Source: an uncultured Burkholderiales bacterium
Lineage (GTDB): Bacteria; Pseudomonadota; Gammaproteobacteria; Burkholderiales; Burkholderiaceae_C
NCBI GenBank assembly: GCA_903820745.1
Contig: CAIJIT010000296.1
Span: 1 to 64,000, forward strand
Reading direction: 5' to 3'
Length of the DNA: 64,000 bases
Of the stretch, positions 1 through 64,000 are shown one piece after another (the stretch's first letter is position 1; each line of letters begins with the position of its first letter). The position numbers and the translations under genes are program-made. Under the pieces are notes generated by a model, which saw nothing but the letters and a program-made list of their open reading frames with translations, was not told the origin of the DNA and made no database searches.

Positions 1-2
1 CC

Positions 3-68
3 GACCAGTTCGCCCTTGATTCGGCCGCGCTGGAAGCCCTGCTGCGGGAGCGCGGCTTTCTGGTTTGA
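3..68 (+). CDS. 3' end of an unidentified gene, cut by the window edge
   Basis: Reading from base 3, an open frame runs into a TGA at 66-68 and gives 21 residues ending LLRERGFLV. The alternating Leu/Ala/Arg pattern looks like an ordinary C-terminal helix, but nothing identifies the family. The frame is open to the window edge. The next gene, the Rieske oxygenase, runs convergently and stops at 132, so this would be the end of a plus-strand unit. The existence of the gene is inferred from frame and position only. Confidence 0.4.
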   Translation, partial: DQFALDSAALEALLRERGFLV

Positions 69-131
69 TGCGCGGCAGGCGGCGCAGCGCCAAAGTCGGC
101 TGAATCGGTTCAGATTTGAACCCTGCCCGGG

Positions 132-1166
132 TCACCCTACCGCCGCCTCCGCGGCAAGCAGTCGATCAATCACCCTGCGCGACCGCACGCCGCCCGAGTC
201 GATGTTCAGCATCAACAGTTGTCGGTCCGGATGGGCCAGCAGGTTGCGCTGCTGCATCTCCAACATCTGAAGGTCTTCGCTGAAAATCTTGCGCTGGCCT
301 TCGCGGATGCTGGCGGTGAGCGCCGAATCCTGCGGGTTGAAATTGCGCGCCATGCCCCAGAAGTACCAGATCGAAGTCTCGGTCTCGGGTGTGATGAAGT
401 CGACCACGATGGACGATACCTTGTGCGCGGCCGGCGCATCGTAGCCACCATGGCCCGCATGGGCCACACCGACCTCGATCATCACGTGGCTGGGCGGGCT
501 GAAACGGCAGATCTGCCAACGGTCCACTGGCACATCGTCGGCCAGCTTGTTGCCCCGCAGCGCCATGCGCCAGAACGGCGGCGCGCTGATGTTTTCCATA
601 TGTCGACTGGTGATGACCTCGTCACCGTCGACCTCGGTCTTGGTCGGGGTTTCATCGATTTCCTTCTGGCCGATGCTGGAGGCATGCACATAGGTTTCGT
701 GCGTCAGGTCCATCAGGTTGTCGACCATCAGCCGGTAACCGCAGTTGATGTGGAACAGTCCACCGCCATAGGCCCAGGCCGGGTTCTCGGCCCACCCCAA
801 ATGGTGCAGCTTACTTTCATCGGCCTGCGCGATGTCGCCTGGCCAGACCCAGATGAAACCATAGCGCTCGACGGCGGCAAATGCGCGGATCGCTGGAAAA
901 CCACGCACCCGCTGGCCGGGCATCGCCACAGTCTTGCCGTCACAACCCATCTCCAGTCCGTGATAGCCGCAGGTCAGCTTGCCGTCGACCACCGAGCCCA
1001 GCGACAGCGGCGCACCGCGGTGAGGGCAAAAGTCTTCCAGCGCGGTGACCTTGCCTTCCGGGCCACGGTAGAAAACCATGGACTCGCCGCAGATCTTGCG
1101 GCCCAGAGGTTTGCCCTGGACCTCGTCGGCAGTGCCGGCGACATACCAGGCATTCTTAGGGAACAT
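132..1166 (-). CDS. Rieske non-haem iron oxygenase, VanA-like oxygenase subunit
   Basis: A 344-residue terminal oxygenase of the vanillate O-demethylase/phthalate dioxygenase type, which uses electrons from a separate reductase to hydroxylate or demethylate an aromatic or alicyclic acid. The Rieske [2Fe-2S] ligands are visible as C47-P-H49 and C66-G-Y-H69. The mononuclear iron site is the NLMDLTHETYVH segment near residue 165. The start at MFPKNAWYVAG is chosen because that is the family's conserved N-terminus; the longer open frame upstream runs into the preceding gene. It is the last gene of a minus-strand catabolic run, but 106 bp separate it from the Bug receptor, and that gap carries a partial copy of the repeated element (1219-1259), so it may have its own promoter. 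No VanB-type reductase is in the window. The substrate is unknown. Confidence 0.9.
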   Translation of the reverse strand: MFPKNAWYVAGTADEVQGKPLGRKICGESMVFYRGPEGKVTALEDFCPHRGAPLSLGSVVDGKLTCGYHGLEMGCDGKTVAMPGQRVRGFPAIRAFAAVERYGFIWVWPGDIAQADESKLHHLGWAENPAWAYGGGLFHINCGYRLMVDNLMDLTHETYVHASSIGQKEIDETPTKTEVDGDEVITSRHMENISAPPFWRMALRGNKLADDVPVDRWQICRFSPPSHVMIEVGVAHAGHGGYDAPAAHKVSSIVVDFITPETETSIWYFWGMARNFNPQDSALTASIREGQRKIFSEDLQMLEMQQRNLLAHPDRQLLMLNIDSGGVRSRRVIDRLLAAEAAVG

Positions 1167-1218
1167 AAACGGGTCTCCATCGTTGGCTGCATGATTTGGA
1201 AAGATGCATCGACGGATA

Positions 1219-1259
1219 GGCAGTTCAACCCAAGGATCGCAACTATCGCACCGCGAGGC
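1219..1259 (-). promoter_or_regulatory. Composite element, partial copy A, ahead of the Rieske oxygenase
   Basis: On the minus strand this reads GCGGTGCGATAGTTG and then GGGTTGAACTGCC, matching the core and gene-proximal half-site of the element seen intact at 5549-5606 and 19798-19857. The distal GGGTATT half-site is not recognisable; that position lies in the 3' end of the Bug gene. The proximal edge is 52 bp upstream of the oxygenase start. An internal promoter/operator function is inferred. Confidence 0.5.
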
Positions 1260-1272
1260 AGGCCTGACGGTG

Positions 1273-2310
1273 CTACAGCTGCTCGATCTTCGAATTGCTG
1301 ACGATCCGCTTCCAGGTCTCGATCTCGCGCAACTGGAAGTCGCGCAGTTCCTCGGCCCCTCCCGTAGACAACTCGGCGTTGAGCTTGCCGAAGAACTCGC
1401 GCGTCTCCGGCATTTTGGCGACGGTGACGAAATATTCGGCCAGCTTGTCCGCGACTGCTTTCGGCGCTTTGGATGAGACCACGGCCGCGACCCACACACT
1501 GGGGGTATAGCCGGCCAAGCCAACTTCGCGCGTGGTCGGCACATCCGGCAGCCGAGCGAAGCGCTGCTCGGAGGAAATCGCCAGCGCCCGGACCTTGCCC
1601 GACAGCGCCAGCGCCAGGGAGCCGGTAATGTCGACCACACCAAAATCGATGCTGCCGCCGACGACGGCGGTGATGACTTCAGATGATCCCTTGTACGGCA
1701 CGTTCGCGATGCGTGTTCCGGCGAGTTCGTTGAAACGCTCGGTGAACAGTTCGTAGGCCGGTGTGCCGGAACCGTAGTTGAGCTTGCCAGGCTGCTTCTT
1801 GGCACCGGCAATGAAGTCAGCCATGGACTTGTACGGTGAGTTGGCCGGCACGATCAGCAACATCGGCGCGCGCATCAAGATTGAGAGCGGCGTGAAATCC
1901 GCCACCGGATCATAGGACAGCTTCTTGTACAGCGCGGCGTTGGTGGCCAGCGGCGAGTTGGATCCGATCAGCACCGTGTAGCCATCGGGTTTGGCGTTGA
2001 GTACCGCCTGCACCGCCAGCAGACCGTTCGCACCCGGCTTGTTTTCGACCACCACGGGCACGCCGGCCAACTCGCCGATCTTGGCGGCGAAGTAGCGCGC
2101 TGATGTGTCGGAGCCGCTACCCGGCGGCAGCGGCACGACGAAATGGATCGCCCGCGACGGAAAGTCCTGCGCGCTCACGCCTGGCGCGTGCAGCAATGCC
2201 GCAAACAGACACAAGGCGGCCACGCCGCCGAAGACGAGCCGCGAAAGTCGCGGTCCGCATCCCAGCCTACGGCCGCAGAGCGGGGTCAAGATCAGGGTTG
2301 CATCAGTCAT
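1273..2310 (-). CDS. Bug-family tripartite tricarboxylate transporter receptor
   Basis: A 345-residue periplasmic solute receptor of the Bug/TctC family, which is greatly expanded in Burkholderiales and relatives. After a hydrophobic signal segment (about residues 25-48, ending GVSAQ) the mature protein begins DFPSRAIHFVVPLPPGSGSD, where the PPGSGSD loop is the usual ligand-carboxylate binding loop. NKPGANG and a C-terminal ETRE-FFGKLNAE-type segment are further family signs. The start at 2310 is preferred over an in-frame ATG at 2358 because AGGAGA lies seven bases upstream. No TctA/TctB membrane partners are adjacent, which is common for Bug proteins. It presumably captures a carboxylate related to the flanking catabolic genes (inference). 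Confidence 0.9.
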   Translation of the reverse strand: MTDATLILTPLCGRRLGCGPRLSRLVFGGVAALCLFAALLHAPGVSAQDFPSRAIHFVVPLPPGSGSDTSARYFAAKIGELAGVPVVVENKPGANGLLAVQAVLNAKPDGYTVLIGSNSPLATNAALYKKLSYDPVADFTPLSILMRAPMLLIVPANSPYKSMADFIAGAKKQPGKLNYGSGTPAYELFTERFNELAGTRIANVPYKGSSEVITAVVGGSIDFGVVDITGSLALALSGKVRALAISSEQRFARLPDVPTTREVGLAGYTPSVWVAAVVSSKAPKAVADKLAEYFVTVAKMPETREFFGKLNAELSTGGAEELRDFQLREIETWKRIVSNSKIEQL

Positions 2311-2354
2311 GAAAGTCTCCTGGTTATAGGTCAACCGACGGCATTGCTCGCGCG

Positions 2355-2885
2355 TCACTCAGCGGGTTTGCTCTTCGGTGCTTCGATCTCGATCTGCATC
2401 GTCTCTAGAAACCGGCAGATGCAGCTATAGAAACTTGCGACCATCGCGAGTTCGGTGATTTCGCGGTGGCTGAACATCGCGGCCACTTCGGCGAAGGTGG
2501 TGTCACTCACGCGGATGTCACGTGTCATCTCGGTGGCAAAGCGCAACACCGCCTGTTCTTTGGCCGGCAGCAATGAAAGTGGCTTACGGCCGGCCGCACA
2601 GTCCAGCTCCAAGTCACCCAGGCCTACGCGGCGCGCGAGCTTCTCATGCTGGAACAATTCATAGGGCGAAGCGCATAGATGGCCGACGCAGACGATGGCC
2701 AGTTGGCGCAAGCGCGCATCGAGCGTGAGGCTGGCGAAGAGTTCCTTGACAAAAGCAAACATCGGTGGCGCCAGGCCTTCAGCCCAGGCCATCATGCGGA
2801 ACACGTTGATGTCGCGAATCTTCGCCAACTCCTCCAGCGTCACCGGCTGCAGGTCGGCGGCCGTCGGATAGGGAATGCGTGCCAT
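2355..2885 (-). CDS. Carboxymuconolactone decarboxylase/AhpD-like protein
   Basis: A 176-residue all-helical protein with the carboxymuconolactone decarboxylase (CMD) core: LRQLAIVCVGHLCASPYELF followed by QHEKLARRVGL, then a second helical half around KEQAVLRFATEMTRD. CMD members include gamma-carboxymuconolactone decarboxylase and AhpD-type peroxidase partners. The CxxC of AhpD is absent here, so a redox role is unlikely. The gene sits 5 bp downstream of a MaoC-like gene and 44 bp before the Bug gene, so it is almost certainly co-transcribed. The reaction is unknown; the context suggests a decarboxylation or ring-cleavage-related step in the same pathway. Confidence 0.8.
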   Translation of the reverse strand: MARIPYPTAADLQPVTLEELAKIRDINVFRMMAWAEGLAPPMFAFVKELFASLTLDARLRQLAIVCVGHLCASPYELFQHEKLARRVGLGDLELDCAAGRKPLSLLPAKEQAVLRFATEMTRDIRVSDTTFAEVAAMFSHREITELAMVASFYSCICRFLETMQIEIEAPKSKPAE

Positions 2886-2890
2886 GCGAC

Positions 2891-3436
2891 TCAGCCCTGG
2901 AGCCGTGCGCGCGCTTGGCCAACGGCCACGCTGCCACCATGCTGGTTGATCGCGTAGGTGGAGATGACTGCGACGCCGCCCTTGCCATCGGCATCGGGAA
3001 TCAGTTCCTCGACGCGGCCGCCCAGCGTCAACGTGTCGCCGGGCCGCGTCACGTCGACAAAGCGCGCCGACATGCGCTGCAGGTCAGGCGTGCCGAAGAA
3101 ATCGGTAGCGACGCGGCCGAGATAGGCGAACACCGTCATGCCATGCGCGATGATGCCGCCGCTGCGCGCGGTCTTCGCAAAGGTTTCATCGTGGTGGATC
3201 GGGTTGAAGTCCCAGGAGGCGGCCGCGTATTTGACGATCTGCGTGCGCGTGACCGGCCCGTGATCAAAGGAGGCAATGTCCTGGCCCGGGCGCAATTCAG
3301 AGAAGCGGCGCGGCGTGCGTGGCCGGGGCTTGAACCAACCGGTCTCTCGATAGCCGAGCGGCTGCGTGCCGTCCTCGAGCCAGGTGTCGTAGTAGTACTC
3401 CTTGATCGTCGGCGCTTGTGTCGTGTCCTGTGTCAT
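2891..3436 (-). CDS. MaoC-like dehydratase/hydratase (hot-dog fold)
   Basis: A 181-residue single hot-dog protein related to (R)-specific enoyl-CoA hydratases. The hydratase motif is clear: WDFNPIHHDETFAKTARSGG followed by GIIAHGMTVFAY, containing the catalytic Asp/His pair (D-x-N-x-x-H) and the GxxxHG helix start. The ATG at 3436 is chosen because AGGAAC lies just upstream and the longer frame overlaps the previous gene. It is 13 bp from the gene at 3450-3881, which resembles an N-terminal dehydratase half. The two may form a heteromeric hydratase, as in mycobacterial HadAB/HadBC or steroid-pathway ChsH1/ChsH2 (inference from architecture). Confidence 0.85.
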   Translation of the reverse strand: MTQDTTQAPTIKEYYYDTWLEDGTQPLGYRETGWFKPRPRTPRRFSELRPGQDIASFDHGPVTRTQIVKYAAASWDFNPIHHDETFAKTARSGGIIAHGMTVFAYLGRVATDFFGTPDLQRMSARFVDVTRPGDTLTLGGRVEELIPDADGKGGVAVISTYAINQHGGSVAVGQARARLQG

Positions 3437-3449
3437 GGCTGTTCCTGGC

Positions 3450-3881
3450 TCAATGTTTGTGGACGAACGTCTGCCGGATCGTCTGCACGAGCTTGAGATC
3501 GAGGTCCGTGACGCGAGTCTCCATGACGACGATGTCCATCGGCCCACTGCGTTTGCCTGTCGCCTGGCGCACGTCGACGATGGCGATACGGTACTTCAAC
3601 ACGTCACCGGGTCTGAGCGGCCGCTCGTATTCGATCTCGTGTTCGCCATGCAGAAAGCGGGTTGCGTCCAGCCCGCAATCGCGCATCAAGAGCGCCATTT
3701 TTCCAGAGCGAAGCACATGCGAGAAGGTCGGCGGCGCAACGATGCCGCCGGGAACGTCGTCGTCCCAGAACGCGCTGTTGTCTTCACCTATCGCCGCAGC
3801 GAACTCCTTGATCTTGCCGGCTTCCACCGTGAGTGTGAACTCCGGTGAGGACTTTCCGATGATGGAACGATCCACGCTCAT
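3450..3881 (-). CDS. FAS1-DH/MaoC N-terminal-type dehydratase subunit
   Basis: A 143-residue hot-dog protein of the FAS1_DH_region (MaoC_dehydrat_N) class. It has the usual opening GKSSPEFTLTVEAGKIKEFA, then VPGGIVAPPTFSHVL, GEHEIEYERPLRPGDVL and a DIVVMETRVTD-type strand. This class lacks the full catalytic motif and normally pairs with a MaoC partner that supplies it; the next gene (2891-3436) has that motif. The start at 3881 follows a CGGAG ribosome site. The spacing of 13 bp to its partner and 50 bp from the ligase places it in one operon. Likely role: half of an enoyl-CoA hydratase acting on the CoA thioester made by the ligase (inference). Confidence 0.8.
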   Translation of the reverse strand: MSVDRSIIGKSSPEFTLTVEAGKIKEFAAAIGEDNSAFWDDDVPGGIVAPPTFSHVLRSGKMALLMRDCGLDATRFLHGEHEIEYERPLRPGDVLKYRIAIVDVRQATGKRSGPMDIVVMETRVTDLDLKLVQTIRQTFVHKH

Positions 3882-3931
3882 GTTTGTTGACTCCGTGAGA
3901 AATTTACTGAAGACGGTTTGAATAATCATGG

Positions 3932-5503
3932 CTACACACGCTCGGCAAACCCCTGCCACCAGGGTTCGCGCAACTCGCGCTTGAGCACCTTGCCGGCCGG
4001 ACTGCGCGGCAACTCGTCGCAAAAATCGATTGATTTCGGCACCTTGTAGTCGGCCAGTTCTGCACGGCAGAACGCCATGAGTTCCGCAGCCGTCGCCTCC
4101 TTGCCCAAGCGAGGCACGACGACGGCATGCACGGCCTCGCCCCAACGCGCGTCGGGCACGCCGATCACAGCCACCTCCAACACCGTCGGGTGCAAGGCCA
4201 GCACCTCTTCAATTTCGGCCGGAAAGATGTTGACGCCGCCGCTCTTGATCACGTCCTTGGCGCGATCGACGATGTAAACATAACCCTCATCGTCCATTCG
4301 GCCCAGGTCACCCAAGGTGCACCAATCGCCGCAAAAAGCCTCGGCGGTTTTCTCTGGCGCCTGAAAGTAGCCATCGAACAGCGTCGGCCCGCGCATAAAG
4401 AGGCTACCGACCTCGCCAATCGGGGTCGGGCTGCCATCCTCACTCTGCACGCGCACTTCCATGTCGGGCAGCGGCCGGCCAACGCAGCGCGTCTTCAGCC
4501 GCTGCTCCTCGGGCCGCAGGCTGGTCACCACGCCGGCCTCGGTCGCGCCGTAGAACTCGTGCAAGCCGACACCAGGGTAGCGCGCGAGCAGCGCATTCTT
4601 CACCGCAGTCGGAAGTGCCGAGGCGGCCGAGATAAAGGTGCGCAGTTGCGCCGGCAACAGCGCCTGCGCTTGCTGCTCCGGCAGCGCGACCACGGCGTTG
4701 TACATATAGGGGACCATCAGCGTCCAGGTGACGCGGTGCTCTTTCATCATCTGCAGCGCCGCGGCCGCGTCGAACTTCTGCAAAATGACCGAACTGCCGC
4801 CCAATGTGAGTTGCGCCAATGTGAAGCCGAACTGCACCGAATGGTGCGAAGGGCCCGACTGGAAATACACATCGCCGCGGCCGAAGCCGTACTCCTGTGC
4901 CCAGTAATGGTAGGCCAGCGAGCGATTGCGGTGGGTGATCAATGCGCCCTTGGGCTTGCCGGTCGTGCCCGAGGTATAGCCAAGATAGAACATGTCCATC
5001 TCGTCGACGCGACAGTCCGGCTCGTGGGCGGGCGCAGCGTCCAGCAACTCGGCCAGCGCAAGGCAGCGCGATCGCGAGCCATCCACATCGGGATGCGCGT
5101 CAACGTTGATGCAATGCAGTTGCGTACCCGCCGGCAAACCGGCGCGCGCGGCATCGACTCGCTCGAACATCTCATCGGCGAAAAAAATCGCGCGTATACC
5201 CGCGTCATGCAATGGATAGAGGAGGTCACGCGGGCCGAAGCGACTGTTCAGCAGCACCATGACCAGGCCGGACTTGGCCGCCGCGTAGCAGATGGCGACA
5301 TAGAGCACGCTGTTGGGCAGCATCACGCCGAAACGGTCGCCCTTGCGCAAACCCAGCGCGAGCAGCACATGGGCGATGCGGTTGCCCATTGCGCTGAGTT
5401 CGGAATGCGTCAGCGACTGACCATCGCAGGTCACGGCAAGTTGGCCGGGATTACGCTCCGCCGACAGGCGCAGCGAGCGGCCAACCGTCAGTTGGACCGG
5501 CAT
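3932..5503 (-). CDS. AMP-forming acyl-CoA ligase
   Basis: A 523-residue ANL-superfamily ligase forming a CoA thioester from a carboxylate, ATP and CoA. The AMP-binding loop YTSGTTGKPKG is at residues 176-186. The FYGATEAG segment, the hinge and adenylate motif GDLGRMDDEGYVYIVDRAKD, and the C-terminal lysine motif PRSPAGKVLKRELR are all present, so it should be active. It heads the minus-strand run that continues with two hot-dog proteins, a CMD-like protein, the Bug receptor and a Rieske oxygenase. Its upstream region carries composite element B. The substrate is not deducible; the medium or long-chain fatty acid, cinnamate and terpenoid-acid ligase families all look alike at this level. Confidence 0.9.
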   Translation of the reverse strand: MPVQLTVGRSLRLSAERNPGQLAVTCDGQSLTHSELSAMGNRIAHVLLALGLRKGDRFGVMLPNSVLYVAICYAAAKSGLVMVLLNSRFGPRDLLYPLHDAGIRAIFFADEMFERVDAARAGLPAGTQLHCINVDAHPDVDGSRSRCLALAELLDAAPAHEPDCRVDEMDMFYLGYTSGTTGKPKGALITHRNRSLAYHYWAQEYGFGRGDVYFQSGPSHHSVQFGFTLAQLTLGGSSVILQKFDAAAALQMMKEHRVTWTLMVPYMYNAVVALPEQQAQALLPAQLRTFISAASALPTAVKNALLARYPGVGLHEFYGATEAGVVTSLRPEEQRLKTRCVGRPLPDMEVRVQSEDGSPTPIGEVGSLFMRGPTLFDGYFQAPEKTAEAFCGDWCTLGDLGRMDDEGYVYIVDRAKDVIKSGGVNIFPAEIEEVLALHPTVLEVAVIGVPDARWGEAVHAVVVPRLGKEATAAELMAFCRAELADYKVPKSIDFCDELPRSPAGKVLKRELREPWWQGFAERV

Positions 5504-5548
5504 CGGCCTGTTCCATGATCGCGAGAGTCCATCCAGCCTCGTCCCATT

Positions 5549-5606
5549 GCATTTCGGTGACCCAACTATCGCACCGCCGAGCTGCGCTTGAACCCGTGGA
5601 ATACCC
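5549..5606 (-). promoter_or_regulatory. Composite element, copy B, ahead of the acyl-CoA ligase operon
   Basis: Read on the minus strand: GGGTATTCCACGGGTTC, then GCAGCTCGGCGGTGCGATAG, TTGGGTCACC and GAAATGC. The outer half-sites are inverted relative to each other (GCATTTC on the plus strand at 5549, AATACCC ending at 5606). The proximal edge is 45 bp upstream of the ligase ATG. The element lies in the divergent region shared with the shp operon but is oriented like the other copies, toward the minus-strand gene. A promoter/operator role is inferred. Confidence 0.6.
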
Positions 5607-5643
5607 TCAACATTCCGCAGCGAAGCGCAGCCTTGCAGGTAAA

Positions 5644-5671
5644 CAGCCGTGAGGGCTGATGCAGAGCATCC
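5644..5671. repeat. 28-bp dispersed repeat, copy 1
   Basis: A 28-bp sequence starting CAGCCGTGAGGG and ending GCATCC recurs at 52526-52553 with 25 of 28 identical bases. Both copies are intergenic and contain a small inverted repeat around ATGCAG(A/G)GCAT. This resembles a REP-like extragenic sequence. Only two copies are visible in the window, so its nature is uncertain. Confidence 0.4.
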
Positions 5672-5701
5672 TTAAGAATGGCTTAATTTGACGCCGTTAA
5701 G
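5671..5701 (+). promoter_or_regulatory. PmrA/QseB-type response-regulator box upstream of shp
   Basis: CTTAAG-AATGG-CTTAAT at 5671-5687 matches the direct repeat (C/T)TTAA-N5/6-(C/T)TTAA bound by PmrA/QseB/PreA-type OmpR-family regulators. A third half-site, GTTAAG, follows at 5696. It lies 38 bp upstream of the shp start, and the same operon encodes a regulator of that family, so autoregulation of the whole unit is likely (inference). Confidence 0.6.
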
Positions 5702-5724
5702 GTCAAGGCCTTTACGGAGTCGCA

Positions 5725-6126
5725 ATGAAAACAATTCACCTATTCGTCATCGCTCTTTCGGCGCTGCTGAGCGCCTTGACCCCCCGGGTCTACGCCGGCA
5801 CCGCCGCCGAGCAACTGGCCGCTTACATCTCCCTCGCAGGCGCCCCGGCCCAGGTGGCTCGCGGCCAACAACTGTTCACCAGCCGTCATGGCAAGGAATG
5901 GAGTTGTTCCACCTGCCACACCAGCGCCCCCAGCGTGGACGGCAAACACGCCAGCACCGGCAAGGTGATCGCCCCGCTGGCGCCCGCCTTCAACCCCGAA
6001 CGATTCACAGACATGGCGAAAACCGAAAAATGGTTTCGACGCAACTGCAATGACGTCATGGGCCGGGAATGCAGCTCCAGCGAAAAGGCCGATGTATTGG
6101 CCTGGCTGCTCACATTCAAGCGCTAA
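5725..6126 (+). CDS. shp: SHP (sphaeroides haem protein, DUF1924) c-type cytochrome
   Basis: A 133-residue exported monohaem cytochrome c. A signal peptide ends about residue 24 (PRVYAG). The haem motif CSTCH is at 61-65, and N107-C108 with C116 in WFRRNCNDVMGREC fits the SHP family, in which an asparagine next to a cysteine is the displaceable sixth haem ligand and the two cysteines form a disulfide. SHP binds O2 and NO in the ferrous state. It is the first gene of a set with a diheme cytochrome, a membrane cytochrome b561 and a two-component system. The diheme/b561 pair is the expected electron donor route to SHP. The physiological role is unsettled in the family. Confidence 0.88.
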   Translation: MKTIHLFVIALSALLSALTPRVYAGTAAEQLAAYISLAGAPAQVARGQQLFTSRHGKEWSCSTCHTSAPSVDGKHASTGKVIAPLAPAFNPERFTDMAKTEKWFRRNCNDVMGRECSSSEKADVLAWLLTFKR

Positions 6127-6152
6127 GACCCACCAGTTTCACGAGGCACCCA

Positions 6153-6632
6153 ATGACTCATTCAAATTTCAAAAAATTCAGCCTGGCGCTGACGCTCGCA
6201 GCCGGCTTGCTGGTCAATGCCCAGGCTGACTCGGTTGGCGCTCGCGTCACCGCGCTGCCGCAATACCAGCAAGAATGCGCGGCCTGCCATATGGCTTACC
6301 CCCCGGGCTTGCTGCCCGCCGCGTCATGGCAGCGCCTGATGGGTTCGCTGAACAAGCATTACGGCACCGATGCCTCGCTTAACGCGGCCAGCACAAGCAA
6401 CATCAGCGGCTGGCTGAAGGCCAATGCCGGCACCTACAAACGGGTCAGCGAAGAACCGCCCCAGGACCGCATCACCAGGTCAGCCTGGTTTCTACGCAAG
6501 CACCGCGACGGCGAGGTTCCGGCCGGCGTCTGGAAGCGCGCTTCGGTCGGCAGCCCGGCAAATTGTGCGGCTTGCCACGCGCAGGCGGTACAGGGCAATT
6601 TCAACGAGCATGACGTCAAAATTCCAAAGTAA
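6153..6632 (+). CDS. Diheme cytochrome c (DHC family)
   Basis: A 159-residue periplasmic cytochrome with a signal peptide (about residues 1-25, LLVNAQA) and two haem motifs, CAACH at 42-46 and CAACH at 138-142, with the spacing typical of the DHC partner of SHP. The start MTHSNFKKF follows the shp stop by 26 bp; the longer upstream frame overlaps shp. It should shuttle electrons between the b561 protein encoded 3 bp downstream and SHP (known from the family's conserved gene order). Confidence 0.88.
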   Translation: MTHSNFKKFSLALTLAAGLLVNAQADSVGARVTALPQYQQECAACHMAYPPGLLPAASWQRLMGSLNKHYGTDASLNAASTSNISGWLKANAGTYKRVSEEPPQDRITRSAWFLRKHRDGEVPAGVWKRASVGSPANCAACHAQAVQGNFNEHDVKIPK

Positions 6633-6635
6633 GCC

Positions 6636-7262
6636 ATGAACCACTCACAATCGAAAATTCTGGTCTGGGACGCGCCGGTAAGGGTGTTCCACTGGTTGCT
6701 GGTGCTGAGTTTCTTTGGCGCCTACCTCAGCGCCGAGAGCGAACGCTGGCGACTGCTGCATGTGACATTGGGCTACACCTTGGGTGGTCTGATCGCTTTC
6801 CGGGTGCTCTGGGGTTTGTGGGGCACGCGTTACGCGCGCTTCAGCAGCTTTGTACGTGCGCCCCGTGAGGTGATGGGCTACCTGAGAACCTTGCTGAGCG
6901 GCAAGCCGGCGCACGCGGTCGGGCACAACCCGGCCGGCGCCGTGGCGATTGTGTTGTTGCTGCTGCTGGGGGTTGGCAGCGTGGCCAGCGGCTGGGCGAT
7001 CTACAACGACCTGGGCGGCAAGCTGGTGGAAGAACTGCATGAAATCAGTGGCAACCTGATGCTGCTGGTGGTCGGCGTGCATGTGGCAGGCGTTTTGATT
7101 TCCAGTTGGCTGCACCGCGAAAATTTGATAAACGCCATGCTGAGTGGCAAAAAATCGGGTGAGCCAAGCGAAGGCATTCGCCAGGCTTGGTGGCCTTTGG
7201 CCCTGCTGATCCTGGCATCGGTGCTGCTGTTTTGGTGGGTCCAATACCAAAGCGCGCCCTGA
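6636..7262 (+). CDS. Cytochrome b561-type membrane subunit
   Basis: A 208-residue inner-membrane dihaem cytochrome b of the Ni/Fe-hydrogenase b-subunit/b561 class. The opening VWDAPVRVFHWLLVLSFFGA contains the first haem-ligand His. Further helices are GYTLGGLIAFRVLWGLWGT, a glycine-rich helix near residue 105, and ELHEISGNLMLLVVGVHVAG with two more His. A fifth short hydrophobic stretch (LALLILASVLLFWWV) ends the protein. It probably passes quinol electrons to the diheme cytochrome and SHP. Start and stop are tightly packed with the dhc gene (3 bp gap). Confidence 0.88.
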   Translation: MNHSQSKILVWDAPVRVFHWLLVLSFFGAYLSAESERWRLLHVTLGYTLGGLIAFRVLWGLWGTRYARFSSFVRAPREVMGYLRTLLSGKPAHAVGHNPAGAVAIVLLLLLGVGSVASGWAIYNDLGGKLVEELHEISGNLMLLVVGVHVAGVLISSWLHRENLINAMLSGKKSGEPSEGIRQAWWPLALLILASVLLFWWVQYQSAP

Positions 7263-7321
7263 GGTCGGCGCCGTCCAGACCAAATGCCCGATGATCGGTT
7301 GTGTCAACCCAAGGAATTTTC

Positions 7322-7993
7322 ATGCGAATCTTGCTGGCTGAAGACGATGCCATGCTGGGTGACGGGCTGCGGGCCGGTTTGCAGCAGCAAGGCTTCTCGG
7401 TGGATTGGGTGCGCGACGGCTTGGCGGCGGAGCGCGAAATATTTGCAGGCGACTACGCGGCAGCGGTGCTTGATCTGGGCTTGCCAATGAAAGACGGCAT
7501 CGAGGTCTTGACGTCGCTACGAGCTCGCAAAATCAGCACCCCCATTTTGGTGTTGACGGCGCGTGACGCCATACCCGACCGCATTCTGGGTCTGGATCTG
7601 GGGGCCGATGACTATGTCGTCAAACCCGTGGATCTGCATGAGCTCGGCGCACGACTGCGTTCCCTGGTACGCCGCTCTCATGGTCAGATGCAGGACATCC
7701 TGACCTGTGGCGAGATCGTGCTTGAGCCCTCCTCCCGGCGCGTCAGTCTGAAGGGCGAGCCGGTGCTGCTGTCGACGCGGGAATTTGATCTGCTGCATGT
7801 CTTGATGCTGAACGCCGACCGCGTGATGTCGCGCGAACAACTTGAGCAGCAGCTGTACAGCTGGGGCTATGAGGTCGACAGCAATGCCATCGAGGTTCAC
7901 ATTCACCATTTACGCCGCAAGCTCCACGCTGATGTGATTCAGACGGTACGCGGCGTCGGCTACACCATGCTGCGCAAGCAGACCCCGGCATGA
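7322..7993 (+). CDS. OmpR-family response regulator, QseB/PmrA-like
   Basis: A 223-residue regulator with a receiver domain (acidic pocket E7-D8-D9, phospho-acceptor D51 in AVLDLGLPMKDG, K in DDYVVKPVD) and a C-terminal winged helix (STREFDLLHVLMLN, EVHIHHLRRKL, RGVGYTM). The start MRILLAEDD is used rather than an in-frame ATG 21 bp upstream because receivers begin this way. Its stop overlaps the kinase start in ATGA. A matching CTTAAG-N5-CTTAAT box lies upstream of shp, so it likely controls this operon. The signal is unknown. Confidence 0.93.
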   Translation: MRILLAEDDAMLGDGLRAGLQQQGFSVDWVRDGLAAEREIFAGDYAAAVLDLGLPMKDGIEVLTSLRARKISTPILVLTARDAIPDRILGLDLGADDYVVKPVDLHELGARLRSLVRRSHGQMQDILTCGEIVLEPSSRRVSLKGEPVLLSTREFDLLHVLMLNADRVMSREQLEQQLYSWGYEVDSNAIEVHIHHLRRKLHADVIQTVRGVGYTMLRKQTPA

Positions 7994-9342
7994 AGCTGCG
8001 CCGCCTCCAATCGCTGCAGGCGCGCCTGCTGCTGCCGCTGCTGGGCCTGGTCACCGCGATCTGGCTCGGGGCTGCAACCCTGACCTGGGTGGATGCGCGC
8101 GATGAGCTCGACGACTTGCTGGATGGCCACCTTGCCCAAGCCGCCGCCATGCTGGTGGTGGTGCAGGCCCACGCCGATGACGATGGCGTGGCCGACCAAC
8201 CGGCACGGCACAAGTACTCGGCCCCGGTGGCGTTTCAGGTGTTTCACGAAGGTCAACTGGTCATGCGTTCAGCCAATGCGGGCTTGCTGCCGATGTCCGG
8301 CAAAGCGCAAGGTTTCTCGACGGTGAGCCTGCCCGACGGCGAGCGCTGGCGCGTCTTTTCGACCCCGGGGATGGCGCGCGATGTGACTGTTTATGTGGGC
8401 GAAAAAATTGCTTCCCGCAACGAAATTCTCCGGGCTGTTTTGCACAGCCTGCTGACGCCGCTGTTATACGCTTTGCCGCTACTGGCGCTGGGCGGATGGT
8501 GGGCCGTTCGCCAGGGCTTGGCCCCCTTGCGTCAGCTCGGGCAGTTGCTGTCTCAGCGGCAAGCGGCGGCGCTCAAACAGGTAGAACTGCAGGATATGCC
8601 AGCCGAAATGAGACCGATGGTCGAGGCCTTGAATGATTTATTCGCACGCATCGAAAGCATGGTGCTGTCCGAACGGCGCTTCACCGCCGACGCTGCTCAT
8701 GAACTGCGCACACCGATCGCCGGCATCCGGGCGCAGGCCCAGGTCGCAATGGGGGCGGGCGGCGACCATGCCCAACGCCAGCATGCGCTGCAAGCGACGC
8801 TGGCCGGCTGTGACCGTGCCACGCGTCTGGTCGATCAACTGTTGACGCTGGCGCGCCTGGAAGCGGCGCCACAACCGCTCGGGTCAGAGCCGGTCGACCT
8901 CAGCCCGGTAGCGCGCCGCGTCGCCGCCGATCTGGCCCCCGCCGCCTTGGCACGCCAGCAGACCTTGACCCTGGATGCGGCGGCCAATTGCCCGGTGGCG
9001 GGCAATGATTTGCTGATCAGCGTGCTGGTGCGCAATTTGCTCGACAACGCCCTGCGCTACAGCCCGCAGGGGGCTGAAATTGAACTGTCGGTGACCCATT
9101 CGCCCGGCCAATCGGTCTTGTCCGTGCAAGACAGCGGACCGGGCATGACCGGGCCAGAGATGGCGCGCCTGGGCGACCGCTTTTTCCGGGTGCTGGGCCA
9201 GGATCAGCCCGGCAGCGGCCTGGGCTGGTCGATCGTGCGGCGCATCACCAACGTCTTTGGCGCCCGGATTCAGGTCGGGCGGTCTGAGCGCCTTGGCGGT
9301 CTGGCGGTCACTGTGACCTGGCCGGCCCTGCTGAGGCCATGA
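7990..9342 (+). CDS. QseC/PmrB-like sensor histidine kinase
   Basis: A 450-residue inner-membrane kinase: transmembrane helix 1 at about 12-33, a periplasmic sensor region of some 110 residues, helix 2 at about 152-172, a HAMP-like linker, phospho-acceptor H237 in DAAHELRTP, an N box NLLDNALRYSP, and G boxes DSGPGMTGPE and GSGLGWSIV. The periplasmic segment contains a few His/Asp (HADDDG, ARHKYS) but no recognisable ligand site. Overlap with the regulator by 4 bp indicates translational coupling. The SHP association suggests a redox or NO/O2-related stimulus (inference only). Confidence 0.92.
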   Translation: MKLRRLQSLQARLLLPLLGLVTAIWLGAATLTWVDARDELDDLLDGHLAQAAAMLVVVQAHADDDGVADQPARHKYSAPVAFQVFHEGQLVMRSANAGLLPMSGKAQGFSTVSLPDGERWRVFSTPGMARDVTVYVGEKIASRNEILRAVLHSLLTPLLYALPLLALGGWWAVRQGLAPLRQLGQLLSQRQAAALKQVELQDMPAEMRPMVEALNDLFARIESMVLSERRFTADAAHELRTPIAGIRAQAQVAMGAGGDHAQRQHALQATLAGCDRATRLVDQLLTLARLEAAPQPLGSEPVDLSPVARRVAADLAPAALARQQTLTLDAAANCPVAGNDLLISVLVRNLLDNALRYSPQGAEIELSVTHSPGQSVLSVQDSGPGMTGPEMARLGDRFFRVLGQDQPGSGLGWSIVRRITNVFGARIQVGRSERLGGLAVTVTWPALLRP

Positions 9343-9479
9343 GCGGCGCGGCTTTGGCGACGACATCGGCAGCAGATGCACCGGCAAAGTTTGCTGCCCG
9401 TGCGGTTGATTTCCACTGCGCCGCACCGGTCGCACGCAAGGTCGGCCCAGAGCTTTTGTGAATCGCCCCTGATACGGAT

Positions 9480-10349
9480 TCAGGCGATGCTGGTGTCCGC
9501 TGGCTTGAGTTGATCGGCCGCCGGCATACGGCCCTCAAACCAAAGGCCTGCCGCCGCACGACCCATCGCGTTGCCATCGTGGCCCACCCCTGGCACGGTC
9601 ACGATCGTCCAATGGCAGGGCAAGCCCAGGCGGGCGGCTTGGCGGTGACCCATCTCATGAAAGTAATGCGCCCGTGCAAAGCGCGTCGGTCCTTGAGCCA
9701 ATGCCTCGGGATTGGACGGAAGGCTGGGGTCGGTAGTGTCCACGTCGCAGTCACCAGCCAGGATGGTCATGGGGTAAGCCAGCCAACGCGCCAGATCGGC
9801 AAGCTCCAGCCCCAGGCCGCCCAAGCCATGCGGGAAGGGCAGGTCCAGGGTGGGCAGCGTGTACCAACCCGGGTTCCCTGCCATCACCGCTTCATACAAC
9901 CCATGTTCCTGCGTGCCCAGCAAGCGATGCGCGAACTGCCCGCCCGCCGAATGCCCGAACAGGCGAACCACTTGGCGCCGGGTCACACCGCCGGCGCGCA
10001 AGGCCTGCATCACCCGCGGCAAAATGGCATAGAACCACTCGTCGCGCGCGCGCACCGTCCCGTCAGGGGCCCGCAGTTGGCCGTTGTTGTAATTTTCGGC
10101 TTCGGGAAAATGGCTGGAGGCAAAGGTCGTCGCGACGATCAGCAGACGGTGCTTTTCGGCCGCATCAATCCAGAAGTCACGGTAGTCATCACCGTTGCGC
10201 TTCATGCCATGTTGCACCAGAACGACGGCATCGTCCGGGCCATAGGACGCCGGACGGTAGGTATGCACCGTCAAGGGTTTGTCGGGGTGCAAGGGATCGA
10301 CGTAATGCAGGGCATCGCGCCCGACGGCGGGGTTGAGAACCAGAGTCAT
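9480..10349 (-). CDS. Alpha/beta hydrolase, esterase/depolymerase-like
   Basis: A 289-residue serine hydrolase with a LVQHGMKRNGDDYRD oxyanion-side strand and the nucleophile elbow GHSAGG (residues 162-167 approx.). The final His is probably in VPGVGHDGNAM, and the acid may be D in AGDCDVDT. No signal peptide is visible, so it is likely cytoplasmic. It is the last gene of the ABC importer operon, 9 bp after the second ATPase. That suggests it hydrolyses an imported ester or amide, but the substrate is unknown. It is convergent with the kinase gene across a 137-bp spacer that holds no obvious strong terminator. Confidence 0.8.
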   Translation of the reverse strand: MTLVLNPAVGRDALHYVDPLHPDKPLTVHTYRPASYGPDDAVVLVQHGMKRNGDDYRDFWIDAAEKHRLLIVATTFASSHFPEAENYNNGQLRAPDGTVRARDEWFYAILPRVMQALRAGGVTRRQVVRLFGHSAGGQFAHRLLGTQEHGLYEAVMAGNPGWYTLPTLDLPFPHGLGGLGLELADLARWLAYPMTILAGDCDVDTTDPSLPSNPEALAQGPTRFARAHYFHEMGHRQAARLGLPCHWTIVTVPGVGHDGNAMGRAAAGLWFEGRMPAADQLKPADTSIA

Positions 10350-10358
10350 GGGAATTCC

Positions 10359-11363
10359 TCAGACAGGGTGGATGAGATGACAGGCGACCTCGCGGCCATT
10401 GGCGATCGGACGCAGCAAGGGCGCCTGCTCACGGCAACTCGGTTGCGCTGCAGGGCAACGGGGATGGAAGCTGCAGCCAGAAGGAGGGTTCAGCGGCGAA
10501 GGCAGTTCACCGCGGACCGGGACAAATCCGTGCGGACGGCCCGTCAGACGCGGTGCGGCATCGAGCAGCGCCCGCGTGTAAGGATGGGCGGGCTGATCGA
10601 AGATGACTTGCACCGGGCCACTTTCAACGATACGGCCCAGGTACATGATGGCCACCCGGTCGCTGATCAGCCGCACCAATGACAGGTTGTGGCTGACGAA
10701 GAGATAAGTCAGGCCATGCCGCTCGCGCAGTGCCATGAAAAGATTGATGACCTGGGCCTGGACAGACATGTCCAAGGCTGCCACCGGCTCGTCACACACC
10801 AGCACCCGCGGTCGCACCGCGAGCGCACGGGCGATGCCAATGCGCTGGCGCTGCCCGCCTGAGAACTGGTGGGGGTAGCGGTCGCGGTAAGCGGGGTCCA
10901 GCCCCACCTCGACCAGCGCCTGGTCAACCCATGCGTCCACCTGGTCGGCGGGCACAAGGCGATGCACGGCCAGTGCCTCGCCCACCAGACGGCGCACCGT
11001 CATACGCGGGTCCAGGCTGGCGTGCGGATCCTGGAAGATCATCTGAACCGCGAGCAGATAGTCCAACCTTTGCCGGCCCTTCAACGAGGCTGCGGCTACA
11101 CCGTCAAAATGCACTTCACCCGCTGTGGGCGCAAGGATGCCAGTGGCCAGACGCGCCAGCGTGGACTTGCCACAGCCCGACTCCCCCACGAGGCCCAACA
11201 CCTCGCCACGCGCGATCGACAGGTCCACGCCATCCACCGCTCGCACCACTGCGGGCGGCCGGGCCTGACCGATGGCCCCCACGAGGCGCTCGGCCAGCGT
11301 AGGGCGACGGGTGAATTGCTTGGCCACCCCGCGAAGTTCCAGGACTGCCGGAGTTCCGGTCAT
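10359..11363 (-). CDS. Peptide-type ABC transporter ATP-binding protein (OppF/DppF)
   Basis: A 334-residue ATPase with Walker [13 protein letters not shown], signature [15 protein letters not shown] and Walker [13 protein letters not shown]. The C-terminal oligopeptide-transporter extension has the cysteine cluster [17 protein letters not shown], which binds an Fe-S cluster or structural site in some homologues. The start [10 protein letters not shown] at 11363 is chosen because it overlaps the stop of the partner ATPase in ATGA. It forms the ATPase heterodimer with the product of 11360-12379. Confidence 0.93.
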
Positions 11364-12379
11364 GGCGCCTCCCCCACCGGTAAAGTCGGCGCCGTCACCG
11401 GGTGATGGCACCTGAAACTGCGCGCCCCTTGTTCGGTAAGCGCTGGTTCTTCAATCCGGCAAATGGCAGTTGCCACTGCACAGCGGGTCGAAAAGGCGCA
11501 ACCGGCCGGCCGCGCATCCAACCGGGGCGCCATGCCGTCGATCTGGGCCAGTCGTTGCCCTCGCAGCCCCGCGTCGGGCACCGCACCGAGCAGACCCTGG
11601 GTGTAGGGGTGGCGGGGGTCCTTCAGTACCTGCACCGCAATGCCGGTCTCCACGATGCGACCGGCATACATGACCGCAATGCGGTCGGCCAGTTCGGCCA
11701 CGACCGCAAGGTCATGAGTGATCCACAACAAGGCGGCCCCGCTGTCCTGCACCAGACGCCTCATTTCGAACAGAATCTGGCCCTGGATGGTCACATCCAG
11801 GGCGGTGGTGGGTTCGTCCGCAATGATCAGGTCGGGTTGATTGATGAGCGCCGTAGCGATGGCCACCCGCTGTCGCATACCGCCTGAGAACTCGTGTGGA
11901 AACTGCTTCAGCCGTTCATAGGGCGAGGCAATGCCGACAAGGGTCAGGACCTTGGCGGCCAAGTCCCAGGCCTGTGCTCGGGTGGCAGCGCGATGTTCCT
12001 GCACCGCCTCGGCCATCTGCTCCCCGATGGTCAGTACCGGGTTGAGCGTCATTTGCGGATCCTGGAAGATCATGGCGATACGGTCGCCGCGCAGGCTGCG
12101 CAGCCGTTCGGGCGATGCTTGGCGCAAGTCCTCGCCGTTAAACAGCACCTCGCCCGCCAGCACCTCGCCCGGAGCATCCACCAAGCCCGTGATGGAAAAG
12201 CCCGTCACGCTCTTGCCCGAGCCGGACTCGCCGACCAGGCCCAGCACCTCGCCCCGGACGACTTGGAGGTCCACGCCATCTACCGCCGGCCAAGCCCCGC
12301 TGGCGAGGTGAAAAACCGTGCGCAGACCTCGCACCTGCAACAGGGGCGGGACCGCGGCGTCTGGCCTTGGCCGAATCAC
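11360..12379 (-). CDS. Peptide-type ABC transporter ATP-binding protein (OppD/DppD)
   Basis: A 339-residue ATPase with Walker A GLVGESGSGKSVT, signature FSGGMRQRVAIA and Walker B LIIADEPTTALD. The C-terminal OppD-type region contains CAFSTRCAVATAICR. The apparent start is GTG at 12379 with AAGGGGG upstream. It lies 58 bp after the permease at 12438-13334 and overlaps the next ATPase by 4 bp. It energises import of the solute bound by the family 5 receptor of the same operon. Confidence 0.92.
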   Translation of the reverse strand: MIRPRPDAAVPPLLQVRGLRTVFHLASGAWPAVDGVDLQVVRGEVLGLVGESGSGKSVTGFSITGLVDAPGEVLAGEVLFNGEDLRQASPERLRSLRGDRIAMIFQDPQMTLNPVLTIGEQMAEAVQEHRAATRAQAWDLAAKVLTLVGIASPYERLKQFPHEFSGGMRQRVAIATALINQPDLIIADEPTTALDVTIQGQILFEMRRLVQDSGAALLWITHDLAVVAELADRIAVMYAGRIVETGIAVQVLKDPRHPYTQGLLGAVPDAGLRGQRLAQIDGMAPRLDARPAGCAFSTRCAVATAICRIEEPALTEQGARSFRCHHPVTAPTLPVGEAP

Positions 12380-12437
12380 TGCACCCCCTTGAGCAGCGCA
12401 TGCTGCTGGATATGCGCTGGGCAGCGACCTGACTGAC

Positions 12438-13334
12438 TCATGCTCGATAGGCGTCGAAGCTGTGACGCAAACGCTCGCCCACCAGGTTCAACGATGTGAT
12501 CAGGGCCAGCAATGCCAGGCCGGGAAAGAACGAGATCCAGTACTCGCCCGAGAGCAGAAATTCAAACCCGTTGGCAATCAGCAAGCCCAGGGACGGCTGA
12601 GTGATTGGCACCCCCACGCCCAGGAACGAGAGTGTGGCCTCCAGGGTGATGGCCCCGGCCACGCTGACCGTGGCCACCACCAGAACCGCACCGATGCTGT
12701 TGGGCAGCAAGTGAGCCCGCATGATGTAGCCTGCAGGCAGTCCGAGATTGACCGCCGCCTCGATATATTCCTTGCGGCGCTCCACCAGGGCAGCCGCCCG
12801 CATGATGCGTGCGTAATGGGCCCATTGCACGATGACGATGGCCAGGATGACCTTGTCGACCCCGCGCCCCATGGCAGCCAGCAGCACCAGCGCCACCAAC
12901 AAAGACGGAAATCCGAGGATGAAGTCCACCAGACGCATCAGCGCCGCATCGATGAGGCCCCCGAACTGCGCCGCCGCCAAGCCCACTGCGACACCAATGG
13001 ACAGCGCCACCACCGAAGCGGCCAGGCCCACGAACAAGCTGGTGCGAAGGCCGTAAACGATGGCACTCAGCATGTCGCGCCCCTGCGCGTCCGAGCCCAG
13101 CCAGAAGGTCAGGCCGGTCATCGACGAGGCGCCCGGTGGCTGGCGGTTGTCCATGACGTTGAGCGCGCTCAGGTCATAGGGGTTCTGCGGCACCAGGAAT
13201 GGGCCCAGCAACGCCACGAGTACCAGCAATGCCAGCACCAGCAAGGCCGAACGCGCCGTCGGCTGGCGGCTCATGCGCTGCAGCAACTGGCGGCGCATCG
13301 GGGTGTCGGCATCCACCGGGGGCTGCAGGTTCAC
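12438..13334 (-). CDS. Peptide-type ABC transporter permease (OppC/DppC)
   Basis: A 298-residue permease with an N-terminal cytoplasmic tail, a first helix ALLVLALLVLVALLGPFLV, a periplasmic loop (WLGSDAQGRDMLSAIVYG, the family's GTDxxGRD hallmark) and the EAA loop EAAVNLGLPAGYIMRAHLLP. The GTG at 13334 is preferred to the ATG at 13298 because GGAGG lies seven bases upstream and it overlaps the oppB-like stop as GTGA. It pairs with the permease at 13331-14308. Confidence 0.9.
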   Translation of the reverse strand: MNLQPPVDADTPMRRQLLQRMSRQPTARSALLVLALLVLVALLGPFLVPQNPYDLSALNVMDNRQPPGASSMTGLTFWLGSDAQGRDMLSAIVYGLRTSLFVGLAASVVALSIGVAVGLAAAQFGGLIDAALMRLVDFILGFPSLLVALVLLAAMGRGVDKVILAIVIVQWAHYARIMRAAALVERRKEYIEAAVNLGLPAGYIMRAHLLPNSIGAVLVVATVSVAGAITLEATLSFLGVGVPITQPSLGLLIANGFEFLLSGEYWISFFPGLALLALITSLNLVGERLRHSFDAYRA

Positions 13335-14308
13335 GCAGCATCCTCCACCAGCCGCACCCGGGGGTCCAGCGCGGCATACAGCAAGTCCACCAACAAGTTG
13401 ACTGTCATGAAAAGCAGGGTTGCCATCAGGATATAGGCCACCACCACCGGTCGGTCGAGTTGGTAGATGCTGTCGATCAGCAGCTTGCCGATGCCAGGCC
13501 AGGCGAATATCGTCTCCGTGATGGTGGAAAACGCCACCAGGCTGCCAAACTCCATGCCCACCACAGTCACGACGGGAATCAGGATATTGCGCAGGATATG
13601 CCGACGCACGATACGCTGGGGCCGCACGCCCTTGGCCCGGGCGTACTTCACGTAATCCTGAGCATTTGCCTGGGTGGTTCCCACGGCCACCAACCGGATC
13701 ATCAGGGCCATATTGGGAATGGCCAGATTCAATGCGGGCAGCACCAGGTGACTCAGTCCATCGCTGGTCAAAATCCCCAAGGGCACACCCAGCAGCAGCA
13801 TGGTCTCGCCCCGCCCCGCCGTGGGCAGCCAGCCCAACAACACCGAGAAAACGAGGATCAGCATCATCCCTTTCCAGAAGTTGGGCAAGGAGTAGCCCAG
13901 CAAGGTGCCTGCCAGGATCAGTCGCGAACCGCGCGATTGCGGGTTCAGTCCCACCAGCAGCCCGAGCGGCAAGCCCAGAGACACCGACAAGGTCAGGGCA
14001 ATGACGACCAGTTCCACCGTCGCCGGCAGCCGCGAAACGATGAGCTCGATCGCCGGGACACCGTGCACAAACGAACGCCCAAGTTCGCCTTGCAGCGCAT
14101 GGCCCAGAAAAACGAAATACTGTTGCCACATCGGCAGATCCAGCCCCAAGCGGTGCACCAGGGCAGCACGCTCCATCGCGCTGGACTGCGGCGGCACCAG
14201 CAGTTCGATGGGATCACCGATGCCGTAGACCGCGACGAAGACCACCACCGAGGCCGCCAGCAGCACGCCTACGGCCTGGATCAACCGTTGCAATGCGTAG
14301 CTTGCCAT
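13331..14308 (-). CDS. Peptide-type ABC transporter permease (OppB/DppB)
   Basis: A 325-residue six-helix permease beginning MASYALQRLIQAVGVLLAAS, with the typical N-terminal helix, a long periplasmic loop (LGLDLPMWQQYFVFLGHALQ, then GELGRSF) and the EAA motif DYVKYARAKGVRPQRIVRRH. It is 25 bp downstream of the receptor gene and overlaps the second permease by 4 bp. Confidence 0.92.
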   Translation of the reverse strand: MASYALQRLIQAVGVLLAASVVVFVAVYGIGDPIELLVPPQSSAMERAALVHRLGLDLPMWQQYFVFLGHALQGELGRSFVHGVPAIELIVSRLPATVELVVIALTLSVSLGLPLGLLVGLNPQSRGSRLILAGTLLGYSLPNFWKGMMLILVFSVLLGWLPTAGRGETMLLLGVPLGILTSDGLSHLVLPALNLAIPNMALMIRLVAVGTTQANAQDYVKYARAKGVRPQRIVRRHILRNILIPVVTVVGMEFGSLVAFSTITETIFAWPGIGKLLIDSIYQLDRPVVVAYILMATLLFMTVNLLVDLLYAALDPRVRLVEDAA

Positions 14309-14333
14309 GATGGATGTCGGGTCGCCAAGTCAG

Positions 14334-16016
14334 TCATTTGCCCGGCTTGGCCAAGGCTCCCTTGGCTGCGCCGGCGGGGGTCACCGACATGGCCAAGGTG
14401 TACTGGTCGTTGCGGCCCTTGACAGCCAGGTCCGCACGGTAGGCCCACAAGGTGTTCTCGAAATGCAAGGGGATGAAAGCATGGGTCTCCAGCAGGCGGC
14501 TCACGCCCTCGCGCAAGAGTTCGGCCCGTTTGTCGTCGTCCATGGTGACAATGGCCTTGCCGACCAGGGCATCGAGTTCCTTGTCGGCCAGGCCACCGTA
14601 ATTGGAGCCCCCGCGAGTCTTCTTGTCGTCAGGCGAGACGGACCAGTAACGCAGGAAGGAACTGCCCTCGGCGGAGCCCCAGCCGCCCAGCGAGAAACTG
14701 AATTCCTTTTTGGCGCGGCGAGGGAAATACAAAGCCCGGGTCATGACGTCCACTTTGGTACGGATGCCGATCTGGCTGAAGTAGGCGGCCACCGCCTGGG
14801 TAATCTGGCCATCGTTGATGTAGCGGTCATTGGTGGCCGACAGCGTCAGCTCGAAGCCGTTCGGGTAACCCGCCTCGCGCAACAATTGCCGCGCCAACTT
14901 CGGGTCGTAGCGGACAACAGGAGGGGTGGGCAGCGTGCCGAACATGCCGGTGGGTAGAAACTGGTGGGCCGGCGCAACTGCCCCATCCATCAGGCGCTTG
15001 GCAATGGCATCGCGGTCGATGGCCAGGGACAGGGCTCGGCGCACGCGCAGGTCCTGCAGGGGATTGCCGCCCTTCTCCCCCTGATCATCGCGCACCAGGG
15101 GGCTTGGGTTGCGGCCCACATCCAACTGGAAGAAGATGACTCGAGACGAGGGGGTCGAGGTGACGGCGAAACGCTTGTCCTTGAGCAGACGCTCCAGGTC
15201 GCGCGCAGCGGGATTCTCTACGAGGTCATACTCCCCTGCCATCAAACCGGCCAGGCGAGGCCCGGCATTGGTCACAGTCACGAACTTCACGGCATCCCAG
15301 GTGGGTCTTGGCCCCCAATGACCTTCATGCCGCAGCAACTCGATCCCCGAGCCGCGCACATAGCTCTTGAGCTTGTAGGGACCGGTGCCAACGGCCACAG
15401 TGCCCTCGTTGAACTGGGTGACGGTGGGCCAAGGTCCGGTGACGCCACAACCGGCCTCAGGTGCGAAGCTGAGCTTGCCATGCGGCACGATCGACTGCGA
15501 CAGGATACGCACCCCGGAGAGCAGGCGGGGCAGCAGCGGCTCGGGCTCCACCGTCGTGATCACCAGGGTGTGGGGATCGGGCGCCTCCACCGCGCTCATA
15601 TTGTTGATGACATCCTTGCCCCCACCGGCAATATTGGTCTCGTTCTTGACGATGCGGCACAAGGTGAAGATGAAGTCATCGGCCGTGAAGGGAGCGCCAT
15701 TGGAGAATTTCACGCCCTTGCGAAGGCTGAAAGTCCATTTGTTGGCCCCGTCGTTCTTCCAGGCTGCAGCCAACGACGGTCGCAGGCGCTGGTTCTCGTC
15801 GTTATCCACCAGCGCATCGAAGACATGGGCGGTCAAGGCGTTGTTGGGGGCCAGCTCATGGTAATGCGGATCCATCGCTGTGGGCTCGGAGGACAGCGCA
15901 ATCCGCAGGCTCTGGGCCGCAGCAGGCAGACTGAGCAGATTTGCCAGGATGCACAGGCCCAAAATAGCAGCGATGCGCAAGGCGCGGAATTCAGTCGTCA
16001 AAGGGGCTCTCCTCAT
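14334..16016 (-). CDS. Family 5 ABC solute-binding protein (DppA/OppA type)
   Basis: An exported receptor of up to 560 residues, first in the ABC importer operon. A signal peptide (LRIAAILGLCILANLLSLPA, then AAQS) precedes the family 5 core SLRIALSSEPTAMDPHYHE, and KWTFSLRKGVKFSNGAPFTA is the conserved SBP_bac_5 segment. The ATG at 16016 has no good ribosome site. A TTG at 16001 has GAGGAGA correctly spaced upstream and still leaves a full signal peptide, so it is a serious alternative start. Two tandem copies of the composite element lie immediately upstream. Family members bind peptides, nickel complexes, opines and other solutes; the ligand here is unknown. Confidence 0.9.
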   Translation of the reverse strand: MRRAPLTTEFRALRIAAILGLCILANLLSLPAAAQSLRIALSSEPTAMDPHYHELAPNNALTAHVFDALVDNDENQRLRPSLAAAWKNDGANKWTFSLRKGVKFSNGAPFTADDFIFTLCRIVKNETNIAGGGKDVINNMSAVEAPDPHTLVITTVEPEPLLPRLLSGVRILSQSIVPHGKLSFAPEAGCGVTGPWPTVTQFNEGTVAVGTGPYKLKSYVRGSGIELLRHEGHWGPRPTWDAVKFVTVTNAGPRLAGLMAGEYDLVENPAARDLERLLKDKRFAVTSTPSSRVIFFQLDVGRNPSPLVRDDQGEKGGNPLQDLRVRRALSLAIDRDAIAKRLMDGAVAPAHQFLPTGMFGTLPTPPVVRYDPKLARQLLREAGYPNGFELTLSATNDRYINDGQITQAVAAYFSQIGIRTKVDVMTRALYFPRRAKKEFSFSLGGWGSAEGSSFLRYWSVSPDDKKTRGGSNYGGLADKELDALVGKAIVTMDDDKRAELLREGVSRLLETHAFIPLHFENTLWAYRADLAVKGRNDQYTLAMSVTPAGAAKGALAKPGK

Positions 16017-16031
16017 CGGCCGGTACAGACA

Positions 16032-16094
16032 GGGGTTTCACCCACGGGCCCAAGTATTGCATCTCGAAGCCGCCCCCGGACCGCTGAAATACCC
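16032..16094 (-). promoter_or_regulatory. Composite element, copy C1, ahead of the ABC importer
   Basis: On the minus strand: GGGTATTTCAGCGGTCC, GGCGGCTTCGAGATGCAATA, CTTGGGCCCG and GGGTGAAACCCC. The layout is the same as copy B, with the proximal half-site 15 bp from the annotated ATG, or about 30 bp from the alternative TTG. If the element is a promoter, transcription would start within or just after the core. Function inferred. Confidence 0.6.
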
Positions 16095-16128
16095 TCGACA
16101 AAACCGCAGCAATACGCAGCCATGACGC

Positions 16129-16187
16129 GGCATTTCACCAAGTTTTTGTCCGCATCCCCGAACTGCGTTTGAACCACTGGAATACCC
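16129..16187 (-). promoter_or_regulatory. Composite element, copy C2, tandem to C1
   Basis: A second copy in the same orientation, about 95 bp upstream of C1: GGGTATTCCAGTGGTTC, ACGCAGTTCGGGGATGCG and CTTGGTGAAATGCC on the minus strand. The core is more diverged: the GATAGTTGG part is replaced by GACAAAAACTTGG. It lies between the divergent importer and epoxide hydrolase genes and could influence either. Confidence 0.5.
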
Positions 16188-16299
16188 GCATCCCCCCGAA
16201 GCAAGGGCGCTACCTGGCGCCGCTGCAGCGGAGCTGTCGCCTGACCCATGCGAGACTCGGCATGCCAACCCGCAACGCAACCCAGCAAAGGCGGACAAA

Positions 16300-17442
16300 G
16301 TGAGCTCAGAGATCTTCCCATTTCGCATCCAGGTCAGCGATGCCGTGCTGGCTGACCTGCGCGCTCGCTTGCGCAACACCCGCTGGCCCGAGGCCGAACT
16401 GGTCGCTGACTGGAGCCAGGGCGCGCCGCTGGGCTGGATCCAGGACATCTGCCGTTACTGGGCCGAGGATTACGATTGGCGCACCCGCGAGCACAGACTC
16501 AACCGCTTTGACCAGTACATCACCGAGATCGACGGTCTTGACATCCATTTCATTCATGTTCGCTCGCCGCACCCGCAGGCGATGCCGCTGCTGATCACCC
16601 ACGGCTGGCCCGGATCGGTGGTCGAGTTCCACAAGGTCATCGCCCCGCTGACCGACCCCACCGCCCATGGCGGCCATGCCGCCGACGCCTTCCACGTGGT
16701 CTGCCCATCGCTGCCGGGATTCGGCTTTTCGGGCAAGCCCAAGGCTACCGGCTGGGGCCTTGACCGGATCGCACAGGCCTGGGCCAGCCTGATGGACCGG
16801 CTGGGCTACGCGCGCTACGGCGCCCAAGGTGGCGACTGGGGCTCGGCGGTGACGAGCTCGCTCGGCGCCCAGGACCCAACACATTGCGCCGGCATCCACA
16901 TCACGCTGGCAATGGGCAGCAAGCCCCAGGTCGTCGGCGAGCCCAGCCCGGAGGAGGCGCGGGCCTTGGCAGGGATCAAGCATTACGCCGACTGGGATTC
17001 GGGCTATTCCAAACAGCAGGCGACCCGGCCGCAGACTCTGGGTTACGGCCTGACCGATTCACCGGCAGGTCAGGCGGCCTGGATCCTGGAAAAGTTCTGG
17101 GCCTGGACCGACTGCGATGGCCACCCCGAGAACATCCTTGGCCGCGACGAGTTACTCGACAACCTGATGCTTTATTGGGTGACCGCCAGCGCCACCTCCT
17201 CCGCCCGGCTGTACTGGGAGAGTTTTGGCGGGCGCCGCACCAACCGGCAGGTCACGGTCCCGACCGGCGTGGCTGTGTTCCCCAGAGAAATCATTGCGCC
17301 GGTCAGATCCTGGATGAGCAAGGACTTCAGCGACATCCGCCATTGGACTGAGATGCCCAAGGGCGGACATTTCGCGGCCTTCGAGCAACCCGAGTTGTTT
17401 GTCGCCGATGTGCGGACCTTTTTCAGGACTTTGCGCGGATAG
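16300..17442 (+). CDS. Epoxide hydrolase (EHN-type alpha/beta hydrolase)
   Basis: A 380-residue epoxide hydrolase converting an epoxide to a vicinal diol. It has the N-terminal EHN lid region (residues 5-110, with DWSQGAPLGWIQDICRYWAE), oxyanion motif HGWPG at 101-105, nucleophile D179 in GGDWGS, and C-terminal His in MPKGGHFAAFEQPE. It starts at GTG 16300 (no in-frame ATG fits better) and ends before a strong terminator. It is divergent from the ABC importer, with composite elements C1 and C2 in between. It could belong to the same catabolic network, but its substrate is not evident. Confidence 0.9.
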   Translation: MSSEIFPFRIQVSDAVLADLRARLRNTRWPEAELVADWSQGAPLGWIQDICRYWAEDYDWRTREHRLNRFDQYITEIDGLDIHFIHVRSPHPQAMPLLITHGWPGSVVEFHKVIAPLTDPTAHGGHAADAFHVVCPSLPGFGFSGKPKATGWGLDRIAQAWASLMDRLGYARYGAQGGDWGSAVTSSLGAQDPTHCAGIHITLAMGSKPQVVGEPSPEEARALAGIKHYADWDSGYSKQQATRPQTLGYGLTDSPAGQAAWILEKFWAWTDCDGHPENILGRDELLDNLMLYWVTASATSSARLYWESFGGRRTNRQVTVPTGVAVFPREIIAPVRSWMSKDFSDIRHWTEMPKGGHFAAFEQPELFVADVRTFFRTLRG

Positions 17443-17539
17443 GTCGACGACCGAGGGCTTAAGGAATCGACGCCACCGTCGCCCTCTCTGATCTCAAGGC
17501 GCTGAGTTTGGCGCTGCTGCTTGAACTGACAAAGGCAAC

Positions 17540-17567
17540 AAAAAGCCCAATGAAAATTGGGCTTTTT
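17540..17567. terminator. Strong bidirectional intrinsic terminator
   Basis: A perfect 12-bp stem, AAAAAGCCCAAT paired with ATTGGGCTTTTT around a GAAA tetraloop. The A-run and T-run make it work in both directions. It separates the convergent epoxide hydrolase (ending 17442) and c-haem protein (ending 17583). Confidence 0.95.
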
Positions 17568-17582
17568 GCTTGCCAACAGACC

Positions 17583-19733
17583 TTAGCGGGCGAGCGGGTC
17601 AGGCCGGAACTGGATATGCACGGCACGCGGCTTCGAGCCTTTGCCACCCTCCATCAGCCAAGGCGTGCGGTCACCACTGGTACTCCACAAGCCACGGCCT
17701 TTCCAGCCAGCGTTGGGGTCATCGATGCGGCCATCCATTCCCTTGGCGAAAAATCCCAAGGGGTAAGGGATGCGCAGGTTGATCATCTTGCCGTCCTTGT
17801 AAGCAATAAATCCCCCGTTCAGGTTGCCGGTTGCGATCGGTACGTTCTCGCCCAAACCCAGCGTGTTGTGCTGGTCGACCCAGGTGTAATAACTAGCCTC
17901 GGCGCTATATTGTTCGAAGCCCTCATGGCCCGGGCCGGGGAAGCGATGGTAGGCAAAGCCTTCTGCACAATGGTTGCCGGTGGCGTTCGGCCCGTTCAGC
18001 GGTCCCTTGCATTTGCGCCGGTCGAAGCTGACGAAGCCGCCATTTGAGGCCGAGCCCCAGACCACGCCGTTCTTGTCAATGTCGCCACCGCGCAAACCCA
18101 CATATTCCTTCGGCAAGGCATAGAACTCGGAAAGCTTGGTCTTCGGATCGAACCGCATAAAGCCCGGCGTGCCGGCGAAGGTATTGAACGTGTACCAGAT
18201 CGTGCCGTCGGTCGGGTGCGGCATCACACCGTAAGGGCCGGAGCCAGCCACGCGCATGTCCTTGCCGGCCTCAGCCGGCTTGTCGGGTTCGGTGTAGGCA
18301 TCGACCTGCCCGTTGCCGTTGGTATCGAGCACCCAAGGCGCCCAGCCCTGGGCCTTTACCGCGTCACCGGTCTCGTCATAGATGCGGGAATTGAACCAAC
18401 CCGCCACAGGACCGGAGCCGGAGAACCAGACGGTGTTGTCTGCGTCATAGCCAAACTGCGGATGGTGGGTGCCGAAACAGGTGTCGATGAGGTTGTACTT
18501 CATCGTCTTGGGGTCCAGCATCGTGGCCTGGCGCTGCGAGAACTCCATCGGGAAGGCCTGGACTGACGGATGGTCCTTGTTCTTCATGCACCACTCGGGA
18601 TTGACCTCGCCACGCACATTGGCGGCAAACCAAACGCGGCCCTTCTGGTCGAACATGCCATTGTGGTTGTTCGCCTTCTGCGACCAGATTTTTTCCTCGC
18701 CCCAATAGGGCGAAGGGGCGAACGGCAACGCCAAGGCCGTGGCGTGGAAGCGGCCCGCATAGGACTCCGGGACGCTCTCGCTCTGCACCGTCATCCTGAA
18801 GTTGGTCACCGAGTGCGTCTTCGGATCGAGGATCGGGATGTCGTCGCTTGAATACTCGGCCGAGCCATAAAGCGGTCCGTAAGGATTGACCCTGGGGTTG
18901 CGCCGGTCTGAAGAGATCAAGTCATGCAGGAAGGTCTTTTCGGTGCCCCATTCCCACTGCGTAATGACCATATTGCGCTCGACGCCCTGTGGCCGCACCG
19001 GCTTGGTCTTGGGCAACTCGCCCTTGGCGATGCGGTCGGTCCATTCGCCGAAATATTTGAATGGCGCGCCACCGAGTTGCACGGCCAACCGATCCATCAT
19101 CCATTTGCCGCTGTGGCCAGAGGCGATGCGCCGCGCCCAGGCTTGCTCACCGGTCTCGAAGGTCCCCAAGGCAGCAGGGATGGTGCGCGTCGATTCCTGG
19201 CCGAGCGCATGGCAACCGACACAGTCGGTGTTGTTCATGCGCCGGCGCCAGATCTCTTGCGTGATGTCCTTGGGAATGCTGGTCGTACCGCCAAAGTCCT
19301 TGGCCGCTGGCATCTTCAGCATCGAGTACCAATACACCGCCGGGTAGTAATGGGCTGCGGCTGCAGGCGTGGGCGCGGGTACCGCGCTGTGGTTGAGGAG
19401 CTGGCCCGGTTTGCCGCGCAGCTTGGGTGAATCGACGAGGTCATAGCCGCGCACCCAGACCTGGTAATTGACATTCGGCGGAAGGTCAGGAATGAGGTAG
19501 CGCCCTTTGTCGTCGGTCACGACGATGCGCGCGAATTTGGTCGGGAGCTCGTTGGTCTCGGCGATCACCCAGACCCCGGCTTCCGGTCCTTTCGGGCCGC
19601 GCACAACGCCGCCGATGTCCACGGCGCCGATCGATACCGCAGGCGCTGCTGCTGCGGCTGCAACTGCTGAAGTTGCGGCCATCAGCAGGGCCGCGACGAG
19701 CGCGCCAAGTCCCAGTTGGTCTCTGATTTTCAT
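17583..19733 (-). CDS. Large exported c-haem protein: carboxypeptidase-regulatory-like domain plus lyase/propeller-like region
   Basis: A 716-residue secreted protein. A signal peptide (residues 1-30, Ala-rich) is followed by a carboxypeptidase-regulatory-like beta-sandwich (about 38-100: GGVVRGPKGPEAGVWVIAET, then DDKGRYLIPDLPPNVNYQVW). A c-type haem motif CVGCH is at 171-175. The rest resembles a streptogramin-lyase/Vgb-type beta-propeller with repeated segments such as NHNGMFDQKGRVWFAAN, DADNTVWFSGSG, PHPTDGTIWYTFNTFAG and DIDKNGVVWGSASNGG. The start at 19733 has AGGAGA upstream; an ATG 84 bp earlier does not. It is preceded by composite element D. The activity is unknown: a periplasmic redox enzyme acting on a polymer or hydrophobic substrate is conceivable, but nothing in the sequence proves it. 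Confidence 0.8.
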   Translation of the reverse strand: MKIRDQLGLGALVAALLMAATSAVAAAAAAPAVSIGAVDIGGVVRGPKGPEAGVWVIAETNELPTKFARIVVTDDKGRYLIPDLPPNVNYQVWVRGYDLVDSPKLRGKPGQLLNHSAVPAPTPAAAAHYYPAVYWYSMLKMPAAKDFGGTTSIPKDITQEIWRRRMNNTDCVGCHALGQESTRTIPAALGTFETGEQAWARRIASGHSGKWMMDRLAVQLGGAPFKYFGEWTDRIAKGELPKTKPVRPQGVERNMVITQWEWGTEKTFLHDLISSDRRNPRVNPYGPLYGSAEYSSDDIPILDPKTHSVTNFRMTVQSESVPESYAGRFHATALALPFAPSPYWGEEKIWSQKANNHNGMFDQKGRVWFAANVRGEVNPEWCMKNKDHPSVQAFPMEFSQRQATMLDPKTMKYNLIDTCFGTHHPQFGYDADNTVWFSGSGPVAGWFNSRIYDETGDAVKAQGWAPWVLDTNGNGQVDAYTEPDKPAEAGKDMRVAGSGPYGVMPHPTDGTIWYTFNTFAGTPGFMRFDPKTKLSEFYALPKEYVGLRGGDIDKNGVVWGSASNGGFVSFDRRKCKGPLNGPNATGNHCAEGFAYHRFPGPGHEGFEQYSAEASYYTWVDQHNTLGLGENVPIATGNLNGGFIAYKDGKMINLRIPYPLGFFAKGMDGRIDDPNAGWKGRGLWSTSGDRTPWLMEGGKGSKPRAVHIQFRPDPLAR

Positions 19734-19797
19734 TCTCTTGTCTCCTCTTATTCTTGGCCCATCCACTCGAGCACCATCGGGTCGGTGGGCATCGGAT

Positions 19798-19857
19798 GGG
19801 TATTTCAACCCCTCCAACTATCGCACCTCGGAGCCGTGGTCGAACTGCTGAATACCC
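19798..19857 (-). promoter_or_regulatory. Composite element, copy D, ahead of the c-haem propeller protein
   Basis: The clearest copy. Minus strand: GGGTATTCAGCAGTTC, CACGGCTCCGAGGTGCGATA, GTTGGAGGGG and TTGAAATACCC. The outer arms GGGTATTTCAACC (plus, 19798) and GAATACCC (plus, ending 19857) are inverted half-sites. The proximal edge is 64 bp from the start codon. Similarity to copy E continues outward to about 19930. Confidence 0.65.
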
Positions 19858-20139
19858 TTGCTACCCCTGCAGGCATGGGTTGCCCAGGCGATGTCCATTG
19901 CGTGGCGCCAACCACAACTGATCCACAGCGGATATCAGCCGAGCGGTCGAGGGCGACTGCGACGTAAACCTCTGGTGACGCTTGACAAAGCCGATGGTCT
20001 TGCCATGTTGAGCAAGTGACTCTTGGCCGCGCGCATGCCGGCTGGGCGGAAGGCGTGCAGATGCATCCACGATCACCTGCGCAGCAAGTCTGCACGGCGA
20101 ACAGCTCAGGCGGTCGCCGGAAGAACAGCGCCAGACCCG
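19858..20139. other. Gene-free spacer with an extension of the element repeat
   Basis: From 19858 to about 19930 the sequence remains similar to 21472-21544, which follows copy E: CTTGC(T/C)ACCCCTGC, then CCACA(A/G)CTGATCCA(C/T)AGCG. Beyond 19930 no convincing gene is visible. Short minus-strand frames exist but have no family signature or ribosome site. The spacer may carry the promoter of the c-haem gene and decayed sequence. Confidence 0.4.
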
Positions 20140-21213
20140 TCAGACGCGATCCGTGCGGCAGATGCGGCGCCGCTGGCACAGCCCAATCAATGCAAGACCG
20201 CCCAAGAGCATTGCATAAGTGGTTGGCTCGGGCACGGCTTGTACAGCGTTGAAGCCGGCGATCTGTTCGCCGACATAGTCGCCGACGAATTCGTTGAGCG
20301 TGTTGCCCACCGGGGTCTGCACGCTCGTGGGGTCGACCAGGCCCTCACCGTCGAAGCTCCCCTTGTACTTGTAGAACTCCAGCCGGATCACGACCGAGGG
20401 GTCGCCTTTCAGGTTCAAGTCCTTGGAAACCTCATCGACGAAACCGGGTTGCAGCACTTGCCACTCAATCTCGGTCTCGGGCTTATCGTGCAGACCGGCG
20501 ACGCCCGGGTTCTCGAACGGGTGGTGGCCGCCCATCAACTCGTTCAGGTCGACGTTTTGAGGCAATGTGGTGCTCACCATCTTGACCCAGAAGGCATTTT
20601 TCTCGGGCACCACCGGGTCGACCTTCTGGGCCTGGAAGACGGCCACCACAGGCGCGGCCGGCTGCGCCGGCGGCGGCGGCGTGAAAGTCACCGACGGAAT
20701 GGCCACATTGGCGCCGGTCAGCTGACCGGGCGACGACTCCAGCAACCAGCTATAGGTGGTGCGGGTGGGGGAGCCGATGGTGCTGACGCCGAAGTGATCG
20801 CAAGGCACGTTCGGGTAGCCTACATTGCCGAATTTCCAGCAGCTTTCGCCGGGCGTGTTGAAGACGCCCGACGCGGTACCTGTACTCCACACGCCATTCG
20901 TGTAGCTGGCCATATAGGTCACGCGGGCACCGATCACCTTGCCGGTGCCGTCCAGCAGGTCGCTCACCGTGGGCAGGCCGTAGCGTTCGACGTCGCCCGG
21001 CGAGGACGTACCGAAGTTGCGGTTGAGCCCGAAGACGTCGCTGATCTGCGCACGGCTGATGCCCTCGAGTTCGATCTCGAAACCGCGGGCGGTACTCCCG
21101 GTGTCGTTGACGACATCAAAATTAGCCAGCGACCCGAAGGTTACGGTGGCGTTGGACATCATGGGAACGACGGCAAGCAGAACACCGGCGGCTAGACAGC
21201 TGAGTTTGAACAT
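20140..21213 (-). CDS. PEP-CTERM sorted exported protein of unknown function
   Basis: A 357-residue secreted protein: signal peptide (MFKLSCLAAGVLLAVVPMMS, then NA), a beta-rich body, and a C-terminal PEP-CTERM signal with VPEP at 327-330, a hydrophobic helix (TYAMLLGGLALIGL) and an Arg cluster QRRR. Such tails are processed by exosortase and anchor proteins to the envelope or exopolysaccharide. The start at 21213 follows AAGGAA. The body has no recognised enzymatic motif; it contains GFEIELEGISRAQISDVFGL and a proline-rich stretch TFTPPPPAQPAAP near residue 180. No exosortase is in the window. Composite element E lies 193 bp upstream, linking it to the proposed regulon. Confidence 0.85.
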   Translation of the reverse strand: MFKLSCLAAGVLLAVVPMMSNATVTFGSLANFDVVNDTGSTARGFEIELEGISRAQISDVFGLNRNFGTSSPGDVERYGLPTVSDLLDGTGKVIGARVTYMASYTNGVWSTGTASGVFNTPGESCWKFGNVGYPNVPCDHFGVSTIGSPTRTTYSWLLESSPGQLTGANVAIPSVTFTPPPPAQPAAPVVAVFQAQKVDPVVPEKNAFWVKMVSTTLPQNVDLNELMGGHHPFENPGVAGLHDKPETEIEWQVLQPGFVDEVSKDLNLKGDPSVVIRLEFYKYKGSFDGEGLVDPTSVQTPVGNTLNEFVGDYVGEQIAGFNAVQAVPEPTTYAMLLGGLALIGLCQRRRICRTDRV

Positions 21214-21406
21214 GTTTATTTCCTTCAACGGGCATGGCTGGCCCTATGTGTTGCAAGCAATGGTGAAGTGCAAGGCATTCGCGGCGCTGCACCATGAACT
21301 TGGATCGGCTCCGATGCCCCATGCCCCGGAACCTGCCAAGCCAGAATTCATCCTGCATACGCTGCGGCGGTCGCCGATTGATGCTGCGCAGCCTCCTTGA
21401 CAGATC

Positions 21407-21471
21407 GGCATTTCAACCAAAGGGGCCTATGTACCGGATCTCGGAGCCGCTCTGGTACCGCTGAAATACCC
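21407..21471 (-). promoter_or_regulatory. Composite element, copy E, ahead of the PEP-CTERM gene
   Basis: Minus strand: GGGTATTTCAGCGGTACC, GAGCGGCTCCGAGATCCGGT, ACATAGGCCCCTTTGG and TTGAAATGCC. The half-sites are intact; the core is diverged at GCGATAG (here CCGGTACATAG). It is 193 bp upstream of the start codon, farther than the other copies. Flanking similarity to copy D runs on to about 21544. Confidence 0.55.
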
Positions 21472-21656
21472 TTGCCACCCCTGCGGCGATGCACTGCCTG
21501 GGCGATTCACATGACGCTACAAAAACCACAGCTGATCCATAGCGTCTTACAAGCCTCGTTTGCACACAGGTGGATGTGGGGGCTTCATGGGACGAGGATC
21601 TTGGTGGCATCCATTTATTTCTTGACTAGAGAATAATATTCCCTAAAATTCAAGCC

Positions 21657-21887
21657 GTGGGCTCGTTTGACAAAACTGGGAAATTCACCGTAGGGGTCAA
21701 TGGGTTTGAACATCCGCCGGTTCACGCTCATGTGACCCATACCGATGGTCGGGCCATGATTTATCTCAATGGCACGGTCAAAAATACAGGCATCCCTGAA
21801 TCGGTCCTGAATGAGGCAATGGGCTGGATTGCTGCCAACACCCAGGCGGTCATCCTCGAATGGAACCGATGCAACCCGAAGGCGTGA
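21657..21887 (+). CDS. DUF4160 small protein
   Basis: A 76-residue protein with the DUF4160 pattern: a short opening strand, NGFEHPPVHAHV (the family's HxPPHxH-like motif), a GRAMIYLNG strand and an EWNRCNP tail. The start is a GTG at 21657; no in-frame ATG precedes the upstream stop. It lies 9 bp before a DUF2442-type gene. DUF4160/DUF2442 pairs are common in accessory regions and are sometimes proposed as toxin-antitoxin-like modules, but activity has not been shown for this one. Confidence 0.75.
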   Translation: MGSFDKTGKFTVGVNGFEHPPVHAHVTHTDGRAMIYLNGTVKNTGIPESVLNEAMGWIAANTQAVILEWNRCNPKA

Positions 21888-21896
21888 GGATCTGAT

Positions 21897-22331
21897 ATGG
21901 CAACCCCTGACAAAATGAAAAGCGTTACGGTGCAAACCACCGACAGCTTGCTGATCGAGTTGGCAAGTGGCAAAAGCTACCTTGTCAGCTTGGCCGAGCC
22001 CATGGCGAGCGTGCCAGGATTTGATGCACTGCGCGACCCGGCGATGTTTGCCACGGCACAAGTGACCGACTGGGGCTGGGCGCTGCAGTGGGAATGCGGC
22101 CTCTCGATGGCCTCCGAGCGGCTGTACCAAATGGGCAAGGAGCAGTCGGGGGAGGCATACCCGGTGGCAGAGTTCCGTGCCTGGATGGAACGTAACTGTA
22201 TGTCGCTGTCTACCTTATCCGCAGCGCTGGGATTGTCGCGCCGGGCGGTGAGCCAGTACAGCTCGGGCGCACGCCCGATTCCGCGCGTGGTTGGGCTGGC
22301 ACTGCTCGGCTTGGAGCGAGCTCGCGGCTGA
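21897..22331 (+). CDS. DUF2442 protein fused to a helix-turn-helix domain
   Basis: A 144-residue protein. Residues 9-75 form a DUF2442-like domain (TTDSLLIELASGKSYLVSLA, then DPAMFATAQVTDWGWALQWE), and 95-144 form an XRE-like helix-turn-helix (MSLSTLSAALGLSRRAVSQY, then SSGARPIPRVVGLALLGLE). It follows the DUF4160 gene by 9 bp. The DNA-binding half suggests that it autoregulates the pair, like an antitoxin (inference). Confidence 0.8.
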   Translation: MATPDKMKSVTVQTTDSLLIELASGKSYLVSLAEPMASVPGFDALRDPAMFATAQVTDWGWALQWECGLSMASERLYQMGKEQSGEAYPVAEFRAWMERNCMSLSTLSAALGLSRRAVSQYSSGARPIPRVVGLALLGLERARG

Positions 22332-22402
22332 GGCCCTGCTTGATCGGCAGCGGACTGAAGTTGCGGATTGACCCAGGTCGATCAGACGTGGCAACACAGG
22401 CG

Positions 22403-22425
22403 GGTACTGCAGCGATCGCAGTACC
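22403..22425. promoter_or_regulatory. Perfect inverted repeat upstream of the toxin-antitoxin pair
   Basis: GGTACTGC and GCAGTACC form 8-bp arms around a 7-base spacer, about 100 bp upstream of the antitoxin start and 70 bp after the DUF2442 gene. There is no T-run, so an operator is more likely than a terminator. Function is a guess. Confidence 0.4.
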
Positions 22426-22527
22426 GCAACCGAAGCGCTATGAAACCGCAACACTACGGGGCAATCGGGCTAAACCATCTCCGTTCTTTCAAGCTAATTT
22501 TACTCATGCACTCAGGGAGGTCACCCA

Positions 22528-22755
22528 ATGAACGCCGTAGTACATGAGCTGATTGAACGAGCACAGGCTTTGCCCATCATTGAAAGGGCGAAGTTGATCG
22601 AATCGTTGATTGAGTCAATGTCTCATGCAGACAAGGAAATCGAGGCGCTTTGGGCCATTGAAGCAGAGGCACGCATTGACGCGCTTGAGCGTGGAGACAT
22701 TGAGCTTGAAGGCGAGCCGAACTTGCTGACTGAATTTAGGGCGCGCCAAAAGTGA
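22528..22755 (+). CDS. Addiction-module antitoxin (TIGR02574/RelB-ParD-like)
   Basis: A 75-residue acidic helical protein of the 'putative addiction module component' family, with the characteristic opening ELIERAQALPIIERAKLIES and a C-terminal acidic region LERGDIELEGEPNLL. A GGGAGG ribosome site precedes the ATG. Its stop overlaps the toxin's GTG start, the usual translational coupling of antitoxin and toxin. It likely neutralises the ParE/RelE-type product downstream. Confidence 0.88.
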   Translation: MNAVVHELIERAQALPIIERAKLIESLIESMSHADKEIEALWAIEAEARIDALERGDIELEGEPNLLTEFRARQK

Positions 22756-23030
22756 GTTTGCGCTGGGCCAAAGTGGCAAGGACAGAGCTGGAAGAGGCGG
22801 TGCAATGGTACGAAGCCCAGATGCCAGGGCTGGGGGACAAGTTAGTGGCGGAAATTCTCACTGCGTCTGCCCTGATCGAGCAGTTTCCGGCCGCCTGGCA
22901 TCCGCTTTCAATACATGCACGAAGCCATCGCTTGAATCGCTTCCCGTTCTGCCTCATCTACACATACAAGGCAGAGGACGACATCCGGATCGTGGCCTTG
23001 GCTCATCAGCATCGACGTCCTTCTTACTGA
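22752..23030 (+). CDS. ParE/RelE-family toxin
   Basis: A 92-residue basic protein with the ParE/RelE fold pattern: LRWAKVARTELEEAVQWYEA, then a helix (LGDKLVAEILTASALIEQFP), the strand RLNRFPFCLIYTYKAEDDIR, and the closing IVALAHQHRRPSY with the terminal His/Arg/Tyr common in the group. It starts at GTG 22752 within GTGA, overlapping the antitoxin. Whether it cuts mRNA or poisons gyrase cannot be told from sequence. Confidence 0.88.
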   Translation: MSLRWAKVARTELEEAVQWYEAQMPGLGDKLVAEILTASALIEQFPAAWHPLSIHARSHRLNRFPFCLIYTYKAEDDIRIVALAHQHRRPSY

Positions 23031-23117
23031 CAACACCGATTGAAGATGCAGCCATAACGCTGACTCATACTCGGACTTGAGGGAGGGTGTTGCGGCTCAA
23101 CCGACTGCCCCGTGAAT

Positions 23118-23831
23118 TCAAACCCCCAGATAGGCCGATAAAGCCGGGTCGGCGCTGAACGCATCTGCCCTGCCCTGCAGTACGACCTGGCCTTTTTGCA
23201 GCACCAGCGCCTGGTCTGAATGGGCCAGCACCTTGCGGTAATCGCGGTCGACGATCAAGGTGGCAATGCCGCTGGCGCGGATCTCGCCGATGACGCGCCA
23301 GATGTCGGCCACGATCAGCGGTGCCAGACCTTCGGTGGCCTCGTCTAGGACGATCAGCTCGGGGTGAGTCATCAGCGCGCGGCCGATCGAGAGCATCTGT
23401 TGCTCGCCGCCTGATAGCTGCGCGCCAAGGTTGTTGATGCGTTCCTGCAAGCGCGGAAAAGTCTCCAGCACGCGCTCGAGCGGCCAGTCATTGCGGCCAT
23501 CGACGCCGCGCCTCGCCGCCATGCACAGGTTCTCACGCACCGACAGGTTCGGGAACACACCGCGCCCCTCGGGCACATAGGCCAGCCCCAGACGCGCGAC
23601 CTGATGCGGCTTGAACTGCGAGGCATCTTGTCCGAACAGCTGGATCCGGCCTTGACGCTGCACCACATGGCCAAGCAGGGTGCGGATCAAGGTGCTCTTG
23701 CCCATGCCATTGCGGCCGAGCAGACCCACAGTGGCGCCGCGGGGGATCTGCAGGTCGATACCGTGCAGCACATGGCTGGAGCCGTACCAGGCGTGCAGGC
23801 CGCGGGCGTCGACGATCAAGTCCTCGCCCAT
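23118..23831 (-). CDS. livF: Branched-chain/aromatic acid ABC transporter ATPase (LivF type)
   Basis: A 237-residue ATPase with Walker A GLLGRNGMGKST, signature LSGGEQQMLSIGRALM and Walker B LIVLDEATEGL. It is the last gene of the minus-strand unit that starts at the DUF4863 gene (32173), 1 bp after livG. The LIV family also imports aromatic acids such as benzoate and 4-hydroxybenzoate in proteobacteria. Its place behind boxD and benzoate-CoA ligase makes benzoate the likely cargo (inference). Confidence 0.93.
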   Translation of the reverse strand: MGEDLIVDARGLHAWYGSSHVLHGIDLQIPRGATVGLLGRNGMGKSTLIRTLLGHVVQRQGRIQLFGQDASQFKPHQVARLGLAYVPEGRGVFPNLSVRENLCMAARRGVDGRNDWPLERVLETFPRLQERINNLGAQLSGGEQQMLSIGRALMTHPELIVLDEATEGLAPLIVADIWRVIGEIRASGIATLIVDRDYRKVLAHSDQALVLQKGQVVLQGRADAFSADPALSAYLGV

Positions 23832-23832
23832 C

Positions 23833-24585
23833 TCAATGCTCTCCCAGATAGGCGATGCGGACTGCAGCGCTGTTGCGCACTAAGTCCGGTGTGCCCGATG
23901 CGATCACCGCCCCGTTGACCATCACGGTGATGCAGTCGGCAATCCGGAACACCGCGTCCATATCATGTTCAACCAGCAAGATCGCATGGCCGGTTTTCAG
24001 CTCGGCCAGCAGGGCCAGCATGCGTTCAGTTTCTTCAGCGCCCATGCCGGCCAAAGGTTCGTCGAGCAAGAGTACCTGCGGCTCGATCGCCAGGCACATC
24101 GCGATCTCCAGCTGTCGCTTCTGGCCATGCGAAAGCAGGCCCGCAGGCCGGTCGAGCAAATCGTCAAGGCCAGCGCGAGTGGCCGCCAGCCTGGCTGCGG
24201 AACAACTGGCCTCGCAGCCCTGCGCATCGCGCCACCAGGCCCAGGGCTTCTGGGTCCGGGCCTGGGCCGCCAGGCGACAGTTTTCAAACACGCTGAAGTC
24301 AGGATAGATGGTGTTGCGCTGGTAGCTGCGCCCAAGCCCATGGCGGGCGCGGCGCGGCTGCGACCATGAGGTCACGTCCTGACCGAGCAATTCGACCTGC
24401 CCGCTGCTCGGTGCCAACTCACCGGAAAGGATGTTGATCAAGGTCGACTTGCCAGCACCATTGGTGCCGATCAAGGCATGCACAGCACCACGCTCGAGAT
24501 CGACCGACACATCATCCAGCGCCAGCAGGCCGCCCCAGCGGCGCGTGATCCCCCGCCCGCGCAAGAGCAATTCGGAGTCAACCAT
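23833..24585 (-). CDS. livG: Branched-chain/aromatic acid ABC transporter ATPase (LivG type)
   Basis: A 250-residue ATPase with Walker A ALIGTNGAGKSTL, signature LLSHGQKRQLEIAMCLA (the LSxGxxR variant usual for LivG), Walker B VLLLDEPLAGM and H-loop LLVEHDMDAVF. It overlaps the end of livM by 8 bp. It works with LivF on the LivHM membrane pair. Confidence 0.93.
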   Translation of the reverse strand: MVDSELLLRGRGITRRWGGLLALDDVSVDLERGAVHALIGTNGAGKSTLINILSGELAPSSGQVELLGQDVTSWSQPRRARHGLGRSYQRNTIYPDFSVFENCRLAAQARTQKPWAWWRDAQGCEASCSAARLAATRAGLDDLLDRPAGLLSHGQKRQLEIAMCLAIEPQVLLLDEPLAGMGAEETERMLALLAELKTGHAILLVEHDMDAVFRIADCITVMVNGAVIASGTPDLVRNSAAVRIAYLGEH

Positions 24586-25576
24586 GCTTCACCTCGGCGC
24601 CATCGGTACCGATCAGCCGCCCGCGCAACCTCAAGGCGAGCTGCTCGGGGATGCCAACCAGACCCCGCGGCAGCAGCGCCACGCTGGCGATGATGGTCAG
24701 GCCCAGGCCCAGATGCCAGTGCTTGGCAAACTCGCCGAAGATTGCTTCCGATTTGAAGAACTCCTGCAGCAAGGCAAAGGCAAAAGCACCCAGCAAGGCC
24801 CCGCGCAGATGGCCCAGCCCGCCCAGGATGATCATGATCAGCACCTCGCCAGACAGATGCCAGCTGATCAGTTCAGGGTTCACAAAGCCGTCCTTGACCG
24901 CAAACAAAAAGCCAGCAAGGCCGGCAATGCCGCCGGAGATCACGAAGGCGGCCAGCTTGTAGGGATAGGTCGAAAAACCAGTGGCGCGCATGCGTTGCTC
25001 GTTGATCCTGATGCCGGCCAGCGCCCGCCCGAAGCGCGAACGCAGCAAGAGCGCCAGGAAGGCAAAAACAGCCAGCAGGCAGACCAGCGTGAAGTGATAG
25101 AGCTGCAGCGGCTTGTCGAGGTCGAGCCAAGCACCCAGCAAGGGCTTGCTGTTCAGGTAGATGCCGTCGGTGCCACCGCCCAGCGAAGTGTCATGCACGA
25201 CGTAATAAGCCATCTGCGCAAAGGCCAGCGTCACCATGATGAAGTAAACCCCTTTGGTACGCAGCGACAAGGCGCCGACGAACAGCGCATAAAGTGCTGC
25301 CGCCAAAACGCTGGCCGGCAGCAGCCAGAGCAGCGACGCTGATGAGCCATCCTGCGGCGACAGCAGCACCGCGGCATAAGCGCCGATGCCAAAGAATGCG
25401 GCCTGCCCGAAACACACCAGACCGGTGCTGCCGACCAGCAGCTCAAGGCTCAGCGCGAAGACGGCGAAGATCATGACCTTGGTGATCAGGTCGACCTCGT
25501 ATTTACCGGCCAACTGCGGCAACAGGGCCAGCAGCGCGAAAACTGCGGCGACGACGATGACTTTGGATTTATTCAC
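24578..25576 (-). CDS. livM: Branched-chain/aromatic acid ABC permease (LivM type)
   Basis: A 332-residue permease with about nine hydrophobic helices. LivM hallmarks are VGSTGLVCFGQAAFFGIGAY and GRALAGIRINEQRMRATGFS, plus the C-terminal GLGHLRGALLGAFAFALLQE. It is 15 bp downstream of livH and overlaps livG. Confidence 0.93.
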   Translation of the reverse strand: MNKSKVIVVAAVFALLALLPQLAGKYEVDLITKVMIFAVFALSLELLVGSTGLVCFGQAAFFGIGAYAAVLLSPQDGSSASLLWLLPASVLAAALYALFVGALSLRTKGVYFIMVTLAFAQMAYYVVHDTSLGGGTDGIYLNSKPLLGAWLDLDKPLQLYHFTLVCLLAVFAFLALLLRSRFGRALAGIRINEQRMRATGFSTYPYKLAAFVISGGIAGLAGFLFAVKDGFVNPELISWHLSGEVLIMIILGGLGHLRGALLGAFAFALLQEFFKSEAIFGEFAKHWHLGLGLTIIASVALLPRGLVGIPEQLALRLRGRLIGTDGAEVKHG

Positions 25577-25591
25577 GAGTTCGGATTCAAT

Positions 25592-26473
25592 TCAGCCGGC
25601 CTTGAACAGACCGTCGGGCTTCCACAGCAGGATCAAGGCCATCAACAGGTAGACCAGCACGCCCGAGGCCTGGGGCAGCAGCACCTTGCCGAAGGTGTCG
25701 ACCAGGCCGATCAACAGCGATGCCGCCAGCGCGCCGCGGATCGAACCGATGCCGCCGATCACGACGACGACAAAGCACAGAATCAGCACGCTGTTGCCCA
25801 TGCCCGGATAGACCGAAGAGACTGGTGCCGCGACCATGCCGGCCAGCACGGCAATCGCCACGCCGGCGGCAAACACCACCCGATAAAGAAACTTGATGTC
25901 GATGCCCAGCGACTGGACCATCTCGCGGTTGCTGCTGCCGGCGCGGATCATCATGCCCAGCCTTGTGCGGGTGAAGACGACGTACATCCCCAAGGCCAGC
26001 AACAGGCAAACCCCCGAAACGAAGAGCCGGTAGACCGGGTAGGTCATCAGCTCACCCAGCGGCAGCGAACCGGCCAGCAACTCGGGCATCGCCACGCCAT
26101 GTACATCGTCGCCGACCAGCAGACTGCGCAGTTCCTCGAACACGAGGATCAGCCCATAGGTCATCAGCACTTGCTGCAGATGCTCGCGCTCATAGAGGAA
26201 GCTGAAGAACGCCCATTCCAGCAGATAGCCGAGCAGCACGGCCAGCAGGACGCCGACCAGCAAGGTGGCAAAGAAGCCGCCGCCAAAACTGCTGCCCACG
26301 ATCGGCGCCAAGGCATAAGCCATGTAGGCACCCATCATGTAGAAGCTGCCATGGGCGAGGTTGATCACGCCCATGATGCCGAAGATCAGGCTCAGGCCCG
26401 ATGCCACCAGAAACAGCAGCAGGCCGTATTGCAGCGAGTTCAGACATTGGATGAGAAAGGTCGTCAGATCCAT
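25592..26473 (-). CDS. livH: Branched-chain/aromatic acid ABC permease (LivH type)
   Basis: A 293-residue permease starting MDLTTFLIQCLNSLQYGLLL. LivH features are GLSLIFGIMGVINLAHGSFY, TRLGMMIRAGSSNREMVQSL and VVVIGGIGSIRGALAASLLI. It follows the receptor gene by 24 bp and precedes livM. Confidence 0.93.
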   Translation of the reverse strand: MDLTTFLIQCLNSLQYGLLLFLVASGLSLIFGIMGVINLAHGSFYMMGAYMAYALAPIVGSSFGGGFFATLLVGVLLAVLLGYLLEWAFFSFLYEREHLQQVLMTYGLILVFEELRSLLVGDDVHGVAMPELLAGSLPLGELMTYPVYRLFVSGVCLLLALGMYVVFTRTRLGMMIRAGSSNREMVQSLGIDIKFLYRVVFAAGVAIAVLAGMVAAPVSSVYPGMGNSVLILCFVVVVIGGIGSIRGALAASLLIGLVDTFGKVLLPQASGVLVYLLMALILLWKPDGLFKAG

Positions 26474-26497
26474 CGCTGCAGTTCCGGCCTGGTTCGA

Positions 26498-27658
26498 TCA
26501 GATCTTGCAGCCGCGCGCCGGGTCGGCGAGGGCTTTGCTGGCGATACCGACCAGCTTGTTTTCCTTGCCGACGACCTGACGCAGGTAGATGTCCTGCACC
26601 GGGTTATGCGCTTTGGAGATCGTGAACGCACCGCGCGGGCTGTCGACTTTCTCCTTCTCGACCGCGGCGGCAAACTCGGCCTTCTTGCTCAGGTCGCCCT
26701 TGACGGCCTTCAGCCCGATCGCCAGAACCTGCGCCGCGTCATAGCCTTGCACGGCATAGACATCGGGCTGCATCTTGAAGCTCTTGGCATAGGCCAGCCG
26801 GAAGGCATTGTCTCTGGCCGTGCCCAGGCTGTCGGCGTAATGCAGCGTCGTGTACATCCCTTCGGCGGCTTCGCCCTGCGCATCGAGCGTACCGTCGGTG
26901 ATGAAGCCGGCGCCATAGAGCGGAATCGCTTTCTTCAAACCGGCTGCCGCATAGTCCTTGACAAACTTGACCGCGCCACCGCCGGCGAAGAAGGTATAGA
27001 CGGCATCGGGCTTGGTCGCCGCAATTTCGGTCAAAAGCGCCTGGAATTCGACATTCGGGAACGGCAGGCTGAGCTCTTTGACGACGCTGCCGCCGCCCTT
27101 TTCGAAACCCTCCTTGAAGCCGCGCACCGACTCATCGCCTGCCGCATATTTCCAGGTGATCGTGACCACTTTCTTGAGCCCCTTGGCGGCCATCACATTG
27201 CCCATCGCATAGCCGGGCTGCCAATTGGAGAAGGAGGTGCGGAAAATATTCGGCGCGCACATCGGGCCGGTCACCGCATCGGCACCGGCATTGGGAACGA
27301 TCAAGAGCGTGCCGTTGTCCTTGGCGACCTTGGCCATCGCCATTGCGACGCCGGAATGGACTGAACCGATCAGCACGTCGACGTTGTCGCGCTTGACCAA
27401 CTTGTTGACGTTGTCGGTGGCTTTGGACGGATCCGATTCGTCATCGACCTTGAAGAACTCCACTTCGCGACCACTGAATTTATTGCCCTGCTCGGACAGA
27501 TAGAGCTTGAAACCGTTCTCGATCGCGTTGCCCAAGGAGGCGTAGGTGCCGGTGTAAGGCAGCATCAGGCCAACCTTCAGCTTGGGCGCATTCTGGGCCA
27601 GCAGCGAGGTCGAAAACATCACGGCAGCAGCCGCGATCATTGGGGTACGGAATGTCAT
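26498..27658 (-). CDS. livK: LIV-family periplasmic solute-binding protein
   Basis: A 386-residue receptor: signal peptide (MIAAAAVMFSTSLLA), then the Peripla_BP_6 start KLKVGLMLPYTGTYASLGNA. EVEFFKVDDESDPSKATDNV and NVDVLIGSVHSGVAMAMAKV are conserved ligand-lobe segments. Its start codon overlaps the stop of the alpha/beta hydrolase (ATGA). In box-type clusters the equivalent receptor is thought to bind benzoate; here that is inferred from position. Confidence 0.92.
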   Translation of the reverse strand: MTFRTPMIAAAAVMFSTSLLAQNAPKLKVGLMLPYTGTYASLGNAIENGFKLYLSEQGNKFSGREVEFFKVDDESDPSKATDNVNKLVKRDNVDVLIGSVHSGVAMAMAKVAKDNGTLLIVPNAGADAVTGPMCAPNIFRTSFSNWQPGYAMGNVMAAKGLKKVVTITWKYAAGDESVRGFKEGFEKGGGSVVKELSLPFPNVEFQALLTEIAATKPDAVYTFFAGGGAVKFVKDYAAAGLKKAIPLYGAGFITDGTLDAQGEAAEGMYTTLHYADSLGTARDNAFRLAYAKSFKMQPDVYAVQGYDAAQVLAIGLKAVKGDLSKKAEFAAAVEKEKVDSPRGAFTISKAHNPVQDIYLRQVVGKENKLVGIASKALADPARGCKI

Positions 27659-28458
27659 GGTTTGTCTCCTTGTCGTTGAAAAAATGAAACGGCCGCTTCG
27701 ATCAGCCGGTCCTTCTGGTCCCGATGCGGCGAATGTCCGCAGTCCGGTAGTTCAAGCAGTTCGGATTGCCGCACCTGCCTGGCAATGCGCCGGACTTGTT
27801 CAAGTGTGCCGTATTTGTCGTCGATGCCCTGCACCAGCAGCAATGGGCAGGTCAGCGAAACCAAATGATCATCAATGCACCAAGAACGAAATCCGGGGTT
27901 CAACCAGATGTCGTTCCAGCCCCAGAAGGCCGAATCAGGGTCTGCATGGTACTTCGACAGGCGCTGGCGCAGATCGGTCTGTGCATAAGCGGTTCTGGCC
28001 GCGGCGATGTTCGCGATCGTGAGGTCTTCGACAAAGCAATGCGGCGCCAGCAGGATCGCTCCGGCCACCTGCGCCGGGAACATGGCGGCATAAAGCAAGG
28101 CGATCGACGCGCCATCGCTATGCCCGAACAGCCAGACCGGCTGCTCAACCTGCATTGCGCGTAACAGTGCGGGCAACAGTTGATCGGCCTGCCGGTGCAT
28201 GAAGTCGGGCGTCCAGGCTTGCGCGGCTTGACGCGGCGTCGATTGACCATAGCCGGGACGCGAATAAACCAGTCCGCGGCAATCAAGGGCGGCGCAAAGC
28301 AAGGCCGGAAAATCCCGCCACATCGACAAGGATCCGAGCCCTTCGTGCAGAAAAATCATCAACGGCCGGTCGTCTGCATCAGCGTTCAGCCATTGGTATT
28401 CAATCCTGACCGGTCCTTGCGGCAGCAGCAGGTCGACAAATTCGCTGCCCACGCTCAT
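27655..28458 (-). CDS. Alpha/beta hydrolase in the benzoate operon
   Basis: A 267-residue serine hydrolase: oxyanion segment FLHEGLGSLSMWRDFPALL, nucleophile elbow GHSDGAS, acid in VQGIDDKYGT, catalytic His in LPDCGHSPHRDQ. It overlaps both neighbours by 4 bp (benzoate-CoA ligase upstream, livK downstream), so its synthesis is coupled to theirs. Similar hydrolases accompany box clusters elsewhere and may hydrolyse benzoyl esters or rescue dead-end CoA thioesters. No reaction can be assigned from the sequence. Confidence 0.82.
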   Translation of the reverse strand: MSVGSEFVDLLLPQGPVRIEYQWLNADADDRPLMIFLHEGLGSLSMWRDFPALLCAALDCRGLVYSRPGYGQSTPRQAAQAWTPDFMHRQADQLLPALLRAMQVEQPVWLFGHSDGASIALLYAAMFPAQVAGAILLAPHCFVEDLTIANIAAARTAYAQTDLRQRLSKYHADPDSAFWGWNDIWLNPGFRSWCIDDHLVSLTCPLLLVQGIDDKYGTLEQVRRIARQVRQSELLELPDCGHSPHRDQKDRLIEAAVSFFQRQGDKP

Positions 28459-30053
28459 CGATTCGCCGCTGTCGCATCGATCGCGCGCAGTTTGAAGCGC
28501 TGGATCTTGCCGGTTGCCGTCTTTGGCAATTCTTCGAGGAATTCGATGATTCGCGGGTATTTATAGGGCGCCAGCCGTTCCTTGACAAAGGCCTTCAGCT
28601 CGGCCTCGTCAGCCTGCTGGCCGGACTTCAGCACCACATAGGCCTTGGTCTTGGTCAAGCCCTGCTCGTCGGTCACGCCGACGACTGCAGCTTCCAGCAC
28701 GCTGGGATGCTGGACCAGCGCGGCTTCCACTTCGAACGGCGAGACATAGATGCCGCTGACTTTGAGCATGTCGTCACTGCGTCCGGAGTAGGTATAGCTG
28801 CCGTCAGCATTGCAGACATATTTGTCACCGCTCTTGGTCCAGCCGCCCTGGAAGGTCTGGCGGGTTTTCTCGTTATTGCCCCAGTACATCATCGCGGCCG
28901 AGGGCCCGTGGATATAGAGCTCGCCGAGTTCACCCTCCGCCACCCGGCCACCTTCCTCGTCGCGCAACTCGATCCGATAGCCGGGCACCGGCCAGCCGGT
29001 GCTGCCATAGCGCACCTTGTCAGGCAGATTCGATAAAAAGATATGCAGCATTTCGGTCGAGCCGATGCCGTCGATGATGTCCACGCCGAAATGCTTCTTG
29101 AAGCGTTCACCCAGATCGGCCGGCAATGCTTCACCTGCGGAGGACACCAGGCGCAAGGCCACAGCAGCTGCCGCCGGCAGTTCGGGATGGGCCAGCATGC
29201 CGGCAAAACCGGTCGGCGCACCGTAGAAAACACTCGGTCGCAGCCCGCCGACGGCGCCGGTCAGCCGCTTGAAGGTGGCCGCTGGCGTCGGCCGCTCAGC
29301 CATCAGGATCGTCGTTGCGCCGACCGCCATCGGGAAGGTCAAGGCATTGCCCAGACCATAGGCAAAGAATAGTTTGGCTGCCGAGAAACAGACATCACTG
29401 TCACGCAAGGCCAGCACGCCCTTGCCATAGAGTTCGCAGGTCCAGTAGGGGTTGGCATGCGAGTGCACCGTACCCTTGGGTCGCCCGGTCGAGCCGGACG
29501 AATAAAGCCAGAAGGCCGGATCATCGGCACCGCTATTGGCGGCTTCTTGCAAGGGCTGTTGCGATTGCAAAAAGGCTTCGAAGTCGATCGCCCCTTCATG
29601 CAGGGGCGCGGCAGGTCGCGACACGATCACCACGCCGAGCTCATACCCGGACTTGCTCATCGCTGCCGTCAGCGCAGGCAGCAATGCACCCGACACCAGC
29701 GCGGCCTGAGCGCGCGAATTTTCCAGCATATAGGCATAGTCATCTGCGGTCAGCAGGGAATTGACCGCCACCGGCACCAGGCCGGCATAGATGGCGCCGA
29801 GAAAGCTCACCGGCCAATCATTGCAGTCCTGCATCAAGAGCAGCACCCGCTCTTCGCGCCGCAGGCCGGCCGCCAGCAGACCGGCAGCAACGCGGCGCAC
29901 CCGCTCCTCGAGTTGCCCATAGCTCAGCGAACCCAGGTCATCGACAAAGGCGGTTTTTTGCGGCCTTGCTTGATTGACCGACAGCAGATGCCGGGCGAAG
30001 TTGAAGCGCTCGGGGGGCACTATCACGGCGGATGGATTGGACGTATCAGTCAT
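28455..30053 (-). CDS. bclA: Benzoate-CoA ligase
   Basis: A 532-residue AMP-forming ligase making benzoyl-CoA from benzoate, ATP and CoA. The P-loop YSSGSTGRPKGTVHSHANPY, the FFAYGLGNALTFPM segment and GIGSTEMLHIFLSN are typical of the benzoate-CoA ligase subgroup. The C-terminal PKTATGKIQRFKLR contains the catalytic Lys. It lies 33 bp after boxD and overlaps the hydrolase gene. It is the committing step feeding BoxAB. Confidence 0.93.
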   Translation of the reverse strand: MTDTSNPSAVIVPPERFNFARHLLSVNQARPQKTAFVDDLGSLSYGQLEERVRRVAAGLLAAGLRREERVLLLMQDCNDWPVSFLGAIYAGLVPVAVNSLLTADDYAYMLENSRAQAALVSGALLPALTAAMSKSGYELGVVIVSRPAAPLHEGAIDFEAFLQSQQPLQEAANSGADDPAFWLYSSGSTGRPKGTVHSHANPYWTCELYGKGVLALRDSDVCFSAAKLFFAYGLGNALTFPMAVGATTILMAERPTPAATFKRLTGAVGGLRPSVFYGAPTGFAGMLAHPELPAAAAVALRLVSSAGEALPADLGERFKKHFGVDIIDGIGSTEMLHIFLSNLPDKVRYGSTGWPVPGYRIELRDEEGGRVAEGELGELYIHGPSAAMMYWGNNEKTRQTFQGGWTKSGDKYVCNADGSYTYSGRSDDMLKVSGIYVSPFEVEAALVQHPSVLEAAVVGVTDEQGLTKTKAYVVLKSGQQADEAELKAFVKERLAPYKYPRIIEFLEELPKTATGKIQRFKLRAIDATAANR

Positions 30054-30086
30054 CTGGAATTCCTTGCCCGACTGTGTGTCAGGGAG

Positions 30087-31673
30087 TCAATCGTTGCTCG
30101 AACCGAGCAGGCGCAACACCGCCATGCTCGCTTGCAATGCACTGCGGCGGTGATAGAAATTCAGCGCCCTGGCACCGCCAAGTTCTTCGCCGCCACCGGC
30201 ACGCCCCGGGCCGCCATGCATGGACTGCGGCATCACATTGCCATGCCCGGTCTGGCTGGCGGCGACGTCGGGCGACACGATATGCACGCGGCCATTGCTG
30301 TCAGCCAACTCGAGCGCGGCGTCGGCCAAGGCAGCCGGGTTGCTGCCGTAGACCGAAGTGACCAGTGATCCCTGGCCGCGTCGGATCAAGGTCAGCGCAT
30401 GGCTGATGTCGGCACTTTCGGGCTGGCTGCGGTAGGCAATCAAAGTGGCCACCGGGCCGAAGACTTCGGTGTCATGGACGCGGTCAGCCGCATCGCTGCC
30501 GGCCGGGCTGCCGGTGCCGAGCAAGGTCGGCCCGATGCAGCAACTGGTCAATGCATCAGCATCAACCAGCGCGGCCTCAGCACCGTCATGCAACACCGTT
30601 GTCTGGGCCATTAAATACGCCAGGCCTTCGCGTACCGCCTGCAACTGGGCCTGATTGACCAAGGCGCCCATGCGAACCGACTCATTGCGCGGGTTGCCGA
30701 CGCTGACTTTGGCCAGACGGGCGGAGATGGCCTGGGCCGCCGCGGCATAGACCGGTTCGGGGACAAAGATGCGCCGGATCGCGGTGCATTTCTGGCCTGA
30801 CTTGACTGTCATTTCGCGTGCTGCTTCCTTGACCAGCAGTTCGAACGCTTCGCTGCCCGGCGCTTCACCCGGCAAGAGCAAGGCCGAATTGACGCTGTCG
30901 GCTTCGATATTGATCCGCACCGATCGACTTGTCACTGCCGGGTGGGAACGGATCTGCGCCGCAGTTTCGGCCGAGCCGGTGAATGACATCACGTCAAAGG
31001 TCTGCAGTTGGTCCATCAACCCTGCCGGACTTCCGCAGATGAGCGAGATCGCCCCGGCCGGGAAGATGCCGGCATCGACGATATCCTTGACCATGCGTTG
31101 GGTCAGCCAGGCCGTCGCGGTGGCTGGCTTGACGATCACAGGCACGCCCGACAACAAGGCCGGCGCAGCTTTTTCCCACAATCCCCAGGCCGGGAAATTG
31201 AAGGCATTGATGAACAAGGCAATACCGTGGGTTGGCGTCAGCAGATGCTGGGACTGGAACAAGGGATCCTTGGCCAGGCGAGCTGGTTTGCCGTCCAGCA
31301 TGAAGCGGCGCTCGCCCAGCGATTCGCCCAGCTTGGCATAGCTGCCCAGCGTGAAGATGGCGCCGTCGATGTCGACCGCCGAATCGTTCTTGACCGTGCC
31401 GCTATTGGCGGTGGCGATCTCGTCATAGGCCTCGCGCTGGCTTTGCAGGACCTTGACGGCCGCGCCGAGCATCGCGGCGCGCTGCGCATAGCTGAGCGCG
31501 CGCAGGCTGGCACCGCCTTGCTCGCGGGCAAAATTGAAACCCGCAGCCAGGTCCAGGCCGGTGGCATCGACCCGGACCAGTTCCTGCCCGGTCACCGGAT
31601 CAGTCAAGGTGGTGCCGAAGCCTTTGCCAAATTGCCATTGGCCGGCGAGGTAGTTGGGAAGCAGATCAGTCAT
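30087..31673 (-). CDS. boxD: 3,4-dehydroadipyl-CoA semialdehyde dehydrogenase
   Basis: A 528-residue aldehyde dehydrogenase oxidising the semialdehyde released by BoxC to 3,4-dehydroadipyl-CoA with NADP+. Visible features are NAFNFPAWGLWEKAAPALLS, FTGSAETA (nucleotide binding) and the catalytic cysteine in SGQKCTAIRRIFVPE. The C-terminal MHGGPGRAGGGEELGGARAL matches the PaaZ/BoxD-type subgroup. Its start overlaps the DUF4863 gene's stop as ATGA. It is divergent, together with that gene, from boxR. Confidence 0.93.
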   Translation of the reverse strand: MTDLLPNYLAGQWQFGKGFGTTLTDPVTGQELVRVDATGLDLAAGFNFAREQGGASLRALSYAQRAAMLGAAVKVLQSQREAYDEIATANSGTVKNDSAVDIDGAIFTLGSYAKLGESLGERRFMLDGKPARLAKDPLFQSQHLLTPTHGIALFINAFNFPAWGLWEKAAPALLSGVPVIVKPATATAWLTQRMVKDIVDAGIFPAGAISLICGSPAGLMDQLQTFDVMSFTGSAETAAQIRSHPAVTSRSVRINIEADSVNSALLLPGEAPGSEAFELLVKEAAREMTVKSGQKCTAIRRIFVPEPVYAAAAQAISARLAKVSVGNPRNESVRMGALVNQAQLQAVREGLAYLMAQTTVLHDGAEAALVDADALTSCCIGPTLLGTGSPAGSDAADRVHDTEVFGPVATLIAYRSQPESADISHALTLIRRGQGSLVTSVYGSNPAALADAALELADSNGRVHIVSPDVAASQTGHGNVMPQSMHGGPGRAGGGEELGGARALNFYHRRSALQASMAVLRLLGSSND

Positions 31674-32173
31674 CGGAAGTCTCGGGGTGTCGTTGATGGC
31701 GTGAATTCAATGCGGCCCTGGGGCAGCAGGTAGAGCACCAGGGCCCGGCCACCGGTCACCGTCGGCCGATGGGCACTGCCTGGCGGGCAGACCAGCCAAC
31801 CCTGCGGGCGGCCGTCAAACCTGGCCTCGATGTCGATAGGCAGGATCAAATCAATCTCGCCCAGCGGATGAACATGGTGCGGGCCAGCGACATTGTCCAT
31901 ATCGACCACATCGACCGAATAGCCCTGCAAGTCCTCGGCCGGTTTGAAGATCCGCCCATAGCGCAGACCGCCGCCTTCGCGGTCGCAGAGCCAGCCTTGT
32001 TCGACGCCTTCGATGCACGCGGCCTTCAGGGCGGCAAAGCTGGCTGAGCCGGGGCCATGCTCGGCATTCAGCCAGGCATCCAGACCTTGGTCGAGCGGGC
32101 GCCCGACCAAGGCTGAGGTCAGCGCCATCAACTGGGCTCTAAAACCGGCTTTTGCCGCGGCGCTATCTGACAT
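31670..32173 (-). CDS. DUF4863 family protein (4-hydroxylaminobenzoate lyase-like)
   Basis: A 167-residue protein with a helical N-terminal half and a cupin-like C-terminal half containing GPHHVHPLGEIDLILPID and GWLVCPPGSAHRPTVTGGRA, whose His/Glu residues could bind a metal. I recall this family (DUF4863) as including PnbB, the 4-hydroxylaminobenzoate lyase of nitrobenzoate degradation. It is first in the boxD-bclA-liv unit and overlaps boxD by 4 bp, so a role around benzoate or benzoyl-CoA is likely, but the reaction here is unknown. Confidence 0.75.
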   Translation of the reverse strand: MSDSAAAKAGFRAQLMALTSALVGRPLDQGLDAWLNAEHGPGSASFAALKAACIEGVEQGWLCDREGGGLRYGRIFKPAEDLQGYSVDVVDMDNVAGPHHVHPLGEIDLILPIDIEARFDGRPQGWLVCPPGSAHRPTVTGGRALVLYLLPQGRIEFTPSTTPRDFR

Positions 32174-32304
32174 AGATCACTCCACTCACAATTCGCACTT
32201 GCAAATCCATCCAGCATGAATTATTGTGCATCAGCGAACGATAATGCGAGAAGCCCGCCCTGTCAAGCAATATATTGCATATCGTGATTTACACTTGAAC
32301 CATC
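32174..32304. promoter_or_regulatory. Divergent boxR/boxD promoter region with TGCA sites
   Basis: Three TGCA tetramers occur at 32200-32203, 32227-32230 and 32276-32279, in AT-rich sequence between boxR and the DUF4863-boxD operon. BoxR of Azoarcus is known to recognise TGCA repeats, so this is a probable operator controlling both directions. The spacings here are irregular. Confidence 0.55.
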
Positions 32305-33231
32305 ATGCCCACTGAAGATCCGATCGTCGACAGCCCACCCGCGGCCCACCCTGCAGTTCACGCCGAAAAGAATGCCTTTCTCGTCGGCCTAGGCGAGCGG
32401 GCGCGTGGGTTGCGGGCTCGCCGCGGCATGACCCGCAAAGCGGTAGCCGCCAGCGCCGGGGTGTCAGAGCGCCATCTGGCCAACCTCGAATATGGCGAAG
32501 GCAATGCTTCGATCCTGGTTTTGCTGCAGGTGGCCGGCGCGCTGCAATGCAATTTGGCCGAGTTGATTGGCGACATCAGCACCTCGACCCCGGAATGGCT
32601 GCTGATCCGTGAATTGCTCGAACGCGCAGACGAAACCAACTTGCGCAAGGCGCGCATTGCGATCGGCCAGGCGCTGGGCACCGGAGGCAACAGCGCGACT
32701 GCCAATCCGCGCGTTGCGCTGGTCGGACTGCGCGGCGCAGGCAAATCTGCGCTGGGGCAGATGCTGGCCGACGACCTTGAGTTCCCCTTTGTCGAGTTGA
32801 GCCGGGAAATCGAGAAGTTTGCCGGTTGCAGCGTTGCCGAAATTCAGGCTCTCTACGGCATGAATGCCTATCGCCGCTATGAGCGCCGTGCGCTGGAAGA
32901 GGCGATCCAGATCTATCCCGAGGCCGTCATTGCGACCCCTGGCGGTCTGGTCTCGGACCCGGCGACCTTCAACCAGTTGCTCAGCCATTGCACGACGGTC
33001 TGGCTGCAGGCCGATCCCGAAGACCATATGAAGCGCGTCCAGGCGCAGGGCGATTTGCGCCCGATGGCGGCAAGCAAAGAGGCGATGGAAGACCTCAAGA
33101 GCATCCTGGCCGGGCGCGCCGCCTTCTATTCAAAGTCGCAGTTGAGCATTGACACCAGCGCCCAGCAACTCGATGCGACCTTCCAGTTGCTACGCAGCAA
33201 GGTACGGGAACTTCTACAACTGCCGGGATAA
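32305..33231 (+). CDS. boxR: BoxR transcriptional repressor (XRE-HTH plus shikimate-kinase-like domain)
   Basis: A 308-residue regulator of the box genes. Residues 28-90 form an XRE helix-turn-helix (RGMTRKAVAASAGVSERHLA, then NLEYGEGNASILVLL). Residues 135-300 are a shikimate-kinase-like domain with Walker A GLRGAGKS at 141-148, used in this family as a benzoyl-CoA sensor rather than a kinase. It sits between the two divergent halves of the benzoate module, next to TGCA-rich regions on both sides (32200-32279 and 33243-33311). Expected action: repression relieved by benzoyl-CoA. Confidence 0.93.
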   Translation: MPTEDPIVDSPPAAHPAVHAEKNAFLVGLGERARGLRARRGMTRKAVAASAGVSERHLANLEYGEGNASILVLLQVAGALQCNLAELIGDISTSTPEWLLIRELLERADETNLRKARIAIGQALGTGGNSATANPRVALVGLRGAGKSALGQMLADDLEFPFVELSREIEKFAGCSVAEIQALYGMNAYRRYERRALEEAIQIYPEAVIATPGGLVSDPATFNQLLSHCTTVWLQADPEDHMKRVQAQGDLRPMAASKEAMEDLKSILAGRAAFYSKSQLSIDTSAQQLDATFQLLRSKVRELLQLPG

Positions 33232-33242
33232 AAATCAAAAGA

Positions 33243-33311
33243 TGCAAGAAATTGCTTGATCTTTGCCGATGACATGCATTATTATTCATGCACTGGATGC
33301 AAAATCTTGCA
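33243..33311 (+). promoter_or_regulatory. BoxR-type operator array upstream of boxC
   Basis: Five TGCA tetramers lie at 33243, 33275, 33289, 33298 and 33308. The last two form an exact TGCA-N6-TGCA unit (33298-33311), the arrangement reported for BoxR operators. The array ends 30 bp before the boxC start, so a bound repressor would block the promoter. Assignment rests on motif and context. Confidence 0.65.
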
Positions 33312-33341
33312 TTTTCTTACTTCCAATGAAGGAATGACCCG

Positions 33342-35006
33342 ATGTCGACTTCCACCCCTGCCCGCGTCGAGTACCAGACCGAGCCCGGCAGCTACAAGCA
33401 TCTGCAGCTGAGTTTCAGTGGCCCGGTGGCGACGCTGGCGATCAACATCGACGAGAACGCCGGCCTGCGCGAAGGCTACAAGCTCAAGTTGAACAGCTAT
33501 GACCTGGGGGTCGACATCGAGCTCAACGATGCGATCGGCCGCATCCGCTTCGAACATCCGGAAGTCCGCTGTGTCGTCATCACCAGCGCCAGGGACAAGG
33601 TCTTCTGCTCCGGCGCCAACATCTTCATGCTGGGCGTTTCGAGCCACTCCTGGAAAGTGAACTTCTGCAAGTTCACCAACGAAACCCGCAACGGTCTGGA
33701 AGACAGCTCGCGCTACAGCGGCCTGAAATTTCTGGCTGCCGTCAACGGCGCTTGTGCCGGCGGTGGCTATGAACTGGCCCTGGCCTGCGACGAGATCATC
33801 CTCGTCGACGACCGCAGCAGCGCGGTCAGCCTGCCCGAAGTACCATTGCTGGGCGTCCTGCCCGGCACTGGCGGCCTGACCCGCGTGACCGACAAGAAGC
33901 ATGTGCGCCATGACCTGGCGGATATTTTTTGCACCAGCGTGGAAGGCGTGCGCGGCCAGAAAGCCAAGGACTGGCGCCTGGTCGACGACATCGCCAAGCC
34001 GGCTGAATTTGCCCGCAAAGTGCAGGCACGCGCGCTGGAACTGGCCGCTTTGAGCGACCGACCGGCAGAAGGTCGTGGCGTCAAGCTCGGAGCCCTGCAA
34101 CGCAGCATCGAGGCCGATGCGCTGATCTATTCGCATGTGAGGGTGGAGATTGACCGCGCCAAGCGCAATGCGGCTTTCATCGTTTCAAGCCCGCGCGGCC
34201 CGCAGCCGACCGATCTGGCCGGCATCGAGGCGGCCGGTGACCAATGGTTCCCGCTGTTGATGGCGCGTGAGCTCGAAGACGCGATCCTGCAGATGCGCAC
34301 CAGCGAGCTCGACATCGGCGTCTGGCTGATCAAGACCGAAGGCGATGCCGCCGCTGTGCTCGCCACTGATGCGGTCTTGATCGCGCATCAACGTCATTGG
34401 TTGGTGCGTGAAACCATTGGCTTGCTGCGCCGCACCTTTGCGCGACTCGATGTCACTTCGCGCAGCCTGTTTGCGCTGATCGATGCGGGCTCATGCTTTG
34501 CCGGCAGCTTTCTGGAACTGGCCCTGGCCTGCGACCGCAGCTACCACTTGGCTTTACCGGATGATGAAGCGGCAGCGCCGAAAATCAATTTGTCCGAATG
34601 CAATTTTGGCTTCTATCCGATGGTGACCGGGCAAAGCCGCTTGCAGCGGCGCTTCTACAACGCGCAGGCCGCGATCGCCCCCCTGAGAGATCATTGCGGC
34701 AGACCATTGGACGCCGACGCTGCCTTCGCCCTGGGCTTGGTCACCGCCAATCCCGACGACATCGACTGGACCGATGAAATCCGCATCGCCATCGAAGAGC
34801 GCGTGGCAATGTCGCCCGACGCATTGACCGGACTCGAGGCCAATCTGCGCTTCAACGGGCCGGAGAACATGTTCACCCGCATCTTCGGGCGCCTGACCGC
34901 CTGGCAGAACTGGATCTTCCAGCGCCCCAACGCTGTTGGCGAAAAAGGCGCGTTGAAGGTCTATGGCAAAGGCGACAAAGCCGTCTTTGACTGGAACCGC
35001 GTCTGA
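33342..35006 (+). CDS. boxC: Benzoyl-CoA-dihydrodiol lyase (2,3-epoxybenzoyl-CoA dihydrolase)
   Basis: A 554-residue enoyl-CoA-hydratase-superfamily protein that opens 2,3-epoxybenzoyl-CoA to 3,4-dehydroadipyl-CoA semialdehyde plus formate. The N-terminal crotonase half shows VVITSARDKVFCSGANIFML and AAVNGACAGGGYELALACDE; a degenerate second half follows (CFAGSFLELALACDRSYHLA). The length matches known BoxC. An AAGGAA ribosome site precedes the ATG. It is first of boxC-boxB-boxA on the plus strand, behind the TGCA operator array. Confidence 0.95.
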   Translation: MSTSTPARVEYQTEPGSYKHLQLSFSGPVATLAINIDENAGLREGYKLKLNSYDLGVDIELNDAIGRIRFEHPEVRCVVITSARDKVFCSGANIFMLGVSSHSWKVNFCKFTNETRNGLEDSSRYSGLKFLAAVNGACAGGGYELALACDEIILVDDRSSAVSLPEVPLLGVLPGTGGLTRVTDKKHVRHDLADIFCTSVEGVRGQKAKDWRLVDDIAKPAEFARKVQARALELAALSDRPAEGRGVKLGALQRSIEADALIYSHVRVEIDRAKRNAAFIVSSPRGPQPTDLAGIEAAGDQWFPLLMARELEDAILQMRTSELDIGVWLIKTEGDAAAVLATDAVLIAHQRHWLVRETIGLLRRTFARLDVTSRSLFALIDAGSCFAGSFLELALACDRSYHLALPDDEAAAPKINLSECNFGFYPMVTGQSRLQRRFYNAQAAIAPLRDHCGRPLDADAAFALGLVTANPDDIDWTDEIRIAIEERVAMSPDALTGLEANLRFNGPENMFTRIFGRLTAWQNWIFQRPNAVGEKGALKVYGKGDKAVFDWNRV

Positions 35007-35077
35007 ACCTGTCAGACCAGCGCCCGCAAAAAACCCATTATTCCGAGCAGCCCCAAAATTAATCCCAGGAGAATTCG

Positions 35078-36505
35078 ATGTCCGGCATCAACTACAGCGA
35101 AAAAATTCCCAACAATGTCGATCTGTCGAGCGACCGCACCTTGCAGCGCGCGCTCGAACAATGGCAGCCCAACTTCATCAGCTGGTGGGATGACATGGGC
35201 CCTGAAGGCTCGACCGACATGGATGTCTATCTGCGTACGGCGGTCAGCGTCGATCCGCAAGGCTGGGCTCAGTTCGGCCATGTGAAGATGCGCGACTACC
35301 GCTGGGGCATTTTCATGAACCCGGGCGATGCTGACCGGACGATCCATTTCGGCGACCACAAGGGCGAAAAGGCCTGGCAGGATGTGCCGGGGGAGCATCG
35401 CGCCAATCTGCGTCGCATCATCGTCACGCAGGGCGACACCGAGCCGGCATCGGTCGAGCAGCAGCGCCAGCTCGGCTTGACTGCACCCAGCATGTACGAC
35501 CTGCGCAACCTGTTCCAGATCAACGTCGAAGAAGGTCGCCACCTATGGGCGATGGTCTATCTGCTGCACAAGCATTTCGGCCGCGATGGCCGTGAAGAAG
35601 CCGAAGCGCTGTTGCAGCGCCGCAGCGGCCATGAAGACAACCCGCGCATCCTCGGGGCTTTCAACGAGCAGACACCCGATTGGCTGAGCTACTTCATGTT
35701 CACCTATTTCACCGACCGCGATGGCAAGTTCCAGCTCTGCGCGTTGGCCGAATCTGCCTTCGACCCGCTGGCGCGCACCACCAAATTCATGCTGACCGAG
35801 GAGGCTCACCATATGTTCGTCGGTGAGTCGGGCATCTCGCGCGTGATCACACGCACGGCGCAAGTGATGAATGAGCTCAAGACCGACGATGTCGGCCGCT
35901 TGCGCGCCGCTGGTGTGATCGATCTGCCAACGATTCAGCGCTATATCAACTTCCACTTCAGCGTCACCATCGATCTGTTCGGCGCTGACGAATCCAGCAA
36001 TGCAGCGATCTTCTACAGCTCGGGCCTGAAAGGCCGCTTTGAAGAAGGCAAGCGCCCTGATGACCATGTGCTGAAGGGCCAGACCTACAAGGTGCTCGAG
36101 ACCCGCAACGGCCAGTTGATGGAAAAGGAAATCCCGATGCTCAATGCCCTCAACGAGGTGCTGCGTGATGACTACATCAAGGACTCGGCCGCAGGTGTCG
36201 GGCGTTGGAACAAGGTACTGGAAAAAGCCGGTATTCCGACCCGTTTGAGCGTGCCGCACAAGGCCTTCCACCGCAATATCGGTTTGCTTGCCAAGGTGAA
36301 GATTTCGCCCGACGGTCGCGTCCTCAACGATGCAGAGTGGAACGCCAAAGTCAACGCCTGGTTGCCGAGCGCCGAAGACCGCGCTTTCGTGGCCAGCCTG
36401 ATGGGCCGGGTGGTCGAGCCAGGCAAGTTTGCCAACTGGATCGCGCCGCCGGTCATGGGCATCAACCGGCAGCCGGTCGATTTCGAATATGTGCGCTTCA
36501 ACTAA
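35078..36505 (+). CDS. boxB: Benzoyl-CoA 2,3-epoxidase, diiron oxygenase subunit
   Basis: A 475-residue class I diiron protein that epoxidises the ring of benzoyl-CoA using O2 and electrons from BoxA. Iron ligands are visible: E122 (DTEPAS), E152 with H155 ([10 protein letters not shown]), and the second pair in [14 protein letters not shown]. Length matches characterised BoxB (about 473). It follows boxC by 71 bp and precedes boxA by 41 bp. Confidence 0.95.
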
Positions 36506-36546
36506 GCCGCACAATATTCGGAATTGGCACTAGGAGTCGCGGCAAT

Positions 36547-37806
36547 ATGGCATTGATACAGCAGCATTTGATCGACCCGGAGATCTGCATCCGGTGCAAC
36601 ACCTGCGAGGACATCTGCCCCGAAAAAGCGATCACGCATGATTCGCGCAACTATGTGGTGCGGGCCGATTTGTGCAATTTATGCATGGCCTGCATTTCGC
36701 CCTGCCCGACCGGGTCGATCGACAACTGGCGCAGCATGCCGCGGGTCATCGCCTATTCAATTGAAACGCAACTCGAGTGGGATGAACTACCGCCCGAGCT
36801 GAGCGCGGAGCAACTGGCCGAGCAAGGCGTGAGCGCGGTCGAACCGCCCACCCCGGTTGAAGCGCCGCCGGCGACGCCCCCGGCGCTCGACAACGCCTCC
36901 TATGGCGCGGTCTTGCCCCCCTGGTCGGCCGCCCATCCCTATACCAATTTGTACGGCCCGAAGGCGGCAGAAAAAACCATCGAAGCCCGCGTTGTCGGCA
37001 ATGTGCGCGTGACCGAGGCAGGCGCCAGCGCCGGCAAGGACTACGACACCCACCATATCGTCCTCGATTTCAGCGGCCTGTCTTTCCCTGTGCTGGAAGG
37101 GCAAAGCATCGGCATCATTCCGCCCGGTGTCGACAACCAGGGCCGTGCTCACCATGCAAGGCAATACTCGATTGCCAGCCCGCGCAATGGCGAACGTCCT
37201 GGTTACAACAATCTGTCCTTGACGATCAAGCGCGTGCTGGAAGACCATCAAGGCCAGCCGGTGCGCGGCATCGGCTCCAACTACATGTGCGATCTTCAGA
37301 TCGGCGACAAGGTGCAGGTGATCGGCCCCTTCGGCAGCAGCTTCCTGATGCCAAATCACCCGCGTTCGAACATCGTGATGATCTGCACCGGCACCGGTAG
37401 CGCACCGATGCGCGCGATGACCGAATGGCGGCGCCGTTTGCGTGCCAGCGGCAAATTCGAGGCCGGCAAGCTGATGCTGTTTTTCGGCGCGCGCACGCAG
37501 CAGGAATTGCCCTATTTCGGTCCCTTGCAGAATCTGCCCAAGGACTTCATCGACATCAACTTTGCATTTTCCAGAACACCGGGCCAACCCAAACGCTATG
37601 TGCAGGACCTGCTGCGCGAACGCGCTGCCGACCTCGCGCCGCTGCTGAATGACGCCGACACCTGCTTCTACGTCTGCGGCCTCAAGGGCATGGAAGAAGG
37701 CGTCTTGCTGGCAATGCGCGACATCGTGCAGAACGCCGGCCAGGACTGGGACCAAGTCGGTGCAGCGCTCAAGCGCGAAGGTCGACTGCATCTGGAAACC
37801 TATTGA
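36547..37806 (+). CDS. boxA: Benzoyl-CoA 2,3-epoxidase reductase subunit
   Basis: A 419-residue NADPH-dependent reductase for BoxB. An N-terminal 2[4Fe-4S] ferredoxin domain has [11 protein letters not shown] (C14, C17, C20, C24) and [11 protein letters not shown] (C43, C46, C49, C53). A Pro-rich linker (about 85-125) joins a ferredoxin-NADP reductase module with [11 protein letters not shown] (FAD) and [12 protein letters not shown] (NADPH), ending ETY. The start at 36547 is the first ATG that keeps the ferredoxin domain; the longer frame overlaps boxB. Confidence 0.95.
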
Positions 37807-37860
37807 TGCTGCGCTTTCAAACGCTGCCCGCTCTGCCATCCAAAAACTGCTGATTCCCAG

Positions 37861-38310
37861 ATGAAATTCAAGGACTTCCATGCCGGACAGGTCATCGCCG
37901 CCGGCCCCTATCTCGTGACTGAAGCCGAGGTGATCAAATTTGCCGATGCTTTCGATCCGCAGTGGTTTCACAACGATGTCGAGGCCGCCAGCCAAGGCCG
38001 CTTCGGCGGCCTGATCGCCAGTGGCTGGCACAGTTGCAGCATCGCAATGAGGCTACTCGCTGATGCCGCTCTGCAGGGTTCCGAGACCTTTGCCTCGCCG
38101 GGGCTGGCCTATGTCAAATGGCTGCACCCGGTGCGTCCGGGCGACGCCCTGAGCGTCAAAGCCACCGTGCTGGAGACGCGGATTTCAAGCAGCAAGCCCT
38201 CACTGGGTATATTGCGTTGGCGCTGGCAGCAATTCAACGCCGAAAACATCGAAGTGCTGGACCTCGAAGCGACCAGCCTGTTTGACCTATCCCGGAGTGA
38301 TTCCCTATGA
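37861..38310 (+). CDS. MaoC-like enoyl-CoA hydratase in the box operon
   Basis: A 149-residue hot-dog protein. The hydratase motif is FADAFDPQWFHNDVEAASQG followed by FGGLIASGWHSC, with Asp and His in the catalytic positions. It lies 54 bp after boxA and overlaps the thiolase by 4 bp. It could hydrate 2,3-dehydroadipyl-CoA to 3-hydroxyadipyl-CoA in the lower part of the box pathway, replacing a PaaF/crotonase-type hydratase. This is inferred from position. Confidence 0.82.
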   Translation: MKFKDFHAGQVIAAGPYLVTEAEVIKFADAFDPQWFHNDVEAASQGRFGGLIASGWHSCSIAMRLLADAALQGSETFASPGLAYVKWLHPVRPGDALSVKATVLETRISSSKPSLGILRWRWQQFNAENIEVLDLEATSLFDLSRSDSL

Positions 38311-39509
38311 ACCAAGCCTTTATCTGCGATGCGATCCGCACACCCTTCGGCCGCTACGGCGGATCACTCAGTTCGGTCCGCACCGACGACCTCGGCGCCC
38401 TGCCGATCAGGGCCTTGATGGCGAGAAATCCCGGGGTCGATTGGTCGCAGGTCACCGATGTGCTTTACGGCTGCGCCAATCAGGCGGGCGAGGACAACCG
38501 CAACGTCGCCCGCATGGCGGCCTTGCTGGCCGGCCTGCCAATGGACGTCCCAGGTGCGACGATCAACCGGCTTTGCGGTTCAGGCCTGGACGCAGTCGGC
38601 AGTGCGGCAAGGGCGATCCGAAGCGGCGAGGCCGGACTGATGATTGCCGGCGGTGTTGAGAGCATGAGCCGCGCGCCCTTTGTCATGCCCAAAGCCGAAA
38701 CCGCCTTCAGCCGCAGCAACAACGTCTATGACACAACGATAGGCTGGCGTTTCGTCAACAAGCTGATGAAAGCGCAGTACGGTGTCGACGCGATGCCCGA
38801 AACCGCCGAAAACGTCGCCATGGATTTCGGCATCGAACGCGAAGCCCAGGACCGGATGGCCTTGCGCTCACAGGTCAATGCGCTGCGTGCCCAGCAGGAC
38901 GGTTTCCTGGCAGCCGAGATCATCCCGGTCACGCTGCTGCAGAAAAAAGGCGATCCAATCGTTGTCAGCCAGGACGAACATCCGCGCGCCAGTTCGATGG
39001 AAATTCTGGCCCGACTCAAGGGCATTGTCCGCCCTGATGGCACGGTGACTGCCGGCAACGCTTCGGGCGTCAACGACGGTGCTTGCGCCCTGCTGCTGGC
39101 CAGCGAGGCCGAAGCCAAGCGCCATGGCTTGACGCCGCGCGCCCGCGTCGTCGGCATGGCGACTGCCGGCGTCGCACCCCGCATCATGGGTATCGGCCCC
39201 GCACCGGCCACCCGCAAGGTGCTGGCCTTGACCGGCTTGAGTCTGGCGCAGATCGACGTGATCGAGTTGAACGAAGCCTTTGCCGCCCAAGGTCTGGCCG
39301 TCCTGCGCGACCTCGGCCTGGCTGATGATGACGCAAGAGTCAACCCAAATGGCGGCGCCATCGCCCTGGGTCATCCGCTCGGCGCCAGCGGCGCCAGGTT
39401 GGTGACCACCGCGGTCAACCAATTGCACCGCTCGGGCGGTCGTTACGCCCTGTGCACGATGTGCATCGGCGTCGGCCAGGGCATTGCGCTGATTATCGAG
39501 CGCGTCTGA
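38307..39509 (+). CDS. pcaF: 3-oxoadipyl-CoA thiolase
   Basis: A 400-residue thiolase that would cleave beta-ketoadipyl-CoA into succinyl-CoA and acetyl-CoA. The nucleophile C90 is in INRLCGSGLDAVGSAARAIR, the catalytic His in NPNGGAIALGHPLGASGAR, and the second Cys in LCTMCIGVGQG. The opening AFICDAIRTPFGRYGGSLSS is the PcaF/PaaJ-type start. It overlaps the MaoC gene (ATGA) and ends the plus-strand benzoate operon. Acetoacetyl-CoA thiolase activity cannot be excluded. Confidence 0.9.
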   Translation: MNQAFICDAIRTPFGRYGGSLSSVRTDDLGALPIRALMARNPGVDWSQVTDVLYGCANQAGEDNRNVARMAALLAGLPMDVPGATINRLCGSGLDAVGSAARAIRSGEAGLMIAGGVESMSRAPFVMPKAETAFSRSNNVYDTTIGWRFVNKLMKAQYGVDAMPETAENVAMDFGIEREAQDRMALRSQVNALRAQQDGFLAAEIIPVTLLQKKGDPIVVSQDEHPRASSMEILARLKGIVRPDGTVTAGNASGVNDGACALLLASEAEAKRHGLTPRARVVGMATAGVAPRIMGIGPAPATRKVLALTGLSLAQIDVIELNEAFAAQGLAVLRDLGLADDDARVNPNGGAIALGHPLGASGARLVTTAVNQLHRSGGRYALCTMCIGVGQGIALIIERV

Positions 39510-39621
39510 CCACAGTCGATGTTCCGAGCGGCGTACCCCATTCGCCTGGAACAACGGACTTGCGTCTCGGACTGGCTGTTTGCCATCCATCGCTCAAAAT
39601 CGCAATCGTTGCGGACAAAGT

Positions 39622-39699
39622 AGCGGGCGAGTGGTGCAGCGAAGTCAAGGAGGAGGATCGTGCAAGGCACGATCCGGGGTCCGAAGCCGCTCGCCCGCT
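39622..39699. other. Nested inverted repeats between convergent genes
   Basis: Inner arms GGATCGTGC and GCACGATCC (39655-39675) enclose a 3-base loop. Outer arms AGCGGGCGAG (39622-39631) and CTCGCCCGCT (39690-39699) are perfectly complementary. The structure lies between the thiolase and Lrp genes and has no T-run. A terminator-like barrier, small RNA or protein site are all possible. Confidence 0.5.
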
Positions 39700-39748
39700 G
39701 CCGTGGACATCGCTGCCTGTCGTTCGAAAGAGCCTGATCCGAAAAAGC

Positions 39749-40213
39749 CTAGGTGATGTGCAACAACGTTGAGTTCTTGACTTCTTCCATCACCGCATAA
39801 GTGCGGGTTTCGCGCACGCCGGGCAACTGCCACAGCACCGCGCCAGCGAAATCGCGGTAGGCGTTCATGTCGGCAACGCGGGTCTTGAGCAGGTAGTCAA
39901 AGCCGCCGGCCACCATATGGCATTCCATGATTTCGGGCCGCGCCTGTACCGCGGCCTTGAACTGATCGAATACATGGGGCGTCGTCCGGTCGAGCAGGAT
40001 TTCGACAAAAACCAGCATGCCGGCACCCAGTTTCAACGGGTCGAGCCGCGCCTCATAGCCAAGGATATAGCCCTCGCGCGTCAACCGCTGCACGCGTGCC
40101 AGCACCGCCGTCGGCGACAAGGCCACCGAATCGGCGAGCTTGAGGTTGCTGATCCGGCCATCGCGTTGCAGCAGGTCGAGGATACGCAAGTCAATGCGGT
40201 CGAGATCACTCAT
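39749..40213 (-). CDS. Lrp/AsnC-family transcriptional regulator
   Basis: A 154-residue regulator: N-terminal helix-turn-helix (DLDRIDLRILDLLQRDGRIS, then LADSVALSPTAVLARVQRL) and a C-terminal RAM ligand domain (GMLVFVEILLDRTTPHVFDQ, then MECHMVAGGFDYLLKTRVAD). The start MSDLDRID at 40213 follows AAGGGG; an earlier ATG does not. The putA gene 8 kb away lacks its own DNA-binding domain, and Lrp-type PutR proteins control putA in other proteobacteria, so it is a candidate proline regulator (weak inference). Confidence 0.88.
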   Translation of the reverse strand: MSDLDRIDLRILDLLQRDGRISNLKLADSVALSPTAVLARVQRLTREGYILGYEARLDPLKLGAGMLVFVEILLDRTTPHVFDQFKAAVQARPEIMECHMVAGGFDYLLKTRVADMNAYRDFAGAVLWQLPGVRETRTYAVMEEVKNSTLLHIT

Positions 40214-41189
40214 CGGGCCCCTTGATCGAGATGGAAAAAAGTTTTGGAACGCTGTGTAAACCAAGTGTCACATCAGCCAAATCCGAGAATTATCTGCACG
40301 TCCTCGAGATCCCCTCAAATTGCCTGAATTTCAGACCTGTGGTGGAGACCTGTGGTCGCGTCCCCGACAACACCCGCTGGCAGGCGGGCAAGGCATCTCA
40401 ATAGACATGCGGCCTCCGAAGCGCTTGGGAGCGGTCAACTCTCTGCACATGGCAAAAGCGAACAGCAGCCATGCACAGACGCGCCGCAATCGGGCTTAGC
40501 GCTCCACAACCTATCCAGTTCGGCACCAAGCCCCCGAGGTCGGTTCTGGTGCCGGACACCCGACGAAAATCAGATAAACAGGACTATTGTTATTCATTTG
40601 AATAGCATTTCTGTGATTTCACCTTAAGGGTTTAACACTACCAAAAAATTCATTATCCTTGATAATAATCAAGGCTAATGAATTCTTTTTTGAAAAATAC
40701 AAATGCTGCTAGCCATTCATCGTCAGCACTGCGCTCGAAGTCAAGCCGCTTGGCGTGAGCACGTCGCGCCTGTCGAGACGAGCAGCATTACGCCTGGCAG
40801 CGGCCTTGTCACCGCAAAGCGCAAATCGTGCAAGTCCGTCGACCGCCAACTGCGAGGGGCCCGTACCCGATGCGCAAACGGGCGGTGCCTGGACGCCTGG
40901 GTCTGTCTGGAATCCCCGATGCTGAAGCAGGCTTCAACTGGGTTGATTCAGATGTCAAAGGCAGGTTTGGGGCAGAGCGGCGCAGCCTTGAACCGCGTTC
41001 ATCTCGCCAGCAGACAGGCAAGAAAAGTTCGACAGATTTGGTCCTAACCGCAGCGTACCAAACGAAGGCCAAGCGCCTTCGTAGAGATCCCGTTTCATAT
41101 TGAACAGGGTATTCAATCCTGATCGATAGTTGATTGCATCATGATTTAGGGCGGCCTCAGAAAAATTGTAAGTTGGAGTAATTGCTGAT
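40214..41189. other. Gene-free region of about 975 bp
   Basis: No convincing coding region is visible on either strand. Short frames (such as 40352-40627 and 40703-41047, plus) lack ribosome sites and family features. The section 40560-40700 is AT-rich and holds a strong hairpin (40643-40691); the rest is ordinary GC content. Promoters for the divergent Lrp and oxidase genes must lie at the two ends. Confidence 0.6.
40643..40691. terminator. Bidirectional terminator-like hairpin without an adjacent gene
   Basis: An A-run is followed by an arm ending CATTATCCTTGAT, a 4-base AATA loop, the complementary arm ATCAAGGCTAATGAATT (one mismatch) and a T6 run at 40686-40691. The structure is that of an intrinsic terminator in either direction, yet no annotated gene ends here. 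It may terminate an unrecognised small RNA or leader. Confidence 0.6.
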
Positions 41190-42548
41190 ATGACTATTGC
41201 AATCGTTTTAATTTTCCTGGTTATTGGCTCCCTGCTATTTCATTACCTGAGTCCCTGGTATTTCACCCAGATCGCCTCCAACTGGGGGGCAATTGACGAC
41301 ACCATCCAGTTGACCTTCTGGATCACCGGCTTCGTTTTTGTGGCCATCAACTTGTTCGTGGCGTACTGCGTGATCAGGTTCCGTGTCCGCCCGGGTCAGC
41401 GCGCCGCCTACCATCCAGAGAACAAGAAACTGGAATGGTGGTTGATCGGCATCACCACCGCCGGTATCGCCTCGATGCTTGCGCCTGGCCTGATCATCTG
41501 GGCGAACTTCGTCACCGTTCCGGCGGAAGCGACTGTCGTCGAAGCATTGGCCCAGCAGTGGAACTGGCGCTTTCGCCTGCCGGGCAAGGACGGCAAATTG
41601 GGCACCGTAGATGCCAAGAATATCAGCGACGACAACCCCTTCGGCATGAACCAGAAAGACCTGAACGGTCAGGACGATATTCTGGTCGCCAGCCAGGAAT
41701 TGCACCTGCCCGTGGGCAAGCCGGTCAAGATATTGCTGCGTTCGATCGATGTCCTGCACGACTTTGCAGTTCCCCAGTTTCGCGCCAAGATGGACATGGT
41801 GCCAGGGACTATTTCCTATATCTGGCTGACACCGACCCGCGTCGGTACGTTCGACCTGCTCTGCAACGAGCTATGTGGCGTTGGCCATTTCGCGATGCGC
41901 GGGAAGATAGTCATCGAGGACGATGCCGCTTATCAGGCATGGATAGGCAAACAGCAGACCAATGCGCAGAAAATGGCAAAGGCCACCAGTGACCTGGCGC
42001 AGGGTCAGCAACTCTATGCCACTTGCGCCGCCTGCCACGGTGCCCAGGCCGAAGGCAATGCGCTGCTGCACGCCCCGAAATTGACCGGCCAAGGGGACTG
42101 GTATCTGCAACGACAGCTGTCCAATTTCAAACAGGGTGTCAGGGGCAACAACGCGAAAGACACATCGGGTCAGATGATGGCGTCGATGGCAGCGACGCTT
42201 GGCAACGAGGCAGCGATCGCCAACGTCAGCGCTTACATCAGTTCCTTGCCGGACCACGCCGCGGTAGCCACCGTGAGCGGCAATCCCGAAAAGGGCAAAT
42301 TGCTTTTTGATTCCACCTGTGCAGTCTGCCATGGCCAGAATGGCCAGGGCATAGCACTGATGCAGGCCCCGCGGCTCAAAGGCATGAGCGACTGGTACCT
42401 GGCCACGCAGATTGAAAACTTCAAGCTGGGTTACCGCGGCGTCCATGCCAAGGACGATTACGGGCCGCAGATGAAATTGATGGCGTCGACCATGATCGAT
42501 GCAAAGGCGGTCACTGACATGGTGGCATATATCAATGTACTGCCCTGA
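41190..42548 (+). CDS. Cytochrome c oxidase subunit II with two fused cytochrome c domains
   Basis: A 452-residue subunit II. Two N-terminal helices (about 1-20 and 40-62), a third hydrophobic stretch (84-110), then a CuA cupredoxin domain with H190 and C225, C229, H233, M236 (CNELCGVGHFAM). Two cytochrome c modules follow, with CAACH at 279-283 and CAVCH at 377-381, each repeated as GDWYL/SDWYL...QMMASMAA-type folds. The double-c extension defines a caa3-like oxidase able to take electrons through its own haems. It is first of an oxidase cluster whose order resembles the Bradyrhizobium coxMNOP alternative oxidase. Confidence 0.92.
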   Translation: MTIAIVLIFLVIGSLLFHYLSPWYFTQIASNWGAIDDTIQLTFWITGFVFVAINLFVAYCVIRFRVRPGQRAAYHPENKKLEWWLIGITTAGIASMLAPGLIIWANFVTVPAEATVVEALAQQWNWRFRLPGKDGKLGTVDAKNISDDNPFGMNQKDLNGQDDILVASQELHLPVGKPVKILLRSIDVLHDFAVPQFRAKMDMVPGTISYIWLTPTRVGTFDLLCNELCGVGHFAMRGKIVIEDDAAYQAWIGKQQTNAQKMAKATSDLAQGQQLYATCAACHGAQAEGNALLHAPKLTGQGDWYLQRQLSNFKQGVRGNNAKDTSGQMMASMAATLGNEAAIANVSAYISSLPDHAAVATVSGNPEKGKLLFDSTCAVCHGQNGQGIALMQAPRLKGMSDWYLATQIENFKLGYRGVHAKDDYGPQMKLMASTMIDAKAVTDMVAYINVLP

Positions 42549-42596
42549 ACGGACCGTGGCAGCGCGGACGGGTCAAGCAATTATCGGGAGATATTA

Positions 42597-44360
42597 ATGG
42601 AGTATGTGGCACACGACGAGACCGCTTATGTCGGACCGGCAGAAATCCCGGAGATGGAGCTCTATCACGCCAAGACATTTCTTGGAAAATACATCTGGAG
42701 CCAGGACGCAAAAGTCATAGCAATCCAGTATGCGGTCACCGCGATCGGCATCGGCTTGGTGGCTCTGGTGCTGTCATGGATGATGCGACTGCAACTGGCC
42801 TTCCCCCATACTTTTTCATTCATCGACCCCAGCAACTACCTTCAGGCTGTGACCATGCACGGCATGATCATGGTGGTCTATCTGCTGACAGCCTTGTTTC
42901 TCGGCGGCTTCGGAAACTACCTGATTCCCCTGATGGTTGGGGCCAGGGATATGGTCTTTCCATATCTGAATATGCTGAGCTTCTGGATTTACCTGTTGGC
43001 CGTGTTGCTGCTGGTGGTGAGTTTCTTCGTGCCTGGCGGGCCGACCGGCGCCGGATGGACGCTATATCCGCCACAGGCCATCCTAAAAGGTACTCCGGGT
43101 GCCACCTGGGGAATCATCTTGATGCTGGTGTCGCTGGCGATGTTCATCATCGGCTTCACCATGGGCGGCTTGAATTACGTCGTGACGATTCTCCAAGCTC
43201 GCACCCGCGGGATGACTTTGATGCGCCTGCCCTTGACGATCTGGGGCATTTTCACTGCCACCATCCTGGCGCTGCTGGCTTTCCCCGCGCTCTTTGTCAG
43301 CGCCATCATGATGCTGCTCGATTTGCTGCTGGGCACCAGTTTCTTCATGCCAGCGCTGGTCTCGATGGGCAAGCAGGCAAGCTACACGGGCGGTAATCCA
43401 CTGTTGTTCCAGCATCTGTTCTGGTTCTTCGGTCACCCCGAGGTCTATATCGTTGCCTTGCCGGCATTCGGCATCGTCTCGGATCTGCTCAGCGTCCACG
43501 CCCGCAAGAACATCTTCGGCTACCGGATGATGGTCTGGGCGATCGTCGGGATTGGCGCCTTGAGCTTCTTCGTCTGGGCCCATCACATGTATGTGAGCGG
43601 GATGAATCCATATTTCGGCTTCTTCTTTGCAACAACGACATTGATCATCGCCATCCCGACCGCCATCAAGGTCTACAACTGGATCCTGACACTCTGGCAG
43701 GGCAATATTCACCTGACAGTGCCGATGCTGTTCGCCATCGGCTTCATCTTCGCATTCCTGCACGGTGGACTGACCGGCTTGTTCCTGGGCAATGTCAGCG
43801 TCAGCGTGCCACTGTCCGACACGATGTTTGTGGTGGCGCATTTCCACATGGTGATGGCGGTTGCACCTGTCATGGTGGTATTCGGTGCCATCTACCACTG
43901 GTACCCGAAGATCACCGGCCGAATGCTTGACGACCGGATGGGAAAAATCCACTTCTGGAGCACATTCCTCGGGACTTATGCCATCTACCTCCCGATGCAT
44001 TACCTCGGTTTCCTTGGTGTGCCAAGGCGCTTCTTTTCAATCGAAGGCACTTCATTCATTCCTGAATCTGCGCATCAACTGAATATAGCGATTACCTTTG
44101 CCGCTTTGTTTGTCGGGATGCTGCAACTGCTCTTCCTCTACAACATTGTCTGGAGTTACTTCAAAGGCAAGCTTGCTGGCCCCAATCCATGGAACGCCAC
44201 GACACTCGAGTGGCAGACAGCAGAAACCCCGCCGCATCATGGCAACTTCGGCGATGAGTTGCCGCTGGTCTACCGTTGGGCCTACGATTACAGCGTGCCC
44301 GGAGTCGCGGCGGATTTCATCCCGCAAAACATGGCGCCGCATGAAGTCGTGCGCAGCTGA
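42597..44360 (+). CDS. ctaD: Cytochrome c oxidase subunit I
   Basis: A 587-residue catalytic subunit with 12 or more helices. Haem a and CuB ligand regions are seen in QAVTMHGMIMVVYLLTALF, LFWFFGHPEVYIVALPAFGI (the GHPEVYI Glu marks an A1-type, D-channel oxidase), WAHHMYVSGMN and VVAHFHMVMA. It is 48 bp downstream of subunit II. It reduces O2 to water with proton pumping. Confidence 0.94.
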   Translation: MEYVAHDETAYVGPAEIPEMELYHAKTFLGKYIWSQDAKVIAIQYAVTAIGIGLVALVLSWMMRLQLAFPHTFSFIDPSNYLQAVTMHGMIMVVYLLTALFLGGFGNYLIPLMVGARDMVFPYLNMLSFWIYLLAVLLLVVSFFVPGGPTGAGWTLYPPQAILKGTPGATWGIILMLVSLAMFIIGFTMGGLNYVVTILQARTRGMTLMRLPLTIWGIFTATILALLAFPALFVSAIMMLLDLLLGTSFFMPALVSMGKQASYTGGNPLLFQHLFWFFGHPEVYIVALPAFGIVSDLLSVHARKNIFGYRMMVWAIVGIGALSFFVWAHHMYVSGMNPYFGFFFATTTLIIAIPTAIKVYNWILTLWQGNIHLTVPMLFAIGFIFAFLHGGLTGLFLGNVSVSVPLSDTMFVVAHFHMVMAVAPVMVVFGAIYHWYPKITGRMLDDRMGKIHFWSTFLGTYAIYLPMHYLGFLGVPRRFFSIEGTSFIPESAHQLNIAITFAALFVGMLQLLFLYNIVWSYFKGKLAGPNPWNATTLEWQTAETPPHHGNFGDELPLVYRWAYDYSVPGVAADFIPQNMAPHEVVRS

Positions 44361-44371
44361 CTCGATCGCAA

Positions 44372-45037
44372 TTGAACGCCATGAATATATTCAACCAACT
44401 GACCGTGAAGCCCTGGGAAATTACCGGGCTGCCGGACCGTAAAACTCAAGCATCAGATAAAAGGCCGCAATCGCCCCAGCGAGTAGCACTGAAGTTTTTC
44501 CTCGGTGTCGTCGCGGTTCTATTCCTTCTGCTGATCTTTGCCTATGCAGGGAGAATGGGCTACGAAGATTGGCGGCCGGTTCCCCAGATAAAGCTGATGT
44601 GGGCGAATTCCCTGGTGCTGTTACTGGCCTGCATGGCCTTTGAGGTTGCCCGTTTTGCGGCCCGGCATGGGCGCCAGAAAATGTTGCGCACCGGGCTGTT
44701 GGCAGCGGGTTTGTTCACTCTGTCATTCTTTTATGGCCAGTTCCTGGCCTGGCAGCAAATGGCATCGCTGTCTTACTTCCAGATAACCAATCCGGCGATC
44801 GCCTTTTTCTACCTGATTACCGGTTTACATGGCCTCCACTTGATCGGCGGTTTGACCGTCTGGGGAAAGACTTGCGTCAAGGTATGGGGGGCATTCGATC
44901 CAGCCAAGGTATTGCAGAGTATCGAACTCTGTACCCTTTACTGGCATTGCTTGTTCTTGGTTTGGCTGGTTCTATTTGGTTTGCTCTTTACAGGCGATAA
45001 CCTGGACATCTTGCTGACCATCTGTGGAATTAGGTAA
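44372..45037 (+). CDS. Cytochrome c oxidase subunit III-like protein (first copy)
   Basis: A 221-residue haem-copper oxidase subunit III family protein with about five helices: FFLGVVAVLFLLLIFAYAGR, MWANSLVLLLACMAFEVARF, LLAAGLFTLSFFYGQFLAWQ, AFFYLITGLHGLHLIGGLTV and the last around residues 190-212. TGLHGLHLIGG contains the conserved H/G segment. It is 11 bp after ctaD and 12 bp before a second subunit III-like gene, the same duplicated arrangement as coxO/coxP. Confidence 0.85.
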   Translation: MNAMNIFNQLTVKPWEITGLPDRKTQASDKRPQSPQRVALKFFLGVVAVLFLLLIFAYAGRMGYEDWRPVPQIKLMWANSLVLLLACMAFEVARFAARHGRQKMLRTGLLAAGLFTLSFFYGQFLAWQQMASLSYFQITNPAIAFFYLITGLHGLHLIGGLTVWGKTCVKVWGAFDPAKVLQSIELCTLYWHCLFLVWLVLFGLLFTGDNLDILLTICGIR

Positions 45038-45049
45038 CGGGACCTGAAA

Positions 45050-45775
45050 ATGACACATATTGCTGCGACAACTCCCATTCACTCCCGAGTGCTTGAGGAG
45101 GGAACAAAAGGCTTCGTCTCTGACTGGTCCTCCGACCAGCTGTCGTTCAAGAAGGTGCCATGGGGCAAGGTGATGATGTGGATTTTCCTCGTCAGTGACA
45201 CCTTCATCTTCAGCATTTTCTTGATTTCCTACATGACGGCCAGGATGTCGACAACGGAGCCCTGGCCCAATCCAAGCGAAGTCTTCGCCTTGACGGTATG
45301 GGGCAAGAAAGTGCCGTTGATACTGATTGCGCTGATGACCTTCATCCTCATCACCAGCAGCGGAACGATGGCCATGGCAGTCAATTTCGGCTATCGAAAA
45401 GACCGCAAGACAACCTTCATCCTGTTGTTGATCACGGCCTTGCTGGGGGCTTCATTCGTCGGCATGCAGGCGTTCGAATGGAGCAAATTGATTCTCGAGG
45501 AAGGCGTCAGGCCTTGGTCCAACCCGATGGGTGCCGCGCAGTTCGGATCGGTATTTTTCATGATTACCGGCTTCCATGGAACCCATGTGACGATCGGTGT
45601 AATTTTCCTGTTTATCGTCGCATTCAAGGTTCTCCGTGGAGATCTTGATCATGAGAGACCGGGGTTCCTGACAGGCCGGAAAGGCAATTATGAAATAGTC
45701 GAAATAATTGGCCTGTATTGGCACTTCGTTGACCTTGTCTGGGTATTTATTTTCGCATTCTTCTATCTTTGGTAG
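45050..45775 (+). CDS. Cytochrome c oxidase subunit III (second copy)
   Basis: A 241-residue subunit III. Helices include VMMWIFLVSDTFIFSIFLIS (WxFLxSD motif), VPLILIALMTFILITSSGTM, TTFILLLITALLGASFVGMQ and FFMITGFHGTHVTIGVIFLF. The closing GLYWHFVDLVWVFIFAFFYL (WHFVD) is diagnostic. It is followed 8 bp later by subunit IV. Confidence 0.92.
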   Translation: MTHIAATTPIHSRVLEEGTKGFVSDWSSDQLSFKKVPWGKVMMWIFLVSDTFIFSIFLISYMTARMSTTEPWPNPSEVFALTVWGKKVPLILIALMTFILITSSGTMAMAVNFGYRKDRKTTFILLLITALLGASFVGMQAFEWSKLILEEGVRPWSNPMGAAQFGSVFFMITGFHGTHVTIGVIFLFIVAFKVLRGDLDHERPGFLTGRKGNYEIVEIIGLYWHFVDLVWVFIFAFFYLW

Positions 45776-45783
45776 GATCAAAC

Positions 45784-46101
45784 ATGAGTCAAACTGATAA
45801 TCAGCAACACTCGATAGGCATCTATCTCAAGATCTGGCTGTTGCTGTTCGTACTCAGTACAGCCTCCTATATGGTGGACTACCTCCATCTCCATGGCTAT
45901 TTGCGCTGGTCCTTGATCATCATCTTCATGCTGCTGAAAGCCGGCTTGATCGTCGGCGTCTTCATGCACATGATGTGGGAGCGCCTCGCCTTGATTTACG
46001 CCATCTTGTTGCCACCGTTGCTATTGCTCTCGTTCATCGGTATCGGGGCACTTGAAGCAGATTATGCATTTTTCTCAAGAAGTATCTTCTTCCTAAAGTA
46101 G
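45784..46101 (+). CDS. Cytochrome c oxidase subunit IV-like membrane protein
   Basis: A 105-residue protein with three hydrophobic helices: IGIYLKIWLLLFVLSTASYM, SLIIIFMLLKAGLIVGVFMH and ALIYAILLPPLLLLSFIGIG. The K-A-x-x-V-x-x-x-F-M-H motif (LKAGLIVGVFMHMMWE) matches the prokaryotic COX4 family. The ATG at 45784 is used; an in-frame ATG at 45769 overlaps the preceding gene. It is an accessory or stability subunit. Confidence 0.88.
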   Translation: MSQTDNQQHSIGIYLKIWLLLFVLSTASYMVDYLHLHGYLRWSLIIIFMLLKAGLIVGVFMHMMWERLALIYAILLPPLLLLSFIGIGALEADYAFFSRSIFFLK

Positions 46102-46167
46102 ATAATACATAAAGCCAGCAGTTTTGCTGTATGCGTCCGTGCTTGTCAACGCTCTGTAGAATGAGAT

Positions 46168-46677
46168 ATGGTCATGCTCCGAAATAAATATATCGTTCAT
46201 TTTTCCGTTATCTTTGGAAGTTTTCTGGCAATTTCCATCTTCAGTTTTCTGCTTGTCGATCACCATTTGACAAATCCGGATCGCATCAATCGAGCCCGCG
46301 CCAACTTGCTCGGCAATGGGCAAAGCGTATCGGACCGGATCAAGCCCGTCGGGAATGTGAGTATGGAGGAAGCCGCGCCGCAACTCGCGTCCAATACCCC
46401 CTCGGTCGAGGCACCGTCAGCAGCGCGTGATGCAGCACAAATCTATAGCCAGAGTTGCGGGGCCTGCCATGCCGCGGGTATCGCCGGGGCCCCGAAAGTC
46501 GGCGATCAAGCGCAATGGAAGCCGAGAATTTCCAAGGGTATCAAAATTTTGTATACGAGCGCCTTGAACGGCATTCAGGGCGCGGGCGGGGTGATGCCCG
46601 CGAAAGGCGGAAATGCGGCCCTGCCTGACGCCGAGATCAAGGCCGTAGTCGATTATATGGTGGCTCAAGCTAAGTAA
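46168..46677 (+). CDS. Membrane-anchored c5-type cytochrome c
   Basis: A 169-residue protein with an uncleaved N-terminal helix (YIVHFSVIFGSFLAISIFSF), a linker to about residue 85, and a cytochrome c5-like domain with CGACH (SQSCGACHAAGIAGAPKVGD) and the methionine-ligand region GGVMPAKGG. A likely electron carrier to the oxidase encoded upstream (inferred from position). Confidence 0.87.
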   Translation: MVMLRNKYIVHFSVIFGSFLAISIFSFLLVDHHLTNPDRINRARANLLGNGQSVSDRIKPVGNVSMEEAAPQLASNTPSVEAPSAARDAAQIYSQSCGACHAAGIAGAPKVGDQAQWKPRISKGIKILYTSALNGIQGAGGVMPAKGGNAALPDAEIKAVVDYMVAQAK

Positions 46678-46730
46678 ATAGGCAGCGATATTTCGTTCAC
46701 GACGGAAATTTAGGCAAAGGAAATCATCCA

Positions 46731-47291
46731 ATGATGATGCAGCGGCAATATTTCATTTGCAATAGCTTGAACGAGTTGGAAAAATTTGAGGAACAACTCG
46801 AGTCGGGTGGAATTTCAGTGCCGCAACTTCATGTCTTGAGCGCTGATGATGGCGAAGTGGCAAAACATCAGCATCTGCATGAAGTTCAATCGATCATGAA
46901 GGTCGATCTGGTACACGCCAGTTTGCAGGGCGCCGCGGTGGGCGTTGCACTCTCAGTCACGGTGGTACTCGTGGCCCATCTGTTCGATTTGACCAATTCA
47001 GCCGCCGGATGGACGCCATTCGCCTTTCTGATGATGATCTTGATGGGTTTTTGCACCTGGGAAGGTGGCTTCATAGGGATTCAAAGGAAGAATTATAAAT
47101 TCGCCCGATTCGAGGAATTTCTGGCAGCCGGTCAGCATGTTTTCTTTGTTGATCTGGAGCCGGGCCAGAAAACCATTCTCGAGGAAGTACTGAAGATCCA
47201 TCCAAATATTCTTCCGGCAGGTTCGGAGCCCTATTCCCAGCATTGGCTGATCATCCTGCAACGAAAATTTGGTGTGATTCGGCACTCGTGA
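46731..47291 (+). CDS. Conserved two-helix membrane protein of unknown function
   Basis: A 186-residue protein. An N-terminal soluble part ([20 protein letters not shown], then [18 protein letters not shown]) has a region of His residues ([10 protein letters not shown]). Two helices follow ([20 protein letters not shown], then [20 protein letters not shown]), then a C-terminal soluble tail with [21 protein letters not shown] do not assign a function. Position between oxidase genes and haem O synthase suggests a role in oxidase assembly or regulation, but this is only context. Confidence 0.7.
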
Positions 47292-47407
47292 CGGCGCTTG
47301 AGGCGCATTGCCCAGATGGCCAGAAGCCGAATGCCGGCGCTATTCCTGTCACGTCCAAACCAAGATTTGGATATAGAGGCACCAACAACCGCAACGGGGG
47401 TCGCTGC

Positions 47408-48304
47408 ATGAACGCCATCTTCAGGCCAACACAATCCGTTTTTTTGCAGCAGCTTTATGCGCTGACGAAACCGCGGGTGGTGCAGCTGATTGTCTTTTGC
47501 GCATTGATCGGGATGGTTCTGGCGGTTCCAGGTTGGCCCTCAGGGGAAGAGATACAACGCGGACTGCTGGCCTGCCTGGGCATCTGGCTGGCCGCAGCGG
47601 CAGCGGCGGTTTTCAACTGCCTGGTCGAAAAAGGTATCGACGCGAAGATGAAACGCACGGCTTGGCGGGCGACCGCCAAGGGTGATTTGCACAATGGTCT
47701 GGTGCTGCTGTTTTCCATCCTTCTCTGCACCATTGGTTCAGCCTTGTTGTACGTCTGGGTGAACCCGTTGACGATGTGGCTGACTCTCGCGACATTTGTC
47801 GGCTACGCGGTGATTTACACGGTCATTCTCAAGCCCTTGACACCCTTGAATATTGTCATCGGCGGCGCTTCGGGCGCGATGCCGCCGGTGCTCGGATGGA
47901 CCGCCATGACCGGTCAGATCGGCCCGGAAGCGCTGCTGCTATTTCTGATAATTTTCCTCTGGACTCCGCCGCATTTCTGGGCCCTTGCGCTCTACCGGGT
48001 GGAGGAATACAGAAAATCCGGCCTGCCCATGCTGCCGGTGACACATGGCAGCCAGTTCACTCGACTACAGATTTTGCTTTACACCATTGTCCTGTTCGCG
48101 GCCTGCCTGATGCCATTTGTATACGGCATGAGTTCATGGCTGTATCTGGCAGCGGCCGCCCTTCTCAGCATCGGATTTTGCTGGTACGGATTCAGGCTCT
48201 GGTGCTCCTATTCAGATGAACTGGCACGCAGTACTTTCAGGTTTTCCTTGCTTCACCTGAGCCTGCTCTTTACGGCCCTTCTGCTGGATCATTACCTCTG
48301 CTGA
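47408..48304 (+). CDS. ctaB: Protohaem IX farnesyltransferase (haem O synthase)
   Basis: A 298-residue UbiA-family prenyltransferase making haem O from haem B and farnesyl diphosphate, the first step to haem A for the oxidase upstream. Features: [20 protein letters not shown], the Asp-containing motif [35 protein letters not shown] and [20 protein letters not shown]. The ATG at 47408 after GGGGG is chosen; the frame extends upstream into the previous gene but without family similarity. Confidence 0.93.
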
Positions 48305-48647
48305 GGACTCGACAAATCGGGCTTGAAGTGATCGACGTGGTTGATATCGGATCAGCCTGAATGGGTAGAACGACGTCCGGCTTCAATCGGTCAAACCTCA
48401 AACTGAATGCCCAGACTCAGTCCCTCGCGATTGACCGACCCCATACGCGAGCGTTCGAACAACCGGTGGCGGCTCGAGTTCGCTAATCCGGGCGTCGTCT
48501 TCCGACGTGTTGCAGCCTGGCTAGCTCATTGCTAAACCGATTTAAATTTTTATATTTCCATAAAAAACAGAATTTTATTCGTGGAAATATCGATCATTAT
48601 CTGCCTGCTCTCCAAAAATAGTCAAACAAGCTGATTGCAGGCATACC
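48305..48647. other. Intergenic region upstream of putA
   Basis: 343 bp with no supported gene. The last 110 bp are AT-rich and carry an inverted repeat, ATATTTCCA (48552-48560) and TGGAAATAT (48582-48590), 58 bp before the putA start. A minus-strand 45-codon frame ending at 48391 has an outer-membrane-like tail (GLSLGIQFEV) but no start or upstream continuation. Confidence 0.55.
48552..48590 (+). promoter_or_regulatory. Inverted repeat in the putA promoter region
   Basis: Perfect 9-bp arms ATATTTCCA/TGGAAATAT are separated by 21 AT-rich bases, centred about 77 bp upstream of putA. Spacing and composition suit an Lrp-type or other dimeric regulator. This is inferred; no footprint is known. 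Confidence 0.45.
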
Positions 48648-51600
48648 ATGACGACATCGCTTCAAGCTGCTGCACCGAAGGCTGCCGACCCGCTGGACGG
48701 CCCCTTGCAACGTTCGCCGCTGCGCGAGGCGATCAATGCAAGCTGGCGCAAGCCGGAAACCGACTTGCTGCCGGATCTGCTGGACCTGGCCCGCATCAGC
48801 CCGACCCTGCAGGAAAAAATCCAGCGTCTGGCGGGCGAGCTGGCAAGCCGGTTGCGCTTGCGCAAGCCCGCCACCGGTCGTGCCGGACTGGTGCAGGGCC
48901 TGCTGCAGGAATATGCGCTGTCCTCGCAGGAAGGCGTGGCGCTGATGTGCTTGGCCGAGGCACTGCTGCGGATTCCCGACGCCGAAACACGTAACGCGCT
49001 GATTCGCGACAAGATCAGCCAGGGCGAATGGATCAGCCACCTCGGCCGCAGCCCGTCGCTGTTTGTCAATGCAGCGACCTGGGGGCTGCTGCTGACCGGC
49101 AAGCTGGTCAGTACACACAACGAAGCAGGACTGAACAGCAAGCTCGGCAACCTGATCCGCCAGGGCGGCGAACCGTTGATCCGCAAGGGCGTTGACCTAG
49201 CCATGAAGATGATGGGCGAGCAGTTCGTCAGCGGCGAAACCATCGCGCTGGCGCTGCAGCAGGCCCGCAAGCTTGAAGCGCAAGGGTTCAGCTATTCCTA
49301 CGACATGCTGGGCGAGGCGGCGCTGACTGCCGAGGATGCAGCCGGCTATCTAGCGGCCTACGAGACCGGCATCCATGCAATCGGGGCTGCCGCCCAAGGC
49401 CGGGGCTTGTACGACAGCGCCGGCATTTCAATCAAGCTGTCGGCCCTGCATCCACGTTACAGTCGCGCTCAGTACCAGCGCGTGATGAGCGAGCTGTATC
49501 CGGTGCTGCTGAGGTTGACCTTGCTGGCCAGGCATTACGGCATCGGCCTGAACATCGATGCCGAAGAGTCCGATCGGCTTGATCTGTCGCTGGACCTGCT
49601 CGAGCGGCTTTGCCTGGCGCCCGAGTTGCAGGGTTTCGATGGCATCGGCTTCGTCATTCAGGCCTATCAGAAACGCTGCGTCCCGGTGGTCGACTTCCTG
49701 ATCGAGCTGGCCCGCCGCAGCCGGCATCGCTTGATGATCAGGCTGGTCAAAGGGGCCTACTGGGACAGCGAAATCAAGCGCGCCCAGCAAGACGGCATGA
49801 CCGACTTTCCGGTCTACACGCGCAAGGTCTATACCGATCTGTCCTACCTGGCTTGCGCGCGCAAGTTGCTGGCTGCCCCCGAGGAAATTTACCCACAGTT
49901 CGCGACCCACAACGCCCAGACGCTGGCGGCTGTTTATCAACTGGCCAACCCGGATCGCTACCGTGACGGTCAGTATGAGTTTCAATGCCTGCATGGCATG
50001 GGTGAGGCGCTTTACGAACAAGTGGTGGGGCCGACAAGCCAGGGCAAGCTGGGCCGCATTTGCCGCATCTATGCGCCGGTGGGCAACCATCAGACCCTGC
50101 TCGCCTATCTGGTGCGGCGCCTGCTTGAAAACGGCGCCAACAGCAGTTTCGTGAACCAGGCCGCCGACCCATCGGTCGCGATCGAGAAGCTGGTGGAAGA
50201 CCCGCTCGAGACGGTCAACAAGATCGCCGCAGCTGAAGGCAGGATCGGTCTGCCACATCCGGCGATTGCGCTGCCGCCGCAGCTCTACGGCAGCTTACGC
50301 ACCAACTCGCTGGGCTTTGATCTGGCCGACGAATCCTGTCTGGCTCAACTCTCAAGTTTGCAGCAAATCGCGGCAAATGATCATTCGGCCGGCCCGATGC
50401 TGGCAAAACCGACCGCGCGCTCGGGCAGCCCTCATCCGGTCTTCAACCCGGCTGATCGCAGCGAGCAACTCGGGCTGGTGCAGGACGCCGATGCGGCCGA
50501 TGTCGATTCCGCTTTGGCAGCCGCAGCATTGTTCGCACCCGAATGGGCGGCCATGCCAGCGGGCGAGCGCGCAGCCATCCTGCAGCGCGCGGCCGATTCA
50601 ATGCAGGCCGAGCTGCTGCCGCTGATGATGCTGCTGATGCGTGAGGCCGGCAAGACAGCGGCCAACGCGGTCGGCGAGGTGCGCGAAGCGATCGATTTTC
50701 TGCGCTATTACGCCGCCCAAATTCGCGATTGTTTTGACAACCGGACCCATCATCCGCTGGGCCCGGTGCTCTGCATCAGCCCCTGGAACTTCCCGCTGGC
50801 GATCTTCACTGGTCAGGTGGCAGCCGCCTTGGCTGCAGGCAACACGGTGCTGGCCAAGCCGGCCGAACAAACACCGCTGGTCGCGGCGCAAGCTGTGCGT
50901 TTGCTCTGGCGCGCCGGCGTGCCGCAAGCAGCGCTGCAATTGCTGCCCGGTCAGGGCGAAACCGTCGGCGCGCAACTGGCCGGCGATCGACGCATTCAAG
51001 GCCTGATCTTCACCGGATCGACTGCGGTCGCGCGGACCTTGCAGCGCAATCTGGCTGACCGCTTGGGGCGGACCGGTCAGCCCTTGCCCTTGATCGCTGA
51101 AACCGGCGGCCAGAACGCGATGATCGTCGACTCTTCGGCCTTGACTGAGCAGGTGGTCAACGATGTGATCGTTTCTGCCTTTGACAGCGCCGGTCAGCGC
51201 TGCTCGGCGCTGCGCCTGCTCTGCCTGCAAGAAGATTGTGCCGACCGCGTCATCACCATGCTCAAAGGCGCCATGGCCGAGCAGCGGATCGGCAATCCAG
51301 CCCTCCTGGCCGTTGACATCGGCCCGGTAATCGACGCGGCCGCGCAGGACAACATCCTGACCCACATCGAGGCGATGCGCGCCAAAGGCCATGAAGTCTT
51401 CCAGCAGGGACGCCTTGCTGCAGCTGACCTCGACCAAGGCAGCTACATCTTGCCGACGCTGATCGAGATCAATGCCATCAGCGAACTGGGCGGTGAAGTG
51501 TTCGGCCCGGTGCTACATCTGCTGCGCTACCGTCGCCGCGATCTGGGCCTGCTGATCGAGCAGATCAATGCCACCGGCTATGGCCTGACCCTGGGCTTGC

Positions 51601-52406
51601 ACACAAGGATCGACGAGACGATTGCCCAGGTCGTCAGCCACTCGCATGCCGGCAACCAATATGTGAACCGCAATATGGTCGGCGCGGTGGTCGGGGTACA
51701 GCCCTTCGGCGGCGAAGGGTTGTCTGGCACGGGGCCCAAGGCCGGCGGTCCGCTCTACCAATACCGCCTGCTTTCCAGCCGACCGGCCGATGCGATGCGG
51801 CGCGCGCTTGAATGGACCGATCGGCAACAGGACCCGCGCAATCAACCGCAACTGATGGCTGGCGCCTTGCTGGACTTGCATGCCTGGGCAAATTCGCAAG
51901 GCCGGGCCGAACTGGCCCAAGCCTGCCAGGATCATGCCGCCACTGCCTGCAGCCAGGCAAACGTGCAGCTGCCCGGCGCTACGGGCGAGGACAACCGCTA
52001 TTCGCTGCAACCGCGCGCGCAGGTGCTTTGCCTGGCTTCAAACGACGATGACTTGCTGCTGCAACTGGCGGCCTTGCTGGCCGTCGGCAGCCGCGCCGTC
52101 TGGCCGGACAGCAACTCGGCAATGCAGCGGTTGCTGCCGGCCAGCGTGGCCGCCCGAATCGATGTGGTCGAAGACTGGCGCTCGGGCCAAGCCAGCTACC
52201 AGTTGGTCATGCACCAGGGCGACGATCAATTGCTGCTCAAGGTCTGCAAAGCCATGACCGAGCGCGGAGGTGAGATCGTCAGCGTCCAGACCAGCGTCAA
52301 TGGCAACTGGCCGCTGGAACGCCTGGTCTTTGAGCGCTCGCTGAGCATCAACACCGCCGCTGCCGGTGGCAATGCCAGCCTGATGACCTTGGGATGCTCT
52401 GCATAG
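48648..52406 (+). CDS. putA: Bifunctional proline dehydrogenase/P5C dehydrogenase (PutA)
   Basis: A 1252-residue enzyme oxidising proline to glutamate with FAD and NAD+. The PRODH barrel (about 90-480) shows NIDAEESDRLDLSLDLLER, MIRLVKGAYWDSEIKRAQ, FATHNAQTL and RLLENGANSSFVNQ. The P5CDH domain (about 560-1040) shows ISPWNFPLAIFTGQVAAALA, ETGGQNAMIVDSSA and the catalytic Cys in AGQRCSALRLLCL. A C-terminal PutA-type domain follows. The N-terminus lacks the ribbon-helix-helix domain of E. coli PutA, so this is a non-DNA-binding form and needs another regulator. A poor ribosome site precedes the ATG. Confidence 0.95.
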   Translation: MTTSLQAAAPKAADPLDGPLQRSPLREAINASWRKPETDLLPDLLDLARISPTLQEKIQRLAGELASRLRLRKPATGRAGLVQGLLQEYALSSQEGVALMCLAEALLRIPDAETRNALIRDKISQGEWISHLGRSPSLFVNAATWGLLLTGKLVSTHNEAGLNSKLGNLIRQGGEPLIRKGVDLAMKMMGEQFVSGETIALALQQARKLEAQGFSYSYDMLGEAALTAEDAAGYLAAYETGIHAIGAAAQGRGLYDSAGISIKLSALHPRYSRAQYQRVMSELYPVLLRLTLLARHYGIGLNIDAEESDRLDLSLDLLERLCLAPELQGFDGIGFVIQAYQKRCVPVVDFLIELARRSRHRLMIRLVKGAYWDSEIKRAQQDGMTDFPVYTRKVYTDLSYLACARKLLAAPEEIYPQFATHNAQTLAAVYQLANPDRYRDGQYEFQCLHGMGEALYEQVVGPTSQGKLGRICRIYAPVGNHQTLLAYLVRRLLENGANSSFVNQAADPSVAIEKLVEDPLETVNKIAAAEGRIGLPHPAIALPPQLYGSLRTNSLGFDLADESCLAQLSSLQQIAANDHSAGPMLAKPTARSGSPHPVFNPADRSEQLGLVQDADAADVDSALAAAALFAPEWAAMPAGERAAILQRAADSMQAELLPLMMLLMREAGKTAANAVGEVREAIDFLRYYAAQIRDCFDNRTHHPLGPVLCISPWNFPLAIFTGQVAAALAAGNTVLAKPAEQTPLVAAQAVRLLWRAGVPQAALQLLPGQGETVGAQLAGDRRIQGLIFTGSTAVARTLQRNLADRLGRTGQPLPLIAETGGQNAMIVDSSALTEQVVNDVIVSAFDSAGQRCSALRLLCLQEDCADRVITMLKGAMAEQRIGNPALLAVDIGPVIDAAAQDNILTHIEAMRAKGHEVFQQGRLAAADLDQGSYILPTLIEINAISELGGEVFGPVLHLLRYRRRDLGLLIEQINATGYGLTLGLHTRIDETIAQVVSHSHAGNQYVNRNMVGAVVGVQPFGGEGLSGTGPKAGGPLYQYRLLSSRPADAMRRALEWTDRQQDPRNQPQLMAGALLDLHAWANSQGRAELAQACQDHAATACSQANVQLPGATGEDNRYSLQPRAQVLCLASNDDDLLLQLAALLAVGSRAVWPDSNSAMQRLLPASVAARIDVVEDWRSGQASYQLVMHQGDDQLLLKVCKAMTERGGEIVSVQTSVNGNWPLERLVFERSLSINTAAAGGNASLMTLGCSA

Positions 52407-52525
52407 CTCAACGCGAGCGGGTGCGGTGCGGAACGGGATGGGATGCAAGGCGCATTTTGCAGCCAATAGCGCGTGCTATTGGCAATAAATGCAACGCCGC
52501 ATACCGCCCGAGGCCGCGCCAGCAC

Positions 52526-52553
52526 CAGCCGTGAGGGGTTATGCAGGGCATCC
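52526..52553. repeat. 28-bp dispersed repeat, copy 2
   Basis: Matches 5644-5671 at 25 of 28 positions (starts CAGCCGTGAGGG, ends GCATCC). It lies between the convergent putA and 2OG-oxygenase genes. Possibly a REP-like extragenic element. Confidence 0.4.
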
Positions 52554-52571
52554 CTTGGGCTAAAGGAGGCT

Positions 52572-53273
52572 TCAGCTTCCCGCGTAAGCGAACAAGGCAT
52601 CGCCGCTGGGCGAGCGGATCTGTGCGTTGAACGAAACGATGATGCGGTCGCGCAAGCCGGCATAAGGCATCGCCTTGTGCGGCAGGAATGCCGGAAACAG
52701 CAGCAGTTCGCCCTCTTGCGGCGTAATGTCCAGCGTCGCATGCTGCATCCAGGCATTGCCCATGTCGTTGTAGGCGCCGCCGAGCAGCGGGAAGAGCGGG
52801 CTATAAAAGCGCGTGACGCCGTTCAGCACACCGAATTGCGCCTGCTTGGCGCGTTCGTCGGGCGGATCGATCTGCACGTAATAGACGCCCGACCAGGAGC
52901 AGTTGCCGTGGGTATGGATGTCATGAAATGCCGCGCCGTTCTGGATCTGGAACCAGACGCCAATCAGTTCCAGTTGCAAGCCATGCTTGCCAGCCGGCCA
53001 GACGCCGGCATTGGCCTGCTGCGCGGTGGTCTGCAAAGCGGCCGCGAAGAATTGCAGCAACTCCGCGAATTCAGGCAAATCCACCCTGGCCAGCAGGTCG
53101 TCGGCGCTGGCGTAGAAAGCTGCCCCTGCGTCTTGTTTCGGGTCGGTGGCCCGCAGCGCCTGGAAGACCCGCGCCAGCAGTGGATTGATTTCGTTGGCAC
53201 GCGCAAATTGGTGGCTTGCCATCGGCACCGGCCAATGCCTTTGCAGGGTTTGGGCAACCGGTTTTTCACTCAT
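52572..53273 (-). CDS. TIGR02466-type 2-oxoglutarate/Fe(II)-dependent oxygenase
   Basis: A 233-residue putative 2OG-Fe(II) oxygenase. The double-stranded beta-helix core carries metal ligands in FHDIHTHGNCSWSGVYYVQI and FPAFLPHKAMPY, with the 2OG-binding Arg in RDRIIVSFN. It is the last gene of the CO dehydrogenase operon and overlaps the cytidylyltransferase stop by 4 bp. Homologues are usually described as hydroxylases of unknown target. A coupled role in CODH maturation would be new; it could also be an unrelated passenger. Confidence 0.82.
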   Translation of the reverse strand: MSEKPVAQTLQRHWPVPMASHQFARANEINPLLARVFQALRATDPKQDAGAAFYASADDLLARVDLPEFAELLQFFAAALQTTAQQANAGVWPAGKHGLQLELIGVWFQIQNGAAFHDIHTHGNCSWSGVYYVQIDPPDERAKQAQFGVLNGVTRFYSPLFPLLGGAYNDMGNAWMQHATLDITPQEGELLLFPAFLPHKAMPYAGLRDRIIVSFNAQIRSPSGDALFAYAGS

Positions 53274-53935
53274 GCGGTGGCCGGCAGTTCGAGCTTCCAG
53301 CCAGTCCGTTCGGCCAGGCGCTGCAGGTCTTCCAGCGTGTCGAGGTCGGTGACGAAGCGCTGGTTGCTGCTGGCATGGACATGGACCAGTTCGGGCTGGT
53401 TCTCGATCAAGTGACGGCAGCCGAGATTGACGCCGCTGGCCAGGATGTCGGCCTTGGCGATGTCGTCGAGCAAGATCGGGTTGCCGCGCTGGCCGTCGAT
53501 CACCGGCACCAGCAGATGGCCGGCTGGGCGCTTCTTGAAGGCCGCGATCAACTCGGTCAGATCGGCCGCGCCGATCAGCGGCTGGTCGGCCAGCATGATG
53601 AAGACCGCGTCGAAATGCCCGCGCAGCGCCGCCAACCCGACCCGCACCGAGCTTTGCTGGCCCAGCGAATAGTCGGCGTTGTGCGCCAGCGAAACCGGGA
53701 AACTCTGCACCTGCGCTTCGACCGCGTCGCGCTGATGGCCGGTGACGACGACAACTTCATCGACCCCTGCACCGCTCAACGCGATCAACTGCCGGCTGAT
53801 CAGCGGTACGCCTTGCAGGCGGATCAATGACTTGGCCACGCCGCCCATGCGCTTGCCTTCACCGGCTGCCAGCAGCACCGCGCCGATGCGCAGGCGGGCA
53901 TAAAGACCACCGCCCTGTTTGAGCAGACAACCCAT
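53270..53935 (-). CDS. MocA/MobA-like molybdenum cofactor nucleotidyltransferase
   Basis: A 221-residue NTP transferase with the MobA/MocA P-loop AVLLAAGEGKRMGG (residues 19-32), KSLIRLQGVPLISRQL, MLADQPLIGAADLTELI and GQRGNPILLDDI. MocA-type enzymes attach CMP to molybdopterin, giving the cytosine-dinucleotide cofactor used by CO dehydrogenase. It lies 24 bp after coxE. The N-terminal 15 residues are not conserved, so the start could be internal. Confidence 0.88.
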   Translation of the reverse strand: MGCLLKQGGGLYARLRIGAVLLAAGEGKRMGGVAKSLIRLQGVPLISRQLIALSGAGVDEVVVVTGHQRDAVEAQVQSFPVSLAHNADYSLGQQSSVRVGLAALRGHFDAVFIMLADQPLIGAADLTELIAAFKKRPAGHLLVPVIDGQRGNPILLDDIAKADILASGVNLGCRHLIENQPELVHVHASSNQRFVTDLDTLEDLQRLAERTGWKLELPATA

Positions 53936-53959
53936 GTCAAATCCTCCTGAAATTAAAAT

Positions 53960-55141
53960 TCATGCAAGCAAGTCCGGCAATCGCGACAGGCTGGCCAGAT
54001 TGTGGACCGGCATGAAGCGATTGACATGAGGTGCCGCGAGCAACATCGCCGCCGACTGCGGCGCGATGACGGTCGGATGGAGCCAGCAGATGCGGGCACC
54101 GCGGGCACGGATCTGCGCCAGCACCAGCGCCAGTTCCTGAGGTTCGTCGGTATCGAATCCGTCGCTGAAGACGATGAACAGATCGCCGCGCCTCAGATCG
54201 CGCCCCAGATGCTGATGCAAAGCCTCGTGAAGGCAACTGGCAATGCGCGTGCCGCCGCCAAAACCGAAACTGACCGCGTTGACCTTGTCCTGGATCTTTT
54301 CGCTGCGGCGTTTCATCAGCGGCGTGACTTCGGCCAGCCTTGTGTGGAAAACAAAAGCGCGCGCGTTCATCACCTCGACAAAGGCACGGCTAAGCCGCAA
54401 GAAGAACTGCGCATGCATTTCCATCGAGCGGCTGACATCAACCAACACGACGACACGCGGCAGGCGGCGCTTGCGGCGTACATGGTGCAGCTTCAGCAAC
54501 TCGCCACCGGTCGACAGCGCAGCGCGCAGGCTGCGACGCAGGTGGATCGCTCCGCTCTCCCGGTGTTGCTGCCAGCGTCTGAGCAACTGGGTTCGCAAAC
54601 GCCGCTTCAGCGCTTCGACCAGCGGTTCGAAGCGCTCCATGTCGGCCGCAGTCCAGTCGCCGAAATCGCGCTCTTCCAAGGCGTCGGTGCGGCTCGCACC
54701 GCCCTGGGCGCGCGGCGGCGAGCTGTCGTTCTTGCCATCGCCTTGGCCCTCCTGCCCGGCCATGCCCTCGATCGGACGCGCCGCGCCGGGCGGCTGCTCA
54801 CCAGGCTGGTCGGCCATCTCGCTGTGCATCTGCTCGACCAACTCAGGCAGCGTGCGCGCGCGCTTTTGCGCGCCTGAACTGCGAGTCTGTCCGCGCACCT
54901 TGTGCGGGAACCAGAAAGCCTGATGCAACTGCGGGTATTTCAGCCATTGCTTCCGGCTGCCGCAGGCAATGCCTCGCCAGAGCGCTTCAATGCGTGGCCA
55001 TTGCGCCAGCGGCAAGGCCGAGGCGGCAAGAACCATCAGCTCGACCTCGGCATAGCCGAGCACCAAGCCATGCTCGCGCAGGTAATGGGCGAATTCACCG
55101 ATGCGTTCGCGCGCGTCGGTGGCGACCAGACCGGTCTTCAT
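53960..55141 (-). CDS. coxE: VWA-domain protein CoxE
   Basis: A 393-residue protein with a helical N-terminal half, a Gly/Ser/Pro-rich charged linker (about 95-165) and a C-terminal von Willebrand A domain with the metal-binding site VVVLVDVSRSMEMHAQ and LFIVFSDGFDTDEPQ. CoxE works with the AAA+ protein CoxD in building the [CuSMoO2] active site. It starts 5 bp after coxD. Confidence 0.92.
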   Translation of the reverse strand: MKTGLVATDARERIGEFAHYLREHGLVLGYAEVELMVLAASALPLAQWPRIEALWRGIACGSRKQWLKYPQLHQAFWFPHKVRGQTRSSGAQKRARTLPELVEQMHSEMADQPGEQPPGAARPIEGMAGQEGQGDGKNDSSPPRAQGGASRTDALEERDFGDWTAADMERFEPLVEALKRRLRTQLLRRWQQHRESGAIHLRRSLRAALSTGGELLKLHHVRRKRRLPRVVVLVDVSRSMEMHAQFFLRLSRAFVEVMNARAFVFHTRLAEVTPLMKRRSEKIQDKVNAVSFGFGGGTRIASCLHEALHQHLGRDLRRGDLFIVFSDGFDTDEPQELALVLAQIRARGARICWLHPTVIAPQSAAMLLAAPHVNRFMPVHNLASLSRLPDLLA

Positions 55142-55146
55142 CGGAC

Positions 55147-56082
55147 CTACTTCATCGCGCCGGCCACGCCGACATCCTGCGCGATGCGCGGCCCGTCGAT
55201 CAGTTTGCCGATGCGCTCGGCAGTCACCTGCCAGCGGTCATTGCGCGTCTTCAGCAGCGCCGCCAGCGTCGGCAGCAGTTGCTGCGGATCCTCCGGCAGC
55301 TCACCCAGCCCCAGATGGAACAGCACACGCACCCAGTCGAGCGTTTCCGCCACGCCGGGGATCTTCTGCAGATCGTCGCGGCGCAAGCGCTGCACAAAGG
55401 CGACCGCCTGCTCGACCAGCCGCGAATTGGCTTCGGGCACCAGCGTCCGCACGATCTGAATCTCGCGCGCCAGGGTCGGAAAATCAACAAAATGGAACAG
55501 GCAACGACGGCGCAGCGCATCGGATAAATCGCGGGTGCCGTTGCTGGTCAGGATCACCAGCGGCTTGCTGCGCGCAGTCAAGGTGCCGATTTCGGGCACG
55601 GTGACCTGGAACTCGGACAGCATCTCGAGCAGGAAAGCCTCGAAGGCTTCATCGGCGCGATCGATCTCGTCGATCAGCAGCACGCAGGGTTCAGGCGAGC
55701 GGATCGCCTGCAGCAAGGGCCGCTCGAGCAAGAAGGCTTCCGAAAAGAGGTTGTCGCGCAGCGCCGCGCGATCGCCCTGCCCGGCTTCGGCCAGGCGAAT
55801 CTCGAGCAATTGACGGCTGTAATTCCATTCATAGACGGCCTGGCTCAGGTCCAGCCCTTCATAGCATTGCAATCTCAGCAGCGGCCGACCGAGCGCGCGT
55901 GCGCAGGCGCCGGCAATGGCGGTCTTGCCGACTCCGGCCGCGCCTTCGAGCAGCAAGGGGCGCTCGAGCTTGAGCCCCATCCAGACCAGGCTGGCCAGGT
56001 CTTCGTCAGCGATATAACCAGCCTTGAAGAGGCGCTCGCGCAAGCCTTCTGGTGTCACCAGCGCATCATTCAGTGACATCAC
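55147..56082 (-). CDS. coxD: MoxR-type AAA+ ATPase CoxD
   Basis: A 311-residue MoxR-family ATPase: Walker A GAAGVGKT at 47-54, Walker B VLLIDEIDRADEAFEAFLLE, sensor 1 LVILTSNGTRDLSDALRRRC. CoxD is needed for sulfur and copper insertion in CO dehydrogenase in Oligotropha. It is 6 bp downstream of coxG and 5 bp upstream of coxE. Confidence 0.93.
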   Translation of the reverse strand: MMSLNDALVTPEGLRERLFKAGYIADEDLASLVWMGLKLERPLLLEGAAGVGKTAIAGACARALGRPLLRLQCYEGLDLSQAVYEWNYSRQLLEIRLAEAGQGDRAALRDNLFSEAFLLERPLLQAIRSPEPCVLLIDEIDRADEAFEAFLLEMLSEFQVTVPEIGTLTARSKPLVILTSNGTRDLSDALRRRCLFHFVDFPTLAREIQIVRTLVPEANSRLVEQAVAFVQRLRRDDLQKIPGVAETLDWVRVLFHLGLGELPEDPQQLLPTLAALLKTRNDRWQVTAERIGKLIDGPRIAQDVGVAGAMK

Positions 56083-56088
56083 AGCCCC

Positions 56089-56688
56089 TTATTTTCCGCC
56101 GAACAGCCCGCTGAAGAAATTACGAATCAGCGCCCACAAGATCGCCAGCCCGTTCAATTCCTTGGCAACCACAGGCGCAGCGGGTATCGGTGCTGACGCT
56201 GCGATTTCCCCGGCTTGAACCGCAGTTGCCGCTTGCAAAGCTGCGGCCTTTTGCGAAAAAGTGACGGCAAACTGTCCCAGGATCATGTCCGACACAGAAC
56301 TCATCATGCGGCCACCGAATTGCGCGAACTTGCCGTTGACGATCACATCAGCCTTGCCCTGCAAAATGCAATGCCCGCCCTCACCGGCGATCAGCGTCGC
56401 GGTCAACTCCATCGATGCCGAACTGCCGCCCTTGTCAGCGCCTTTACCGAGCATTTTCAGCAGGCGTGTGGTCGGGTCGATGGCCAGCAACTCGATCGTG
56501 CCGGCAAATGCGGCCACCGCCGGACCGACCTTGACCCTGACGCTGCCCTTGTAATGAGTCGGATCGATGACTTCGGTGATCTGCGCGCCTGGCATGCAGG
56601 TTGCCAGTTCGTTGACATTGGACAGAATCGCCCAAGCGGCGTCGAGCCCGGCCGCGACCGGGTATTGCTTGTCGATGGTGACTTCCAT
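56089..56688 (-). CDS. coxG: CoxG (SRPBCC-fold membrane-anchoring protein)
   Basis: A 199-residue protein: an SRPBCC/CoxG domain (residues 1-150: AAWAILSNVNELATCMPGAQ, GSVRVKVGPAVAAFAGTIEL, GGRMMSSVSDMILGQF) plus a short C-terminal hydrophobic tail (LNGLAILWALIRNFFSGLFG). CoxG is reported to attach CO dehydrogenase to the membrane and deliver electrons to quinone. It lies 62 bp after coxL. Confidence 0.92.
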   Translation of the reverse strand: MEVTIDKQYPVAAGLDAAWAILSNVNELATCMPGAQITEVIDPTHYKGSVRVKVGPAVAAFAGTIELLAIDPTTRLLKMLGKGADKGGSSASMELTATLIAGEGGHCILQGKADVIVNGKFAQFGGRMMSSVSDMILGQFAVTFSQKAAALQAATAVQAGEIAASAPIPAAPVVAKELNGLAILWALIRNFFSGLFGGK

Positions 56689-56750
56689 GGATGCTCTCTA
56701 AAAAATGAAACGGGCGCGACCGAGCGCGCCCGCTTGGTTTTGCGAATGGC

Positions 56751-59153
56751 TCAGCTTGCCAGACCTGCCTGCTTCAACTGCTGCCAGACCCGATAGGCCG
56801 AATGCGGCATATTGAAATGCGTCACGTCCAGATGCGCGAAGGCATCGACCATGGCGCTGGTGAAGGTCGGAATGCTGCCGACATGCGGCGATTCAGCCAC
56901 GCCCTTGGCACCCAGCGGATGATGCGGCGAGGGCGTGACGGTGAAGTCGGTTTCCCAGATCGGCGTTTCGACCGCTGTCGGCAGGAAGTAATCCATCAGC
57001 GAGTTGCCCTGGATATTGCCCTGCTTGTCAAAGGACAGCAACTGCCCCATCGCGACTGCAAAGCCTTCGGTCAGCCCGCCGTGGATCTGCCCTTCGATGA
57101 TCATCGGATTGATGCGGGTGCCGCAATCGTCGAGCGCATAGAAACGGCGGATCTTGGTTTCGCCCGTGCCCTTGTCGATGTCGACCACGCAAAGATAAAT
57201 CCCGAATGGGAAGGTGAAGTTCGGTGGGTCGTAGTAATGCACCGCTTCGAGTCCGGGCTCCAAGCCGGCCGGCGGCTGGTTGTAGGCCGCCCAGGCGATG
57301 TCCTTCATCGTCTTGAACTTGGCATCGTCGCCGTGAACCTTGAAACGATCGACTTCCCATTCGAGGTCGGCTTCGCTGACTTCAAGCAGATGAGCGGCAA
57401 TCTTCTTCGCCTTGGCGTGGATCTTGCGCGCCGCCATTGCGATCGCTGCACCGGCCACCGGGGTCGAACGCGAGCCATAAGTGCCCAGACCATAGGGTGC
57501 GGTATGGGTATCGCCTTCTTCGACCTGAATCACTTCGGACGGCAGTCCGAGCTCGGTGGCGATGATCTGCGCATAGGTGGTCTGGTGACCCTGACCTTGC
57601 GAGATCGTTCCCATCCTGGCGATCGCGCTGCCGGTCGGATGGACGCGGATTTCGCAGGAATCGAACATGCCGACGCCCAAAATATCGCAAATCTTGCTCG
57701 GGCCGGCGCCGACCACTTCGGTGAAACTGACCAGGCCGATGCCCATCAATGTCGGGCAGTCCGGATCGGCGCGTTTGAGCGCCTGTTCGGCACGCAGGCC
57801 CTTGTAGTCAACTGCGGCCAGCACCTTGTCGAGCGCTGGCTGGTAGTTGCCCGAGTCATAGTCGAAGCCCAGCGCCGAGCGGTAAGGGAACTGCTCGGGC
57901 TTGATGAAGTTCTTCGAGCGGATTTCGGCCTTGTCCATGCCAAGCTTTTGCGCCAGCACATCGACCATCCGTTCGATCAGATAAACCGCTTCAGTGACCC
58001 GAAACGAACAGCGATAGGCCACGCCACCCGGCGCCTTGTTGGTGTAGACACCGTCGACCTTGCAATAGGCGTTGGCGATGTCATAGCTGCCGGTGCAGAT
58101 ATGGAACATGCCGGCTGGGAACTTGGTCGGATCAGCGCAGGCGTCGAAAGCGCCATGGTCGGCGATCACATTGGCGCGCAAGCCGAGGATCTTGCCGTCG
58201 GCGGTCGCGGCCAGTTCGCCGGTCATGTGATAGTCGCGGGCAAAGCCGGTGCTCGACAAATTCTCGATCCGGTCCTCGATCCATTTGACCGGGCGGCCGA
58301 GCACGATCGACGCGACGATCGCGCAGACATAGCCGGGATAGATCGGCACCTTGTTGCCGAAACCGCCGCCGATGTCAGGCGAGATGATGCGCACCTTGGA
58401 CTCAGGAATACCCGACAGCATCGACACCACCGTGCGCACGATATGCGGGGCCTGACTGGTCAGCCAGGTCGTCAGCTCACCGCGGATCGGGTCAAACGAA
58501 GCGACCGCACCGCAAGTCTCGAGCGGGCAGGGATGGACGCGCGGGTACAGCATGTCTTGCTTGACAGTCACCGGCGCGCTGGCAAAGACGGCATCGGTGG
58601 CGTCCTTGTCGCCTGCATCCCAGCTGAAGATATGGTTGTGGTGATAGCGTTTGCCATGTGCACCCTCGGTTTTGCCGGCGAGGTCTTCGCGCAGCACCGG
58701 GGCACCTTCCTTCAGCGCTTCGAACGGGTCAACGACAGCATCGAGTTCCTCATATTCGACTTCGACCGCTTCCACCCCGTCGGCCGCAGCGTAGCGGTCG
58801 GTAGCGATCACAACGGCCACTTCCTGCATCTGGAAGTGGACCTTTTCGTCAGCCAGCACGGCTTGCACATCGCCGGCCAGCGTCGGCATCCAGTGCAGCT
58901 TCAAGGGCTTCAGGTCGGCTGCCGTCAGCACCGCGATCACGCCGGGTATCTTGAGCGCTTCTTCCTTGTTGATGCGCTTGATGCGCGCATGGGCAAGCGG
59001 CGAGCGAACGATGTCCATGAAAACCATGTCCGGCAGCTTGATGTCATCGACATAATTGCCCTTGCCCTGGATGAATCTTGCGTCTTCTTTGCGAAGGCGC
59101 GATTCGCCCATGCCCATCAGGGCTTTTTCACGCTCACTAGCTGGTGCGTTCAT
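56751..59153 (-). CDS. coxL: Form I aerobic CO dehydrogenase large subunit
   Basis: An 800-residue molybdenum hydroxylase subunit binding the Mo-Cu-MCD centre that oxidises CO to CO2. The active-site loop is AYRCSFR at residues 379-385; C382, which would carry the copper-sulfur bridge, is encoded at 58008-58010. This loop is the signature of form I (true) CODH, as opposed to AYRGAGR of form II. The Mo-domain GGGFGNK and C-terminal GAKGVAESPHVG, with the catalytic Glu, are also present. The start at 59153 follows the upstream CoxS; the longer frame begins inside coxS. Length agrees with form I CoxL (about 800-810). Confidence 0.95.
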   Translation of the reverse strand: MNAPASEREKALMGMGESRLRKEDARFIQGKGNYVDDIKLPDMVFMDIVRSPLAHARIKRINKEEALKIPGVIAVLTAADLKPLKLHWMPTLAGDVQAVLADEKVHFQMQEVAVVIATDRYAAADGVEAVEVEYEELDAVVDPFEALKEGAPVLREDLAGKTEGAHGKRYHHNHIFSWDAGDKDATDAVFASAPVTVKQDMLYPRVHPCPLETCGAVASFDPIRGELTTWLTSQAPHIVRTVVSMLSGIPESKVRIISPDIGGGFGNKVPIYPGYVCAIVASIVLGRPVKWIEDRIENLSSTGFARDYHMTGELAATADGKILGLRANVIADHGAFDACADPTKFPAGMFHICTGSYDIANAYCKVDGVYTNKAPGGVAYRCSFRVTEAVYLIERMVDVLAQKLGMDKAEIRSKNFIKPEQFPYRSALGFDYDSGNYQPALDKVLAAVDYKGLRAEQALKRADPDCPTLMGIGLVSFTEVVGAGPSKICDILGVGMFDSCEIRVHPTGSAIARMGTISQGQGHQTTYAQIIATELGLPSEVIQVEEGDTHTAPYGLGTYGSRSTPVAGAAIAMAARKIHAKAKKIAAHLLEVSEADLEWEVDRFKVHGDDAKFKTMKDIAWAAYNQPPAGLEPGLEAVHYYDPPNFTFPFGIYLCVVDIDKGTGETKIRRFYALDDCGTRINPMIIEGQIHGGLTEGFAVAMGQLLSFDKQGNIQGNSLMDYFLPTAVETPIWETDFTVTPSPHHPLGAKGVAESPHVGSIPTFTSAMVDAFAHLDVTHFNMPHSAYRVWQQLKQAGLAS

Positions 59154-59169
59154 CTGATTCTCCTTGGCT

Positions 59170-59658
59170 TCAAGCAGCAACTGGGGCTTGTTGCAGGGCC
59201 TTGGCCGCATGCAAGACAGCCTTGACGATGTTCTGGTAACCGGTGCAGCGGCATAGATTGCCCGACATGCCGACGCGTACTTCCTCTGCGCTCGGATTCG
59301 GGTTGTCCTGCAGGAACCGATACGCCCGCATCATCATGCCCGGCGTACAGAAGCCGCATTGCAAGCCATGCTCTTTGTAGAAACCTTCCTGCACTGCGTG
59401 CAGCAGTCCGGCATTGGCCAGGCCCTCGACAGTTTTGACATCGCTGCCGTCGCATTGCACCGCCAGATGAGTGCAGGACTTGACCGACTGCCCGTCAAGG
59501 TCAACAGTGCAAGCGCCGCAATGGCTGGTCTCGCAGCCGATATGGGCGCCGGTCAAGTTCATTTTTTCACGCAGAAAATGGATCAGCAGCGTGCGCGGTT
59601 CGACCGCCTCTTCGACCTGACGGCCATTCACTGTCATCGAAACTATTTTTTTGCTCAT
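59170..59658 (-). CDS. coxS: CO dehydrogenase small iron-sulfur subunit
   Basis: A 162-residue subunit with two [2Fe-2S] clusters: the plant-ferredoxin type with C42, C47, C50, C62 ([10 protein letters not shown]...SC) and the helical type with C101, C104, C136, C138 ([22 protein letters not shown]). The ATG at 59658 has GGAGA upstream; an earlier ATG at 59694 overlaps coxM. It carries electrons from the Mo site to the FAD of CoxM. Confidence 0.95.
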
Positions 59659-59684
59659 GCCTGAAATCTCCGTTTTTTGTTCGT

Positions 59685-60548
59685 TCAATGGCAACGCGAA
59701 GCAGCGATGAGGATGGCGCGCCGCGTCATCTCGCCGGCCATCGCGGTCTTGTACTCGGCGTCACCGCGAAGGTCTTCAGCCGGATCGCAGATCGTGCGTA
59801 CCGCAGCCACCACCGCATCAAGGGTGGCCGGGGTCAACGCCTGCCCGACCAGCAGCGCTTCGGCAGCGCTGGCGCGCAAAGCCGTGGGCGCCACATTGGT
59901 CAAGCCGATGCTGGCATGGGTGACGACGCCGCCCGCCATGCGCAGCACGACAGCTGCGCCCGCAGTGGCCCAGTCGCCGGTCTTGCGCTTGAGTTTCTTG
60001 TAGCTGGAACCTGTGCCGGCGGCAAAAGGCGTCACCAGGATGGCGGTGAGCAATTCGTTCTCGGCCAGCTCGGTCATATAAGTGCCGTGGAAGAAATCGA
60101 CGGCCTGGACCTGTCGCTCGCCGTTGGGCCCCTGCAGCACAAAGGTGGCGTCAAGCGCCATCGCGATGGCCGGATGGTCATTGCCAGGGTCACCATGGGC
60201 GATGTCGCCGCCAATCGTGCCGCGGTTGCGCACCTGGGGGTCCGCGATGAGCAAGGCCGCCTCGGCCAGCAAAGGCAAATGTTCGCTCAGCAAACTGGAG
60301 GCGATCAGCTCGGTTTCGGTCGTCATCGCACCGATGCGGATCCGGCCAGCGACTTCAGAAATGCCGCGCAGCTCGGGAATACGGTTGATATCAATCAGCG
60401 CGCCGGGCTGGGCAAAGCGCAGCTTCATCATCGGCAGCAGGCTATGCCCACCAGCCAGCAGCTTGGCATCATCGCCGAGACTGGCCAGCAGCGAAATCGC
60501 TTCGCTGATCGAGCGCGGCGCGTGGTATTCGAATGAGGGTGGAATCAC
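59685..60548 (-). CDS. coxM: CO dehydrogenase medium FAD subunit
   Basis: A 287-residue FAD-binding subunit with both signature loops: [13 protein letters not shown] (32-44) and [17 protein letters not shown] (111-127), and VRNRG before the second. The start is a GTG at 60548 with AAGGAG upstream; this gives the usual family length, whereas the earlier ATG at 60644 adds 32 unrelated residues. First gene of the minus-strand cox operon. Confidence 0.94.
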
Positions 60549-60804
60549 TTCGTCTCCTTTTTTGTCGGCCTGAACGGCCTCTTGAACGATGGCTGGGCGC
60601 CGCTTCGGACCTGAGCTGAGAGGCTCAGGGCTCGAATGAATCAAATCATATACATCTTAAACACGGTTGTTTGATACCGCGCAAGAACAAAAAAAATTTG
60701 TTATCGTCGAAGCAACACATGTTGATATGAAGCCTCCGGCGACGCCACAGGGTTTGCCCGCGTGTCAACATACGACATCAAAAAAACAGACAGAGACAGG
60801 CGCC
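60549..60804. promoter_or_regulatory. Divergent promoter region of the CO dehydrogenase locus
   Basis: This 256-bp spacer separates coxM from the plus-strand membrane protein gene. It holds CAACA-CA-TGTTG at 60713-60724, and ATGTTGA (60719-60725) is repeated inverted as TCAACAT at 60765-60771. These are plausible operator half-sites; no cognate regulator gene is in the window. Confidence 0.4.
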
Positions 60805-61497
60805 ATGATCGTGAAACCCCAGGCCCATTGGCTGGCCAGAGGCATAGGCTCCGCGACAACGGCGCCACTGCTGCTGCTGGCCGTCGTCGGCGTGACGCTG
60901 TGGTTGCTTGAGCGCAGCACGCAGCAAGTCAAGCAGCCCGCTTTGCTGATCCTGGCAGCCCTGCTGGTTGTCGCAGCAGGTTGCGCGGCCTTGGCTTGGG
61001 TCCGCCCGGAGCGGGCCGGACTTTCACCGCCGCATGTGATGCTGTCGCTGGGTTTCGGTGGCATGCTGCTCGGACTTCTTTACGATTTTTTGCAGAATGG
61101 CCCGGACCGTCTGGGGACTTTGTGTGCCCAATCGGGCACTCTTGATTTCATCGACAGCCTGCGCCTGCACGCCGAATTCCTGCCCGGTATGCATGTCGGC
61201 ATGCTGGCCGGCGGCTTGCTGGCGATACCGAGCCTGCGCTTACTGCGGCCGCATTGCGGGCGCGTGCTGTGTTCGCTATTTGCGCAAAATCTGCTCTGTT
61301 CGGCCTGGATGCTGGTTGGCATGACGGCCGGCGCCCTGTGGCTTTCACGCTGGCAAATCGGCAACGGCGACAGCACAATCGCAGGCATGCTCGGTGGTAT
61401 GTTCTGCGGCATGACCTGGGGCATGGTCATCAGCGTGGCGCTCTACCGGGCTTATTTTTCATGGCGCGAGCGCGCCATATTGCGAATTCAAGGGTAA
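60805..61497 (+). CDS. Six-helix membrane protein divergent from the CODH operon
   Basis: A 230-residue integral membrane protein with about six helices (PLLLLAVVGVTLWLLE, LLILAALLVVAAGCAALAWV, VMLSLGFGGMLLGLLYDFLQ, GMHVGMLAGGLLAIPSLRLL, LLCSAWMLVGMTAGALWLSR, MLGGMFCGMTWGMVISVALY). The third and sixth are Gly/Met-rich, and several His and Cys residues lie between helices. I do not recognise the family. The ATG at 60805 is used; in-frame ATGs at 60727 and 60667 would add a hydrophilic tail. It is 4 bp upstream of an XdhC-family maturation gene, so a role in CODH assembly, metal handling or CO sensing is possible. Confidence 0.7.
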   Translation: MIVKPQAHWLARGIGSATTAPLLLLAVVGVTLWLLERSTQQVKQPALLILAALLVVAAGCAALAWVRPERAGLSPPHVMLSLGFGGMLLGLLYDFLQNGPDRLGTLCAQSGTLDFIDSLRLHAEFLPGMHVGMLAGGLLAIPSLRLLRPHCGRVLCSLFAQNLLCSAWMLVGMTAGALWLSRWQIGNGDSTIAGMLGGMFCGMTWGMVISVALYRAYFSWRERAILRIQG

Positions 61498-61501
61498 GTC
61501 G

Positions 61502-62491
61502 ATGGAAAGTCTAGATCTGCAAGTTCTCAACGATGCCTTGGCTTGGCGCCGCAGCGGCCATGCGGTCAGCCTGGTCACCGTTGTGCAAACCTGGGGCAGC
61601 GCCCCGCGTCCGCCGGGGGCATTGCTGGCCGTGCGTGACGACGGGATGGTCAGCGGTTCGGTCTCCGGCGGCTGTGTCGAGGACGACCTGATTGCTCGCA
61701 CCAAGGCCTTGCTGGCCAGCCCGGACGCTCAATCTGCGCCGTCCCTGCCGACCTTGATCACTTACGGCGTCAGCAAAGAGGAGGCCACTCGTTTCGGCCT
61801 GCCCTGCGGCGGCACTTTGGAGTTGGTGCAGGAGCCGCTACTGAACTTCGACTGGATCGAGCAGTTGCTGGCGCGGACTGCAGCACATCAACTGGTTGCA
61901 CGCCAATTGACATTGGCAACCGGTGCGGTTTCGCTGTCCGACGCGCAGCGAGGCCAGGCGCTGCAATTCGACGGCAAGACCTTGACCACCATGTTCGGGC
62001 CGAAATGGCGGCTGCTGCTGATCGGCTCAGGCCAGCTGTCTATGGCGGTCGCGCAAATCGCGACGATGCTCGACTTCGAAGTGCTGATCTGCGATCCGCG
62101 CGAAGAATATGCCGCCACGCTGGATGAGGGCATGGTCGGCGTGCGCCGGGTTGCGGGCATGCCCGACGACGCGGTCGACCTGCTGGTTCCCGATGCCCAT
62201 ATGGCGGTGGTGGCGCTGACCCATGACCCCAAGCTCGACGACATGGCCTTGATTGCAGCCTTGCAATCGAATGCCTTTTATGTCGGCGCGCTGGGCTCCA
62301 AGCGCAATCAGGCGACGCGCAAGCAGCGCCTGGCCGAGCATTTTGATTTAAGCCAGGAGCAGCTCGCACGCTTGCATGGTCCGGTCGGGCTGGCGCTGGG
62401 CGCCAAGACACCGGCGGAGATCGCGGTCTCGATCGCGGCCGAACTGGTGCTGGCGAAAAATTTGCCGACAAGCGGCAGTTCCAGCCGCTGA
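61502..62491 (+). CDS. XdhC/CoxI-family molybdenum hydroxylase maturation factor
   Basis: A 329-residue protein of the XdhC/CoxF/CoxI family, which binds and sulfurates molybdenum cofactor before insertion. The N-terminal part has TWGSAPRPPGALLAV and SGSVSGGCVEDDLIA. The C-terminal Rossmann domain has LLLIGSGQLSMAVAQIA, EVLICDPREEY and GALGSKRNQATRKQRL. It lies 4 bp after the membrane protein gene, divergent from coxMSL. Confidence 0.9.
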   Translation: MESLDLQVLNDALAWRRSGHAVSLVTVVQTWGSAPRPPGALLAVRDDGMVSGSVSGGCVEDDLIARTKALLASPDAQSAPSLPTLITYGVSKEEATRFGLPCGGTLELVQEPLLNFDWIEQLLARTAAHQLVARQLTLATGAVSLSDAQRGQALQFDGKTLTTMFGPKWRLLLIGSGQLSMAVAQIATMLDFEVLICDPREEYAATLDEGMVGVRRVAGMPDDAVDLLVPDAHMAVVALTHDPKLDDMALIAALQSNAFYVGALGSKRNQATRKQRLAEHFDLSQEQLARLHGPVGLALGAKTPAEIAVSIAAELVLAKNLPTSGSSSR

Positions 62492-62610
62492 TTGTGACAA
62501 AGCCTGTCACCAAGGCCTGATAATGCCGCGCCAAGCATGGTGCGACCAGGACCCCAGATGATTGCAAGCAAGAACCGTATGAACCGGCATGCTGCCGCTC
62601 AAGGGCAAGC

Positions 62611-64000
62611 ATGAGCAACGCCAACTTGTTCTGCGCGTTGCGCAAAGCTTTTCCTGCCGATCTCGATGCCACCGCGATCGATTGTGCCGATGGCTTGTGC
62701 CTGAGCTACAGCTGGCGCGACCTCGACATGGCTTCGGCCCGGATGGCCAATCTGCTGGCCTCGCTGGATCTTCCCGCCGGCAGCCGAGTCGCCGTGCAAA
62801 CCGAAAAAAGCGTCGAAGCGCTGTTGCTTTATCTGGCCGTGCTGCGCGCCGGTTATGTTTATCTACCGCTGAACAATGCCTACCAGGCCAGCGAGATCGA
62901 ATATTTCGTCGGCAACGCCGAGCCGGCGGTCGTGGTTTGTGCCGACAAGAACTTCAACTGGGTCTCGAAGATCGCCTTCAAGGCCGGTACGCAATATGTC
63001 TTCACGCTGAACGAAGACCGCAGCGGCAGTCTGCTCGACCGCGCCGCAGCGATGAGCGACAGCCATGAGCCAGCCGTCAAGCAGACCGATGAGATGGCTG
63101 CCATCCTCTACACCAGCGGCACGACCGGTGCGGCCAAGGGTGCGATGCTCAGCCATGGCAATTTGCTCAGCAATGCGCAGATGCTGAAGACTTACTGGGA
63201 TTGGAAAAAAGACGATGTATTGATCCACGCGCTGCCGATCTTCCATGTGCATGGCTTGTTTGTCGCCTCGCATGGTGCGCTGCTGAACGGCAGCAAGATG
63301 ATCTGGTTCAGCAAGTTCGATCCGCGCGCGCTGATCGCCCGCTTTGCCGATGCCACGCTGTTGATGGGTGTGCCGACGCTGTATGTGCGGATGCTGGCCG
63401 AAGCTTCGCTGACACCTGCAGCCTGCAGCAAGATGCGGCTCTTCATCAGCGGTTCGGCGCCGCTGCTGATCGAAACCTTCCGCGACTGGCAGCAGCGCAG
63501 CGGCCAGACGATTCTGGAACGCTATGGCATGAGCGAAACGCTGATGCTGACCTCGAATCCCTGCAAGCCTGAAGACGGCGAGCGCATTGGCGGCACCGTC
63601 GGCCGGGCCTTGCCAGGCGTCGAAGTCCGTGTCACAGACGACGCCGGCAAACTTTGCGCTGCGCAGGAGATCGGCAATCTCGAGGTGCGCGGGCCGAATG
63701 TCTTCAGCGGCTATTGGCGCATGCCGGAAAAGACGCGCGCCGAATTCAGCGCCGACGGCTGGTTCAAGACTGGCGACCTCGGCCAGTTCGACGCCAAAAG
63801 CTATTTCACCATCGTCGGCCGCAGCAAGGATCTGATCATCACCGGGGGCTACAACGTCTATCCAGCCGAGGTTGAAGGCTATCTGAATGAAATACCCGGC
63901 GTCTCCGAATCGGCCGTGATCGGTGTGCCCCATGCCGATTTCGGCGAAGCCGTCGTTGCAGTGTTGATCGCCAAGCCGGGTGCCACGCTTGATGCCACAG
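62611..64000 (+). CDS. matB: Malonyl-CoA synthetase (MatB-like), 3' end outside the window
   Basis: An AMP-forming acyl-CoA ligase, at least 463 residues and still open at the window edge. The P-loop YTSGTTGAAKG starts at residue 167. MSETLMLTSNP, GWFKTGDLGQFDAKSYFTIV and GRSKDLIITGGYNVYPAEVE complete the ANL motifs, and the last Lys motif lies beyond the window. NWVSKIAFKAGTQYVFTL and the short N-terminus resemble malonate-CoA ligases; another short-chain acid is possible. It is 119 bp after the XdhC-family gene and may not belong to the CODH unit. Confidence 0.85.
   Translation, partial: MSNANLFCALRKAFPADLDATAIDCADGLCLSYSWRDLDMASARMANLLASLDLPAGSRVAVQTEKSVEALLLYLAVLRAGYVYLPLNNAYQASEIEYFVGNAEPAVVVCADKNFNWVSKIAFKAGTQYVFTLNEDRSGSLLDRAAAMSDSHEPAVKQTDEMAAILYTSGTTGAAKGAMLSHGNLLSNAQMLKTYWDWKKDDVLIHALPIFHVHGLFVASHGALLNGSKMIWFSKFDPRALIARFADATLLMGVPTLYVRMLAEASLTPAACSKMRLFISGSAPLLIETFRDWQQRSGQTILERYGMSETLMLTSNPCKPEDGERIGGTVGRALPGVEVRVTDDAGKLCAAQEIGNLEVRGPNVFSGYWRMPEKTRAEFSADGWFKTGDLGQFDAKSYFTIVGRSKDLIITGGYNVYPAEVEGYLNEIPGVSESAVIGVPHADFGEAVVAVLIAKPGATLDAT

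Follow-up and report, generated by a model that had tools for sequence, protein, structure and literature searches.

Six copies of a short composite sequence on the minus strand of the window, the whole stretch of 64,000 nucleotides analysed here, are very probably solo, decayed 3' termini (oriIS, where rolling-circle transposition originates) of IS91-family elements of the ISPps1/ISCR8 group; ISPps1 and ISCR8 would, judging from the features they share, form one group. This identification is based on homology to the termini of elements that encode a transposase, on the outer boundary (CCTATCCGT) common to those elements, on the absence of a recognisable transposase in the window and on the decay of different parts in different copies. 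The initial annotation had favoured a shared operator defining an undescribed catabolic regulon, with a mobile repeat as the alternative. It is the alternative that is right in kind: the module ends transposase-bearing IS91-family elements, and the window holds a known kind of element, an IS91-family end in the form of worn-down tails, not the switch of a new gene network. The putative ends and the genes next to them are given below, distances being measured from the outer end of a copy to the first base of the start codon.

132..1166, minus strand: Rieske/VanA_C oxygenase gene 3' of copy 1219, ATG at 1166 (PF00355 and PF19112 on the longer ORF 132-1811)
1212..1265, minus strand: putative solo oriIS end (copy 1219), right half, with core GGTGCGATAGTTGC and terminus GGTTGAACTGCCTATCCGT, 46 nt 5' of the Rieske oxygenase start
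1273..5503, minus strand: gene module 3' of copy 5549, from Pfam matches
5546..5640, minus strand: putative solo oriIS end (copy 5549), full composite with degraded terminus, 43 nt 5' of the acyl-CoA ligase start
5644..5671, plus strand: fragment of a second, high-copy repeat, adjoining the inner side of copy 5549
9480..16016, minus strand: Opp/Nik-type ABC importer plus ORF 9480-10349, 3' of copies 16129 and 16032, from NCBIfam
16025..16117, minus strand: putative solo oriIS end (copy 16032), gene-proximal member of a tandem pair, 5' of the ABC importer operon, from profile matches
16122..16210, minus strand: putative solo oriIS end (copy 16129), distal member of the pair, core degraded, from profile matches
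17583..19733, minus strand: gene of the c-haem protein of the initial annotation, 3' of copy 19798, with one CVGCH motif at residue 171
19793..19930, minus strand: putative solo oriIS end (copy 19798), about 138 bp, 60 nt 5' of the c-haem protein start, with a 142-column alignment to copy 21407
20140..21213, minus strand: PEP-CTERM protein gene 3' of copy 21407 (PF07589)
21400..21544, minus strand: putative solo oriIS end (copy 21407), about 145 bp, core degraded and terminus intact, 187 nt 5' of the PEP-CTERM start

According to Pfam, the module at 1273..5503 comprises an AMP ligase, two MaoC/FAS1-type dehydratases, a CMD-like protein (score below the Pfam cut-off) and a TctC receptor. The importer calls have NCBIfam scores below the curated cut-offs, and the Pfam search gave no match for ORF 9480-10349. 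The product of 17583..19733 has a weak CarboxypepD_reg match in Pfam and nothing else. The window also encodes a response regulator (7301-7993), an HTH plus shikimate-kinase-like protein (32305-33231) and an Lrp/AsnC protein (39749-40264).

All six copies were found where they had been described and with the same minus-strand layout. They are oriented alike, their outer ends lying shortly 5' of minus-strand gene starts, 9 to 187 nt from the start codons; the value of 9 nt, for copy 16032, holds if ATG 16016 is the start. In leave-one-out runs, a profile built from five copies refound the sixth within the window with E-values of 6e-14 (21407), 2e-10 (16032), 3e-10 (5549), 2e-9 (19798), 1e-5 (16129) and 0.0026 (the partial copy 1219), the best non-copy matches over the six runs having E-values of 0.63 to 2.5. 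Two models applied to the whole window recovered no seventh convincing copy. The next best E-values in the rest of the window were 0.43 and 0.75 and, as previously noted, the benzoate, oxidase and CODH regions contain no copy. Copy 1219, reported as partial, consists of the right half only. The homology extends beyond the 60 bp or so first attributed to the element, reaching 142 bp at 68% identity between 19798 and 21407. The copies diverge by 22-34% from one another where alignable, and the members of the tandem pair 16129/16032 are about 97 bp apart.

In four plasmids, IS91 transposase sequence precedes the motif, which breaks off at ...CCTATCCGT, the flanks beyond being all different. The module is located 152 nt past an annotated IS91-family transposase in pKV29 and pAKD34 (PF04986 in both, PF14319 in pKV29), and comes after a partial, unannotated transposase sequence in C. 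fluminis and C. testosteroni R5-28. In a megablast search with the pKV29 element, at least 7 other records end at the same base (query 1948) among the matches listed (30 of 73). Within the family genomes, the module terminates the transposase-bearing elements L144, L145, L148 and L115. Over 46 nt, copy 1219 has 78% identity to the terminus of the IS91 element of pAKD34; over 111 bp, copy 21407 is 62% identical to G017:C159, an IS91 element, at its 3' end. Presumably the module also resembles an ISCR oriIS string.

A profile made solely from the window copies detected the IS ends of L103, L102 and L129 with E-values of 8e-7 to 3e-6 and a copy in genome G178 at 2e-14; the R1 profile reached the ends of L115, L144 and L104 at no better than 0.009-0.04. 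With a profile containing no window sequence, built from an IS91 element that encodes a transposase, taken from a same-genus genome, and one copy from another genus, the six window copies were the top six matches, with E-values from 9e-12 (21407) to 0.014; the next match was at 3.4 and the reversed control at 5.7 or worse. A 46-nt profile restricted to IS ends detected four window copies weakly (E-values of 7e-4, 0.013, 0.2 and 0.58) and did not reach 5549 and 16129. The composite, a WS/DGAT gene and the 5' part of an IS91 transposase lie in one orientation on one G178 contig, and in G017 a fragment of an IS91 transposase is found near the orthologue of copy 1219. A fuzzy end pattern matched 4 of the 35 transposase loci scanned (L144, L145, L148 and L108), so not every IS91 element has this end; the pattern is strict, many loci end at the 1,500 nt flank or at a contig end, and L112 and L114 were left out. 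In the genome to which the window belongs (G000), no Y2_Tnp (PF04986) domain was detected at an E-value of 1e-3. Within the window, tblastn recovered no convincing transposase remnant (best E-value 0.08); ends are present but no complete IS91 element.

At copy 1219, the outer boundary can be placed by comparing relatives: G000 and G015 diverge from G017 three bases past CCGT. The outer-boundary comparison leaves out 5549 and 16129, whose termini are degraded. The left half is found in the L115 type alone, where the left arm is subterminal sequence, and is missing from the types of ISPps1 and pCNB. A right-end piece made by one-ended transposition would have its left edge at a GAAC-like tetranucleotide. 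Neither left ends nor target tetranucleotides could be assigned, the left edges of the window copies being undefined; the 60-bp piece of pCNB begins directly after the GAACG of the element. The inverted half-sites of the initial annotation do not form a fixed arrangement. The gap between the core and the TTGAAAT module is 8 nt in 21407 and, by reading, in 1219, 6 nt in 16032 and 3 nt in 19798, and the right arm of 5549 is degraded. Outside G000, each of the six ends measured has a core-terminus gap of 8 nt. In the alignment of the window copies, different copies have lost different parts.

These data bear on the operator of a pathway regulon, in which a dimeric regulator would bridge the inverted half-sites flanking each unit's promoter. 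The placement of all six copies on one strand 5' of gene starts is in keeping with it, as is the core GGTGCGATAGTTG, identical in 1219, 5549, 19798 and the G017 fccAB copy despite differing flanks. Such an operator is nevertheless very improbable: neither half-site spacing nor parts are conserved, unrelated genes follow other copies and the same sequence terminates IS91 elements. Moreover, the element is 95-100% identical between G000 and G015/G017, much like its flanks (91-100%), and no extra constraint on the element was seen among these three genomes. Site and spacing are not conserved upstream of orthologues: G015 and G017 retain copies 5549 and 1219 at the level of the surrounding sequence, and no element was found upstream of L058 and L059, close homologues of the c-haem gene (79% and 83% nucleotide identity; 0.9 kb of upstream sequence for L058). 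The regulon proposal was discarded on these grounds.

Four further copies (C79, C188, C244 and C230) were found by the R2 profile in the same genome. The first whole-genome search had returned the window six alone below an E-value of 0.3, with C244 at 0.50, since that search scored no more than 150 of its 994 first-look candidates. As 150 candidates were scored per genome in the whole-genome scans, copy counts are lower bounds. Among the R2 matches above an E-value of 0.01, those at G017:C66 and G017:C4:12497 were inspected. Further copies lie 5' of nitrile hydratase, TctC, flavocytochrome c and wax-ester synthase genes.

That the mobile repeat favours promoters, as had been suggested, is only partly borne out. 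In the assemblies, 12 of the 13 classified loci face a CDS start (two-sided binomial 0.003; 7 of 8, about 0.07, without the loci of the initial annotation), G000:C230 being the sole counted exception. On plasmids the count is 6 of 11, taken from the incomplete PLSDB gene table and counting genes as far as about 730 nt off. Orientation was assigned visually at 17 loci, G000:C188, G017:C61, G017:C66 and G275:C268 (contig end) being left out as unclear; the core set had been chosen for gene starts in the initial annotation, and in 8 of the 12 start-facing loci the copy or an orthologue was among the model-building sequences. The gene-facing placement of every window copy is not explained by transposition alone.

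Compatible with an origin as IS91 termini, the ends may have been domesticated, that is, kept by selection for a putative outward promoter giving common basal expression. We regard this as a serious possibility, though with less than even chances. It is favoured by the difference between assemblies and plasmids and by an extended -10-like core (TGC-G/A-ATA-G/C-T; GGTGCGATAGT/GATGCAATACT, core TGCGATAGT) retained, by reading, in 4 of the 5 gene-proximal window copies (1219, 5549, 16032 and 19798). Some ends might thereby give the downstream gene an outward, extended -10-like start in the manner of the ISCR1 oriIS promoters, for which PMC6218425 describes a 13-15 fold rise of downstream expression. 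Like the window copies, the ISCR1 oriIS faces downstream genes, but its promoter activity is experimental (PMC6218425), whereas a search of the five leader regions in the window gave no sigma-70 consensus promoter. Conservation among relatives no higher than that of the flanks also argues against domestication, descent from an IS origin would conserve the core as well, and the orientation counts carry the by-eye judgement, omissions and choice of loci given above.

More tentatively still, IS91 termini scattered in one direction through a catabolic region, with the transposase lost and the survivors pointing into gene starts, might constitute a portable putative promoter set. If so, the oxygenase, ligase, importer and c-haem modules, together with a same-genus flavocytochrome c, would come under one transposon-derived promoter type and, should transcription start from the retained ends, a mixed-origin region would have a route to common expression. 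Fossil oriIS ends also preserve a record of how rolling-circle elements of the IS91/ISCR8 type contribute to building degradation clusters (direction, order and module edges), and motif-based regulon calls can turn out to be transposon termini.

IS91-type transposition is described as copying DNA from oriIS to terIS and at times beyond (PMC9676059, PMC3189936), so that ends in direct repeat between gene modules are expected from repeated insertion or from carriage of neighbouring DNA. The window ends, a chain pointing one way, may go back to one-ended transposition of right-end pieces or to full elements that were later deleted, and their deposition may have gone along with the gathering of the gene modules. 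In a variant of this scheme, the copies would be a MITE-like family mobilised in trans by an IS91 transposase and not remnants of full elements. The close spacing of the tandem pair, the lack of transposase remnants in the window and the IS801 right-end pieces of 229, 360 and 679 nt reported to arise by transposition (PMC3189936) are consistent with such a family; we consider it rather unlikely, as the left edges of homology vary between copies and the left arm also occurs as subterminal sequence in L115.

A riboswitch-like cis-regulatory RNA in the 5' leaders was rejected on the negative Rfam search and inconsistent folds, and its probability is negligible. The fold predicted for 21407 does pair the two arms, as do, in part, the folds for 16129 and 16032, but Rfam gave no match at the gathering threshold over the whole window, the sole match up to an E-value of 5 in 1000-22500 falls elsewhere, and the z-scores range between -4.2, for copy 1219 with its missing left arm, and +1.0. 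At the DNA level, folds of nine 58-nt ends gave no consistent hairpin (z-scores from -2.1 for 21407 to +1.6).

As IS91 termini, the window copies can be compared with several known systems. ISPps1/ISCR8 elements (pADP-1, pKV29), which encode an HUH Y2 transposase (PF04986), share with the window copies the kind of 3' terminal module and the outer boundary, whereas the window holds ends alone. The IS801 right-end pieces described in PMC3189936 are likewise short, limited to the right end and made by one-ended transposition, but they are new, measure 229-679 nt and have a left tetranucleotide, whereas the window copies are old with undefined left edges. Upstream of the metaldehyde genes, PMC9676059 describes two 45-bp IS91 end fractions, again repeated solo ends 5' of catabolic genes; these are two pieces on a plasmid, against six within 20 kb of a 70-kb contig. 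In pCNB, five oriIS ends lie on one strand within 49 kb among catabolic genes, and a 130-bp solo end in tandem with a 60-bp end parallels 16129/16032. The pCNB ends are 98-100% identical to those of transposase-bearing elements and are therefore recent, and transposase sequence still precedes 3 of the 5, unlike in the older window copies. Finally, a LexA box (CTGT-N8-ACAG) lies 5' of the transposase gene in L102, L127, L128 and L144, and a LexA box before the transposase gene is described for ISCR8 of Pseudomonas sp. ADP2 (PMC13393415).

Six stretches in the window align with one another on the minus strand and lie just upstream of gene starts, their outer ends being 9-187 nt from the start codons. 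By start coordinate, they are:

1219, minus strand: right half of the element only, before the Rieske gene
5549, minus strand: before the acyl-CoA ligase gene
16032, minus strand: before the ABC importer gene
16129, minus strand: before the same ABC importer gene
19798, minus strand: before the c-haem gene
21407, minus strand: before the PEP-CTERM gene

Profiles built from five copies recovered the sixth with E values of 6e-14 (21407), 2e-10 (16032), 3e-10 (5549), 2e-9 (19798), 1e-5 (16129) and 0.0026 (partial 1219), the best unrelated match over the six runs having an E value of 0.63-2.5. Because each copy was recovered by the profile of the other five, a chance likeness of the six is excluded. 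Scanning the 64-kb window with two models yielded no further convincing copy. The initial annotation had proposed a shared element of about 60 bp; the likeness holds but the length limit does not, homology extending to 142 bp between 19798 and 21407 (68%) and to 99 bp between 21407 and 16032 (71%).

These elements are very probably solo oriIS ends, the 3' termini of IS91-family rolling-circle insertion sequences. When the copy of the family genome G178 was compared with 72,556 plasmid records, 55 matched, and each of the 15 listed matched the right half only. An annotated IS91-family transposase precedes the module by 152 nt in pKV29 and pAKD34. In C. testosteroni R5-28 and a plasmid of C. fluminis, the sequence in front of the module is an incomplete, unannotated piece of this transposase. 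The four modules share the end point CCTATCCGT, beyond which the flanks diverge. PF04986 was detected in both transposases scanned (pKV29 and pAKD34), together with PF14319 in that of pKV29. Among the 30 of 73 records listed in a megablast search with the pKV29 element, the alignment ends at query position 1948, the same boundary base, in at least 7 other records, and at 1710 in 22 others, mostly annotated as ISPps1. The subterminal part of ISPps1 differs from that of the pKV29 element. The pADP-1 copy is annotated as ISPps1; since the LexA box and origin of this copy fit the ISCR8 of PMC13393415, we infer that ISPps1 and ISCR8 form one group. The same module also terminates transposase-bearing elements of family genomes (loci L144, L145, L148 and L115), in L148 with five pattern mismatches. 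In ISPps1-type loci (L102 1269, L127 1670, L128 1588, L144 961) the transposase start is closely preceded by a LexA-like box, CTGT-N8-ACAG; the exact pattern was not found in L115.

The relationship was recovered in both directions. Over 70 kb, the full-composite profile R1 (core, terminal TTGAAAT module and left half, window copies only) detected the ends in L103 (8e-7), L102 (3e-6) and L129 (3e-6) and the G178 copy (2e-14); the ends of L115, L144 and L104 gave only E values of 0.009-0.04. Conversely, a profile derived solely from the G178 copy and the L115 3' end gave its top six ranks to the window copies, with E values of 9e-12 (21407), 7e-6 (16032), 3e-5 (19798), 0.0012 (5549), 0.0015 (16129) and 0.014 (1219), the next match having an E value of 3.4 and the reversed window 5.7. 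A 46-nt profile of ten IS ends ranked four window copies on top, weakly (7e-4, 0.013, 0.2 and 0.58), and reached neither 5549 nor 16129. In the L115-type element the composite's left half forms the subterminal part; elements of the ISPps1 and pCNB types carry another sequence there.

The host assembly, G000, comprises 5.12 Mb in 357 contigs (99% complete), the window lying on a contig of 70 kb. At E 0.01 or better, R1 matched 3 of 18 genus genomes, namely G000 (6), G015 (4) and G017 (4), and the right-half profile R2, built from ten sequences, gave 9, 5 and 9 matches in these and none in the other 15, all R1 and R2 counts being lower bounds since 150 first-look candidates were scored per genome. 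At E 0.5 or better, R2 found some match in 10 of the 18. Of 399 family genomes, a sample comprising neither G015 nor G017, three (G000, G178 and G275) had the exact core plus TTGAA pattern; the reversed control of this pattern gave none among the matches listed.

The initial annotation had read the element as the shared operator of a catabolic regulon, a reading that does not survive the variable core-terminus spacing and the loss of parts copy by copy. Core and terminal module are separated by 8 nt in each of the six ends measured outside G000; in G000 the distance is 8 (21407, C244, C188 and, by reading, 1219), 6 (16032), 3 (19798) or 0 (C79), a broken part precluding measurement in the others. 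Copies 16129 and 21407 have lost the core, 5549 the terminus. Element identity between G000 and G017 or G015 is 95-100%, similar to that of the flanks (91-100%). Missing conservation upstream of orthologues had been named at the outset as evidence against a regulon, and conservation failed for the c-haem gene: close homologues (83% and 79% nucleotide identity) retain the ribosome-binding site and have no element upstream, the models giving nothing better than E 0.39 over loci L058-L060. The two nearest named relatives of this gene are from Burkholderiales and Comamonadaceae assemblies.

Genes downstream of copies outside the window are not one pathway. In G000, the C79 copy precedes a nitrile hydratase operon (alpha PF02979 and beta PF02211 in the G015 orthologue) and the C244 copy a TctC receptor gene (ORF 52 nt past the end; PF03401 in the G015 orthologue); two more lie on C188 and C230. 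Copies in relatives precede TctC (PF03401), nucleotidyltransferase (PF01909) and caspase-domain (PF00656) genes, that of G178 a wax ester synthase gene, and one in G017 a flavocytochrome c sulfide dehydrogenase gene pair.

Several loci carry traces of movement. On one G178 contig the composite, the WS/DGAT gene and the beginning of an IS91 transposase all point the same way. The 49 kb of pCNB examined carry five ends, all on one strand: a solo 130-bp end and a 60-bp end in tandem, one that follows an annotated IS91 transposase, and two that follow sequence of a transposase C-terminus. G017 does not have the window block 9334-23118 (genes for the importer, epoxide hydrolase, c-haem and PEP-CTERM proteins) at the corresponding position, which is occupied by the flavocytochrome c sulfide dehydrogenase module with its own composite in front; the c-haem gene, the one gene of the block searched for, was found nowhere in G015 or G017. 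Three bases past CCGT the G017 sequence after the 1219 orthologue departs: in the position of the Rieske gene of G000 and G015 (98% in G015; the best G017 homologue, 33%, is on another contig) it has a fragment of a second repeat and an oppositely oriented IS91 transposase fragment. The latter (L061 1697-2062, G017:C4), very near the outer end of the 1219 orthologue, belongs to another subgroup (51-54% amino acid identity). No IS91 transposase was detectable in G000.

Solo ends could have arisen by one-ended transposition of right-end pieces, as trans-mobilised miniatures, or by deletion. In PMC3189936, 26.3% of IS801 insertions are one-ended right-end pieces, and most genomic IS801 fragments are held to be reorganisation products. 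Two 45-bp solo IS91 end pieces upstream of metaldehyde degradation genes are already published (PMC9676059); among openly available papers, no title or abstract opening found describes a chain of solo IS91 ends. Judged by eye on a partly selected set, 12 of the 13 classifiable genome-assembly loci (17 considered) face a gene start (two-sided binomial 0.003), as do 7 of 8 outside the five loci initially annotated (about 0.07) and 6 of 11 on plasmids. The core looks like an extended -10, and promoters in the oriIS of ISCR1 are proven (PMC6218425), yet no sigma-70 consensus promoter was detected in any of the five leaders; some ends may therefore have been reused as promoters, though this is less likely than not.

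The second repeat (window 52391-52553, about 162 bp, terminal inverted repeats like GGGATGCTCTGCATAA) is MITE-like and overlaps the end of ORF 48648-52406. It has 36 matches in G000 at E 0.01, counting itself and partial pieces, the fuller copies being 87-96% identical. Its fragments abut three oriIS ends, on the inner side in copy 5549 (window 5644-5671) and the G000 nitrile hydratase copy (L123 2743-2757) and on the outer side in the G017 1219 orthologue (L061 2084-2098); a target preference common to this repeat and IS91 ends is possible. Upstream of 21407, small plus-strand genes at 21660-22330 read as a putative DUF4160/DUF2442-type pair.
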